DNA of 42,464 nt, taken from the NCBI RefSeq assembly GCF_001936595.1, contig NZ_MLBG01000026.1:1-42464 (forward strand), read 5' to 3'. Each line of letters starts with the position of its first letter. The stretch's first letter is position 1. This stretch comes from Desulfovibrio sp. DV (GTDB taxonomy: Bacteria; Desulfobacterota; Desulfovibrionia; Desulfovibrionales; Desulfovibrionaceae). Shown here in pieces: positions 1 to 42,464 of this stretch. The position numbers were made by a program, and so were the translations under genes. The notes under the pieces were generated by a model. That model did not search any database and was not told the DNA's origin. It saw only the letters and a list, made by a program, of their open reading frames with translations.

Positions 1-215
1 GGCGCGGTCTCGCAGGCCCGCTTGAACCCCATGGCCCGCAGGATCATGGGCGGCATGCCCGGATTGGCCCGGTAGACCTCGGTGACGGCCTTGGCCCGGG
101 CAATGGAGACCGAGGGCTTGGCCTCCAGGTAGGCCTGGCGCAGGGCCGCCACCCGCGGGGTGAGGCCGGACTGGGTCGTGTTGCTGGCGGCGGGGACGAT
201 GCGTTCATCCTTCAT
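1..215 (-). CDS. Glycyl radical enzyme (pyruvate formate-lyase-like), N-terminal part, cut by window edge
   Basis: Only the first 71 codons are present; the gene continues beyond position 1. The ATG at 215-213 follows a good ribosome binding site (AAGGAG, 7-nt spacer). The visible part contains TPRVAALRQAYLEAKPSVS, then a stretch with TEVYRANPGMPP and ILRAMGFKRACETA. This is the typical start of glycyl radical enzymes of the PFL-like group (choline TMA-lyase, isethionate or dihydroxypropanesulfonate sulfite-lyase, glycerol/propanediol dehydratase). These are anaerobic radical enzymes needing a radical-SAM activase, which would lie outside the window. The substrate cannot be told from the N-terminus because the active-site Cys and C-terminal Gly are not visible. 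It is the last gene seen in the leftward operon that begins at 3818, 71 nt after the chemoreceptor, so the receptor may sense its substrate. Confidence 0.75.
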   Translation of the reverse strand, partial: MKDERIVPAASNTTQSGLTPRVAALRQAYLEAKPSVSIARAKAVTEVYRANPGMPPMILRAMGFKRACETA

Positions 216-286
216 GGGATCGCTCCTTGGGCGCGGTGGCCCGATCGGCCGGGGCGGGTTTGGCCCCGGCCGGCAATGGATACGGC

Positions 287-2464
287 TCAGGTCAGGGCGG
301 CGACGGCTGCCGCCCGGGGCAGGGCCGGGCCGGGGCTGTCGTCGCCGCGCAGTTCCCCGACCAGGGCTTGCAGGTTTTCGGTCAGCTGGACCAGTTCGCA
401 CAGGGCCTTGGCCGACTGGGCCATGCCGGCGGCGGTTTCGGCGGTGATGCCGACCACCTCGCCCAGGGTGTTGTGGATCTGGTCGGCGGCAGTGGATTGT
501 TCCTCGGCGGCGGCAGCGATGTCCTGGATCTGGCCGGCGCTTTGCCGGGCCAGGGTGACGATGTTTTCCAGGGCCGTGCCGGACTGGCCGCCCAGGGCCG
601 CGGCTTCGCCGGCAGATTTGGCGGCCAGATCGACGCTGGCGGCGTTTTGCCGGGAGGCTTCCTGGACGGCCTTGATCTTGGCCCCCACGTCGCTGGTGGC
701 CTGCATGGTTTTTTCGGCCAGTTTGCGCACCTCGTCGGCCACGACCGCGAAGCCGCGTCCGGCCTCGCCGGCCCGGGCGGCCTCGATGGCGGCATTGAGC
801 GCCAGGAGGTTGGTCTGGTCGGCGATGTCGGAAATGACGTCCATGACCCCGCCAATGAGCCGGGCCTGTTCGGCCAGCCCGGCCATGTCGTGGCGCAGCC
901 GGCCGGTGAGGCCCTCCAGGGACACGATGGCGGCCAGGGCCCGGTCGATGACCGCTGCGCCTTCGGCGGCCCGGGTCCGGGCGTTTTCGGCGCTGGTGGA
1001 CGCCCGGGCGGCGCTTTGGGCCACATCCAGGATCGAGGTGTTCATCTGGGCCATGGCCGTGGCCGTCTCGCCCATGGACCGGCGCTGGACCTCGCAGCCA
1101 CGGGCCGTCTCGTCCACCTGGCTGGAGAGCTGCTGCACGGCCGAGGCCACGCGTTCGGCAATGACCGAGGCCCGGCCGGCCGCGTCCTGCATCCGGAGCA
1201 TGAGTTCGTCGATGTGGGCTTCCTTGGCCGTGGCCTCGTTCAGGGCCTGCCGGGTGCGCCTGGACTCCTGGCCGATGGCGGCGCTTTGTTCCTCGATGGC
1301 GGCCATGTTGCGTTTAAGCGTGGTCACCATGTGGCCCAGGGCCTTGGCCAGGGCCCCGAGTTCGTCGTTTTGGTCCAGGATGAATTCCCGGTCGAGCTCG
1401 CCACGGGCCACGGCCTCGGCAAAGCCCACGCCCTTTTTGAGCGGCCCGGTGATGGCCCGGGTCATGAAACAGGCCACGGCCACGCCCAGGCAAAGGGCTG
1501 TGCCGAGGCCCACAAGCAGGAGCAGGCGGGCCCGGTCCAGGCCGGCCATGGCCGCGTCGGCCAGTTGTTTGGCGCTGGCCATGCCGTGGGCCGCGGTATC
1601 CCGGGTCAGGCGTTCGAGCTCCAGACCGGCCGTTTCCAGGGCCAGCCCGGTTTCCTGGACCGCGGCCAGGGCGGCGATGAGGCTGTCCTGTTGGGCGCGG
1701 TACTGCTCAAAGGCGGTGCGCATGGGTTCGATCAGGCGCACTTCCTCGGCCTTTCTGGCCAACTGGCGCAGGTTGCGGATGTTCTCGGCCGCTTCGTCGT
1801 AGCGGGGCCGGGCCGCGACCACGATCCCCGGATCGCGCAGGGCCTGGGCCTGCCAGTTGGCCACCCGGACCTTGGCGGCCAGATCGAGGATGGCCGTGGC
1901 CTGCCCGATCTTGCTGCGGCGCTCGGCCAGGGCGGCGCTGTCGGCTCCGGCCTCGATCTCCTGATCGAGACGGGTGTTGTTAAGGGCCAGCAGACTGGCC
2001 AGCCCCTCGTCGAAAATCTGGGCCCAGCGGAAAAGCCCCTCGCGCTCGGCAGCGATGGCCGTTCCCGTCTCCTGCATCCGGGCCATCAGGGTCTTGAATT
2101 GGTCCAGATGCCGGCCGATGCCCTCGGTGCTCTCGCCAAGCATGGTCAGCTCGGCAAAGCGGTCGGCCAGTTCCCTGGCTGCGGCCAGCTGTTTTTCCAC
2201 CTCGGCCACGGCAGCGGCGGCATCATTGAAAAAAGCGGTTTCATTGGTCAGGGCAAACAGCTGCATGGCCCGGGTGGCCTGGGTGGTAGCGGCGCGCAGG
2301 GCGGTGACGATTTCGATTTCGGGCATGAGCCGGGTGGCCTGGACCGAGGATTTTTCCCGGGCCTGGGACATGCTCCACACCGCCAGGCCGCCAAGCCCCA
2401 CGGTCAGCGACAGGAGCAGGCCGAGGCCCAGGGCGATTTTCAGGCCAAGTTTGAGATTCTTCAC
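287..2464 (-). CDS. Methyl-accepting chemotaxis protein with helical periplasmic sensor
   Basis: A transmembrane chemoreceptor of 725 residues. TM1 is at about residues 5-30. An all-helical periplasmic region of about 280 residues follows, resembling a helical bimodular (HBM) sensor. TM2 is at about 312-334, then a HAMP linker, and a cytoplasmic signalling domain containing the conserved hairpin tip ([19 protein letters not shown], then [18 protein letters not shown]). There is no CheR-docking pentapeptide at the C-terminus. I place the start at the GTG at 2464 rather than the ATG at 2488, because the GTG has a GGGGGAGA site just upstream and overlaps the stop of the upstream gene by four bases (GTGA), a sign of translational coupling. 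Lying directly before a glycyl radical enzyme, it probably mediates chemotaxis toward that pathway's substrate or a related metabolite (inference). The HBM call rests on length and helical character only. Confidence 0.9.
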
Positions 2465-2796
2465 GATTCTCCCCCCGGGGCGTTGCATGGTTTGTCCATG
2501 GGCCCGGAGCCGGCCGCCGGAGCGCCCCAGCGGCTCCAGGCCAGTCTGGCCCGGCCGCGCCCGGTGATGCAGTAGGACTCGATGAGCCTTTCGCCGGCCA
2601 GATACGCCGCCGCCCGCCGGACCAGGCCCACGGCTCGAAGGGCCTGCAGGTGGTCTTCCACGGCCTCGGGCGCGCTCTGGCGTTCGCCAGGATAATTCAG
2701 GGCCAGCCGGCCGGAGATGTCGGCGGCGGTCAGGGGTTCGCCGGTTTCAAGGACGGCCATGACGGCCATGCGCAAAGGCGCTTTGACGGCCGTCAT
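2461..2796 (-). CDS. Small winged-helix-like protein
   Basis: A protein of 111 residues with the look of a winged-helix DNA-binding domain. A first helix ([19 protein letters not shown]) is followed by a recognition-helix-like segment ([20 protein letters not shown]) and a wing-like stretch ([20 protein letters not shown]), similar to small MarR/PadR-type or phage-type repressor folds. The C-terminal tail is Pro/Gly-rich and unstructured. The ATG overlaps the stop of the EamA gene (ATGA) and its own stop overlaps the GTG of the chemoreceptor (GTGA), so it is translationally tied to both. Either a local transcription factor or a non-DNA-binding adaptor would fit; the exact family was not recognised. 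Confidence 0.7.
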
Positions 2797-3818
2797 GGGG
2801 CCGCCCGGACCGGACTGTCGTCGGTGGCGCGCAGATCGGCCATCCGCCGGGGATCGCCCACAACCAGCATCATGCCGCCGACGATGGCCGCCGCTCCCAG
2901 CCAGACCCCGGCCGTTAGGGCCGCTCCGGTGAACAGGGCGCTAAACACCACGCCCCACAGGGCATAGGTGACGTTGACGGCCATGGCCCGGCTGACCCCG
3001 GTCCGGTTCATGGCCCGGTACCACAGGAGATAGGAGCCGGCTCCGATGACCGAGGCTGCGACGATGACGGCTCCGCCCGGCGAGACGACCGCCCGGGCCA
3101 GCACCGGCCATCCGCCGACCAGCGGCAGCACCACCAGCAGATAGAACGCGCCGGAAACGAACTGGCGGATGTTGAGCGCCACCGGCGGGTCCAGGAGATC
3201 CATGGCGCTGGTGGATAAAACGCCCTCGGCCCCCCAGCCGACAGTGGCCAGGGCGGCCATGCCAAGGCCCAGGTAGAACTGGGAGCCTTCGGCTCCCTGG
3301 GGCGGCGACCAGCCCATGACGGCCACGCCGCAGGCGCAAAGGGCCAGGCCCAGCCAGGCTCGGGGGACGATGCGCTCGCCAAGCAGGACGGCGGCCAGGG
3401 CCGAGGCCACGGCCGGATACAGCGAGGTGATGGGCAGGACATAGGCCGGGCCGGCCAGCCGCAGGCCCACGATGTAGCCGCCCATGCCAAGCGGCCCGCC
3501 AAAAAGCGCCCCCAGGCCGACCAGCAGCCCTGGCCGGGTGGCCAGGCTGCGGCCGATCTCGCGCATCCGGCCGGTGGCGGCGTTAAACAGCAGGTTCCAC
3601 AGCCCGGCCAGGACGTCGTGCAGGGCCGAGGCGGCCAGGGGGGCGGCCAGCCACAGGGCCGGATCGGCAAAGGGCGTCTGGCTTAGGCCCTTGTCCAACA
3701 CGACGCCGTTTAACCCCCACAGCAGCCCCGAACCCAGGGCCATGGCCAGGCCGCGCAGGGCAAAGGCCAGGTCGCGCCGGGCAACCAGGGCGGCGGCAAA
3801 GGACGTGTTCCCGGACAT
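2793..3818 (-). CDS. EamA/DMT-family transporter
   Basis: An integral membrane protein of 341 residues with about ten hydrophobic helices arranged as two EamA repeats, typical of drug/metabolite transporters. The first repeat begins near GSGLLWGLNGVVLDKG, and the second includes ATVGWGAEGVLSTSAM and SVIGAGSYLLWYRAMNRTG. The start is the ATG at 3818, with an AAGGAAGG site 4 nt upstream; a longer N-terminal extension in the same frame is very Pro/Arg-rich and lacks any site. It is the first gene of the leftward operon and probably imports or exports the substrate or product of the downstream glycyl radical pathway (inference). A sigma-54-type promoter lies 37-52 nt upstream of the start codon. 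Confidence 0.85.
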   Translation of the reverse strand: MSGNTSFAAALVARRDLAFALRGLAMALGSGLLWGLNGVVLDKGLSQTPFADPALWLAAPLAASALHDVLAGLWNLLFNAATGRMREIGRSLATRPGLLVGLGALFGGPLGMGGYIVGLRLAGPAYVLPITSLYPAVASALAAVLLGERIVPRAWLGLALCACGVAVMGWSPPQGAEGSQFYLGLGMAALATVGWGAEGVLSTSAMDLLDPPVALNIRQFVSGAFYLLVVLPLVGGWPVLARAVVSPGGAVIVAASVIGAGSYLLWYRAMNRTGVSRAMAVNVTYALWGVVFSALFTGAALTAGVWLGAAAIVGGMMLVVGDPRRMADLRATDDSPVRAAP

Positions 3819-3854
3819 GGCACCTTCCTTGATAGCAGGATAACCGCCCGGATA

Positions 3855-3870
3855 AGCACGGATGATGCCA
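3855..3870 (-). promoter_or_regulatory. Sigma-54-type (-24/-12) promoter of the EamA-chemoreceptor-GRE operon
   Basis: On the minus strand the sequence is TGGCATCATCCGTGCT. It matches the sigma-54 consensus TGGCAC-N5-TTGC at the invariant GG and GC with the correct 10-nt interval, and at most flanking positions. The predicted transcript start near 3844 gives a leader of about 26 nt before the ATG at 3818. The divergent gene at 4038 encodes a sigma-54 activator, the expected partner. Confidence 0.75.
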
Positions 3871-3934
3871 AGCCCCCAGGCCGGCTGCCGGGGGCGATCC
3901 CGGGGGGTGTGGGGCCGGGGCTGGCCGGGAGGGG

Positions 3935-3948
3935 CGACAGGATTGTCG
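3935..3948. promoter_or_regulatory. Inverted repeat, candidate activator-binding site
   Basis: CGACA-ggat-TGTCG is a perfect 5-bp dyad about 90-105 bp upstream of the predicted sigma-54 start, the usual distance for an enhancer-type activator site. CGACA recurs at about 3988 and 4019 between the divergent genes. The match is short, so this is only a candidate. Confidence 0.35.
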
Positions 3949-4037
3949 TTGCCGGCCAGAAGATGTGTGGTTAAGGTAGGTTGCGCGCGCGACAAAAATG
4001 GCGTGAAACAGGTCATGAGCGACAGGGAGCGATTGTG

Positions 4038-5498
4038 ATGCATGAGGGAAATCAGGCCATCTGCCTGGACTGCGAAACGCTCAAGCTCCACAAGCTGGAA
4101 AACAGCTCGGTCCTGCGCCGGCTGCAGGCCGTGGAGCACAAATTCTCACGCCTGCTCGACCATCTGCCCGGCATGGCCTACTGCTGCCGCATCAACGACG
4201 GCGAGAATTTCGTGCTGGAGTTTGTGAGCCAGGGCTGCAAGGCGCTCTTAGGCTACACCACCGAGGAACTCCTGCGGGAAAAAAGCAACACCATCGAGCG
4301 CATGACCCACCGGGACGATCTGGAGGCCCTGCGCAAGGTCGAGCGGGAGGCCATTGCCAAACGCGAACCCTATCAGCTCATGTACCGCCTGAGCATGTCC
4401 TCGGGCGAAGTCAAATGGATCTGGGACCAGGGCGCGGCCCTGTATGACGAGGAGGGCCGGCCGGAATATCTGGTCGGCATCATCATGGACGTCAGCGCCC
4501 AGAAGATGCAGGAGATCGAACTGCGGGAGGAAAACGAGCGCCTGCGTTCCTCGGTCAAGTGCAGCTATGGCCTGGGCGGCATCGTCGGCAAAAGCGAGGT
4601 CATGCAGAATGTCTACAAGCTGATCCTCAAGGCCGCCCAGAGCGACACCAACGTGATTATTCTCGGCGAGACAGGCACGGGCAAGGATCTGGTGGCCCGC
4701 ACCATCCACGAGATGAGCGGGCGCACGGGCAAGTACGTGCCGGTCAACTGCGGGGCCATTCCGGAACAGCTCCTTGAAAGCGAATTTTTCGGCCACAAGA
4801 AAGGGGCTTTCTCCGGGGCGGTGGACACGCGGCAGGGCTATCTCGGCGCAGCCGACCAGGGCACGCTGTTTCTCGACGAACTGGGCGAACTCACCCTCAA
4901 TTTGCAGGTCAAGCTGCTGCGGGCCATCGAGAGCAAGCAGTACACCCCGGTTGGCGACACCGTGCCCCGGCGCAGCGAATTCCGGCTGGTGACGGCCACC
5001 AACCGCGATCTCAAGGAGATGGTCCAGCAAAAGATCATGCGGGCCGACTTTTTCTACCGGGTCCATGTCCTGGCCATCGAGCTTCCTCCCATCCGCCAGC
5101 GCAAGGAGGACCTGCTCCTTTTAATCGACACGTTTCTGGGCCGCAAAACCGGCATCGCCAACAGTTCGGCCCTGCTTCCCCCGGCCCTGCGGCTGTCCAT
5201 GGAACAGTATGACTGGCCGGGCAACATCCGGGAACTGCACAACGTCCTGGACCGCTATCTGACCTTTGGCGAAGTGAGCTTCCCGGAACTGGACATGGCC
5301 GGGGAGGCGCTGGCGCCCCAGGCCGACGAGCTGGCCGCCTGCGAGGGGCTGACGCTGAAGGAGGCCCTGGACAAGGTCGAGCAGGCCATGATCGTCAAGA
5401 CGCTTGAGCGCAACCGCTGGCGGCGCGGCGAGACAGCCCGGGAGCTGGGGCTGACCCTGCGCACCCTGCAACGCAAGATGAAGTATTTCGCCATTTAG
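4038..5498 (+). CDS. Sigma-54-dependent activator, PAS-AAA+-Fis HTH
   Basis: A protein of 486 residues. A PAS domain with its C-terminal PAC part covers about residues 35-155, with the typical GEVKWIWDQG near 123-132. The AAA+ sigma-54 interaction domain covers about 178-410, with Walker A GETGTGKD (210-217), a GAFSGA loop (256-261) and Walker B LFLDELGE (277-284). A Fis-type helix-turn-helix ends the protein (ARELGLTLRTLQRKM). The loop contacting sigma-54 is GAFSGA instead of the usual GAFTGA, a conservative change that keeps the hydroxyl. It has no receiver domain, so the PAS domain probably binds the signal directly. I chose the ATG at 4038 (GGGAG about 8 nt upstream); a GTG at 4035 is also possible. 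Divergent from the glycyl radical operon, it is the likely activator of the promoter at 3855-3870. Confidence 0.9.
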   Translation: MHEGNQAICLDCETLKLHKLENSSVLRRLQAVEHKFSRLLDHLPGMAYCCRINDGENFVLEFVSQGCKALLGYTTEELLREKSNTIERMTHRDDLEALRKVEREAIAKREPYQLMYRLSMSSGEVKWIWDQGAALYDEEGRPEYLVGIIMDVSAQKMQEIELREENERLRSSVKCSYGLGGIVGKSEVMQNVYKLILKAAQSDTNVIILGETGTGKDLVARTIHEMSGRTGKYVPVNCGAIPEQLLESEFFGHKKGAFSGAVDTRQGYLGAADQGTLFLDELGELTLNLQVKLLRAIESKQYTPVGDTVPRRSEFRLVTATNRDLKEMVQQKIMRADFFYRVHVLAIELPPIRQRKEDLLLLIDTFLGRKTGIANSSALLPPALRLSMEQYDWPGNIRELHNVLDRYLTFGEVSFPELDMAGEALAPQADELAACEGLTLKEALDKVEQAMIVKTLERNRWRRGETARELGLTLRTLQRKMKYFAI

Positions 5499-5517
5499 CC
5501 GGTAACACCCCAGGAGT

Positions 5518-5584
5518 GGCCGGCCGGATGGGCGCGTGTCCGGCCGGCCGCCTGTTGTTGGGGGGCGGCCGGAAAGCCGCCCCC
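5518..5584. terminator. Two hairpins between convergent genes
   Basis: Two GC-rich hairpins sit between the stops at 5498 (+) and 5600 (-). The first has 11-bp arms (5518-5528 with 5539-5549) and a 10-nt loop. The second has 9-bp arms (5561-5569 with 5576-5584) and a 6-nt loop. Neither has a proper U-tract, so they may act as transcript ends or RNA-stabilising structures in either direction. Confidence 0.45.
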
Positions 5585-5599
5585 GGTCCGCAGGCGTCG

Positions 5600-6181
5600 T
5601 CAGGCGCAGTCGTGCTTGTCCCAGGGTTCGCGGTTGTCGCGCTGGAGCGCGGCTTCCATGCGGGAGAGGGCTTCCCTGAGCTTGCCCAGTTCGGTCAGCT
5701 TCAGGTTGGTTTCCTTGAGGGCCTGATAGAGAATGGCTCCGGTGGCGTCGTCGGGCAGGGGCAGATCGGCGATGTGGGCCAGGGTCGGCGTCACATCCCT
5801 GGCCTGGGCCGGCCGGGCCATGGTCCCGATCTTGGTGTTGATGCCAAGGCCGTAAAACACCAGGGCGTTGGCCGCAGCCAAAACCACCAGGGTGCGCCGG
5901 TCGGCAATCTCCAGCACGTGCCCCAGGGCCGTTTCCAGGCCGGCCGCATCAGGCTCGCCGAGATCGACCAGGACGAGTCCGGCCCCGGCTTCCAGGCTGG
6001 CGGCCAGATCGGCCAGCCCGGCCATCACCGCGCCGGGCACCCGCCGGGCCTCGCCGGCCACGTCGCCGCCGCTGTAGGCCGTGGCCACCACGCCCTTTTT
6101 CGTGAATTTCTTGAGCGCATTGCCGCCATTGCCCAGCGACACGTCCCCGGCCAGCAACAGGACCACCTTTTTCTCAGCCAC
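5600..6181 (-). CDS. Degenerate alkaline-phosphatase-superfamily protein (copy A)
   Basis: A protein of 193 residues, paralogous to 9528-10109. Its second half follows the C-terminal half of the full-length phosphatase at 10194-12092. RDVTPTLAHIADLP and DDATGAILYQALKE align with ADIVPTLCYMTGNP and DAEGGPMYQIMED. RTLVVLAAANALVFYG aligns with the enzyme's ALVCLCSDHGATPIG, so the metal-binding Asp-His is replaced by Ala-Asn. The nucleophile region is missing altogether. It is therefore probably not a hydrolase. It ends in a charged helical segment and the tail NREPWDKHDCA, whose penultimate Cys is the only cysteine in the protein. The start is the GTG at 6181 with AAGGAG 7 nt upstream, giving exactly the same length as copy B; a GTG at 6199 would begin inside the ribosome binding site. 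It is divergent from OsmC copy A. Confidence 0.75.
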   Translation of the reverse strand: MAEKKVVLLLAGDVSLGNGGNALKKFTKKGVVATAYSGGDVAGEARRVPGAVMAGLADLAASLEAGAGLVLVDLGEPDAAGLETALGHVLEIADRRTLVVLAAANALVFYGLGINTKIGTMARPAQARDVTPTLAHIADLPLPDDATGAILYQALKETNLKLTELGKLREALSRMEAALQRDNREPWDKHDCA

Positions 6182-6333
6182 GTCCGTACTCCTTCCCACG
6201 TTTCAGCCGCATCCAAGCCGGCCGTTAAGTTTTCCACTTCTGGCCCGGTTCTCCGGGCTTCCTGCCCTTCCAACCCCTGTCGCACGTCCCGGGGCGGTCG
6301 GCCCGGCGCACGTGCGCCAGGCGCTGCCCCTTT

Positions 6334-6352
6334 TCCAAAAAGCGGGCCAATG
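6334..6352. repeat. 19-bp element shared by both modules (copy A)
   Basis: TCCAAAAAGCGGGCCAATG occurs identically at 12258-12276, at nearly the same distance (about 153 and 166 nt) upstream of the leftward phosphatase-family genes of the two modules. A degenerate third copy lies at 12537-12552. The surrounding sequence has diverged, so conservation suggests a regulatory site. Confidence 0.55.
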
Positions 6353-6431
6353 GCGATTGTCGCCTTCAGAGCTGGGAAATGGAGGGGCCAGAGCGGGCCG
6401 GGCCGGCGGCAGCCAAGGGCCGGGGGCGACG

Positions 6432-6486
6432 AATGTTTCGCCTTTTTGGGCAGGAAATCCGTAACACGCTTATTTAAAAGAATTTA
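6432..6486. promoter_or_regulatory. AT-rich block conserved between the two modules (copy A)
   Basis: This block shares an ordered set of words with 12367-12418: AATGT, TCGCCTTT, TCCGTAA, then ATTTAAA(A)GAA followed by T-rich sequence. It is the only AT-rich patch in a GC-rich region and lies upstream of both divergent genes. It probably contains the promoter of the leftward gene or a binding site for a shared regulator. No clean -35/-10 pair could be assigned. Confidence 0.45.
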
Positions 6487-6562
6487 TCGCGGACGACACA
6501 AAGGGATGAAAAAGCGTCATGCCTGTCGCATCAGGGATGACACCTGCGTCGCAGAAAGGTGC

Positions 6563-6602
6563 CGCCCCGGATTCGGGGCAGGAGAGACTCGAATCCGGGG
6601 CG
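6563..6602. repeat. 13-bp inverted repeat
   Basis: The arms CGCCCCGGATTCG (6563-6575) and CGAATCCGGGGCG (6590-6602) are perfectly complementary around a 14-nt spacer. It lies about 190-230 bp upstream of the predicted sigma-54 start, so it could be an activator site, a terminator for upstream transcription, or an RNA hairpin. No U-tract follows. Confidence 0.5.
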
Positions 6603-6766
6603 TGGGCGGCAGCCCTGCCGCCAGACACCGACCGCTGCCGGCCGTCCGCCCGGCCAGGGGGCGCGGCAGAAAGTTGGCTGTCCGGGCCGTTTTGCCGCCG
6701 TCCCGCCGTCTTGCCGGCCGGCCCGGCCGGTATTTCCGACAAAAAAACTCTTCAATCCCCCCGCCC

Positions 6767-6782
6767 TGGCACAGCCGTTGCT
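6767..6782 (+). promoter_or_regulatory. Sigma-54-type promoter of the OsmC-DsrHEF cassette A
   Basis: TGGCACAGCCGTTGCT matches the sigma-54 consensus at essentially all conserved positions (TGGCAC, then TTGCT, with correct GG-to-GC spacing). The predicted start near 6793 leaves a 133-nt leader before the OsmC ATG at 6926. The paralogous cassette has an equivalent site at 12757-12772. Confidence 0.8.
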
Positions 6783-6925
6783 TTTGCCGCAAGCGCACGT
6801 CGCCGATCCCGGGGCAAGGCCGGGGCAACCCGGTCGTTGCCGTCAACCGTCATTGTGGCCGCCGCCACCCCCGGCAGCCGGACAAGCCCGAGGGCGGGAA
6901 AGCCGCCCCGACCAAGGAGTTCCCC

Positions 6926-7360
6926 ATGTCCGAGACCATGACCCTGACTTTTGCCCGCGAGACCGATGCAGCCTGGAAAATCGAAACCGGTTCCCTGGCC
7001 CTGCCTGTGATCGCCTACGACAACAGCGCCCTGTCGGCCGAGGGAAAAGGCAATGAGCACTTCGGCGGCCGGCTTCTCGTGGCTGCGGCCATCGCCTGCT
7101 ACACCAACTCCCTGTGGAACGACATCAAACGCGCCGCCGGCAGGCCCGTGCGCATGACGGCCACGGCCACGGTCAGCAAGGAAAAGACCGACTCCATGCG
7201 CACGGCCTTCACCCACATCGACCTGCGCGTGGACGTCAGCGCCGAGGACCTGGATGAGGCCTCCTTCGACACCATCCAAAGCGCGCTCTATCGCGGCTCC
7301 CTGGTCACCTACTCCCTGGAGGAGGGCCTGGAGTTCGACTACGAGATCAACCGCATCTAA
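6926..7360 (+). CDS. OsmC-family protein, copy A
   Basis: A protein of 144 residues, the usual length of OsmC/Ohr-type proteins. It has the N-terminal beta part (MTLTFARETDAAWKIE) and the central helix carrying the family cysteine (AAAIACYTNSLWNDIK, Cys58), followed by the second beta-alpha half. Classical OsmC/Ohr peroxidases use two cysteines; here Cys58 is the only one. A dithiol peroxidase cycle is therefore unlikely without a partner thiol, and a role in persulfide or thiol handling fits the DsrE/F/H neighbours better (inference). The ATG at 6926 has AAGGAG 8 nt upstream. It leads a tightly packed four-gene operon behind a sigma-54-type promoter. Confidence 0.85.
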   Translation: MSETMTLTFARETDAAWKIETGSLALPVIAYDNSALSAEGKGNEHFGGRLLVAAAIACYTNSLWNDIKRAAGRPVRMTATATVSKEKTDSMRTAFTHIDLRVDVSAEDLDEASFDTIQSALYRGSLVTYSLEEGLEFDYEINRI

Positions 7361-7374
7361 CCGGAGGCCGAACC

Positions 7375-7656
7375 ATGCTGTTTTTGCTGCATACGTCCCG
7401 CACCGAGGGACTGGAGGAATTGCGCATCCTGGGCGGGGACGAGGACAAGGCCGTGCTGCTGGTGGGCGATGCGGTCTATCTCGGCCTGCCCGGCCAGGTG
7501 GATGTTTTTGAGACCCTTGGCGTGGATGCGGTGTTCGCGGCCAGGGACGCCGTGTCCGTCCGGGGCGTGGTCCCGGCCGAGGCCGTGGCCGTGCTTGGCT
7601 ACGACGGCATGGCCAAACTGATCCTGGACGACCATGACCAGGTCATAAGCCTGTAG
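7375..7656 (+). CDS. DsrH/TusB-like protein, copy A
   Basis: A protein of 93 residues. MLFLLHTSRTEGLEELRIL at the start, the central KAVLLVGDAVYLG, and the ending MAKLILDDHDQVISL follow the pattern of DsrH/TusB, the smallest subunit of the DsrEFH/TusBCD sulfur-relay hexamers. Position 12 is Gly; the paralogue at 13364 has Cys there, and this copy has no cysteine at all, so it cannot itself carry a persulfide. It lies 14 nt after OsmC and 8 nt before DsrE. It is the most diverged member between the two cassettes (about 70 per cent identity), which may reflect specialisation. Confidence 0.75.
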   Translation: MLFLLHTSRTEGLEELRILGGDEDKAVLLVGDAVYLGLPGQVDVFETLGVDAVFAARDAVSVRGVVPAEAVAVLGYDGMAKLILDDHDQVISL

Positions 7657-7664
7657 GAGCCGCC

Positions 7665-8063
7665 ATGTCCCGCACACTGACCATCGCGCTGCTCTCGGGC
7701 AGCACCGAAAACGACGACGCGGCCTTTGTCGTGAACCTCGCCCGGGCCGTGCTGGCCCGGGGCGACGCAGTCAACGTCTTTCTCTACGGCAACGGCTGCA
7801 ACCTGGCCAACAAGCCCGTGCCCTTTGACGGACGCTCCCCCATCTCCGACGCCCTGCGCGGGCATATGGACGGTTTCGTCCTGGCCGGGGCCATCGAGGA
7901 ACTTGCTGCAGCCGGGGCGAAATTCGCCACCTGCCACACCACGGAATACAGCCGCGGCACCGAGGGTCTGGCCTATCTCGACGGCGTGGCCTGGGGCGAC
8001 GTGGGCAATTCCTACACCCGCTTTCTCATGAGCACCGACGTGCTCCTGACCATCGGCCGCTAG
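7665..8063 (+). CDS. DsrE/TusD-like sulfur-relay protein, copy A
   Basis: A protein of 132 residues with a DsrE-type Rossmann-like fold. It shows the first strand and loop (TLTIALLSGSTENDDAA), the strand VNVFLYGNGCNLAN and a later segment AKFATCHTTEYSRGTEG. Cys45 and Cys90 are the candidate thiols; in DsrE/TusD the sulfur-accepting Cys lies in the position of the second. DsrE/TusD proteins pass persulfide sulfur to a DsrC/TusE-type carrier. It is nearly identical (128/132) to the copy at 13654. No dsrC/tusE gene or dissimilatory sulfite reductase gene is in the window, so the acceptor is unknown. Confidence 0.8.
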   Translation: MSRTLTIALLSGSTENDDAAFVVNLARAVLARGDAVNVFLYGNGCNLANKPVPFDGRSPISDALRGHMDGFVLAGAIEELAAAGAKFATCHTTEYSRGTEGLAYLDGVAWGDVGNSYTRFLMSTDVLLTIGR

Positions 8064-8076
8064 GAGGGAGACAGAC

Positions 8077-8412
8077 ATGCTTTCAACGATCAACGTCGTG
8101 CTGCGCCAGGCTCCGGGCCAGGAAGCGTCCGTGCTCGGCATCCGGGCCGCCTACGCCATGTTGACGGCCGGGGGCTTTGACGTGCGCCTGCTGTGCCTGG
8201 GTGACGGCGTCTACAACCTGCTGGGCGTTCCCGGTTATCCGGGCGATTTGGTGCGCCGCTTCGCCGCCGAGGGCGGCACGCTCCACGCCCATGACGAGGC
8301 TCTGGACGCCCGTGGCCTTAGCGGGGCTGCCCTGGAGCCGGGGACGGAGGTGCTCGACGCGGCGGCCATGGCCGATCTCGTGGCCGACGCCGAAGCCACC
8401 ACCGCCTACTGA
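8077..8412 (+). CDS. DsrF/TusC-like sulfur-relay protein, copy A
   Basis: A protein of 111 residues resembling DsrF/TusC. It shows NVVLRQAPGQEASVLGIR, then a strand and loop FDVRLLCLGDGVYNLLG, and an ending (ADLVADAEATTAY) typical of the family's last helix and strand. Cys40 lies in the strand before GDGV and is the only cysteine. AGGAGGGAGA precedes the ATG. It is the last gene of cassette A: its stop overlaps the stop of the convergent YitT gene by 7 nt, and no ABC transporter follows here, unlike cassette B. Confidence 0.8.
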   Translation: MLSTINVVLRQAPGQEASVLGIRAAYAMLTAGGFDVRLLCLGDGVYNLLGVPGYPGDLVRRFAAEGGTLHAHDEALDARGLSGAALEPGTEVLDAAAMADLVADAEATTAY

Positions 8413-9335
8413 CCCCGGTTGCGGCCGGACCCGGCCGGTTTGGCCCGCCGGGTCCGGCCGGCCGGGGTGATGCCGTCTGGCCGGCCGAAGCCGCCGCCGA
8501 TGACGTTGAAGGTGTTTTCCACCACGAACAGGGCCTGGGGATCGATCTCGAACACCATGTCTTCCAGCACCTTGACCTGCATGTTGTGGGTGATGGAAAA
8601 GAGAATCTCGACCTCCCCGCCCGAATAGCCGCCGCGGCCCTGCATGATGGTGCCGCCGAGGCTCGTTTCCGAGGCCAGCCGCTGGCTGATCTCCCGAGTG
8701 CGCGAGGAGATGATCCAGACCGCCTTGCGCTGGTTGAACACCGACAGCACGTATTCCGTCACCACCGAGCAGAGGAACTGCAGCACAATGGAGGCCACCA
8801 CCAGATCCGGCTCCATGCGCGCGGCCGTGCCCAGCATGATCAGCCCGTTGACCAGGAAGTAAAACACCCCGTAGCGCAGGCCAAAGCGGCGGTTGAGCAT
8901 GAAGGCCAGGACATCCAGGCCCCCGCCGGCCCCGCTCGAACGCAGGATGATGCCGCAGCCGGCCCCCATGACCGCGCCCGAGGCAATGGCGGCATGGAGC
9001 CGGTCCTGGATGCCGAAGTCCGGGTGGAGCAGGGCGGTCAGGACGGCAATGAGGCCCATGCAGTAGAGGTTGAGCAGGAAAAACCGCTTGCCCACGGCCC
9101 GCAGGGCCAAAAGAAACACCGGCGCGTTGAACAGGACGTACCAGACGGCCGTGGACAGGCCGCCTCCGGCGTCGTGGACCAGGGCGGCCAGGCCATAGAG
9201 GCCTCCGGGCACGAAGCGTTGGCTGGCGGCGATGCCGTTATAGCCCAGGACATAGACGAGGCTGCCCACGGTCAGAAGGGTCAGGCTCCAGAGCAGGGAA
9301 TGGGGTGCAGGCTGTTTTTTCTGATCTTTTTTCAT
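8406..9335 (-). CDS. YitT-family membrane protein (DUF2179 C-terminus)
   Basis: A protein of 309 residues. About five to six transmembrane helices fill residues 15-190 (for example LLTVGSLVYVLGYNGIA and GIILRSSGAGGGLDVLAF), followed by a soluble domain with VWIISSRTREISQRL, GRGGYSGGEVEILF and FEIDPQALFVVENTFNV. This layout is that of the YitT family with a DUF2179 domain, whose molecular function is not established. The C-terminus is extended by an Arg/Gly-rich tail. It converges with DsrF copy A, overlapping by 7 nt. It lies downstream of the second degenerate phosphatase gene on the same strand, with a perfect palindrome in the gap, so it may or may not belong to that transcript. Confidence 0.85.
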   Translation of the reverse strand: MKKDQKKQPAPHSLLWSLTLLTVGSLVYVLGYNGIAASQRFVPGGLYGLAALVHDAGGGLSTAVWYVLFNAPVFLLALRAVGKRFFLLNLYCMGLIAVLTALLHPDFGIQDRLHAAIASGAVMGAGCGIILRSSGAGGGLDVLAFMLNRRFGLRYGVFYFLVNGLIMLGTAARMEPDLVVASIVLQFLCSVVTEYVLSVFNQRKAVWIISSRTREISQRLASETSLGGTIMQGRGGYSGGEVEILFSITHNMQVKVLEDMVFEIDPQALFVVENTFNVIGGGFGRPDGITPAGRTRRAKPAGSGRNRGQ

Positions 9336-9372
9336 GGTCGTGGCCTTTTACGGGCCGGGGTTCGGGAAATGA

Positions 9373-9406
9373 GGAAGGGGCACGTGCTGCAGCACGTGCC
9401 CCTTCC
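9373..9406. repeat. Perfect 34-bp palindrome
   Basis: The 17-bp half GGAAGGGGCACGTGCTG (9373-9389) is followed directly by its exact reverse complement (9390-9406). It lies 37 nt upstream of the YitT start and 122 nt downstream of the degenerate phosphatase stop, both leftward genes. It could be an operator, a cruciform, or the stem of a terminator without a U-tract. Confidence 0.8.
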
Positions 9407-9527
9407 GGGGACGGGGACGCTGGATCCCTATGCCTTTTCCGATAGAGCCGGCCGGTCATTGCCGGTCGGCCTGATGCAATCCGGCCTGCCGCCCGGGGCG
9501 GCGGCCGGAGGGTGTTTCGCCGCCGCC

Positions 9528-10109
9528 CTAGGCGCAGTCGTGCTTGTCCCAGGGTTCGCGGTTGTCGCGCTGGAGGGCGGCTTCCATGCGGGAGAGGGCT
9601 TCCTTGAGCTTGCCCAGTTCGGTCAGCTTCAGGTTGGTCTCCTTGAGCACCTGATACAGGATCGCGCCGGTGGCGTCGTCGGCCAGGGGCAGATCGGCGA
9701 TGTGGGCCAGGGTCGGCACCACATCCCTGGCACAGGCGGCGCGCTCGATGGAGCCGATCTTGGTGTTGATGCCAAGGCCGTAAAAGGCCAGGAGATTGTT
9801 TGCGGCCAGCACCACCAGGGTGCGCCGGTCAGCGGCTTCCAGGGCGGCGGCCACGGCCGCGTTGACGGCCTCGGGAGCCGCGTCGCCCATCTCCACCAGC
9901 ACCAGGGCCGCCCCGTCTTCCAGGGCCTTGGCCACCCCGTCCGGCCCGGCCGTCACGGCTCCGGGAACGCGCCTGGCCTCGCCGGCCACGTCGCCGGCCG
10001 TGTAGTTGGCGGCGACAACGGCCTTTTTCTTGAATTTCTTCAGGGCATCGCCGCCGGCGTCCAGCGACGCCTGGTCTGCCAGCAGCACAATGACTTTCTT
10101 CTCGGCCAT
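9528..10109 (-). CDS. Degenerate alkaline-phosphatase-superfamily protein (copy B)
   Basis: A protein of 193 residues, paralogous to 5600-6181 and the same length. TLVVLAANNLLAFYGLG replaces the phosphatase segment carrying the metal-binding SDH, so Asp-His has become Asn-Asn or Ala-Asn. RDVVPTLAHIADLP and DDATGAILYQVLKE preserve the C-terminal fold signature. The tail NREPWDKHDCA is identical in the two copies; Cys192 is penultimate, and this copy has one further Cys (in ERAACARD). The ATG at 10109 has AAGGAG 6 nt upstream. It starts 84 nt downstream of the full-length phosphatase on the same strand and is probably co-transcribed, so the intact and degenerate proteins may form a complex. The degenerate type is kept in both modules, whereas the intact enzyme is present only here. 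Confidence 0.75.
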   Translation of the reverse strand: MAEKKVIVLLADQASLDAGGDALKKFKKKAVVAANYTAGDVAGEARRVPGAVTAGPDGVAKALEDGAALVLVEMGDAAPEAVNAAVAAALEAADRRTLVVLAANNLLAFYGLGINTKIGSIERAACARDVVPTLAHIADLPLADDATGAILYQVLKETNLKLTELGKLKEALSRMEAALQRDNREPWDKHDCA

Positions 10110-10193
10110 GACAGTCTCCTTGAAACCTTCCCGCAGGACAAGCCCTCCGGGAGCGAATTGGCGTGGCGGCCCGCACGCGTCGGGCCGTGTCCC

Positions 10194-12092
10194 CTATTTC
10201 CCGGCGGTGACCAGGTTGGGGTCTTCCATGATCTGGTACATGGGGCCGCCCTCGGCATCGGCCGGGATGGGATTGCCGGTCATGTAGCAAAGGGTCGGCA
10301 CGATGTCGGCCAGCCAGCGCGGCCGCTCGTAGCGGTAGCCCTTTTTGACGTTGGGGCCTTTGAAGATGAGGACGTTTTTGAGCGAGCCGCAGCCGGATTC
10401 GCCGGTGGGCAGGCCATAGCCGTGCTCGGCCATGTACTCGGGCTTGAGGGCATAGACCACGTCCCCGGCCTGGGCTCCGCCCATGCCGAAGACCCGGGCG
10501 TCCTCCTTGCGAACGGCCAGGAGCACCGGACGTTCCCCGGTGTCGGGATGGCGGTAGTCGAGCAGGGCGTCGATGATCTCGTCGCGCACCGTCTCGTAGT
10601 CCGCGGCCTCCACGATGCCGCCGGGGTACTTATCCTTGAGGTTGACGTAGACGAACATGTAGCGCTGGGGCACGGCCTTGGATTTGGTCACGTCCAGGGT
10701 GTAGTTGTAGCCTTCGGATTCCTCGTAGATTTCCCAGTAGTTTTCCGTGGCCTTGGGCTCGTAGTGGCAAAGGCCGGCGGCCTTGAGGGCCTCGGCCGTG
10801 TTGAGGATGGGGCCGATGGGCGTGGCGCCGTGGTCGGAGCACAGGCACACGAGGGCCTCCTCGCCGATGGCCTCCATGAGCCGGCCCAGGAGGCGGTCCT
10901 CGATCTGGTAGATGGCCCGCTCCATGTCGTAGGCGCGCTGGCGCTTGGCCTCGTCGGCGCTGTCCATGTCGGCCAGCCAACCGTGGTAGAACCAGTCGAT
11001 CAGGTGGGTGTGCATGTAAAAGAGGTCCCAGTCGGGATTGGCGGCCAGGGTCGAGGTGGCCACGCTCACCAGCCAGTCGCTGTGGTACTGGGCCACTTCG
11101 ACCACGGTCTCCATGTCGATGACGCCGTGGATGAAGGCCACCAGTCCCATGTCGTTGCAGATGACCTCGTTTGACAGGTCGAGCTGGGCGGCCGCCTCGG
11201 GCGGGGACACGAAGCCCTTTTGGCCGGAGATGCCGGTGACGTAGAGCTTGAAGCTCTCGGCGTCGTCGGACAGTTCCAGGAGCTTTAAGCGAAACGTGCC
11301 CGTTTCCGTGCGCCCGTCGGCCTTGATGGTGAAAGGCGCGCTCACCACCGGGCTCCACTGGCCTTTTTGGATGGTGCAATAGGCCGTGGCATAGTCCCGC
11401 TCGGGGCACAGGGCGAAGGTGTCAAAGCCGTCGTCGCCCGATTCCCAGGCCAGGGCGTACCAGGTCTGGTTCTCCAGCGGGTCCATGGATTCCTTAAACG
11501 TCATGGGGATCACGGCTTCGACCAGCTCGTCGGCCCCTTCGGGCAGGTTCTTCCAGCCCTTGGCGTCGTCGAAGCGGGCCTGGACGCCCATGGGATAGAA
11601 GTCCGAGGACACCACCGACTCCGAGGCCAGGTATTCCTTGTGGGCGTTGCCGAGCTGCTTCCAGCGGGTCTCGGCCGGGGACAGGCCTTCGCCCATGATC
11701 ATGACCCCGTTTTGCATCTTGCTTGGCCAGGACATGGGGTAGTTTATGACCAGACACTTCTTGCCCTGCTTGTCCCAGGCGTCCCAGATGGTCTCGGCCG
11801 TGAGGATGGCCGAACCAAAGGCCTGGCAGGTCTTTTTGTGCTCCAGGCTCTCGCCTTCCAGGTAATAGTAATAGTCTTCCACGCCGTGGGTCCTGGGATA
11901 GGCCCCGGTGCAGATGGTGGCCCAGGAGGGCGGTGTGACGGTCGGCAGGTTGTAGCCTTCCGTCATGTAGCTGCCGCTGTTGATGAACCTGGCGAAGTTG
12001 GGCAGGGCGCCTTCGGCCACCAGGGCCTCCAGGCGTTTGGGGATGGCGCAGTCGAAACCGATCAGGGCGGCCTTGCGGGCGATATTTTTCAT
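10194..12092 (-). CDS. Alkaline phosphatase superfamily hydrolase (type I phosphodiesterase/phosphatase-like), cytoplasmic
   Basis: A protein of 632 residues with the metal-site framework of the AlkP superfamily. It shows ALIGFDCAIP with Asp14, the nucleophile segment LPTVTPPSWATICTGAYP with probable nucleophile Thr53, then MHTHLIDWFYHG (Asp and His), CLCSDHGATP (Asp-His) and AEHGYGLPTG (His), and the C-terminal ADIVPTLCYMTGNPIPADAEG. All expected ligands therefore appear to be present. No signal peptide is seen, so it should act in the cytoplasm on a phosphate, phosphonate or sulfate ester. The start is the ATG at 12092 (AAGGAAG upstream); an ATG at 12113 would add seven residues. It is divergent from OsmC copy B, with shared regulatory elements between. 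The substrate is unknown, but the neighbouring importer probably delivers it. Confidence 0.85.
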   Translation of the reverse strand: MKNIARKAALIGFDCAIPKRLEALVAEGALPNFARFINSGSYMTEGYNLPTVTPPSWATICTGAYPRTHGVEDYYYYLEGESLEHKKTCQAFGSAILTAETIWDAWDKQGKKCLVINYPMSWPSKMQNGVMIMGEGLSPAETRWKQLGNAHKEYLASESVVSSDFYPMGVQARFDDAKGWKNLPEGADELVEAVIPMTFKESMDPLENQTWYALAWESGDDGFDTFALCPERDYATAYCTIQKGQWSPVVSAPFTIKADGRTETGTFRLKLLELSDDAESFKLYVTGISGQKGFVSPPEAAAQLDLSNEVICNDMGLVAFIHGVIDMETVVEVAQYHSDWLVSVATSTLAANPDWDLFYMHTHLIDWFYHGWLADMDSADEAKRQRAYDMERAIYQIEDRLLGRLMEAIGEEALVCLCSDHGATPIGPILNTAEALKAAGLCHYEPKATENYWEIYEESEGYNYTLDVTKSKAVPQRYMFVYVNLKDKYPGGIVEAADYETVRDEIIDALLDYRHPDTGERPVLLAVRKEDARVFGMGGAQAGDVVYALKPEYMAEHGYGLPTGESGCGSLKNVLIFKGPNVKKGYRYERPRWLADIVPTLCYMTGNPIPADAEGGPMYQIMEDPNLVTAGK

Positions 12093-12257
12093 GGTCTCGT
12101 TCTTCCTTCGCATCGGTCTTGGCGTCGATTCCGGTCCGTGGCGGCCGTGGCCGGCGGCGGGGACGGGTCTCGCCGCGTGATTGCTCTTGCAGTCCATGCC
12201 GTATGACGATGAGGCGACGGCTGCCTGGAGCCCGACTGGCGAACAGCTTGCGACCCA

Positions 12258-12276
12258 TCCAAAAAGCGGGCCAATG
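12258..12276. repeat. 19-bp element shared by both modules (copy B)
   Basis: Identical to 6334-6352. It lies 166 nt upstream of the phosphatase start codon. A related sequence, AAAAATCGGGCCAGTG, is at 12537-12552. Confidence 0.55.
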
Positions 12277-12366
12277 CCGCAACAGCGGCCTTTTCCCTCG
12301 GCTCTCCGACCGGATTGCGGCTTTTTTCCCGAAAGCCGGTCCGTCCCGGCCGGCCCAGGCGTCGGG

Positions 12367-12418
12367 AATGTCGCCTTTGTCCGACGAAACTCCGTAATCG
12401 TCTGAATTTAAAGAAATT
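12367..12418. promoter_or_regulatory. AT-rich block conserved between the two modules (copy B)
   Basis: It carries the same ordered words as 6432-6486: AATGTCGCCTTT, TCCGTAA, ATTTAAAGAAATT. In both modules it sits about 275-300 bp upstream of the phosphatase-family gene and about 280-390 bp upstream of the sigma-54-type promoter facing the other way. Confidence 0.45.
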
Positions 12419-12441
12419 GTAGTGTGCGTCAGGCATGAACT

Positions 12442-12471
12442 AAAACACGACATTTCTGTCGTGTTTTTTTT
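12442..12471 (+). terminator. Intrinsic terminator with no gene before it
   Basis: The 11-bp arms AAAACACGACA (12442-12452) and TGTCGTGTTTT (12457-12467) enclose a TTTC loop and run into further T residues to 12471. This is a textbook rho-independent terminator on the plus strand. No plus-strand gene lies between 12093 and 12442. It either ends a small unannotated RNA or insulates the region; on the minus strand the T run is only four long. Confidence 0.75.
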
Positions 12472-12715
12472 GTGTGCCTGGTGCGTGCAAGGAAGGGAAA
12501 GCTGCTAAGGCAGGATTGCCCGGGCCGTGTCGGAAAAAAAATCGGGCCAGTGCGGAAAAGCCCAGGGAATGTTCGGTCCGGTTCCAGGCGAGGCCCGGCC
12601 GGGCCCATAAGGCGGCAACGGCCGGCGGAGCGGGGCAGGTGCCGGAAAGCACAATCGCACAGGGCTTGCCTGGGAGCAAACAACCCGGCATTGTTCGTTT
12701 TTTCACAATCGCCAC

Positions 12716-12742
12716 CCTGTTTTCACACTAAACAGGTATAAT
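12716..12742 (+). promoter_or_regulatory. 7-bp dyad adjoining TATAAT, upstream of the sigma-54 promoter
   Basis: CCTGTTT-tcacact-AAACAGG (12716-12736) is a perfect dyad with a 7-nt spacer, followed at once by TATAAT (12737-12742). It could be an operator overlapping a sigma-70-type promoter that lacks a good -35 box, or a site for a DNA-bending protein just upstream of the sigma-54 element. Confidence 0.4.
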
Positions 12743-12756
12743 TTTTAGGGAAATCC

Positions 12757-12772
12757 TGGCATACGCCTTGCT
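12757..12772 (+). promoter_or_regulatory. Sigma-54-type promoter of OsmC-DsrHEF-ABC operon B
   Basis: TGGCATACGCCTTGCT has the invariant GG and GC at correct spacing and a perfect TTGCT. The predicted start near 12783 leaves about 120 nt before the ATG at 12903. It is the equivalent of 6767-6782 in module A. Confidence 0.8.
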
Positions 12773-12902
12773 CTTTACGAGGCGACGATGAGCGACGACG
12801 CCGTCGACGGAAGGAGGCCGCCAGCTAGGCCGGCCCCTTCCATCGCCCGACCAGCGGAACGCCCCTACGGGGAAGTCTGCACCGAAAAGGAGCGCACCAG
12901 AC

Positions 12903-13337
12903 ATGTCGGAAACAATGACACTGACGTTCGCCCGCGAAACCGACGCGGCCTGGAAAATCGAAACCGGTTCCCTGGCCCTGCCTGTGATCGCCTACGACAA
13001 CAGCGCCCTGTCGGCCGAGGACAAGGGCAACGAACACTTCGGCGGCCGGCTTCTCGTGGCCGCAGCCATCGCCTGCTACACCAACTCCCTTTGGAACGAC
13101 ATCAAGCGCGCCGCCGGCAAGCCCGTGCGCCTGACGGCCACGGCCACGGTCAGCAAGGAAAAGACCGATTCCATGCGCACGGCCTTTACCCACATCGACC
13201 TGCGCCTGGACGTCAGTGCCGAGGATCTGGACGAGGCCGCTTTCGACACCATGCAAAGCGCACTCTATCGCGGCTCTCTGGTCACCTATTCCATGGAAGA
13301 GGGCATCGAGTTCGACTACGAGATCAACCGCGTCTAG
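12903..13337 (+). CDS. OsmC-family protein, copy B
   Basis: A protein of 144 residues differing from copy A at nine positions, mostly conservative. It keeps the single Cys58 in AAAIACYTNSLWNDIK and has no second cysteine, so it also lacks the resolving partner of classical OsmC peroxidases. The ATG at 12903 follows AAAGGAG about 11 nt upstream. It leads the operon that includes DsrH/E/F-like genes and then a complete ABC importer, which suggests that it works on a product of the imported compound (inference). Distinguishing persulfide chemistry from hydroperoxide reduction needs biochemistry. Confidence 0.85.
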   Translation: MSETMTLTFARETDAAWKIETGSLALPVIAYDNSALSAEDKGNEHFGGRLLVAAAIACYTNSLWNDIKRAAGKPVRLTATATVSKEKTDSMRTAFTHIDLRLDVSAEDLDEAAFDTMQSALYRGSLVTYSMEEGIEFDYEINRV

Positions 13338-13363
13338 GACGCCGGTTTGGGGGAGAGGGAATT

Positions 13364-13645
13364 ATGCTGTTTTTACTGAATAAATCCAGAAAGGACTGTC
13401 TGGAGGAGCTGCGAATCCTGGGCGGGGACGAGGACAAGGCCGTGCTGCTCGTGGGCGACGCGGTCTACCTCGGCCTGCCCGGACAGGCCGGCGCCTTTGA
13501 GAATCTGGGTGTGGACGAGGTGTTCGCCGATGCCGATTCCGCCGCCGCCCGGGGCGTGGCCCTGGACGATTCGGTGGCCGCAGTCGGCTTTGAGCGCATG
13601 GCCCGGCTCATCATGGACGATCACGACCAGGTCATAAGCCTGTAG
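13364..13645 (+). CDS. DsrH/TusB-like protein, copy B
   Basis: A protein of 93 residues. MLFLLNKSRKDCLEELRIL resembles the start of DsrH/TusB more closely than copy A does. Cys12 is present here and replaced by Gly in copy A; DsrH proteins carry a Cys in the comparable helix. The middle (residues about 40-85) differs strongly from copy A, while the ending DDHDQVISL is identical. The 26-nt gap after OsmC is longer than in cassette A and contains GGGGGAGAGG as ribosome binding site. Only this copy could carry sulfur on its own thiol. Confidence 0.75.
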   Translation: MLFLLNKSRKDCLEELRILGGDEDKAVLLVGDAVYLGLPGQAGAFENLGVDEVFADADSAAARGVALDDSVAAVGFERMARLIMDDHDQVISL

Positions 13646-13653
13646 GAGCCGCC

Positions 13654-14052
13654 ATGTCCCGCACACTGACCATCGCGCTGCTCTCGGGCAGCACTGAAAA
13701 CGACGACGCGGCCTTTGTCCTCAAATTGGCCCGGGCCGTGCTGGCCCGGGGCGACGCGGTCAACGTCTTTCTCTACGGCAACGGCTGCAATCTGGCCAAC
13801 AAGCCCGTGCCCTTTGACGGACGCTCCCCCATCTCCGACGCCCTGCGCCAGCATATGGACGGTTACGTCCTGGCCGGAGCCATCGAGGAACTTGCTGCAG
13901 CCGGGGCGAAATTCGCCACCTGCCACACCACGGAATACAGCCGGGGCACCGAGGGCCTGGCCTATCTCGACGGCGTGGCCTGGGGCGACGTGGGCAATTC
14001 CTACACCCGCTTTCTCATGAGCACCGACGTGCTCCTGACCATCGGCCGCTAG
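13654..14052 (+). CDS. DsrE/TusD-like sulfur-relay protein, copy B
   Basis: A protein of 132 residues, 128 identical to copy A, with the same Cys45 and Cys90 and the CHTTEYSRGTEG motif. The differences lie in two helices (LKLARAVL; RQHMDGY). The 8-nt gap before it and the ribosome binding site TAGGAGCCGCC are identical to copy A. With the DsrH and DsrF copies it would form an alpha2-beta2-gamma2 type sulfur-relay complex if it behaves like DsrEFH/TusBCD. Subunits of the two cassettes are similar enough to mix. Confidence 0.8.
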   Translation: MSRTLTIALLSGSTENDDAAFVLKLARAVLARGDAVNVFLYGNGCNLANKPVPFDGRSPISDALRQHMDGYVLAGAIEELAAAGAKFATCHTTEYSRGTEGLAYLDGVAWGDVGNSYTRFLMSTDVLLTIGR

Positions 14053-14065
14053 GAAGGAGACCGAC

Positions 14066-14401
14066 ATGCTCTCAACGATCAACGTCGTGCTGCGCCAGGC
14101 TCCGGGCCAGGAAGCGTCCGTGCTCGGCATCCGGGCCGCCTACGCCATGCTGACGGCCGGGGGCTTTGACGTGCGCCTGCTGTGCCTGGGCGACGGCGTC
14201 TACAACCTGCTGGGCGTTCCCGGCTATCCGGGCGATCTGCTGCGCCGCTTCGCCGCCGAGGGCGGCACGCTGCATGCCCATGACGAGGCTCTGGCCGAGC
14301 GCGGCATCGCCGCAACCGCCCTGGAGGCAGGGACGGAAGCGCTGGACGCGGCGGCCTTGGCCGACCTCGTGGCCGACGCCGAGGCCACCACCGCCTATTA
14401 A
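14066..14401 (+). CDS. DsrF/TusC-like sulfur-relay protein, copy B
   Basis: A protein of 111 residues. The first 57 are identical to copy A, including Cys40 in VRLLCLGDGVYNLLG. Most of the differences fall in residues 77-98, a helical segment after HAHDEAL. The gene is followed by 51 nt without a terminator and then the ABC ATPase gene, so cassette and transporter appear to form one transcription unit. Confidence 0.8.
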   Translation: MLSTINVVLRQAPGQEASVLGIRAAYAMLTAGGFDVRLLCLGDGVYNLLGVPGYPGDLLRRFAAEGGTLHAHDEALAERGIAATALEAGTEALDAAALADLVADAEATTAY

Positions 14402-14452
14402 GGCTCGCGGCGAGCGCCGGGATGCGGCGCGCAACCACCCGAGGAGACAGAC

Positions 14453-15208
14453 GTGGCACACTGTACGACGCCAAGACCGAAAATCCAGGTCAGCAATTTC
14501 ACCAAGCGCTACGGCGACCTGACCGTTCTCGACAATATCCACTTCGACATCAGGGAAGGGGAGCTGGTCAGCATCGTCGGGCCCACAGGCTGCGGCAAGA
14601 CCACCTTTCTCAACTGCATGTCCAAGCTGACCGAAACCACCGAAGGCAACATCTTCATCGACGGCGAAGTGGCCAACCCCGTCAAGCACAACCTGGCCTT
14701 CGTCTTCCAGGAGCCGACGGCCCTGCCCTGGCGCACCGTCAGACAGAACGTGGCCTACGGCATGGAGGTCAAGAAGTTCCCCAGGGACGAACTGCAAAAG
14801 CGCCTGGACTACATCTTAAACCTCGTCGGCCTGGAAGACACCGCCGATCTCTATCCCAACCAGATTTCGGCCAGCATGATGCAGCGTATTGCCGTGGCCC
14901 GGGCCTTTGCCGTCAACCCGGACCTGCTGCTCATGGACGAACCCTACGGCCAGCTCGACGTCAAGCTGCGCTTTTATCTCGAAGACGAGCTGGTCAAGCT
15001 CTGGCAGACGCTCAAAAGCACGGTCCTGTTCGTCACCCACAACATCGAAGAAGCGGTCTACGTGGCCGAGCGCATCATCGTGCTGACGCCCAAGCCCACC
15101 AAGGTGCGGGCCGAAGTCGTGGTCGATCTGCCGCGTCCCAGAAACTTCCTGGACCCCAAGTTCATCGAAATCCGCCGGCACGTCACCGATCTCATCCGTT
15201 GGTGGTGA
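14453..15208 (+). CDS. ABC importer ATPase 1, nitrate/sulfonate/taurine type, degenerate signature motif
   Basis: A protein of 251 residues of the NrtD/SsuB/TauB type. Walker A is GPTGCGKTT, the Q-loop VFQEPTALPW, Walker B LLLMDEPYGQLD and the H-loop FVTHNIEEA. The signature motif, normally LSGGMRQR, reads ISASMMQR, so both signature glycines are lost. The second ATPase of this operon (16945) has an intact signature but lacks the H-loop histidine. Paired as a heterodimer they would give one complete and one dead ATP site. The GTG at 14453 has GAGGAG upstream. It continues directly from cassette B, and its permease follows 30 nt later. Confidence 0.9.
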   Translation: MAHCTTPRPKIQVSNFTKRYGDLTVLDNIHFDIREGELVSIVGPTGCGKTTFLNCMSKLTETTEGNIFIDGEVANPVKHNLAFVFQEPTALPWRTVRQNVAYGMEVKKFPRDELQKRLDYILNLVGLEDTADLYPNQISASMMQRIAVARAFAVNPDLLLMDEPYGQLDVKLRFYLEDELVKLWQTLKSTVLFVTHNIEEAVYVAERIIVLTPKPTKVRAEVVVDLPRPRNFLDPKFIEIRRHVTDLIRWW

Positions 15209-15238
15209 TCGCGGTCCACGGCATAGGAGTGATGCACC

Positions 15239-16048
15239 ATGGCATTTGAAACCGTCAAAGTCCGAAAGCCCCTGCTGCTGCGACTGCTGCCATTTTTAAG
15301 CGTGGCCACCTTTTTCCTGGTCTGGGAGTTTGCCGTATCCCCGCCCGGCGTCTCGGACTGGCGCATCCCGTCCACCCTGCTCACCCGTCCGTCCGACACC
15401 CTGCTTCTGGCCATCGACAAGCTCACCAACGTCAATCCCGACGGCGCAACCCTTGGCACCCACGCCTGGGTGAGCATGCAGGAGGCGTTTACCGGCTACA
15501 TCCTGGCCCTGCTCGTCGGCATTCCCCTGGGCCTGCTCATGGGCTGGTTCTCGGCGGTGCGCGGCCTGGCCCGGCCCATCTTCGAGCTGGTGCGGCCCAT
15601 TCCGCCCATTGCCTGGATTCCCCTGACCATCTTCTGGTTCGGCATCGGCCTTGGCGGCAAGGTCTTCATCATCTGGATCTCCGGCATCGTGCCCTGCGTC
15701 ATCAACGCCTACATCGGCGTCGGCATGACCAACCCGGTGCACATCCAGATGGCCCGCACCTTCGGGGCCAGCGACTGGAAGATCTTCACCAGCATCTGCA
15801 TCCCCTCGGCCCTGCCCATGGTCTTCGGGGCTCTGCAGATCGCCCTGGCCTACTGCTGGGTGACCCTGGTCGGGGCCGAGCTGCTGGCCTCGGACCAGGG
15901 CCTGGGCTTTCTCATCACCATGGGCCGCAACCTCGGCCGCACCGACATCGTGATCCTCGGCATGGTCAGCGTGGGTCTGGCCGGAGCCGTCATCGGCTGC
16001 ATCATCGACAGGATCGAGTCCAAACTGCTGGCCGGGATACGGAGATAA
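15239..16048 (+). CDS. ABC importer permease 1 (SsuC/TauC/NrtB type)
   Basis: A protein of 269 residues with about six transmembrane helices. The BPD permease loop that docks the ATPase is recognisable around ARTFGASDWKIFTSICIP (EAA-like loop), followed by ALPMVFGALQIALAYCW. A further conserved segment is RPIFELVRPIPPIAWIPL, typical of nitrate/sulfonate permeases. It lies between ATPase 1 and permease 2, separated from the latter by 3 nt, so the two permeases are expected to form a heterodimer. Confidence 0.9.
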   Translation: MAFETVKVRKPLLLRLLPFLSVATFFLVWEFAVSPPGVSDWRIPSTLLTRPSDTLLLAIDKLTNVNPDGATLGTHAWVSMQEAFTGYILALLVGIPLGLLMGWFSAVRGLARPIFELVRPIPPIAWIPLTIFWFGIGLGGKVFIIWISGIVPCVINAYIGVGMTNPVHIQMARTFGASDWKIFTSICIPSALPMVFGALQIALAYCWVTLVGAELLASDQGLGFLITMGRNLGRTDIVILGMVSVGLAGAVIGCIIDRIESKLLAGIRR

Positions 16049-16051
16049 GCC

Positions 16052-16909
16052 ATGAGCGACACCGCTGCATCCGTCTGCAATGAAGTCATCGTGCGGGGGC
16101 CGGCCAAGCGCCGCATCACCCTGGCCTCGGTCCTTCGCAACGAATACTTCCTCAACACCGTGTCCCTGCTCCTGTTTTTCGGGCTGTGGCACTGGGCTGC
16201 GGCCAGCCGGGTGCTTGGCACCTCAAGCGCCCTGGCCACGCCCTTTGAAGTCGTCGTGCGCCTGCAGGAGCTTTTCACCTCCACCCTGGCCGGCCTGACC
16301 ATGTGGGGCCACATCTTCGCCAGCCTGCGCCGGGTGCTCATCGGCTTTATCATCGCCGCCGCCCTGGGCGTGCCCCTGGGGCTGATCATGGCCCTTAATC
16401 CCTACGTCAACGCCGTGGTCAAGCCCATCGTCGACATCTTCAAGCCCATGCCGCCCCTGGCCTGGATCTCCGTGGCCATCCTGTGGTTCGGCATCCAGGA
16501 GATGCCCAAGATCTTCATCATCGTCATCGGCTCCTTTGTCCCGGCCCTGTTGAATGCCTACAACAGCGTCCTTTTGATCGAACCGGAACTCTACGACGTG
16601 GTGCGGGTCATGGGCGGTGGACGCTGGAACGAGGTCAAGCAGGTGTGCATTCCGGCCTCGCTGCCGGCCATCTCTGCCGGCCTGCAGATTGCCCTGTCCA
16701 GCGCCTGGGGCTGCGTCCTGGCCGCCGAACTGGTCAGCTCCCGTTCCGGCCTGGGCTACATCATCATCCAGGGCATGAAGGTGTCCGATCCGGCCATGGT
16801 GCTTGGCGGCATGGCCGTCATTGCGGTCATCGCCTGGCTGATGTCCCGGGCCATGGACGCCCTGGACCGCAAGCTGTGCCCCTGGCGCCGCGAAATCAAG
16901 GATCTCTAG
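16052..16909 (+). CDS. ABC importer permease 2 (SsuC/TauC/NrtB type)
   Basis: A protein of 285 residues with six predicted membrane helices. The family segment VKPIVDIFKPMPPLAWISV and the docking loop VRVMGGGRWNEVKQVCIPAS are present. It has a longer N-terminal cytoplasmic part than permease 1 and only the general family similarity to it. Two different permeases and two different ATPases in one operon are less usual for this importer class, which generally has one of each working as homodimers. Starts 3 nt after permease 1, with GGAGAT as ribosome binding site. Confidence 0.9.
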   Translation: MSDTAASVCNEVIVRGPAKRRITLASVLRNEYFLNTVSLLLFFGLWHWAAASRVLGTSSALATPFEVVVRLQELFTSTLAGLTMWGHIFASLRRVLIGFIIAAALGVPLGLIMALNPYVNAVVKPIVDIFKPMPPLAWISVAILWFGIQEMPKIFIIVIGSFVPALLNAYNSVLLIEPELYDVVRVMGGGRWNEVKQVCIPASLPAISAGLQIALSSAWGCVLAAELVSSRSGLGYIIIQGMKVSDPAMVLGGMAVIAVIAWLMSRAMDALDRKLCPWRREIKDL

Positions 16910-16944
16910 ACCCGCCCCGGCGCGGCTACTGAAGGGATAGAACC

Positions 16945-17727
16945 GTGAATACGCCAACACACGCGGCCAACGTCAAGATCGCCTGCGACGCCGTGTCCAT
17001 GACCTTCATCCAGAAAGGCGTCCAGCGCGTCCCGGTCCTGCGCGACGTCTCCATGGAGGTCTTTGACCAGGAATTCCTGGTCATCCTCGGGCCGGGACAA
17101 TGCGGCAAGACCACCTTGCTGCGCATCATCGCCGGCCTGGAAACGCCTTCAAGCGGCGAGATCCGCCTGGACGGCGCGCCCATCGACGGTCCCGGAACCG
17201 ACCGGGGCCTGGTCTTTCAAAGCTACATGCTTTTTCCCTGGAAGACGGTCCTTGGCAACGTGACCGTGGGCCTGGACATGAATCCGGCCCTCACTCCCGA
17301 GGAACGCCGGGTCGAGGCCAAGCGCTGCATCGATCTGGTCGGCCTGTCCGGCTTCGAGAAATACTATCCGCACCAGCTCTCCGGCGGCATGAAGCAGCGC
17401 GTCGGCCTGGCCCGGGCCTTTTCCATGCAGCCCAAGGTCATGCTCATGGACGAGCCCTTTGGCCAGCTCGACGCCCAGACGCGGTTTTTCATGGAGCAGG
17501 AGACCGAACGCATCTGGCTCAGCCAAAAGCGCACCACCCTGTTTGTCACCAACAACATCGACGAGGCCCTGCTCCTTGGCGACCGCATCGTCACCATGGA
17601 AGGCAAGCTCCCCGGCCAGGTCAAGGCGTCCTACCGGGTGGATCTGCCCCGGCCCCGCGACCCCATGGATATCCGGTTCCTGCAGCTGCGCCAGGAGATC
17701 ACCGACGCCCAGGAACTGACCCTGTAA
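16945..17727 (+). CDS. ABC importer ATPase 2, nitrate/sulfonate/taurine type, H-loop His replaced
   Basis: A protein of 260 residues. Walker A is GPGQCGKTT, the Q-loop VFQSYMLFPW, the signature LSGGMKQR (intact) and Walker B VMLMDEPFGQLD (intact Glu). The H-loop, normally VTHD, reads FVTNNIDEA, so the switch histidine is Asn. Together with the degenerate signature of ATPase 1, both defects fall in the same composite site of a heterodimer. The other site takes Walker motifs and His from ATPase 1 and the signature from this protein, and is complete. The start is the GTG at 16945, 35 nt after permease 2. Confidence 0.9.
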   Translation: MNTPTHAANVKIACDAVSMTFIQKGVQRVPVLRDVSMEVFDQEFLVILGPGQCGKTTLLRIIAGLETPSSGEIRLDGAPIDGPGTDRGLVFQSYMLFPWKTVLGNVTVGLDMNPALTPEERRVEAKRCIDLVGLSGFEKYYPHQLSGGMKQRVGLARAFSMQPKVMLMDEPFGQLDAQTRFFMEQETERIWLSQKRTTLFVTNNIDEALLLGDRIVTMEGKLPGQVKASYRVDLPRPRDPMDIRFLQLRQEITDAQELTL

Positions 17728-17786
17728 TGGCGGCCATCCCGGACGCGCGGCGCGTCCCTCAACCCGTAACTGTTCGGAGGTTGTGT

Positions 17787-18857
17787 ATGAGACGGTATCT
17801 CGCCCTCGCCCTGACCCTGGCCTTCGTCCTGGCCCAGGCCATACCCGCCCTGGCCCAGGACAAGCCGGTCAAGGTGCCGACCTGCTGGATGGATTCCTCG
17901 GAAGCATTCAATATCTGGTATGCCAAGAAAAAGGGATGGGACAAGGAAGAGGGGCTCGACCTGGAAATGCTCATGTTCGGCAGCGGTCCGGCCCAGATGG
18001 AGGCCCTGCCGGCCAAGCAGTGGGTCATGGGCGGCACCGGCGTTGGCGGCGTGCTCATCGGCGGGATGCGCTACGACATCTCGCTTCTGGCCCCGGCCAT
18101 CGACGAGGCCGAGGTCAATGCCTTCTACGTCCGCGCCGACAGCCCGATTTTAAAGACCAAGGGCTTTAACCCCGCCTATCCCGACGTGTACGGCAGCCCT
18201 GAATCCGTCAAGGGCAAGACCATCCTGCTCACCTCCCAGACCACGGTCCATTATATCGTCGGCAAGTGGCTGGAAATCCTTGGCCTCAAGGAAAGCGACG
18301 TCAAGATCACCAACATGGAGCAGCCCTCCATCGTGGCCGCCTTTGAAAAGGGCATCGGCGACGTGGCCTCGGTGTGGGCGCCGTTCACCTTCACCTGCGA
18401 ATCGCGCGGCTGGGTCAAGGCCGGCTCCACCGGCACGACCAAGGCCAATACCGCAACCGTCCTGGTTGGCGACAAGAAGTGGTGCGAGGCCAATCCCCAG
18501 TTGGTGGCCAAGTTCCTGCGCGTCTACTTCCGCGTCTCCGACGTCATGCGCAAGGAAGGTCCCTCGCCCGAAATGGTCAAGGCCTACCAGGAATTCATGA
18601 ACGACTTCTGCGGCACCAAGATGAGCGCCGAGGACGCCAAAAAGGAGATGGAAGTCCATCCGCGTTGGACCCTGGCCGAGGCGATCAAGCTCAGTGCCGG
18701 CGACAACGATTCCCCCATTGCCAAGTGGCAGGTCCAGGCCGCCGCGTTTTTCACCTCCATGGGCCGTTTTTCCCCGGCCGAACTGGAAAAGTTCAAAAAG
18801 ACCGATCTGGTCACCGACAAATACCTGAAGATCGCTGCTGAAAAGCCCCTGCCCTAG
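17787..18857 (+). CDS. ABC importer substrate-binding protein (NMT1/SsuA/TauA-like), exported
   Basis: A protein of 356 residues with a Sec signal peptide (residues 1-24, cleavage after ALA in AIPALAQDK). The mature protein follows the periplasmic binding fold of nitrate/sulfonate/taurine receptors: PTCWMDSSEAFNIWYAKKK near the start, then an EEGLDLEM region, and KGKTILLTSQTTVHYIVGK in the middle. GGAGG lies 6 nt before the ATG at 17787. It is the receptor for the importer encoded just upstream. Ligand identity cannot be read from sequence; a small sulfonate- or carboxylate-like anion is the family expectation. Confidence 0.9.
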   Translation: MRRYLALALTLAFVLAQAIPALAQDKPVKVPTCWMDSSEAFNIWYAKKKGWDKEEGLDLEMLMFGSGPAQMEALPAKQWVMGGTGVGGVLIGGMRYDISLLAPAIDEAEVNAFYVRADSPILKTKGFNPAYPDVYGSPESVKGKTILLTSQTTVHYIVGKWLEILGLKESDVKITNMEQPSIVAAFEKGIGDVASVWAPFTFTCESRGWVKAGSTGTTKANTATVLVGDKKWCEANPQLVAKFLRVYFRVSDVMRKEGPSPEMVKAYQEFMNDFCGTKMSAEDAKKEMEVHPRWTLAEAIKLSAGDNDSPIAKWQVQAAAFFTSMGRFSPAELEKFKKTDLVTDKYLKIAAEKPLP

Positions 18858-18929
18858 CCCGGCCCGGCAACAGCGGCGCTTCCGGTATTTCCGACGTCCA
18901 CGGCCTGCCGGCGAATCCCCGCCACGATG

Positions 18930-18962
18930 CCCCGCCGGCCGGCAACTGGCCGGCCGGCGGGG
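18930..18962 (+). repeat. Strong GC hairpin between binding protein and porin
   Basis: Arms of 14 nt (CCCCGCCGGCCGGC at 18930-18943 with its complement at 18949-18962) flank a 5-nt loop. There is no T run, so rather than ending transcription it may stabilise the upstream messenger or lower porin expression. It lies 35 nt before the porin start. Confidence 0.5.
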
Positions 18963-18997
18963 TGTGCCCCGAACCCCTGTCAATTGGAGGATGGATG

Positions 18998-20470
18998 ATG
19001 CGACGTCTTTCCCTGCTCGTCCTGGTGGCCGCCCTGACCCTGGCCACAACGGCTGCCCGGGCCGCAACAGAAGTGCGCATGGTGGGCGATGCCCTGGTTT
19101 ACGGCAACTATTTCGCCAAACAAAACTTCACCGGCTGGAGCGGCCCGTCCTGGAACAACAACGTTCCCACCTGGACCGGGGCCGGCCAGCAGACCGAGGA
19201 CCGCTTCCAGATCTGGGAACGGTTCCGCGTGCGCGCCGACTTCGTGGCCAACGAGGCCGTCAAGTTTCGCCTGGGCACCCGGGTTCTGGACACCTGGGGC
19301 CATGGCACCCTGACCGCGGCCAACCCCACGGTCTCCATCTCTGTGTATCAGGCCTATCTGCAGTTCAAGCTGCCCGGCAGCGACGTGGAGGTCACGGCCG
19401 GCCTGCAGGACCTGTCCCTGCCGGCCAACGAATTCTTCTGCGACTCCGTGGTCTTCGGCGGCGACCGGGCCGCCGGGCTGGTCGTGCGCGCCCCGCTCAT
19501 CAACGACACCCTGGGCATCTCCGCCGGCTATGCCCGGCTTATTGACACCAACAAGACCTACGACACCACCACCACCCAGGTGTCTGACGAGCTCGACCTG
19601 TACTTCCTGGCCCTGCCCGTGACCGGCCAGGGGTTCACCACCACGCCCTGGGCTGCTGTGAGCGTGGCCGGCCGCGACGCCGCCTACTTCACCAACTACT
19701 CCTACGCCAACACGACCTTTGCCGAGAACCTGCTTTCGGCCGGGACGCTCCTGTCCCCGACCAAGTGGAAGAACAGCCAGAACCCGTACTTCTGGGCCGG
19801 CGACACCTTCCAGATCACGGCTCTTGATCCGATCAAGTTCTACGGCGATGTGGTCTACGGGGCCGGAGCGGTCAACGACCGCAAAAAAAGCAAGCGCGAA
19901 GGCTGGTTCGTCGACCTTGGCGCCGAGTACACCGGCTTTACCATGGTCACCCCCCAGGCCTTTGGCTGGTGGTCCACCGGTGAGGACAGCTCCACCAGAA
20001 ACGGCAGCGAACGCCTGCCCATCCTGGAATCGAGCTGGGGACCGGGCAACAGCTTCCTGTTCGACACCACCCAGGACCTGTACATGAACAGCAACATGGG
20101 CATGAGCATCGTTGGCAACTGGGGTCTTGGCGCCTCCCTGGACAAGATCTCCTTTGTCGAAAAACTCACCCATCGCCTGACCTTCATGTACGTCCACGGC
20201 AACAACTCTTCCAAGGCCATCCGCAACCTCAACACCCTGCTCGGCAGCAATCCCTACTTCCAGATGGGCCATGACCTGACCAGCGACGAGCATGTCATGT
20301 CGGTCAACTTCGACAACAAATACCAGATTTACGAAAGTCTGGCCCTGCTTCTCGAAACCGGCTGGGCCCATGGCGAGTTCCAGAAAAGCGTGTGGGGACG
20401 CCGCCTGGTCAATGCCTCGCGCGACGGCGACTCCCTCAAGGTGGCCTTTGGCCTCAAGTACCGCTTCTAG
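18998..20470 (+). CDS. Outer membrane homotrimeric porin, Desulfovibrio type
   Basis: A protein of 490 residues with a signal peptide (LSLLVLVAALTLATTAARA) and a mature protein made of beta strands ending in an aromatic residue (LKVAFGLKYRF), as outer-membrane barrels do. VRMVGDALVYGNYFAKQNF at the mature N-terminus, then IWERFRVRADF and VYQAYLQFK, are characteristic of the porin family common in Desulfovibrio. ATG 18998 has GGAGG 7 nt upstream; ATG 18995 is the alternative. It ends the importer operon and probably lets its substrate cross the outer membrane. A UUCG hairpin follows the stop. Confidence 0.9.
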   Translation: MRRLSLLVLVAALTLATTAARAATEVRMVGDALVYGNYFAKQNFTGWSGPSWNNNVPTWTGAGQQTEDRFQIWERFRVRADFVANEAVKFRLGTRVLDTWGHGTLTAANPTVSISVYQAYLQFKLPGSDVEVTAGLQDLSLPANEFFCDSVVFGGDRAAGLVVRAPLINDTLGISAGYARLIDTNKTYDTTTTQVSDELDLYFLALPVTGQGFTTTPWAAVSVAGRDAAYFTNYSYANTTFAENLLSAGTLLSPTKWKNSQNPYFWAGDTFQITALDPIKFYGDVVYGAGAVNDRKKSKREGWFVDLGAEYTGFTMVTPQAFGWWSTGEDSSTRNGSERLPILESSWGPGNSFLFDTTQDLYMNSNMGMSIVGNWGLGASLDKISFVEKLTHRLTFMYVHGNNSSKAIRNLNTLLGSNPYFQMGHDLTSDEHVMSVNFDNKYQIYESLALLLETGWAHGEFQKSVWGRRLVNASRDGDSLKVAFGLKYRF

Positions 20471-20499
20471 ACAGGCCGGCCTTCCGGCACCGTCTCCCT

Positions 20500-20525
20500 G
20501 CGCCGGGGTCTTCGGGTCCCGGCGC
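20500..20525 (+). terminator. Hairpin with UUCG tetraloop after the porin
   Basis: The stem pairs GCGCCGGGGTC with GGTCCCGGCGC (two G-U pairs allowed) around a TTCG loop, 29 nt after the porin stop. It is followed by GTTGTTG, a poor U-tract. Probably the end of the importer/porin transcript. Confidence 0.6.
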
Positions 20526-20628
20526 GTTGTTGCTGCCCGCAGGCCTTATGGCCCTCGCCTCGGGGGTGGCGGCGCGCCCCCAAGGACGCTGCATTGACGC
20601 CACGACGGGAAGCTCTTATTGCAGTCCG

Positions 20629-22389
20629 GTGTACCGGTGCGATCATACGATAAAAAACAGAATTCTTGAGAAATATCTGCCAGTTGTCCTGGGCTTTGGG
20701 CTGCTGTGCCTGGTTGTGGCCTGCTGTCCGGCAAGCCCAGTCCAGGCCCAGGAATCGGCCCCGGCCCGTCGCCCGCTGGTCATCGGCGGCGACAAGAACT
20801 ACCCCCCCTACGAATATCTCGACGAAAACGGCCAGCCGGCCGGCTTCAATGTCGATCTGTCCAGGGCCGTTGGCGAGGCCATGGGCGTTCCCGTGCAGTT
20901 TGTGCTCATGGACTGGTCCCGCCTGCACGAAGCCCTGGCCGACGGCACGGTGGACGCCCTGCAGCGCACGCCCTATTCCAATCTCTGGCTGCGCGAGGCC
21001 GAACTCACCCCGCCCCACACCACCATCCACCACGCCATCTTTGCCCGCAGGGACACGCCGGCCGTTTCCTCCCTGGAGGAACTGGCCGGGAAAAAGGTCA
21101 TCGTCCATCCCGGGGGCAGCATCAACGACATCCTGGACGGCCTGGGCTACGAAAAGGACCTCATTTTTTCCAGGACCCCGGTGGGCGGCCTGCGCCGTCT
21201 GGCCTCGGGGGAGGGGGAGTATGCCGTGGTGGCCATGCTGCCCGGACTCTTTGCCCTGGAGCAGGAGAAACTCGACAATATCCGGGTCGTGGCCAAAAGC
21301 GTGACCAGCCAGCCCTACGGATTTGCCGTCATCCACGGCAACGAGGCCACCCTGGCCCTGCTTGGCGAAGGGCTCGCCCTGGTCAAGCAGTCGGGCCGCT
21401 ACCAGGAACTGCGGCGCAAATGGTTCGGGGTCATGGACACCGAGGCCTTCTCGCCCCGGATGGTGCTCCGTTATGCGGCCGTGGTCCTTGGGCCGCTGTT
21501 GCTGTTGCTTGGCGGGGCGGCCCTTTGGACGCGTTCGCTCAAACGGCAGGTCGACCAGCGCACGCGCTCGCTCTCCGATGCCCTGGCCCTGTTGCGCGAC
21601 AACCAGCAGCAGCTCGTCCAGGCCGACAAGATGGCGGCCCTGGGCGTCCTGGTTTCGGGCGTGGCCCATGAGATCAACAACCCGAACGGGTTGATCCTGC
21701 TTAATGTGCCGATTCTGAAAAAGCTCAACGCCGAGGCCATGCGCGTTCTGGACGAGGTCTACCGGGAGCGGGGCGATTTCCCCCTTGGCGGCGGCACCTA
21801 TTCGCGCATCCGGGACAAGCTGCCGCGCATTGTCGACGTGGTCGAGGAAAGCGCCCAGCGCATCCGGCGCATCGTTGACGACCTGCGCGATTTTTCCCGT
21901 CTGGCCCCGCCAAGCGACCACCAGCCGTTTCAACTGGACGAGGTGGCCCAAAAGGCCGTCCGCCTGACCGGCAGCTCCATCCACAAAGCCACCCGGTATT
22001 TCCGCCAGCAAGACGCGCCCGACCTGCCGCCGGTGTGGGGCAATCCCGCGCGCATCGAACAGGTGGTGGTCAATTTGCTCCTCAATGCCTGCCAGGCCCT
22101 GCCATCGCCCGACCAGGGCATTGCCGTGGCCACGGCGCTGGCTCCGGGCGGCAAGGCCGTGGTCCTGACCGTGGCCGACGAGGGCGTCGGCATCGCCGCC
22201 GAGGACATCCCCCGCCTGACCGATCCCTTTTTCACCACCAAGCGGGCCACCGGCGGCACCGGGCTTGGGCTGTCCGTCTCGGCCGGCATCGTCAAGGAGC
22301 ATGGCGGCAGCCTGGAATTTTCCTCTGAACCGGGCCGGGGCACGACGGTGCGCCTGGTGCTGCCTGTTGCTGGCGGGGAGGCCGCATGA
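20629..22389 (+). CDS. Sensor histidine kinase with periplasmic SBP_bac_3 domain
   Basis: About 586 residues. A signal-anchor (LPVVLGFGLLCLVVACC) leads to a periplasmic type-3 solute-binding domain (PLVIGGDKNYPPYEYLDENG and onward to about residue 265). A second membrane helix (AAVVLGPLLLLLGGAALW) follows, then a HisKA domain with the H-box SGVAHEINNPNG and an ATPase domain with NLLLNACQALP, VADEGVGIAAEDIP, TKRATGGTGLGLSVS. It phosphorylates the regulator encoded next, with which it overlaps by 4 nt (ATGA). The binding domain suggests that it senses an amino-acid-like or organic-acid ligand in the periplasm. The start is uncertain: no ATG precedes the anchor, and I chose the GTG at 20629, though its ribosome binding site is weak. 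Confidence 0.85.
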   Translation: MYRCDHTIKNRILEKYLPVVLGFGLLCLVVACCPASPVQAQESAPARRPLVIGGDKNYPPYEYLDENGQPAGFNVDLSRAVGEAMGVPVQFVLMDWSRLHEALADGTVDALQRTPYSNLWLREAELTPPHTTIHHAIFARRDTPAVSSLEELAGKKVIVHPGGSINDILDGLGYEKDLIFSRTPVGGLRRLASGEGEYAVVAMLPGLFALEQEKLDNIRVVAKSVTSQPYGFAVIHGNEATLALLGEGLALVKQSGRYQELRRKWFGVMDTEAFSPRMVLRYAAVVLGPLLLLLGGAALWTRSLKRQVDQRTRSLSDALALLRDNQQQLVQADKMAALGVLVSGVAHEINNPNGLILLNVPILKKLNAEAMRVLDEVYRERGDFPLGGGTYSRIRDKLPRIVDVVEESAQRIRRIVDDLRDFSRLAPPSDHQPFQLDEVAQKAVRLTGSSIHKATRYFRQQDAPDLPPVWGNPARIEQVVVNLLLNACQALPSPDQGIAVATALAPGGKAVVLTVADEGVGIAAEDIPRLTDPFFTTKRATGGTGLGLSVSAGIVKEHGGSLEFSSEPGRGTTVRLVLPVAGGEAA

Positions 22390-23798
22390 GTGGCGCGTGC
22401 GCCGGGGGCCTTGGCATTTTGCTCGTGGACGACGAGGCTGACTGGTTGGAATCCATGGCCCTTTTGCTCGAAGTCTCGGCCGGCTTTTCCAATGTGCGGA
22501 CCTGCCGGGACAGCCGGCAGGTCCTGGACATCCTGGAGGCGGGCGGGATTGGCCTTGTGCTTCTCGACCTGACCATGCCGCATGTGGGCGGCACGGAACT
22601 GCTGGCCGCCATCACCGAACGCCATCCGGACGTGGCCTGCATCGTGCTGTCGGGCCTGAACCAGCTGGCCACGGCTGTGGCCTGCATGAAGCTTGGCGCC
22701 TACGATTACTGCGTCAAGACCGACGACGAGGGCCGCATCGTCGGGGCCATTGTCCGGGCCATGGAGATGCTTGAACTTCGGGCCGAAAGCCGGGAGGTGG
22801 CCAGCCGGGTGGTTTCGGGCAGCCTGGGCCATCCCGAGGCCTTTGCCGCCATCCGCACCCACAGTCCGGCCATGCGGGCCGTTTTCGCCTACATCGAGGC
22901 CGTGGCCAAAAGCCCCAGGCCCTTGCTCGTCACCGGGGAATCCGGCGTCGGCAAGGAGGCCCTTGTGCGCGCCGCCCACGCATTGAGCGGCCGAAGCGGC
23001 CCCCTGGTGGCCCTCAATGTGGCCGGGCTGGACGATACGGCCTTTACCGACACGCTTTTTGGCCATGTCCGGGGGGCGTTCACCGGGGCCGAGGCCCCGC
23101 GCCGGGGGCTGGTCGAGGAGGCTGCCGGCGGCACCCTTTTTCTCGATGAAATCGGCGATCTGGCCGTCGCCTCCCAGGTGAAGCTGTTGCGCCTGCTCCA
23201 GGAGGGGGAATACTACCCCCTGGGCTGCGACCAGCCCAGACGGCTGTGCGCCCGGATCATTGCCGCCACCCACGCCGATCTGGCGGCCCGGGAGCGCGAG
23301 GGGCTTTTCCGGCGGGACCTCTATTTCCGTTTGCGCACCCACCACGTGGCCGTGCCCCCCTTGCGAGAACGCCCCGAAGACATCGAACCCCTGCTCGACC
23401 ACTTCCTGGCCGAGGCGGCCGCGGCCCTGGACAAAAGAAAGCCCACGCCACCCCGGGAACTGGTCCCGCTCCTTACGACCTATGCCTTTCCCGGGAACAT
23501 CCGGGAACTGGCAGCCATGGTCTACGACGCCGTCAGCCTGCATACCGGCCGGATGCTCTCCATGGACAGCTTCAAGCGCCACCTCGGGGAGGCCGAAGGC
23601 CCGGCCGCCATCGCCGATGACGAGAACCCCTTTGCCGGGCTGACCAGCCTGCCAAGCTTTGCCAAGGCCGAAAAGCTCCTGCTGGCCGAGGCCCTGGCCC
23701 GGTCGGCCGGCCGCCAGACCCTGGCCGCCCGGCTGCTTGGCGTCACCCAGTCGGCCCTGTCAAAGCGCCTCAAGGCCCTGCGCCAGGACGACGACTAG
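22386..23798 (+). CDS. NtrC-type sigma-54 response regulator
   Basis: A protein of 470 residues. The receiver domain (about 9-125) has the acidic pair in ILLVDDEADW, phosphoacceptor Asp61 in LVLLDLTMP and Lys111 in DYCVKTDDEG. The AAA+ domain (about 155-385) has Walker A GESGVGKE (184-191), an intact GAFTGA (230-235) and Walker B LFLDEIGD (251-258). A Fis-like HTH ends it (LAARLLGVTQSALSKRLKAL). It overlaps its cognate kinase by 4 nt. The operon starting 335 nt downstream has a sigma-54-type promoter and dyad sites, so it is the probable target. The regulator may also act on the OsmC/Dsr promoters (inference). Confidence 0.92.
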   Translation: MSGACAGGLGILLVDDEADWLESMALLLEVSAGFSNVRTCRDSRQVLDILEAGGIGLVLLDLTMPHVGGTELLAAITERHPDVACIVLSGLNQLATAVACMKLGAYDYCVKTDDEGRIVGAIVRAMEMLELRAESREVASRVVSGSLGHPEAFAAIRTHSPAMRAVFAYIEAVAKSPRPLLVTGESGVGKEALVRAAHALSGRSGPLVALNVAGLDDTAFTDTLFGHVRGAFTGAEAPRRGLVEEAAGGTLFLDEIGDLAVASQVKLLRLLQEGEYYPLGCDQPRRLCARIIAATHADLAAREREGLFRRDLYFRLRTHHVAVPPLRERPEDIEPLLDHFLAEAAAALDKRKPTPPRELVPLLTTYAFPGNIRELAAMVYDAVSLHTGRMLSMDSFKRHLGEAEGPAAIADDENPFAGLTSLPSFAKAEKLLLAEALARSAGRQTLAARLLGVTQSALSKRLKALRQDDD

Positions 23799-23826
23799 CC
23801 GCTTTCCTCGCTGATCCTCCTGCCCA

Positions 23827-23937
23827 AAGGGGTATGCCGACAGGCACATCATGCCTTTTGGCATGTGCCGCCAAAGCGCCGTGCTTCCGGGCCTGGCGGC
23901 CCAAGCCCCCGGGGACTTGCCGTCCGGCATACCCCTT
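23827..23937. promoter_or_regulatory. Cluster of inverted repeats upstream of a sigma-54 promoter, candidate regulator sites
   Basis: Two copies of TGCC-N4-GGCA lie at 23835-23846 and 23852-23863. The second sits inside a longer stem (GGCAC at 23843-23847 with GTGCC at 23865-23869). A perfect 13-bp inverted repeat, AAGGGGTATGCCG (23827-23839) and its complement (23925-23937), spans the cluster. They lie about 100-210 bp upstream of the predicted sigma-54 start, the expected place for NtrC-type activator binding. The inner stem could alternatively act in ending the regulator transcript. Confidence 0.5.
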
Positions 23938-24009
23938 GCCCAGGTCCTTTCCCGTCAGAGAAACTCAATTTCCTATTGTATCCAGCCTGTTAAGCCACAA
24001 GACCCGTCC

Positions 24010-24025
24010 TGGCATCACTCCTGCT
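24010..24025 (+). promoter_or_regulatory. Sigma-54-type promoter of the PstS-like/dehydrogenase/cytochrome operon
   Basis: TGGCATCACTCCTGCT keeps the invariant GG and GC with correct spacing; it differs from consensus mainly at the CG after TGGCA and at one T of TTGC. The predicted start near 24036 leaves a leader of about 98 nt before the ATG at 24134. Confidence 0.65.
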
Positions 24026-24133
24026 TTGGGAATTCCGTCACGAACGAGGGACGGCCCCGCCTCGGAGGCGGCAGCCGGTTCGCGGCGACTGTCCGCGGCC
24101 TCCGGCCGCATGGTTTCAAGCAGAGGAGCGAGT

Positions 24134-24943
24134 ATGAACGGATTGCGCATCGTCGGGCTTTGCAGTCTGGCCGGCCTCCTGGCCCTCACCCTGTACGCCG
24201 GCAACGCCGCCGCCGCCGAGCCCCTGACCTACGAAGGGGCCAGCACCATCGGGCACATGGTCCTGCCCGAGGCCACCAAGCTCTTTACCGCCAAGACCGG
24301 CATTCCCTTCGGCGCCATCGGCACGGCCGGGGCCGGGGCCGGCTTCAAGGCCGTGGTGGCCGGCCAGGTCTCCTTCGGCGGGCTGGCCAGCGAGCCGACC
24401 GACAAGGAAAAGGCCGCCCTGACCGACATCGAGGTCATCGGCTACGACGTCATGGGCATTTTCGTGCACCCGCAAAACACCGCCAAAGACCTGAGCATGG
24501 CCCAGCTCAAGGACATTTTCTCGGGCAAGGCCACCAACTGGAAGGAAGTCGGCGGCCCGGACCTGCCCATCACCGTGTACAGCGAAAAGCTCGACGGCGG
24601 CCGGGCCACGGTCAAGGCCTTCAAGGCCATGGTCCTTGGCGACACGGCCTACGGCCCGGTCAAGGAACTCGACGACGCCACCGACTGCGTGGCCGACGTG
24701 GCCAAAGATCCGGGCGGCATCACCGCCTCGTCCATGTCCTTTGCCGTGCCCGGCGTGGCCGCCGTCTCCATCGACAAAGCCAGGCCCGAGGCCGCCGCCG
24801 TCCGGTCCGGGGCGTATCGCCTCAAGCGCCCCCTGTCGCTCATTGCCGTCAAGCCTTCCCAAGAGGTTACGGCCTTTTTTGCATTCATGCTGACCCCGCC
24901 GGCCCAGTCCATCGTGGCCCAGAGTTTCGTCCCGGCGAAATAG
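24134..24943 (+). CDS. PstS-like periplasmic substrate-binding protein
   Basis: A protein of 269 residues with a signal peptide (ending AGNAAAAEP). The mature part starts LTYEGASTIGHMVLPEATK and continues with GAIGTAGAGAGFKAVVAGQ and FVHPQNTAKDLSMAQLKDIFSGK, the pattern of the PstS-like binding-protein family (PBP_like_2), which binds phosphate and other oxyanions. There are no PstC, PstA or PstB genes beside it. Instead it is followed 53 nt later by a redox pair, so it may present a substrate to the dehydrogenase or take part in sensing rather than transport (inference). GAGGAG lies just upstream of the ATG. Confidence 0.8.
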   Translation: MNGLRIVGLCSLAGLLALTLYAGNAAAAEPLTYEGASTIGHMVLPEATKLFTAKTGIPFGAIGTAGAGAGFKAVVAGQVSFGGLASEPTDKEKAALTDIEVIGYDVMGIFVHPQNTAKDLSMAQLKDIFSGKATNWKEVGGPDLPITVYSEKLDGGRATVKAFKAMVLGDTAYGPVKELDDATDCVADVAKDPGGITASSMSFAVPGVAAVSIDKARPEAAAVRSGAYRLKRPLSLIAVKPSQEVTAFFAFMLTPPAQSIVAQSFVPAK

Positions 24944-24996
24944 CCGGGCGTTTTGGCCGCGTGCCGCCGCAACCGACAAACCAAAAGGCAGTTCCG

Positions 24997-26205
24997 ATGA
25001 CCAAGGACATACACGACACCGAATCCCCGACCCGCCGCAACTTCATAAAGGCCGGCATGGTGGCCGGCGTCGGCGCGCTTTTATCGCCGCTGCTCGTCAA
25101 GACCGCCCAGGCCGCAGCCGAGGCCGCCCCTGCCGCCGCAGCCGCCACCCCGCCGGCCGGCGCCCCCAAGCTCAAGATCGGCGATGTGCTGCGCGTGGCC
25201 CGGGAAAAGCTCTACCCCATCTGCCGCGTCTGTCCGGAGTGCGACGGCGTGGCCTGCGCCGGCGAGGTGCCGGGCATGGGCGGCATCGGCTCCGGCCAGG
25301 CATTTAAAAACAACTACAACACCTTAAACAGAATCGATCTGGTCATGCGGACCTTTCACGACGTGAAAAAGCCCGACCTGACCACCACGCTTTTCGGGCA
25401 AAAGCTGTCCATGCCCGTGACCTCGGCCGTCACCGGCGGCGTCAGCTACAACATGGGCAACAAAATGACCGAGGAGGAATACGTCATCTCCATCCTCGGC
25501 GGCTGCCAGGACGCCGGCACCATCGGCTGGGTGGCGGACGGCATCGGCGACCAGATGGACGTCTTCGAGCGCCGCATCGCCGTACTCAAACAGCAGTTCG
25601 GCGGCCGGGCCATCGTCACCATCAAGCCCAAGACCAACGAAGAGATCATCAAGCGCTTCCGCATGGTCGAGGAGGCCGGCGGCATTGCCGTGGCCATCGA
25701 CATCGACTCTGCCGGCCGGGCCGCCCGGGCCGTCCCCGGCCAGACCGTCGAGCCCAAGACCCCGAAGCAGCTGGCCGAGCTGGCCAAGTCCACCAGCCTG
25801 CCCTTTATCATCAAGGGCATCATGACCGTGGAGGAGGCCAAGATCGCCGTGGACATCGGTGCCAAGGGCATTGCCGTGTCCAACCACGGCGGCCGCGTCC
25901 TGGACTACACCCCGGCCACGGCCACGGTGCTGCCGGCCATTGCCGAGGCCGTCAAGGGCCGGGCCGTGATCCTGGTCGACGGCGCGGTGCGCCGGGGCCA
26001 GGACGTGCTTAAGTATCTGGCCATGGGCGCGGATGTGTGCCTGTGCGGCCGGCCGCTGGTGCGCGGGGCCCATGGCGGCGGCCGCGAGGGCGTGGCCCTT
26101 ATGATGAACATCATCAAGGATGAGCTGACCGTGGCCATGACCCTGACCGGCGTTCCCAGTGCGCGCAATGTCCCGGCCAACGTCATCACCAGGGAGCAGG
26201 CATGA
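24997..26205 (+). CDS. Tat-exported FMN-dependent alpha-hydroxy-acid dehydrogenase with a four-Cys cluster
   Basis: A protein of 402 residues. A twin-arginine signal (SPTRRNFIKAGMVAGVGALL) predicts folded export to the periplasm. The barrel resembles lactate/glycolate oxidase family enzymes: FIIKGIMTVEEAKIAVD with Lys273, GIAVSNHGGRVLDYTPAT with catalytic His297, and a C-terminal phosphate-binding part (ILVDGAVRRGQDVLKYLAMG, then CGRPLVRG). Between signal and barrel is a Cys motif, Cys76-X2-Cys79-X2-Cys82-X4-Cys87 (CRVCPECDG, then ACAGE), spaced like a ferredoxin-type site and not part of classical lactate oxidases. Oxygen is an unlikely acceptor in this organism. The next gene overlaps by 4 nt (ATGA) and encodes a decaheme/b-type cytochrome, the probable electron acceptor. 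The substrate is unproven. Confidence 0.85.
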   Translation: MTKDIHDTESPTRRNFIKAGMVAGVGALLSPLLVKTAQAAAEAAPAAAAATPPAGAPKLKIGDVLRVAREKLYPICRVCPECDGVACAGEVPGMGGIGSGQAFKNNYNTLNRIDLVMRTFHDVKKPDLTTTLFGQKLSMPVTSAVTGGVSYNMGNKMTEEEYVISILGGCQDAGTIGWVADGIGDQMDVFERRIAVLKQQFGGRAIVTIKPKTNEEIIKRFRMVEEAGGIAVAIDIDSAGRAARAVPGQTVEPKTPKQLAELAKSTSLPFIIKGIMTVEEAKIAVDIGAKGIAVSNHGGRVLDYTPATATVLPAIAEAVKGRAVILVDGAVRRGQDVLKYLAMGADVCLCGRPLVRGAHGGGREGVALMMNIIKDELTVAMTLTGVPSARNVPANVITREQA

Positions 26206-28082
26206 AACGAGCCTGGAGTCTCCTGCTCCTGGCTCTCCTGACCGCCTGGCCGGGGACGTCCCTGGCGACCGGCGGCGGGAAATCCCTGCGCTACGGCGGC
26301 GGAGGCCAGGGGACCGTCATGTTCGACGGCAGGCTGCACGCGTCCAAGGGCTTTCGGTGCGCGGATTGCCACACCAAGCTTTTCGACACCCAGAAAGTGG
26401 CCCATGTCACCATGGCCGACCACTTCACGGACAAGGCCTGCTTCAAATGCCACAACAATACCAACAAAACCGATCCGATGGCCGCTTCACGGGACTGCGC
26501 CACCTGCCATCGCAAGGTGGCCTCCAATGCCGTGACCTCCACCGACGCCATGGCCGGGGTCATTGCCACGGCCTTTACCGGCGACGACGCGGCCAAGGCC
26601 GTGCTGCTCTCGGGCAAACAGGGGGCCACGGCCCAGAGCACGGCCTGCCTGTCCTGCCATGGGGCAGCCACGCCGCCAAAGCCGGTGACCGAACGCGGTA
26701 AAACCCTTAATCTGCACGTGGACGTGGCCGACTACCAGCACGGCACCCATGCCAACATTCCCTGCGCCACCTGCCACACCGGCCAAAAGGGCGCAGACAG
26801 CTTCACCCAGGTGCCCCATGCCGTGGCCCGGCCCGACAACGCCACCTGCCTGTCCTGCCACAACGTGGGGCTGGCCCATCAGATCAAGGCCTTTGGCCAG
26901 AGCACCCATGCCGAAAAGCTCAAGGACAAGGTGTCCTGCGGCAGTTGCCACAACCCCCATGCCCAGCCGAAAAAGCCCGAGCAGGTGGCCTATGCCTCGC
27001 TCACGGCCATGTACAACGCCCAGTGTCTGGCCTGCCACGACAATGCGGCCAAACTCCAGGAACTCTCGGGCAAATCCGTGCCCGACGCCAAGGCGGCCCA
27101 TGCCTTCCTGACCAACTGGAGCGCCCACAGCCGGTCCGTCATGTGCGTGGAATGCCACACGCCCGTGGCCGATCCCAACGACCACCTGATCGGCGAGAAA
27201 AAGACCGCTGTTCGCGACTGCGCCACCTGCCACACCGAGGCGGGCAAATCGCTGATCGTGGCCCGGGCCACGCCCCATACAGGCGGTGCGGCTCCGGTCA
27301 CGTCGGGCTACTTCCCGCCAAACCAGGTGGCCCCGGTGCTCAGCACCATCGGCGGCACGGCCGTTTCCGGCGTGTTCGCCCTGGTGCTCGTGCACGGCCT
27401 TGGCCGGGCCTGGCCGCGCCGCCGCCCTGTCGGGACGCTGGTGTCGCACGACCTGTATCCGGCCTTCGTGCGGGTCACCCACTGGATAAACGCCGGCCTG
27501 TTCGCCATCCTCGGCTACACCGGCCTGTCCGTGCGCTTCCAGGAAGCCGCCTGGGCGCTCGGGCTTGAGCCGGCCACGCGCATCCACAATGTGTGCGGCC
27601 TGCTGTTGGCGGCAAACTTCCTGGCCTACGTCATCCGGGCCGTGGCCACGGGCGACATCCGGCAGTACCTGCCGGGCGGGCAGGGAGGGATGGGGCCGCT
27701 CTCTATCCAGGCGCGCTATTACTGTTACGGCATCTTCCGGGGCGAGCCGCATCCCTTCCCGGTGACCCGGGAGCGCCGTTTCAATCCGCTGCAGCGCACA
27801 GCCTATCTGGCCGTGTTCCTCATCGGCCTGCCGGTGCTCATCACATCCGGCGGGCTGCTGCTCCTGCCGGAGGCCGTCACGGCGGCCATCGCACCGCGCC
27901 GCTTCCTGGTCGCGGCCCACTATAGTATTGTCATCGGCTTCGCGCTCTTTGTTGTCGGCCATCTCTATCTGGCCACGACCGGCGCGACGCCGCTGAGCCT
28001 TATAAGGGGCATGGTGACGGGCCGGCATGAAGAGGTGCAAACGACCGGGCAGCATCCGGACAAGGAGCAGGGCCCCGACTGA
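26202..28082 (+). CDS. Decaheme cytochrome c fused to a cytochrome b561-type membrane domain
   Basis: A protein of 626 residues. A signal peptide is followed by a periplasmic part with ten CXXCH haem sites: CADCH, CFKCH, CATCH, CLSCH, CATCH, CLSCH, CGSCH, CLACH, CVECH and CATCH. After about residue 375 come five hydrophobic helices of a b561/thiosulfate-reductase-b-like domain, with candidate b-haem His in VRVTHWINAG, RIHNVCG, AAHYSIVIG and VVGHLYLA. Such proteins move electrons between periplasmic redox enzymes and the menaquinone pool. It overlaps the FMN dehydrogenase gene (ATGA), so the likely flow is hydroxy acid, FMN enzyme, haems, quinone; the reverse direction is possible. A strong terminator follows. 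Confidence 0.9.
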   Translation: MKRAWSLLLLALLTAWPGTSLATGGGKSLRYGGGGQGTVMFDGRLHASKGFRCADCHTKLFDTQKVAHVTMADHFTDKACFKCHNNTNKTDPMAASRDCATCHRKVASNAVTSTDAMAGVIATAFTGDDAAKAVLLSGKQGATAQSTACLSCHGAATPPKPVTERGKTLNLHVDVADYQHGTHANIPCATCHTGQKGADSFTQVPHAVARPDNATCLSCHNVGLAHQIKAFGQSTHAEKLKDKVSCGSCHNPHAQPKKPEQVAYASLTAMYNAQCLACHDNAAKLQELSGKSVPDAKAAHAFLTNWSAHSRSVMCVECHTPVADPNDHLIGEKKTAVRDCATCHTEAGKSLIVARATPHTGGAAPVTSGYFPPNQVAPVLSTIGGTAVSGVFALVLVHGLGRAWPRRRPVGTLVSHDLYPAFVRVTHWINAGLFAILGYTGLSVRFQEAAWALGLEPATRIHNVCGLLLAANFLAYVIRAVATGDIRQYLPGGQGGMGPLSIQARYYCYGIFRGEPHPFPVTRERRFNPLQRTAYLAVFLIGLPVLITSGGLLLLPEAVTAAIAPRRFLVAAHYSIVIGFALFVVGHLYLATTGATPLSLIRGMVTGRHEEVQTTGQHPDKEQGPD

Positions 28083-28114
28083 TCCGCTTATGGCCGGCTT
28101 TTGAGCGTACCTGT

Positions 28115-28166
28115 AAAAAAGAATCCGGGCGCTGCGGTTGTTGCCGCAGCGCCCGGACTCTTTTTT
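28115..28166. terminator. Bidirectional intrinsic terminator
   Basis: Arms of 23 nt with a single mismatch (28115-28137 and 28144-28166) surround a 6-nt loop. The stem is AAAAAAGA at its base and GC-rich above, so each strand ends in a run of six T. It separates the convergent cytochrome (+) and SLOG-type (-) genes. Confidence 0.9.
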
Positions 28167-28260
28167 GCGGGGGTCGCCTGGCCGGCCGGGACATGGCGAG
28201 CCGTATTGCGGCGCGACGGGTTGCGGGGCTGCGGTCCTTTGCCGCCCCTGCCGGGGCCGA

Positions 28261-30189
28261 TCAATAGGGTCTGAGCGTCTTGTTTTTGACCAGCCCATGC
28301 CATTCGGAGACCTCGATGGTCAGTAAGGCCGCCAAGTGTCTCGAAAAATTTGCCAACTTGTCGCGAGTCGGCCTGACCATGGCCTGCAGGGCCTGTTGGT
28401 TGCGCTGAAGGTCCTCCCGGGTGTGGGCATATCTTGTGCTCAGCGTGGCGTATTCGCCCTGGGCCCGGAGGGCGAAAGCCATGGAGGCCACGGAGGGGAT
28501 AACCAGGGAGATCTGGTTCAGCGCCACGCGCACGCTATTGCCCGTGAGGTCGAGGAACAGGGTGGCATTGTCTTTCACCAGCCAGACAATGACAAAGCGC
28601 AGGGCGATAAAGCCCAGGCCGGCGATGAAGCACCAGATGCCAAAGGCGCTGAGCCGGTCGGCGATCAGCCCATAGCGCTCCTTCCGGGCGTCATAAAAAT
28701 TGATCTGGTCGGTGAGCACATCGGAATCAAGCCGTTGGCGGTACTTCTCCAGCAAAGCGGGTTCCATCCTGGCCGGGACCAGGCCGGCTTGGCGGGCGAT
28801 GTTGCGCAGATGCCAGGCCGGCCAGTTTTCCCGCGTGTACGTCCTGGCCATGCTGTTGCGGGCGGAAGCCGGCACGCAGCCCAACAGGAACAGGAAGCGC
28901 ATATGCCGCAACTCCTCGGCGATGAAACGATAGTCGAGAAACCGCTGGTGCCAGTTGCGGGCGGCATTGAGTTGGATGAGGAGCAGGATGAGGGCAAAGG
29001 CCAGAACCTGGATGCCAAAGCCGACGGCGTCGAAATGCTTGACATAGGAGCCGATGAAAACGCCGACCAGGACAACGGCCATGAGCAGATGGCGCAAAAA
29101 GCCGACGGCCCGGTAGAGCGCGGCATAATGGACGGCCAGCTGGTCTGCCCATTCGTAATGCTCGGCCAGAAGGACTTCTGCCTGCTTGGCCGCGGGACGA
29201 TCAAAGCCGAGGGCATCGCACCAGGCGCAGGCCGTGGACCGGGGCGGGCCGTTGTCGGGCGGCCGCTTGCCGGCAAGCAGGGCGCAAAGCCCTTTCCATC
29301 GGGCGGCAAGCCTGTCCCGGAAGCGCAAACAATCGGATGTGCCCGGGCCGCAGGGCGGCTTTTTCCGGGCGAGCGTCTTTTCAAACCAGGCAGGGAAACG
29401 GCCGAGCAGCGTCGGTCCGGGCCGGGTCTCGGCGAAATACTGGGCTGGCGAGGTGCTCCCGGACCCGCCCCCGGAGAACCAATCCCGCAGATGGTCTTTC
29501 CATGACCAGACAGGATTGGTTTCGGGGAGCGGGGCGGGCGGCAGGATAAGGCGTCCGATACACGCGTTGAGATCCTGGCCCCAATGGTTGGTTGCGCCCG
29601 GAAACTGGAAACGCAGGGCGGCCGGATGGGCCGGGTCGATGATGACAACGGGCAGGCCGCGATCCTCTGCCTCGGCCACGATGTGTCCGGTCCCGCCGAT
29701 CCCGTTGGGCACGGCCCCGTCCCAGACGGCGATGAGCAGATCGCTGTGTTCAAGGACGATGCGGCCCGCAGCGAGATACGCCTCGCCTTCGGGCTTGCGG
29801 GTTCCGTCCAGTTCCAGGACAGCCGTGGCCTTGCCAAGCAAGTCCCGGAACTGCTGTTTGGACGCTGCCGCAGGAAAGTCCTTTTCGTACTCGTGCTGCA
29901 AAAAAGGCAGCGGCGTCTGCAGGACATAGCCCTGCTCCAAGGCCTGCCCGGCCACGATGCGATCCGCACCCTCGGCCAGGGGGGAGATGCAGCGCAACAG
30001 GGGCGGGCCGGGGCTGTAAAGCCCCTGCGGGGCCAGGGCCAGCTGGTTTGTTACCTCCTGGCGGACGGCGGCCAGGATGTCGGACACGGCCTTGGTGATG
30101 GCCGGGAGGCTTTCCGGGGTGAGGCGGCGGTGTCCGGTGACGCTGACAGCGCAGACGAACGGGGTGGTGGGGGGGTGCATGCTTTTCAT
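28261..30189 (-). CDS. SLOG-domain protein fused to a multi-pass SLATT-like membrane domain
   Basis: A protein of 642 residues. Residues about 10-195 form a Rossmann-like SLOG-type domain: CAVSVTGHRRL, then CISPLAEGADRIVAGQAL, and SDLLIAVWDG with GGTGHIVAEAEDRGLPVVII. These are the usual nucleotide-binding positions of the LOG/DprA-like superfamily. A low-complexity linker leads to a C-terminal half with two helix pairs (about 362-408 and 510-575) and the segment YRFIAEELRHMRFLF between them, as in SLATT/DUF4231-like domains. Proteins pairing SLOG sensors with SLATT membrane effectors are predicted to act in nucleotide-signalled conflict systems, where membrane damage follows ligand binding. 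Here both parts are in one chain and no nucleotide cyclase is next to it. It lies 56 nt downstream of a hybrid kinase on the same strand. Function is inferred only. Confidence 0.7.
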   Translation of the reverse strand: MKSMHPPTTPFVCAVSVTGHRRLTPESLPAITKAVSDILAAVRQEVTNQLALAPQGLYSPGPPLLRCISPLAEGADRIVAGQALEQGYVLQTPLPFLQHEYEKDFPAAASKQQFRDLLGKATAVLELDGTRKPEGEAYLAAGRIVLEHSDLLIAVWDGAVPNGIGGTGHIVAEAEDRGLPVVIIDPAHPAALRFQFPGATNHWGQDLNACIGRLILPPAPLPETNPVWSWKDHLRDWFSGGGSGSTSPAQYFAETRPGPTLLGRFPAWFEKTLARKKPPCGPGTSDCLRFRDRLAARWKGLCALLAGKRPPDNGPPRSTACAWCDALGFDRPAAKQAEVLLAEHYEWADQLAVHYAALYRAVGFLRHLLMAVVLVGVFIGSYVKHFDAVGFGIQVLAFALILLLIQLNAARNWHQRFLDYRFIAEELRHMRFLFLLGCVPASARNSMARTYTRENWPAWHLRNIARQAGLVPARMEPALLEKYRQRLDSDVLTDQINFYDARKERYGLIADRLSAFGIWCFIAGLGFIALRFVIVWLVKDNATLFLDLTGNSVRVALNQISLVIPSVASMAFALRAQGEYATLSTRYAHTREDLQRNQQALQAMVRPTRDKLANFSRHLAALLTIEVSEWHGLVKNKTLRPY

Positions 30190-30245
30190 AAAGCGTCTGG
30201 TCGTCCCTTGAGCGGCAGGAGGTGTCGTTGTCCGGCGGATTGGGG

Positions 30246-32933
30246 CTACCCTTGCCTTGCTGCAGTCTTTTTTGCCATGACATGGCCGATGACAGCCTGC
30301 AATTCGGCCATGTCCACGGGCTTGGAGACATAGCCGTCCATGCCGGCGGCGAAGAATTTTTCCTTGTCCCCGGCCATGGCATAGGCCGTCATGGCGATGA
30401 TCGGGATGCCGGCCTTGTCCGGGCCGGCCTGTCCTTCACGGATGGCCCGGGTGGCGGCCACGCCGTCGAGGCGGGGCATTTGCACGTCCATGAGGATCAG
30501 GTTGAATTCCTGTTGCGCCAGACGCGCAAGGACTTCCCGCCCATCCGCGGCCGTGACCACGGTGTACCCGGACTTCTCGAGCAGCCGCTTGCCGGCCATC
30601 AGGTTCACGGCGTCGTCTTCAGCGAAAAGCAGGCGTATCGGCCGGGTATGCCCGGCAGGTGCAACCTGTTCGGCCTGAGGCGTCGGCCGCGGCAGGGTGT
30701 CTGGGAGTTTGAAGGGCAGGGAGCAATAGACCGTCGTCCCGACGCCCAGCGTGCTGTCGATGGCCAGATCCCCGCCCATCATGCCAAGCAGCCTGCGGAC
30801 AATGGAAAGCCCGAGTCCGGCCCCCTGGAATCGGCGCGTGTAGGAGCCTTCCGCCTGGGTGAAGGGCTCGAAGATGATCCGGAGCAGATCGTCGTCAATC
30901 CCGATTCCCGTGTCGCTGACAACGAACAGCAGGCGAAACAGGCCGTTATGAAGGCCAAGTGGCGTCACCTCGACCCGGACACTGCCGCTGTCAGTGAATT
31001 TGAGGGCGTTTCCAACCAGATTGAAAAAGATCTGCTGGAGCCGGGACTTGTCCCCGATCAGCCGCGGCGGCACACGGTCGTCGATGGAAAAATCCAGCTC
31101 GACCCGCTTCTCTTTGGCCTCCAGGGCGAAAAGTTCCAAAACGGATTCCCGCTGGCCTGCCAGAGCGAATTCCTCTTCGGTAAGGGCCATTTTCCCCGAC
31201 TCGATCCGAGACAGGTCGAGGATGTCGGACAGCAGGCGGGTGAGGCGGTTTGACGACTTGATTGCGGCCAGGAGGTACTCTTTCTGTTCGTTGTCAAGAA
31301 CGGTAGTCCTCATGAGCTGGAGCATCCCCAGGACACCGTTTAACGGCGTGCGGATCTCGTGGCTCATGTTGGCTAAAAATTCCGACTTGACCCGGTTGGC
31401 GGATTCCGCCTGATTCCTGGCCGTTTTGAGGGCCTCTTCGGCCTGCTTGCGGTCGGTGACGTCGCTTAGGGTGCCAACCATCCGCAGGGCCCGCCCGGCG
31501 GCATCGTTTTCCGTGGCTTTCCCCCGCGTCTGGACCCATTTCCAGCTGCCGTCCCTGGTCCGCATCCGCAGGTCGATGCGAAAGCCCTGGCCGTTTTCGA
31601 TGGCTTGGTGCAGGGCCTGCTCCACCCCGGCAATATCCTCGGGGTGCACAAGTGGCCGCCAGGTGGCGTAGGATGGGGGGAATTCCTGGTCGTCGTAGCC
31701 AAGCAGCCCGTAGTAGAGAGGGCTGAAGTAGGCCTCGCCGGTCGGTACATGCCAGTCCCAGATGCCGTCGTTTACGGCCGTGAGCGTGGCTTGGTAGCGC
31801 TTGTCGCTTTCCATCAGGGCCTGCTGCGATTTGTCGCGCTCCATCTCCCGGATCTGGATGGCCGCTGCCATGGCGTCAAAGGCCTTGCTCACCGTTCCAA
31901 GCGTTCCGCTTATTTCGTTCAGTCCCGTCCTGGCCGTCAGGTTGCCCCGGCCCAGTTCGGACGCCACGGCGGCCAGCCTGGACAGTCGGTTGACGATCCC
32001 CTTGCGGCCGATAACCCAGGCCAGCGAGAAGGCGAAAAGCGCGGCAAAACCCAGCCAGACGAGGTGCCGGCTCGTCACCGCATCGGCAGCGGCCAGGGCC
32101 TGGGCCTCGGGAATGGCCACGGCAATGGTGCAATAGGCGGGAGTCTGCGGCCCCAGCCCGAGACTCTTGAAGGCATAAATGCGGCTGACCCCGTCCATGC
32201 CCTTGTGCTTGTCGATGCCTGCGGCCTGGCTGGCGTAGATTTCCCAGACCCGGGGGTTGATCTTTCCGCCAATCGGGGTGGCCGGGTTCGGGGGATGGTA
32301 GAGCAGGCGGCGGCCGTTACGGTCCAGGATGGCGAGGATGGAGCCTTGCGGGAGGGACGACTTGTCAAACAGGGCGTAATAGCGCTCAAGATTGAGGCTG
32401 GTGGTCAGGATGGCGGTCAGTTGGCCGTCCGGGTCCAGCACAGGCAGGGCAAAGGCGAGGATAGGCACGGTGCTGACCCGGCCCAGGAGATATTCGCCAG
32501 CCGAGAACTGCCTGGTGGCCATGGCCTCCATGACATGCTTCTGGTCGGCGAAACTCACGGCGGAAAAGGGGAGGGCAGAGGCCAGGACCTTCCCCTGCAC
32601 GTCGAGGAGGGTGATATTGGCATGGATCGGGTTATGCCTGACGAGTTCCCTGAAGAGCACGTTGCAGGCCTCGACGTTTCTTTGCCGCACGTCCGGGATC
32701 AGGGACAGGGTGACGAGCAACTGCCTGGATCCCAGAGTGATATTGTTTTGCTGCTCGGTGATGTTCTCCACCATGCGCCGGGCTTCGGCCTCGGTGTCCG
32801 CCAGTTTCGCCTCCCGAAGGGCGATGCCCGAGGCCAGGATGACCAGGAGCACAGGAAGAATCCCGCTGGCGGCGACCAGGACGAGATTCCTGGTGATCGA
32901 ACCGGAGAAGAATTTTTCAAAAGAGACGCCCAT
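30246..32933 (-). CDS. Hybrid sensor histidine kinase, Cache-HAMP-PAS-HisKA-HATPase-REC
   Basis: A protein of 895 residues. TM1 is at about 15-38, followed by a periplasmic double-Cache-like sensor (about 40-285), TM2 at about 290-310, HAMP, and a PAS/PAC domain (about 380-500; NDGIWDWHVPTGEAYFSPL and GSWKWVQTRGKA). The HisKA H-box ANMSHEIRTPLNG has His525, and the ATPase domain has NLVGNALKFTDSG, VVSDTGIGIDDD and GAGLGLSIVRRLL. A C-terminal receiver shows LLFAEDDAVN and LILMDVQMPRLDG with the phosphoacceptor Asp. The receiver has no output domain, so the signal must go by phosphotransfer or to a separate regulator not seen here. The start is the ATG at 32933. Downstream on the same strand lies the SLOG protein gene, so co-transcription is possible. 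Confidence 0.92.
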   Translation of the reverse strand: MGVSFEKFFSGSITRNLVLVAASGILPVLLVILASGIALREAKLADTEAEARRMVENITEQQNNITLGSRQLLVTLSLIPDVRQRNVEACNVLFRELVRHNPIHANITLLDVQGKVLASALPFSAVSFADQKHVMEAMATRQFSAGEYLLGRVSTVPILAFALPVLDPDGQLTAILTTSLNLERYYALFDKSSLPQGSILAILDRNGRRLLYHPPNPATPIGGKINPRVWEIYASQAAGIDKHKGMDGVSRIYAFKSLGLGPQTPAYCTIAVAIPEAQALAAADAVTSRHLVWLGFAALFAFSLAWVIGRKGIVNRLSRLAAVASELGRGNLTARTGLNEISGTLGTVSKAFDAMAAAIQIREMERDKSQQALMESDKRYQATLTAVNDGIWDWHVPTGEAYFSPLYYGLLGYDDQEFPPSYATWRPLVHPEDIAGVEQALHQAIENGQGFRIDLRMRTRDGSWKWVQTRGKATENDAAGRALRMVGTLSDVTDRKQAEEALKTARNQAESANRVKSEFLANMSHEIRTPLNGVLGMLQLMRTTVLDNEQKEYLLAAIKSSNRLTRLLSDILDLSRIESGKMALTEEEFALAGQRESVLELFALEAKEKRVELDFSIDDRVPPRLIGDKSRLQQIFFNLVGNALKFTDSGSVRVEVTPLGLHNGLFRLLFVVSDTGIGIDDDLLRIIFEPFTQAEGSYTRRFQGAGLGLSIVRRLLGMMGGDLAIDSTLGVGTTVYCSLPFKLPDTLPRPTPQAEQVAPAGHTRPIRLLFAEDDAVNLMAGKRLLEKSGYTVVTAADGREVLARLAQQEFNLILMDVQMPRLDGVAATRAIREGQAGPDKAGIPIIAMTAYAMAGDKEKFFAAGMDGYVSKPVDMAELQAVIGHVMAKKTAARQG

Positions 32934-33475
32934 AGGAATGTACCCTGACTTGGATTTCGCCTCTCGGCTGGTTTGCCGTGAGCGGTTGTCACGACTGGCG
33001 TACGGGTGCTTCTTGGCCTTCCAGGGATTTTGTACGGGGTTGTTTTCCTGGCAAGAGGATATTTTTTTGGCCCATATTTGCCGACTCTACAGGAGAGCGC
33101 CAATCCGGGCCAGAATTAATGACCAAACGGCGGCGGCTGGCCCCGGCCAAACCAAGGCAGGAGGCGTCCGCGCCGGCAGGGGCAGCCGGAATTCCTGGCG
33201 TGGCGGGTTTAACAGGCTCGGGGCGCAAGGCCTCTGGCCTGCCCTGCGGCCGGAGCCAAAGGGCAGGATCGAGACCTTGTCCGGGAAGTGCGGCAATTGG
33301 GAGGCGGCCAAAGGGTCGGCGTCGCAGGTGTGGATTCCCCTGCGGCGGGAGGCTGCCGTTTCTTCGAGGTGGCCGGGGAACGGGCGTGGCCGGGTCTGCC
33401 TGGCTGGATTGTGTTATGCGGCCCGCTGCAGGCCTTTGGCGAAACCGCGCCCCCGGCGTCTCTTCGCGGGGACGC
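32934..33475. other. Intergenic region between glycosyltransferase and hybrid kinase
   Basis: These 542 bp lie between two leftward genes. The part nearest the kinase (about 33040-33125) is AT-rich and probably holds its promoter, though no clear -35/-10 pair was found. The rest is GC-rich and low in complexity; open frames across it have the composition of shadow frames. No gene is called. Confidence 0.5.
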
Positions 33476-34921
33476 TTACGGCCAAAGGCTCACCCCGAGG
33501 ACCAGATCGGACAGGCAGCGCCGGGCTTCGTCGTTTTCCGGCCACAGTTCCAGCTCCTGGCGCAGGAAGGCCTCGGTCGAAGGCTCCCCGGCAAAGGCGC
33601 TTCGCAAGGCGCGGCACAGGTTCAGCTGTTTCATGCCCTCGACCGGGAGACGCTCGAGGCTCTCCAGCAGAGGCAGGGCCTTTTCCATGTCCCCGGCCAG
33701 CATGAGGCGGCGGGCGGCGGCCAGACTTTGGGTGCAAAGGGTCTGCACGTCTTCGCGCCCGGCTACGGACGCGTCATGGCGGAAGGCGGCCACGATGGCC
33801 TTGAGGGCACGAATCAGCGAGCCCGGGGGCGGGGCCGTGCCGGCCTCGAGCACCCGGTCCACCGTGTCCAGAAAGGCCCGGGCGCGAATGTCCAGGTTGT
33901 AGTACTTGAGGCAGGTGGCCTTGCCCTGGGCGGCAATCTGCTCCCGCTCGTCTTCATGGCCCAGATAGTAAAGAGCCTTGTCGATCAGGTCTTCTGTGGT
34001 GGCGTAGGTCACCAGGTCATGGCCTTCGGTGAAAAAGGCGGACAGATTGTCGGAGCGTTCGGTCAGCATGAGGCTGCCGACGCCCATGCCTTCCAACTGG
34101 CGCATGTTGGGGCTCAGGTTCTGATGGCCGGAATTGATGGAGCCAAACCCGTTGAGGGTGATGCGGGAACAGGCAAAGGCCTTGAACATGGCCAGTCCCC
34201 AGACTTCCCCCCGGTTGTAGCGTTGCACGATCTCCGGGCACGGCGGGCCTTGATTGTAAAACCCCAGATAATAGGCGCAGTCGATGGGGAGCGTCGGCAG
34301 GCGGGTGGCCAACTCGAACAGGAATTTGTTGCGCTGCGGATGCGACACAGCCCAATAGCCGGAAAAACACAGATCCGTGCGTTTGACCGCAGAAAACTTG
34401 GTGGCCAGTTCCGCCGGCATTCCCGGGAAAGCATACTCGGTATGGCGCGCCCCCTGCTGGCGGGACATGTACAGGCATTCCCTATGCGAGGAGAGGATGA
34501 TGTCGTAATTATGGAAAAGCATGTGCGGCCGGGTAATGGTGGCGTGCCAGCCGACCACGACTTTCGGACGATAGGGCAGGTAGTCGAGCAGCCCGTCGTC
34601 ATAGAGGCTGGCGCTGCCGATGTAGAGGATATCCGGTTGAAACCAGGCGATCTGGGCCAGACAGGCCAGGATCGGGGCGCTCGGGTCCCAGGGAATGCCC
34701 TGTTCCTCGCACCACAGGCGTTGGCTCATCGTTTCCGTCGGCACGCACAGAAAGGTCTCATGCCCCAGGCGTTTGAAGGCCGGTATCAGGGTATGGCAGC
34801 ACCAATAGTAGTCGTCGATATAGGCCTGCATCAGTTCGGCGTGGGTCGTCTTTTTCCTGAAAAGCTGGGCGAAATGAGCCAGGTAGGCGTGGTGCGAGTT
34901 GCCGATTTGCATGATGCGCAT
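33476..34921 (-). CDS. Glycosyltransferase (CgeB/GT4-like) with helical C-terminus
   Basis: A protein of 481 residues starting MRIMQIGNSHHAYLAHF at the ATG 34921 (AAGG about 9 nt upstream); the longer frame upstream is Arg/Pro-rich and is rejected. The N-terminal half resembles the first Rossmann domain of GT-B transferases (YIGSASLYDDGLLDYLPY, then VVVGWHATITRP). The second half has the donor-binding part (ITLNGFGSINSGHQNLSPN, RQLEGMGVGSLMLTERSDN, then LVTYATTEDLIDKALYYL), as in Glyco_trans_1_2/CgeB-type proteins. The last 90 residues look like TPR-style helices. The sugar and acceptor are unknown. It is divergent from two more transferase genes and probably acts on the same surface glycan or flagellar/protein glycosylation. 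Confidence 0.8.
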   Translation of the reverse strand: MRIMQIGNSHHAYLAHFAQLFRKKTTHAELMQAYIDDYYWCCHTLIPAFKRLGHETFLCVPTETMSQRLWCEEQGIPWDPSAPILACLAQIAWFQPDILYIGSASLYDDGLLDYLPYRPKVVVGWHATITRPHMLFHNYDIILSSHRECLYMSRQQGARHTEYAFPGMPAELATKFSAVKRTDLCFSGYWAVSHPQRNKFLFELATRLPTLPIDCAYYLGFYNQGPPCPEIVQRYNRGEVWGLAMFKAFACSRITLNGFGSINSGHQNLSPNMRQLEGMGVGSLMLTERSDNLSAFFTEGHDLVTYATTEDLIDKALYYLGHEDEREQIAAQGKATCLKYYNLDIRARAFLDTVDRVLEAGTAPPPGSLIRALKAIVAAFRHDASVAGREDVQTLCTQSLAAARRLMLAGDMEKALPLLESLERLPVEGMKQLNLCRALRSAFAGEPSTEAFLRQELELWPENDEARRCLSDLVLGVSLWP

Positions 34922-35006
34922 GGTGGAGCACCTTGGGGGGCGTCGGGAGGTTGGAGTGGCCTGCCGTATTCCAGGCTGCCCCCGAATATCGTGATCAAGG
35001 CCTCGT

Positions 35007-35022
35007 TGCAAGGGTCCGGCCC
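35007..35022 (-). promoter_or_regulatory. Possible sigma-54-type promoter for the leftward glycosyltransferase
   Basis: On the minus strand GGGCCGGACCCTTGCA has GG and GC at the correct interval and a perfect TTGCA, but the -24 element is poor (GGGCC instead of TGGCA). It lies 86-101 nt upstream of the ATG at 34921. Confidence 0.3.
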
Positions 35023-35183
35023 TGCCGGCGCGCCAGTCTGGCGCAACCATGGGCTGCCCGGGCATGGTGCGGGCGTGGTGACGGGTGCCGGAGTCTTGTT
35101 GGCTGCAGTGCCTGGCGCAGAGGGGCCGCAAATGGACTTGCCCGGGCGGATGGGCTAGCCTGGGCCAGGGCAGGGAGCAGGGC

Positions 35184-35984
35184 ATGAAGACAGGAAATGC
35201 AGACGATCTGGTTTTGGGCGCAGCCACAGGCTACGCTCTGGAGGACCTGCTGCCTTTTGTGCTGTCCCTGAAAAAAACCGGGTACGCCGGGCGCATCTGT
35301 CTTTTTGTCTGGGATCTGGAACCGAAAGCAATGGTTGTGCTGCGCCGCCTGGGCGTGGAGCTCTATCCCTGCAGTGTGTCCCAGTCGGACAAAACCTATA
35401 CCGTGACCGGTGGACGCTTCTTTGTCTTTCAGGATTTTTTGAAGGGGCTGGCCGGGGACGGCGGCCGGGTCATGCTCACGGACGTGCGGGACGTGGTCTT
35501 CCAGCGCAATCCCTTTGACGCGATCGAGGCAGCCGGCGTGCACGTCTTTTTCGAGCACGACGCCTCTACCCTTGGCCGGGAGGCCTTCAATGCCGCCGCC
35601 ATTGTCCGGGCCTATGGGCCCGACGTCCTGGACACCCTGGCCGGGAAGCCGATTGCCTGCGTCGGCGTGGTCATCGGCGACCAGCCCTCCATCCTGGCCT
35701 ATCTGGAGCGGATCACCGCCGAACTCGGGGCCATGGCCGAGGACTTTTTCGGATCGGATCAGGCGGCCCATAACCGTATCGTGCATGAAAACGCAGTGGA
35801 GAACTGTGTGGCCCATGGCAATGACGCCGGGCCTGTGCTGCATATGGCGTTGGTCGCGCCATCTGCCGTCCGCGTCAATGGCGATGGCTGTGTGGTTCGG
35901 GCAAACGGCGAAGTCATTCCCGTGTTGCATCAATACGACCGGCATCCGGCCCTGCAACATCATCTTCTTCGCAAGTATCTGTAG
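35184..35984 (+). CDS. Putative GT-A-fold glycosyltransferase
   Basis: A protein of 266 residues. The opening DDLVLGAATGYALEDLLPF, a strand ICLFVWDLEP, and RVMLTDVRDVVFQRNPFDA resemble nucleotide-diphospho-sugar transferases, in which an Asp-X-Asp-like motif (here in TDVRD) binds metal and donor sugar. The later part has GVVIGDQPSILAYL and AAHNRIVHEN. The exact family was not recognised. The ATG at 35184 follows GGGAG by 6 nt; the frame extends upstream but has no site there. It is 14 nt ahead of a family-2 transferase, so the two form an operon. Confidence 0.65.
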   Translation: MKTGNADDLVLGAATGYALEDLLPFVLSLKKTGYAGRICLFVWDLEPKAMVVLRRLGVELYPCSVSQSDKTYTVTGGRFFVFQDFLKGLAGDGGRVMLTDVRDVVFQRNPFDAIEAAGVHVFFEHDASTLGREAFNAAAIVRAYGPDVLDTLAGKPIACVGVVIGDQPSILAYLERITAELGAMAEDFFGSDQAAHNRIVHENAVENCVAHGNDAGPVLHMALVAPSAVRVNGDGCVVRANGEVIPVLHQYDRHPALQHHLLRKYL

Positions 35985-35998
35985 GCGGGCAGCCAACC

Positions 35999-37162
35999 AT
36001 GTTCCTCACACTCTCGACCTATACCTACAACGACGGCGAATTGCTCGGCGGTCTGCTTGAAAACGAGCAGGGGTGGACCCTTCGTCCCGATGCGATCAGC
36101 ATTGTCGATGACGGTTCAACCGAGCCTTTTGCGCCGCCGCCCGAGGACACCCGGATAAAGCTCATCCGCCTTGAAACCAACCAGGGCTTCACCACGGCCA
36201 AGGCCACGGGGATCGGCCGGGCCGCAGGCGACCTTATCCTGTCCGTGGACTGCGATATGCGCCTGGCCCCTGACTGGCTGGCCCTTGCCATGCCCCACGC
36301 CCTTACCCCCGACATCGGTCTGGTTGCCGGCAGCGTGGCGCGCTACGAAGGCGGCGACACCGTGTCCCGGTTTTTAAACGCCTTTGACCGCTGCGACGCC
36401 CTGGCCGTGACCGGGGAGGCCGATTTCGTGCCGGGCATGGTGTTTCTCATGCGCCGCGAGGTCTGGCAGGCGGTTGGCGGCTTTGGCGGGCATACGCGTC
36501 TTTTTGGCGAGGACCATGCGCTCTGTACGGCCCTGCGGCAGCATGGCTACCGGATTTTCGTGGAAAGCAGGGCGGTTGGCCTGCAGACCAGACGGCTTTC
36601 CCGGGCGGCCATGTGCCGCCGCTCCGTGGTCTGGTGCCGTGCCGCGCTGTTGCAGCAAATGCCCCACGACGACCGGCTTGTCCCGTATCTGTTTGAAGTG
36701 GCGGTCAAGCCCATGCTCGGCCGGTTCGAGACGTCCATTGATCTGGGGGAGCCGCTCTTTCTCTATCTGGACCTCTTGTATCTGGCCCTGCTCGTGTCCA
36801 CCCTGCTCGGTGAGGCGAAGGGGAAGGGGCAGATTGCACCGGAAGCCGGCGACGCCTTTGGCAGCCTCTTCCTGGCCCGGCTGGCGCCTTACAAAAAGCT
36901 GTCCCGGCTCTTTGCCCTCGACCTGGCCTCCATGGGATGCCGCCTGCGGCCCGATCCCAAGGGCGCGGCCGCTTCCCAGGGGTGGCAGGATTTCTTCATG
37001 TTCTTTGAATACCTGGAAAAGGCGGGTTTTTTCGCCTGGATGGAAAGCGTTGGCGTGGCCCGTCTTCTGGATGAGGACGCACACACCACCTGCAGCCATT
37101 CCCGCTACGGCGAGCTTGAGGCCGCGGCCCTGGCCCGGCTTCGCGGCGAGAAAAATTTTTGA
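35999..37162 (+). CDS. Family 2 glycosyltransferase
   Basis: A protein of 387 residues. The GT-A core is clear: MFLTLSTYTYNDGELLGGL, the nucleotide-binding SIVDDGSTEPFAPP, then NQGFTTAKATGIGRAAGDL, DXD in ILSVDCDMRLAPDW, and the acceptor-side FVPGMVFLMRREVWQAVGGF with FGEDHALCTALRQHG. This is the pattern of GT2 enzymes that elongate polysaccharides or glycosylate proteins. The C-terminal 150 residues are helical and of unknown role. It shares an operon with the gene before it and converges on the wbpD-like gene with a 30-nt gap. Confidence 0.88.
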   Translation: MFLTLSTYTYNDGELLGGLLENEQGWTLRPDAISIVDDGSTEPFAPPPEDTRIKLIRLETNQGFTTAKATGIGRAAGDLILSVDCDMRLAPDWLALAMPHALTPDIGLVAGSVARYEGGDTVSRFLNAFDRCDALAVTGEADFVPGMVFLMRREVWQAVGGFGGHTRLFGEDHALCTALRQHGYRIFVESRAVGLQTRRLSRAAMCRRSVVWCRAALLQQMPHDDRLVPYLFEVAVKPMLGRFETSIDLGEPLFLYLDLLYLALLVSTLLGEAKGKGQIAPEAGDAFGSLFLARLAPYKKLSRLFALDLASMGCRLRPDPKGAAASQGWQDFFMFFEYLEKAGFFAWMESVGVARLLDEDAHTTCSHSRYGELEAAALARLRGEKNF

Positions 37163-37192
37163 GCCGGGCCAAGGGGGGCACGCCCGGCCGCC

Positions 37193-37756
37193 TCAGCTTC
37201 GAACGAGGCCGGACAGGCCGGCCGGGGCCTTTTGATAGGCCAGGCCGCATTCCGGACAGACCAACGCGTCCGTGAGCTTTTCGCCGCATTCGCACACCCA
37301 GCCATGCAGGCGTCCCGGATTGCCGAAATACAGGGCATGGTCCGGCACGTCGCGGGTGATGACCGCCCCGGCGCCGACAAAGGCAAAGCGGCCGATGGTG
37401 ACGCCGCAGACAATGGTCGCGTTGGCCCCGATGCTCGCGCCGTGGCAGACCCGGGTGGGGCGGGCCTCGGCCATGCGTTTGATGTGGGCCCGGGGATTGA
37501 AGACATTGGTAAAGACCATCGACGGCCCGCAAAAGACATCGTCTTCCAGCGTAACACCGGTATAGACACTGACGTTGTTCTGTATTTTGCAGCGATTGCC
37601 GATGGTTACATTCGGGCCGATGACGACGTTTTGCCCCACGTTGCAATGGGAGCCAAGGACGGTTCCCGGAAGCAGATGGGAAAAATGCCAGATATGGGTG
37701 CCGTCGCCAATCCGGACGTTGTCGTCGATGACGGCTGTTGGGTGGATGGTGGGCAT
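37193..37756 (-). CDS. wbpD: Left-handed beta-helix N-acetyltransferase (WbpD-like) with C-terminal zinc-ribbon-like motif
   Basis: A protein of 187 residues. Hexapeptide repeats (IHPTAVIDDNVRIGDGTHI and onward) form the left-handed beta helix. IQNNVSVYTGVTLEDDVFC and GPSMVFTNVFNPRAHI are hallmarks of the WbpD/WlbB group, which acetylates the 3-amino group of UDP-2-acetamido-3-amino-2,3-dideoxy-glucuronate. An added C-terminal part with CECGEKL and CPECGLAY (two Cys pairs) looks like a small zinc ribbon. I take the ATG at 37756 (MPTIHPTAV); it begins 4 nt after the stop of the aminotransferase, so coupling would explain the weak ribosome binding site. Third gene of the leftward trio. Confidence 0.75.
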   Translation of the reverse strand: MPTIHPTAVIDDNVRIGDGTHIWHFSHLLPGTVLGSHCNVGQNVVIGPNVTIGNRCKIQNNVSVYTGVTLEDDVFCGPSMVFTNVFNPRAHIKRMAEARPTRVCHGASIGANATIVCGVTIGRFAFVGAGAVITRDVPDHALYFGNPGRLHGWVCECGEKLTDALVCPECGLAYQKAPAGLSGLVRS

Positions 37757-37760
37757 CGGT

Positions 37761-38954
37761 CTAGCTGTGTGACGGCGGCGTCTGTTGAAGGGCGTGAACA
37801 ATGGCCCGGCCCACGGCCGCGATGTCGGCTTCGGGCATGAACGGGTACATGGGCAGGCTCAGGATGCGCTGCGACAGGTTTTCAGACACCGGCAGGTCGC
37901 CGGCCGTATAGTTGCTGTGGGCAAAGGCCGGTTGCAGATGGAGCGGCGTGGTATAGTAGATGGCAGTCGGGATGCCCTGGCCGCGAAGGGCGGCGGCAAC
38001 ATGGTCGCGGACCGTCTCCGATGGGAACAGCACGGAATACTGGGCATAGGAGCTGGTGCAGTGGGTCGGGACCGTGGGCAGCGTCAGGCCGGGCACGCCG
38101 GCCAGCAGGCTGCGGTAATGGGCGGCAACCTCCTGGCGGGCGGTTAATTCTTCGTCGAAAACAGCCAGTTTGGGGAGGACGATGGCTGCCTGCAGGGTGT
38201 CCATGCGGCTGTTTGTGCCGATGCGCACGTTGTCGTACTTGTTTGCGCCCTTGCCATGCACCCGCAGGGATTTGATCAGCGCGGCCAGCGTGTCGTCGTC
38301 GGTGAAGATGGCTCCGCCGTCACCGTAGCAGCCCAGGGGCTTGGCAGGGAAAAAGCTGGTGGCCGCAGCCTCGGCCCCCAGGCCGCAGACCCGTTTGCCG
38401 TGGTAGCGGCTGCCAAAGGCCTGGGCCCCGTCTTCCAGGGTCAGGAGGCCGTGGGACCGGGCCAGGGGCAGCAAGGCGGCATAGTCGGCCGCGATGCCGA
38501 ACAGATCGACCGGGATGACCGCGCGCGGGGTCAGTTGCCGGTGCAGGGCCTGGGCCGGCAGGGGATGGGCCGAGGCATTCCGGCGCAAGACGGCGTCGAT
38601 GGCCTTTTCCAGTTGTCCGGGCACCATGTTAAACGTCACCGGGTCCACATCGACAAACACCGCAACCGCTCCGGTCATGGCAACCATTTCCGCCGTGGCA
38701 AAAAACGTGAACGACGGGACGAAGACGGCGTCGCCCGGCCCGATGCCCCAGGCCAGGAGCGGCAGGAGCAGGGCGTCGGTGCCCGAGGCGCAGGTGATGG
38801 CGTGTCGCGCCCCGGCAAAGGCGGCCAGCTGTTGCTCAAGCTCGGCGATTTCCGGCCCCATGATGAAGTGCCCGTGGGCGAGCACGGCATCGATGCGGGC
38901 GCGAATCGGGGCTTCCAGCCGGCGGTATTGGGCTTTGACGTCGATAAATTCCAT
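37761..38954 (-). CDS. wbpE: DegT/DnrJ/EryC1/StrS-family aminotransferase (WbpE-like)
   Basis: A protein of 397 residues. It opens EFIDVKAQYRRLEAPIRAR. It has ITCASGTDALLLPLLAWG for the cofactor phosphate, PVDLFGIAAD with Asp for the pyridine ring, and the PLP lysine in TSFFPAKPLGCYGDGG. The family transfers an amino group to keto-sugar nucleotides. Flanked by a WbpB-like dehydrogenase and a WbpD-like acetyltransferase, it most likely makes the 3-amino group of a UDP-2,3-diamino-glucuronate precursor. The ATG at 38954 is preferred; a GTG at 38966 would add four residues. Confidence 0.8.
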   Translation of the reverse strand: MEFIDVKAQYRRLEAPIRARIDAVLAHGHFIMGPEIAELEQQLAAFAGARHAITCASGTDALLLPLLAWGIGPGDAVFVPSFTFFATAEMVAMTGAVAVFVDVDPVTFNMVPGQLEKAIDAVLRRNASAHPLPAQALHRQLTPRAVIPVDLFGIAADYAALLPLARSHGLLTLEDGAQAFGSRYHGKRVCGLGAEAAATSFFPAKPLGCYGDGGAIFTDDDTLAALIKSLRVHGKGANKYDNVRIGTNSRMDTLQAAIVLPKLAVFDEELTARQEVAAHYRSLLAGVPGLTLPTVPTHCTSSYAQYSVLFPSETVRDHVAAALRGQGIPTAIYYTTPLHLQPAFAHSNYTAGDLPVSENLSQRILSLPMYPFMPEADIAAVGRAIVHALQQTPPSHS

Positions 38955-39004
38955 GGCAGGCGTCACTTTCTCTCGGATAACAGGGTGGCAACGCGAGGCG
39001 TCAG

Positions 39005-40057
39005 CTAGTATTCGAGCGGCAAAGAGACGGTCCGGCCGTCGCGGGCGGAAATATAGGAGGCAATGAGCACCTCCAGCGACTTGAGGCCCTCTCGCCCGTC
39101 TGTGTCCGGCTGGGCCTCGCCGCGCAGCACATCCACGACGTTTTTGAAATACTGCGGGTGGCCAAAGCCGTACACCGAAGTGGTCTGGTAATTGGCGGCC
39201 TTCACCTGCTCGTCATAGTCGCGGGGTTCGGCAAAATCCCATAATTCGATTTCGTTGACCGCCACGCCGCCAACCCGCACCGTGCCTTTCTCGCCAATGA
39301 TCGTGAGGCTTCCTTCCAGGTTTTTGGGGTAGGTGAGCATGGTTACGGCCATGGAGCCCAGGGCACCGGAACGCCAGCGGACATTCATGACCCCGGTGTC
39401 TTCCACCTCGATGTCCCGGGCCAGGGTGCCGGTCATGGCCTGCACGTCGGCAATGGGGCCGATCAGCCAGTCCAGCAGATCGACGTAATGGCTGGCCTGG
39501 TTCATGAATGCGCCCCCGTCCATTTCCCAGGTGCCGCGCCACTCTGCCGAGTCGTAATACTGCTGCGGGCGCGTCCAGAAGACGTTCATGTGCACCATGT
39601 GGATGCGTCCGAACCGTTTCTCGTCAATGGCCCGTTTGAGGAGCTGGATGGTGGAGTTGCGGCGGTTCTGCTTGATGACAAACAGCCTGACCCGGGCATC
39701 GTCGCAGGCTTTGACCATGGCCAGGCCGTCTTTCCAGCGGGTGGCCATGGGCTTTTCCGTCATCACGTGCTTGCCGAACTTGGAGGCCAGAATGGTCTCG
39801 TAGGGGTGCAGGCCGCTTGGCGTGCACAGCGAGACGATGTCGCAGTTGCTTTCGGCCAGCAGCGTCCCGTAAAATTTATACTTCGCCACGCCCAGGCGCT
39901 CGGCGTGCTCATCCAGCCGGGCTTCGTCCTGGTCGCAGATGGCAACAAGTTCAAGATCGTCGGAAAGCCGCTCAATAGCCGCAAAATGATTGTGGGAAAT
40001 CCGGCCGCAACCGATGACGGCGATGCGTATTTTTCGGCCTTTGATGGATGGATACAT
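39005..40057 (-). CDS. wbpB: Gfo/Idh/MocA-family sugar oxidoreductase (WbpB-like)
   Basis: A protein of 350 residues. The N-terminal Rossmann domain starts IRIAVIGCGRISHNHFAAI; then come VSLCTPSGLHPYETILAS and the family motif KHVMTEKPMATRW with its catalytic-region Lys. The second domain has GGAFMNQASHYVDLLDWLIG with the conserved His. As first gene of a trio with WbpE- and WbpD-like genes, it probably oxidises the 3-OH of UDP-N-acetylglucosaminuronate. The UDP-GlcNAc 6-dehydrogenase (WbpA) that would make its substrate is not in the window. ATG 40057 has GAGG upstream. A sigma-54-type promoter lies about 225 nt upstream. Confidence 0.8.
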   Translation of the reverse strand: MYPSIKGRKIRIAVIGCGRISHNHFAAIERLSDDLELVAICDQDEARLDEHAERLGVAKYKFYGTLLAESNCDIVSLCTPSGLHPYETILASKFGKHVMTEKPMATRWKDGLAMVKACDDARVRLFVIKQNRRNSTIQLLKRAIDEKRFGRIHMVHMNVFWTRPQQYYDSAEWRGTWEMDGGAFMNQASHYVDLLDWLIGPIADVQAMTGTLARDIEVEDTGVMNVRWRSGALGSMAVTMLTYPKNLEGSLTIIGEKGTVRVGGVAVNEIELWDFAEPRDYDEQVKAANYQTTSVYGFGHPQYFKNVVDVLRGEAQPDTDGREGLKSLEVLIASYISARDGRTVSLPLEY

Positions 40058-40282
40058 AGATCCTCGCTTGCAAAGTTCTCTTGAACATTGGCCAACGACT
40101 GCTTGCCGTCTTGCCGGGCTTGCGTCGGCCGCATCCGGCACACAGCCCCGGGGCATTCCGGTCAGTTGCCGCATCCCCGACGAAGCGGCTGCCATAGTCG
40201 CGCTCTGGCCGGCTCCTGCCAGGAGGCTGCCAAAGCAATTGTCCGGCAAAGCACTGTAAAAATGACACTTGCCTTTGCAGTT

Positions 40283-40298
40283 AGCAAATTTGGTGCCA
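40283..40298 (-). promoter_or_regulatory. Sigma-54-type promoter of the wbp-like operon
   Basis: On the minus strand TGGCACCAAATTTGCT matches the consensus at every conserved position except one. The predicted start near 40272 would leave a leader of about 215 nt before the ATG at 40057. No other plausible promoter was seen between. Confidence 0.7.
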
Positions 40299-40767
40299 AG
40301 GCCCTTTGGGGCGTGCCGGCCCCGGCGGCCGCGCGTGCTCCCGGATTCAGGCTCCCGGCGATACGGCGGCCCTCCGGGCCTGGGGTTTCGCCCGGCGGCT
40401 CGGGGGTGCTTTTCCCCTAGCACAAAAGGAAAAAGATGGGTGCCGGATATCGCCGGCGCAACGCCCTTGCAGCTTGCCGGCCTGGAGATTATCGTCTCGC
40501 CGGAGCCGCCGGGAGGCCGTGTTGCTCCCGGACTGCCGGGCTGTTGCCCTGGCCCGGGGCTGCGTTGTCGCTGCAGTGCCCGGCCGTGGGGCCTTGGCGC
40601 AGGGCTGGCCGGCCTTATGCACAAGCAGGCCACGCAAGTGTATTTGCATTCTTAAAAATCATGAACGGTTTTTTTGCAAAAATCAGGTTTCTCCCGGCCT
40701 TTGACCGTACTGGCGCGGACAACACAGCCAAGCGAGCGTTGTTGTAAAGGGGATGCCGTCCCGTTGC

Positions 40768-40791
40768 CGCGTGAGGCCCTGTTGCCTCACG
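40768..40791. promoter_or_regulatory. Inverted repeat upstream of tetR
   Basis: GCGTGAGGC (40768-40776) and GCCTCACGC (40783-40791) are perfectly complementary around CCTGTT, 53 nt before the TetR start codon. It could be an operator for autoregulation or a leader hairpin. Its sequence is unlike the operator at 41569-41585. Confidence 0.45.
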
Positions 40792-40844
40792 CCTGTTGCA
40801 GAAGCCTTTGGCGTGTTGTTTGACGCGACACATGGGAGCTGCCG

Positions 40845-41438
40845 ATGCCTTCGTCCTGCGCCAAGCGCCTGCCGGGCCGGCCCCGCAGCGATGCCGCACG
40901 AACTGCCGTGCTCGAAGCCGCCAACAGCCTGCTTTCCGAAGTGGGCTTTTCCAGGCTGACCATGGAAAGCATCGCGGCCCGGGCCGGCGTGGGCAAAGCC
41001 ACGCTTTATCGTTGGTGGCCAAGCAAGGGTGCCGTGGCCATGGAAGCCTTTCTGGCCGCTGTTTCGCCGAAGATCGCCTTCCCCCGCACCGATTCGGCCG
41101 TGGCCGACATCACCACCCAGATGCTGCGGCTGGCCGAGGCCTACCGGGGCACGACCGGGCGCATCGTGTGCGAATTCATTGCCCTGGGCCAGGCCGACCC
41201 GGAAATCCTTGCCGCCTTTCTTGAAGGCTACATGTTTCCCCGCCGCAACGCGGCCAAGGAAGTCCTCGGCCGGGGCGTCGCCTCCGGGGAACTCCGGGCG
41301 GACGTCGATCTGGACCTCCTGGTGGACGCCCTCTACGGCCCCATCTTCCATCGCATGTTGCTGCGCCACCAGCCCCTCGACGAGGCCTTCGTGCGCACCC
41401 TCAGCGCCCTGGTCTTTGCCGGACTGGCCCGGCGGTAA
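40845..41438 (+). CDS. TetR/AcrR-family transcriptional regulator
   Basis: A protein of 197 residues. The N-terminal HTH is typical: AARTAVLEAANSLLSEVGF, then LTMESIAARAGVGKATLYR followed by WWPSKGAVAMEAF. The helical C-terminal domain (about 75-190) binds an unknown ligand. ATG 40845 has GGGAG 6 nt upstream. The next gene, 170 nt downstream on the same strand, is an MFS exporter whose promoter overlaps a palindrome of the TetR-operator type, so the protein probably represses the exporter until a toxic compound binds (inference). Confidence 0.9.
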   Translation: MPSSCAKRLPGRPRSDAARTAVLEAANSLLSEVGFSRLTMESIAARAGVGKATLYRWWPSKGAVAMEAFLAAVSPKIAFPRTDSAVADITTQMLRLAEAYRGTTGRIVCEFIALGQADPEILAAFLEGYMFPRRNAAKEVLGRGVASGELRADVDLDLLVDALYGPIFHRMLLRHQPLDEAFVRTLSALVFAGLARR

Positions 41439-41540
41439 ATTCCGGCCCGATCCGGCAGCCGGGGTGTTTTCTCTGTTGTTTCCATGATATAACAGAATAT
41501 TAAGTGTAAAACGCTTTTGGGGTGAGGGCGGTTTTTGGCC

Positions 41541-41568
41541 TTGACTCCTGTTGCGGGCTGATTATATA
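41541..41568 (+). promoter_or_regulatory. Sigma-70-type promoter of the MFS gene
   Basis: TTGACT (41541-41546) is followed after 16 nt by TATATA (41563-41568), or after 18 nt by TATACG. This gives a start near 41575, inside the adjoining palindrome, and a leader of about 33 nt before the ATG at 41609. Confidence 0.65.
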
Positions 41569-41585
41569 CGAAACGTATCGTTTCG
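41569..41585. promoter_or_regulatory. TetR-type operator overlapping the MFS promoter
   Basis: CGAAACG-tat-CGTTTCG is a perfect 7-bp dyad with a 3-nt spacer, flanked by AT-rich sequence. It adjoins the -10 region and covers the predicted transcript start, the usual position for a TetR-family repressor site. Confidence 0.7.
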
Positions 41586-41608
41586 AAATTAAGCACAGGA
41601 GTCGCAAT

Positions 41609-42464
41609 ATGCACAGCCCAACCGTTTCCAAGACAACCCTTGCCAATACCGTGGCCCGGGAGCCGGGCCAGGGGACCGTGGCGCTCATGGCCGGGGCCGC
41701 CGGCCTTTCCGTGGCCAGCATCTATTACAACCAGCCCATGCTTGGGATTCTGGCCCAGGAGTTCCAGGTGGACGCGGCCGCCATTGCCTGGATCGCGGTG
41801 CTGACCCAGGTCGGCTACGCGCTTGGGCTGGTGGTGCTCGCCCCCCTTGGCGACCGTTTTGAGCGGCGCGGGCTCATTGGCCTGACCTTTGCGGCCCTGT
41901 CCCTGGCTCTGGCCGTGGCCGCCCTGGCGCCGGGCCTGCCGATGCTTCTGGTTTCCAGCCTGTTTGTGGGAATGCTGGCCACCGTGGCCCAGCAGGTGGT
42001 GCCCATGGCGGCCCAACTGGCTCCCGAAGCCCGCCGGGGAAGCGTGGTCGGCGTGGTGATGGCCGGCCTGCTGGCCGGCATCCTGCTGTCGCGCACGGTC
42101 AGCGGACTGGTGACCCAGTACGGCTCCTGGCGGCAGATGTATGGCGTGGCCGCCGCGGCCACGCTGGGCATGGGTCTCATCCTTTCCCTGCGCCTGCCGC
42201 GGGTGGAACCGGTGACCACGCTCTCCTATCCGCAGATTCTGCTGTCCCTTGGCCGGCTGCTTGGCCGCTACCGGACGCTGCGCCGGGCCGGTCTGGTGCA
42301 GGGCCTGCTCTTTGGCGGATTTGTGGCCTTTTGGGCCAATCTGGCCCTGTTCCTGGAAAAGCCGCCCTTTGCCCAGGGCAGCGCCGTGGCCGGACTGCTT
42401 GGCCTGGTCGGCGTGGCCGGGGTGGTGTGCGCGCCCCTGGCCGGGCCGTCTGGCCGACCGGGGG
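41609..42464 (+). CDS. MFS transporter, N-terminal part, cut by window edge
   Basis: The frame is open from the ATG at 41609 to the window end (285 codons) and encodes about seven to eight membrane helices of a major facilitator protein. Examples are VASIYYNQPMLGILAQEF and LGLVVLAPLGDRFERRG, the latter being the conserved loop between helices 2 and 3; then YGSWRQMYGVAAAATLG. The family of YYNQPML-starting MFS proteins exports drugs or small metabolites. In the last 20 bases the frame reads APLAGPSGRPG, whereas removing one C at 42446-42447 gives APLAGRLADRG, the expected MFS loop, so the end probably holds a one-base insertion or sequencing error. It is probably controlled by the TetR gene upstream. 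Confidence 0.85.
   Translation, partial: MHSPTVSKTTLANTVAREPGQGTVALMAGAAGLSVASIYYNQPMLGILAQEFQVDAAAIAWIAVLTQVGYALGLVVLAPLGDRFERRGLIGLTFAALSLALAVAALAPGLPMLLVSSLFVGMLATVAQQVVPMAAQLAPEARRGSVVGVVMAGLLAGILLSRTVSGLVTQYGSWRQMYGVAAAATLGMGLILSLRLPRVEPVTTLSYPQILLSLGRLLGRYRTLRRAGLVQGLLFGGFVAFWANLALFLEKPPFAQGSAVAGLLGLVGVAGVVCAPLAGPSGRPG

Follow-up and report, generated by a model that had tools for sequence, protein, structure and literature searches.

In the window (the whole stretch of DNA that we analysed, 42,464 nucleotides from Desulfovibrio sp. DV), two collinear sets of four genes lie on the plus strand: osmC1-dsrH1-dsrE1-dsrF1 (copy A, 6926-8412) and osmC2-dsrH2-dsrE2-dsrF2 (copy B, 12903-14401), as described in an earlier note on this DNA. 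The features of the region are:

2793-3818, minus strand: EamA-family transporter (PF00892), a recurring neighbour of the system (L038, L039, and other loci)
4038-5498, plus strand: PAS-AAA-Fis sigma-54 activator (PF00158, 207 bits; HTH_8), a recurring neighbour
5600-6181, minus strand: sAlk1, degenerate AlkP-fold protein, 193 amino acids from a GTG start, ending in REPWDKHDCA; 73% identical to sAlk2
6334-6355, no strand assigned: 22-bp element upstream of sAlk1, shared with 12258-12279
6767-6782, plus strand: exact sigma-54 consensus upstream of osmC1 (TGGCAC-N5-TTGCT)
6926-7360, plus strand: osmC1, with Cys58 kept and Ser125 in place of the second Cys (PF02566, 25.3 bits; cut-off 27.5)
7375-7656, plus strand: dsrH1-like (TusB/DsrH, 27.1 bits; cut-off 49.2)
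7665-8063, plus strand: dsrE1-like, with the invariant Cys90 (PF02635, 19.7 bits; cut-off 22.7)
8077-8412, plus strand: dsrF1-like (PF02635, 29.1 bits, above cut-off)
8406-9335, minus strand: YitT-family membrane protein (PF02588, 156 bits), between copies A and B, a recurring neighbour
9528-10109, minus strand: sAlk2, 193 amino acids, tail-carrying partner of AlkP, with an AlkP/arylsulfatase-like predicted fold
10194-12092, minus strand: AlkP, tail-less, putatively cytoplasmic NPP-like member of the AlkP superfamily (PF01663, 97 bits; cut-off 23)
12258-12279, no strand assigned: 22-bp element upstream of AlkP, shared with 6334-6355
12757-12772, plus strand: exact sigma-54 consensus upstream of osmC2 (TGGCAT-N5-TTGCT)
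12903-13337, plus strand: osmC2, second Cys replaced by Ser (TIGR03562, 27.9 bits; cut-off 85.8)
13364-13645, plus strand: dsrH2-like (TIGR03011, 33.1 bits; cut-off 49.2)
13654-14052, plus strand: dsrE2-like (PF02635, 23.7 bits, above cut-off)
14066-14401, plus strand: dsrF2-like (PF02635, 32.1 bits, above cut-off)
14453-15208, plus strand: importer ATPase 1 (nearest NCBIfam model SaoA, 227.3 bits; cut-off 360), 88% identical in L038 and L039
15239-16048, plus strand: importer permease 1 (PF00528; nearest NCBIfam model SaoP, 143.5 bits, cut-off 295; TauC, 137 bits)
16052-16909, plus strand: importer permease 2 (PF00528)
16945-17727, plus strand: importer ATPase 2 (PF00005)
17787-18857, plus strand: periplasmic substrate-binding protein of the SsuA/TauA superfamily (above the cut-off of PF09084; SsuA_fam, 71.6 bits, cut-off 163.5)
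18962-20470, plus strand: outer-membrane porin (DESULF_POR1, NF033939, 371 bits; cut-off 250)
20548-22389, plus strand: histidine kinase with a substrate-binding domain (SBP_bac_3, HisKA, HATPase), possibly linked to the system
22386-23798, plus strand: sigma-54 response regulator, partner of the kinase (Response_reg, Sigma54_activat)

The proteins of the two copies are 94% (OsmC), 70% (DsrH), 97% (DsrE), and 91% (DsrF) identical, and copy B runs into the importer and the porin. The earlier note had taken the leftward genes for members of one phosphatase-related family, but copy A faces sAlk1 and copy B faces the full-length AlkP, with sAlk2 behind it. What looked like phosphatase genes are a single enzyme and a tail protein, detached from it and present twice. 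The two sAlks are paralogues. (For sAlk1, a longer frame extends to 6199, also with a GTG start; no Pfam family matched it at an E value of 1.) As the note had said, there is no sulfite reductase gene nearby: the window lacks dsrA, and the two dsrA matches of this genome are on contigs C22 and C31.

The region holds, in duplicate, an undescribed catabolic system, which is found again in many anaerobic bacteria. Recurrence of the neighbourhood in other genomes had been named in advance as the decisive point, and it is strong: the AlkP-type enzyme, an importer, and OsmC-DsrHEF accompany one another as parts of one unit, which is found across several lineages with its gene order reshuffled. The claim that this composition lacks a described precedent also held, as we found no account of the system in the accessible text of the open-licence PMC literature.

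Both copies have consensus matches for the sigma-54-type promoters that were proposed for them. Exact matches to TGGCAYN5TTGCW end 144 bp ahead of the start of osmC1 and 131 bp ahead of that of osmC2, and the window contains three such matches, versus 0.10 expected (one of 100 shuffled sequences reaches three). Across loci, the exact consensus is roughly tenfold denser upstream of module genes. It does not define the system, as just 11 of 88 loci have it, and 2 of the 57 regions upstream of OsmC. A sigma-54 activator lies within 10 kb of 43 of the 65 AlkPs that have an sAlk. The intergenic elements that the two copies were said to share come down to the 22-bp element, which is identical at 21 of 22 positions (score 39, versus a maximum of 30 in 50 shuffles); beyond it, nothing exceeded chance. 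On the minus strand, 6334-6355 also contains a sigma-54-like match with two mismatches, a class of match that is no commoner than expected by chance.

sAlk is a degenerate AlkP fold with the C-terminal tail that the AlkP of other lineages carries in cis. The sequence match between sAlk2 and AlkP is confined to the C-terminal 57 residues or so. The AlphaFold model of sAlk2 has a mean pLDDT of 94.4, with 71 and 58 for the last two blocks, and the tail is of low confidence in both predicted models. In 35 sAlk sequences the tail motif PW.KHDC is invariant, while the body drifts (mean column identity 43%). We classified 88 AlkPs, leaving aside AlkPs truncated at a contig end and AlkP-like proteins that scored under 350 bits against our profile (among them L149 and L156-L158). 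A tail-less AlkP is accompanied by sAlk in 65 cases and a tailed AlkP lacks sAlk in 15; none has both, and 8 have neither. The tail pattern also admits the L140 variant and the degenerate KKDDAP of L130 and L131, so that 2 of the 15 counted tails lack the Cys. On the AlkP tree, the fused form became split in a single change. We are confident that AlkP and sAlk are a split enzyme whose tail is supplied in trans, presumably within an AlkP-sAlk complex.

AlkP shares its fold, its Thr motif, and candidate metal residues with the NPP-type branch of the superfamily (PF01663), which includes Xac NPP, ENPP6/7, and the phosphonoacetate hydrolase PhnA. It differs in its length (630-660 amino acids), its putative cytoplasmic location, and its C-terminal Cys tail, which is either part of the enzyme itself or carried by a degenerate paralogue. 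D14, T53, D366, H370, D420, H421, and H557 are invariant in 11 sequences, and from the alignments we regard the metal and Thr residues as a candidate NPP/PhnA-type site. The regions around D14 and T51/T53 align to PhnA, and the latter also aligns to NPP1; these weak local alignments cover the first two residue groups only, with D366/H370, D420/H421, and H557 outside them. We take the T51/T53 region to be the Thr nucleophile motif and D14 to be the first metal-binding Asp. In structural comparisons with VIA-align, NPP structures reached Z scores of about 30 over 340-360 residues, with NPP, ENPP6/7, and PafA tied and not separated by this measure; the top-tied NPP and ENPP structures are mostly phosphodiesterases. 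PhnA was outside the best 50 matches listed, which is no argument against it. AlkP scores far below the cut-offs of the PhnA and PafA models (28.7 versus 407.55 bits and 26.6 versus 650 bits). The known sulfatases of this fold use formylglycine, with the nucleophile motif C/S-x-P-x-R, but the corresponding site of AlkP reads PT.TPP and is invariant. A Thr with two metal sites is a phosphoryl-transfer layout, and this, like the lack of formylglycine and the prevalence of phosphodiesterases among the top-tied structures, speaks against the sulfite chain proposed below.

The cassette proteins are distant from curated families. In copy A, matches to TusC (16.2 bits; cut-off 94.15) and TusD (14.2 bits; cut-off 89.25) are below the NCBIfam cut-offs, as is the TusB match listed above; in copy B, DsrH falls short as well, and DsrE and DsrF have no Tus match at 1e-3. 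Cys90 of DsrE is conserved in 21 of 21 sequences and is, from its position, probably the active-site Cys. Cys58 of OsmC is conserved in 62 of 62. The DsrH proteins of the window lack the Cys that is found in 16 of 20 DsrH. Thiol or sulfur chemistry is likely, since the tail, OsmC, and DsrE each have an invariant Cys.

Near AlkP, we found OsmC-DsrHEF in 18 cases, OsmC with Lpd/GcvH in 28, both cassettes in none, and neither in 14. Residue 125 of OsmC is Cys in 27 of 27 proteins beside Lpd/GcvH and Ser in 21 of 21 beside DsrHEF, so these latter, including both window copies, lack one of the two redox Cys of the OsmC/Ohr thiol peroxidases. This change separates two clades, so the 48 cases are not independent. 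Cassette type itself requires five changes on the AlkP tree, and the two cassettes are very probably functionally equivalent. OsmC is reduced by lipoyl systems, and OsmC/Ohr proteins are described as lipoyl-dependent peroxidases (PMC8945050). GcvH and Lpd might act in glycine cleavage alone; we reject this weakly, as three MAGs (G840, G842, and G846) lack GcvP, and so does G212, a genome in one contig with OsmC-Lpd-GcvH-CutC, though it is present elsewhere in the others examined. (GcvP was present in 12 of 13 entries in one check and 13 of 16 in another; in the latter, G183 and G841 give the same place, which leaves 12 of 15 genomes.) In most genomes examined, then, GcvH need not be dedicated to the system.

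The type of importer varies among loci (BCCT, TauABC-like, or TRAP). The substrate-binding protein of the window matches the taurine-binding protein in PDB (E = 5e-11) and is below the curated cut-offs for sulfonate importers (SsuA_fam, as listed, and taurine_ABC_bnd, 54.2 versus 304.25 bits). The nearest NCBIfam models of ATPase 1 and permease 1 belong to the SAO organometal ABC system (PMC13188914). We rejected that assignment: both scores are under the curated cut-offs, and no further Sao model was among the matches listed (the best 25 of 198 for ATPase 1; the scan covered these two proteins). Among the BCCTs of the module, 49 of 56 match an aromatic-motif pattern, mostly WT(I/V)FYAL(W/F).., which we take to be unlike the motif of betaine carriers.

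CutC is encoded in 30 of 42 system genomes versus 15 of 157 others (12 of the 42 lack it), and in seven loci OsmC, GcvH, and a CutC-like enzyme are on one strand, with Lpd between in six. Several system genomes have sulfite reductase without adenylylsulfate reductase: dsrA was found in 11 of 14 chosen genomes that lack aprA. Of six Chloroflexi genomes with an AlkP that has a tail or is truncated by a contig end, four have dsrA and two do not; in the class of one of them, dsrA is present in 8 of 245 genomes, including that one (4/6 versus 7/244, Fisher p = 3e-5, from few and related genomes and not corrected for kinship). A seventh Chloroflexi genome, whose AlkP lacks the Cys tail, also has dsrA. 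Other observations count against the sulfite chain. The seven other dsrA genomes of that class lack AlkP, and the single Peptococcaceae homologue has dsrA, no aprA, and neither tail nor sAlk. Also, dsrA is absent from all six genomes that have importer-AlkP-sAlk with no OsmC, DsrHEF, or Lpd/GcvH in the examined stretch; sulfite respiration therefore does not go with the system universally, and we rejected it as a trait of every carrier. A link to isethionate or DHPS does not generalise either: the glycyl radical enzyme of L115 exceeds the cut-off for HpsG-type DHPS dehydratase, and that of L075 exceeds none. Overall, the BCCT, CutC, and sulfite-reductase context in relatives points to a quaternary-amine or sulfonate-like zwitterion as substrate and perhaps to sulfite. 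For Bilophila, BCCT carriers and CutC have been reported, and the module's genes were not among the terms found in the accessible part of that source (PMC7593587); the accessible part of another (PMC8667426) does not mention the terms that we looked for.

We propose that the porin and the ABC importer would take up a small zwitterionic compound, probably bearing sulfur. In the cytoplasm, AlkP, as an NPP-like bimetal enzyme, would act with sAlk as one enzyme, with sAlk giving the flexible tail PW(D/E)KHDCA in trans. The tail Cys would take the group released at the metal site, which we suggest is a sulfuryl group held as Cys-S-SO3-. OsmC, with its single redox Cys here, would receive the adduct or oxidising equivalents, and DsrE, as part of DsrHEF, would clear it; the two-Cys OsmC of other genomes would be cleared by lipoyl-GcvH and Lpd. 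The product may be sulfite, to be respired by DsrAB. The gene content, recurrence, split tail, exclusive cassettes, and Cys/Ser pattern of OsmC are observations. The complementarity of tail and sAlk, the exclusive cassettes, the TauA-like, TRAP, and BCCT importers, and the enrichment of dsrA and CutC favor this chain, and a DsrE homologue is known to carry Cys-S-thiosulfonate (PMC4175335). We offer the whole chain, up to sulfite, tentatively, as possible but less than evenly probable. Whether the substrate is an organosulfur compound seems to us an even call, and choline-O-sulfate is the leading single guess but improbable by itself. Direct release of sulfite by the OsmC relay (with DsrHEF or lipoyl-GcvH/Lpd), once the tail Cys has accepted the sulfuryl group of an imported sulfonate or sulfate ester (with choline-O-sulfate as first candidate), is rather unlikely.

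The strongest competitor, itself somewhat unlikely, is a phosphorus-based reading in which AlkP-sAlk acts as a phosphodiesterase of NPP type or as a phosphonate hydrolase. Its substrate would be a zwitterion (for example phosphocholine, glycerophosphocholine, or an aminoethylphosphonate betaine), and OsmC and DsrHEF or the lipoyl proteins would keep the tail Cys reduced or handle an associated electrophile. The invariant candidate metal and Thr residues fit, the tied best folds (Z of 29-31) include choline-specific ENPP6 and ENPP7 with phosphocholine bound, a choline product would suit the BCCT and CutC neighbours, and the genomes with importer-AlkP-sAlk only and no dsrA would be explained. 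But this does not say why a Cys tail should be conserved or why two thiol cassettes should be kept as alternatives, and it leaves the TauA-like importers and the dsrA enrichment in Chloroflexi unaccounted for. The earlier note favored uptake of an organosulfur or phosphorus compound, hydrolysis, and then persulfide handling. Worked out for this system, an organosulfur compound would be imported and cleaved, with sulfane sulfur passing along cysteines from tail to OsmC to DsrE and then as persulfide to DsrC, or leaving as sulfide via lipoyl-GcvH/Lpd. Parts of the note's reading stand: there is one recurring unit, with likely thiol chemistry, and uptake followed by hydrolysis is plausible. Persulfide handling by DsrEFH is not a requirement, since other genomes have Lpd/GcvH in place of DsrHEF. 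A single-Cys OsmC would suit a persulfide relay, the Cys of DsrE and OsmC are invariant, and elsewhere sulfur oxidation involves lipoyl carriers (PMC6067878); yet an AlkP-type site is not expected to free sulfane sulfur, the window DsrH lack their Cys, and TusA, rhodanese, and DsrC were not among the window genes scanned (without a search directed by name), and we judge this route unlikely. It is quite improbable that the OsmC cassettes lie outside the AlkP reaction, as defences against peroxides or electrophiles for oxygen-sensitive choline or sulfonate metabolism: glycyl radical enzymes are nearby, OsmC/Ohr peroxidases depend on lipoyl systems, and six importer-AlkP-sAlk loci have no cassette gene, but the cassettes are exclusive and were exchanged five times on the AlkP tree, and Ser in place of the second Cys should cripple a two-Cys peroxidase. 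That these are separate sigma-54-controlled uptake, phosphatase, and sulfur-relay genes travelling together would fit the nearby activators but is very improbable, given that the unit recurs in several lineages with its genes rearranged, that tail and sAlk complement each other, and that the cassettes exclude one another.

In PAPS/APS reductase (CysH), the catalytic Cys of a flexible C-terminal tail forms Cys-S-SO3-, which a thiol protein reduces to sulfite. The proposed sulfuryl transfer to a C-terminal Cys tail resembles this by analogy, but the fold is unrelated, the tail belongs to an enzyme of AlkP type, and OsmC, with DsrE or lipoyl-GcvH, would serve as the reductant. Organosulfonate respiration in Bilophila and Taurinivorans (Tpa, Xsc, and IslAB; PMC10507020) likewise involves sulfite respirers with TauABC or TRAP importers, and some host lineages are in common; IslA and Xsc were not identified among the scanned neighbours of our system (Xsc was not searched for by name). 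For a marine sulfidogen, Desulfatiglans, it has been proposed that sulfate esters supply both carbon and electron acceptor, but through formylglycine sulfatases with maturases, which release sulfate (PMC6129605). In sHdr-LbpA sulfur oxidation, DsrE-type proteins, GcvH-like lipoyl proteins, and, in archaea, Lpd are likewise associated, but together and with an Hdr-like complex (PMC6067878), whereas in our system OsmC is accompanied by either DsrHEF or Lpd/GcvH.

According to a review, the vast majority of genomes from the lineages of canonical sulfate reducers lack DsrEFH (PMC10591310). The dsrEFH of T. muris, a taurine respirer of the mouse gut, was termed enigmatic: it is transcribed, but the proteins were not found in the proteome on taurine, sulfolactate, or thiosulfate (PMC10507020), which counts against the sulfite chain. 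Our proposal gives DsrEFH-like genes in sulfite-respiring anaerobes a testable role. The system also presents an enzyme tail that moved onto a degenerate sister protein, and two mutually replacing thiol cassettes, each with its own form of OsmC. Should the product be sulfite, then gut and marine sulfite respirers have a source of electron acceptor that present annotation would miss. If it is released directly, this would be an ATP-independent route from organic sulfates or sulfonates to sulfite respiration, with the carbon part (choline, via CutC) as the electron donor.

By family scans (Pfam and NCBIfam, from which we mapped the window's genes) and sequence comparison, the leftward genes of the module are of two kinds: one AlkP gene and two small sAlk genes.

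5600-6181, minus strand: sAlk1
6926-8412, plus strand: copy A, osmC1-dsrH1-dsrE1-dsrF1
9528-10109, minus strand: sAlk2
10194-12092, minus strand: AlkP, an NPP-like enzyme of the AlkP superfamily
12903-14401, plus strand: copy B, osmC2-dsrH2-dsrE2-dsrF2
14453-20470: ABC importer and porin, into which copy B runs

AlkP has 632 amino acids and matches PF01663 at 97 bits. Its N-terminus begins directly with the fold's first strand, so we predict that it is cytoplasmic. The sAlk proteins (193 amino acids each, 73% identical) matched no family in the Pfam scan, and the similarity of sAlk2 to AlkP is confined to its last ~57 residues. Long AlkPs (about 656-686 amino acids) have the C-terminus (R/K)(E/Q)PW(D/E)(K/H)H(D/E)CA, or a sequence close to it; we call this the tail. 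AlkPs with an sAlk gene nearby end short of the tail, and the sAlk terminates in it. We counted 88 distinct AlkPs with at least 350 bits to our AlkP profile and a C-terminus that is not at a contig end, excluding the window: 65 lack the tail and have sAlk within 6 kb, 15 are tailed without sAlk, none has both, and 8 have neither. Two of the 15 counted tails are degenerate (KKDDAP; second AlkP copies in loci L130 and L131). Among the 8, the contig continues for only 128, 74 and 834 bases beyond the gene in L093, L115 and L124; the tail of L146 is encoded in another frame, so this is a frameshift; and L130 (third copy), L145, L154 and L155 lack a tail. On a quick AlkP tree (82 rows, 45 labelled for cassette partner and 65 for importer; SH-aLRT support only), one change between fused and split is needed.

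Across 35 sAlk sequences, tail residues P186, W187, K189, H190, D191 and C192 are invariant, and the body has 43% mean column identity. The predicted sAlk structure has a mean pLDDT of 94.4 (71 and 58 in the last two blocks, which are the tail); among solved structures it is closest, though by weak matches (best E 8e-4), to arylsulfatases and other proteins of the AlkP fold. A long-AlkP model (mean pLDDT 87.0, tail 47-66) matched NPPs at Z ~30. sAlk is most simply explained as a degenerate copy retained to present the tail, and we propose that it forms a complex with AlkP. The earlier note had described the leftward genes as repeated phosphatase-type genes. The observation is real, and its meaning changes: these genes are one enzyme plus its detached tail.

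Copies A and B are 94% (OsmC), 70% (DsrH), 97% (DsrE) and 91% (DsrF) identical in amino acids. In two other genomes (G060, locus L038; G094, locus L039) the module genes are single-copy: EamA, a sigma-54 activator, YitT, sAlk, AlkP, divergent OsmC-DsrHEF and the same ABC importer, whose ATPase is 88% identical to the window's. Relative to these loci, the window has an additional sAlk-OsmC-DsrHEF block between the activator and YitT, which suggests that copy A is a tandem duplicate of part of the module, AlkP not included. A sigma-54 consensus upstream of both osmC genes and one 22-bp element common to both copies exceed chance.

Several other genes lie near. A methyl-accepting chemotaxis protein (287-2488) adjoins the module, and at L039 and L073-L075 AlkP is neighboured by long proteins that are, by likeness, candidate chemotaxis proteins. 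An FMN-dependent dehydrogenase (784 amino acids) followed by a multihaem cytochrome/b561 protein (23851-28082) adjoins a kinase-regulator pair. The 642-amino-acid protein at 28261-30189 matches DUF4231 at 23.8 bits, slightly below the cut-off of 24.7.

The earlier note had made recurrence in other Desulfovibrionaceae its test; the neighbourhood does recur, and the finding is wider than first described. In a sample of 199 genomes from the family, 42 matched sAlk2, across 15 of 44 genera (in G028 and G135, solely via the tail of a fused AlkP), with the window's genome the only carrier among 14 sampled from its genus. In a phylum sample, 11 of 395 genomes matched the AlkP profile at 1e-40. Among named genomes we found 63 loci. 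The labels of 35 name Desulfovibrionaceae or its genera; the remainder are from Desulfomicrobium, unplaced "Deltaproteobacteria", Desulfobacterales, Desulfarculus, Chloroflexi/Dehalococcoidia, one Peptococcaceae (27% identity) and Smithella (a weak match). Dehalococcoidia (L130, L138, and G582 contigs C55, C70 and C16) have up to 5 AlkP paralogues, and some Chloroflexi copies have a degenerate tail, with KKDDAP replacing KHECA.

OsmC lies within 10 kb of AlkP in 60 of the 88 rows: 18 of these have dsrE, 28 have Lpd and/or gcvH, none has both, and 14 have neither. Cys58 of OsmC is invariant in 62 sequences, including both window copies. The second cysteine, position 125, is C in 27/27 sequences beside Lpd/GcvH and S in 21/21 beside DsrHEF (C in 9, T in 4 and a gap in 1 of the other 14). 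The OsmC tree has two clades that match this divide, with 2 steps for C/S/T, so the residue difference itself goes back to a single old change. On the AlkP tree, parsimony gives 4 changes of importer and 5 of cassette partner, the latter equal to the number that starred branches force. Five partner changes behind one enzyme mean that two ready-made thiol cassettes have been exchanged repeatedly. Both chemistries have precedent: lipoylated proteins reduce OsmC (PMC8945050), and a DsrE homologue, whose cluster is flanked by an Lpd gene, holds and hands on Cys-S-thiosulfonate (PMC4175335). By eye, a LipA-like gene lies beside OsmC-Lpd-GcvH in L043, L045, L046 and L058, with a LipB-like gene also in L045 and L046, as if lipoylation were supplied locally.

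Transporters within 10 kb of the 88 AlkPs are BCCT only (49), ABC permease (10), TRAP (7) or BCCT plus TRAP (2), with none in 20. A set of "Deltaproteobacteria" MAGs, which we take from their isolate codes to be from termite guts, has a compact run of permease, TauA-like binding protein, ATPase, AlkP and sAlk (L113, L116, which is the same place as L153, L118, L120, L121 and L134). These binding proteins were recognised by a short motif, and one by NCBIfam; that of L134 scores 178 bits against the taurine model (cut-off 304).

CutC (choline TMA-lyase) exceeds its cut-off in 30 of 42 system genomes versus 15 of the 157 others (Fisher p 4e-15, uncorrected for kinship). OsmC, Lpd, GcvH and a CutC-like gene are on one strand at seven loci (L103, L104, which lacks Lpd, L107, L109, L110, L111 and L152); the L103 enzyme passes the cut-off for CutC, the other six were called by our own profile only, and the L103 and L107 AlkPs are nearly identical. 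In G094, CutC and sAlk share a contig, ~9 kb apart, with microcompartment genes beyond CutC. Contig C9 of the window's genome opens with genes for a choline TMA-lyase of CutC type and its activase (C9:3-2216, L164), and this sole sAlk carrier is also the only one of the 14 same-genus genomes with CutC. In Desulfobacterales (L143, L144), sAlk-AlkP occurs with BCCT, Lpd and GcvH; the 467-amino-acid product upstream of sAlk in L143 is an MttB-family methyltransferase, and L144 has a gene of similar size at the same place.

We found dsrA in 9 of 12 chosen genomes (5 of 7 Chloroflexi, Desulfarculus, L143, L147 and the Peptococcaceae) and not in L130, L133 or the weak-match Smithella. The AlkP of one dsrA-bearing Chloroflexi (L145) lacks the Cys tail, so the count for tailed or truncated Chloroflexi is 4 of 6; the Peptococcaceae homologue lacks both tail and sAlk. 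Within the class of one Chloroflexi carrier (245 genomes), dsrA was found at 1e-60 in 8 and AlkP in 1, the carrier being in both; AlkP was absent from the other seven. Among tail-less outgroup AlkPs, dsrA is present in G317 and absent in G344. In 24 chosen genomes, aprA was over the cut-off in 7, below it in 2 and not found in 15. Leaving out the Peptococcaceae, 11 of 14 aprA-less genomes have dsrA (it is missing in G170, G577 and G579), which fits sulfite better than sulfate as the product. Against this, all six genomes with the importer-AlkP-sAlk run (G525 and those of L113, L118, L120, L121 and L134) lack dsrA, and their loci have no OsmC, DsrHEF or Lpd/GcvH gene within stretches of 9-22 kb; the core enzyme thus has a use where sulfite is not respired. 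The window's genome has two dsrA copies (C22:22272-23516 and C31:38338-39582). The dsrA matches of G578, G580, G581, G582, G615, G633 and G670 contain an in-frame stop, and that of G615 has two; this may simply be where the gene normally ends.

G039 (GC 42.9% in the stretch, dsrA present, aprA below the cut-off only) resembles the cultured Taurinivorans muris LT0009 and is putatively that organism. The T. muris report (PMC10507020) gives 43.6% GC and AprAB without Sat and QmoAB, and calls the function of dsrEFH enigmatic. If G039 is T. muris, then the enigmatic dsrEFH is probably the OsmC-linked DsrHEF cassette. The same report describes DsrEFH as absent from the proteome of cells given taurine, sulfolactate or thiosulfate; that absence would argue against these compounds as strong inducers.

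A phosphorus substrate for AlkP-sAlk is a serious rival, and the metal site of AlkP speaks for it. We propose instead the reading that employs every conserved part: capture by the tail cysteine would be followed by the action of OsmC and then of DsrE or a lipoyl group, with release of sulfite. Because this reaction is itself a proposal, we place the system as a form of anaerobic zwitterion/organosulfur catabolism and not as a separate category.
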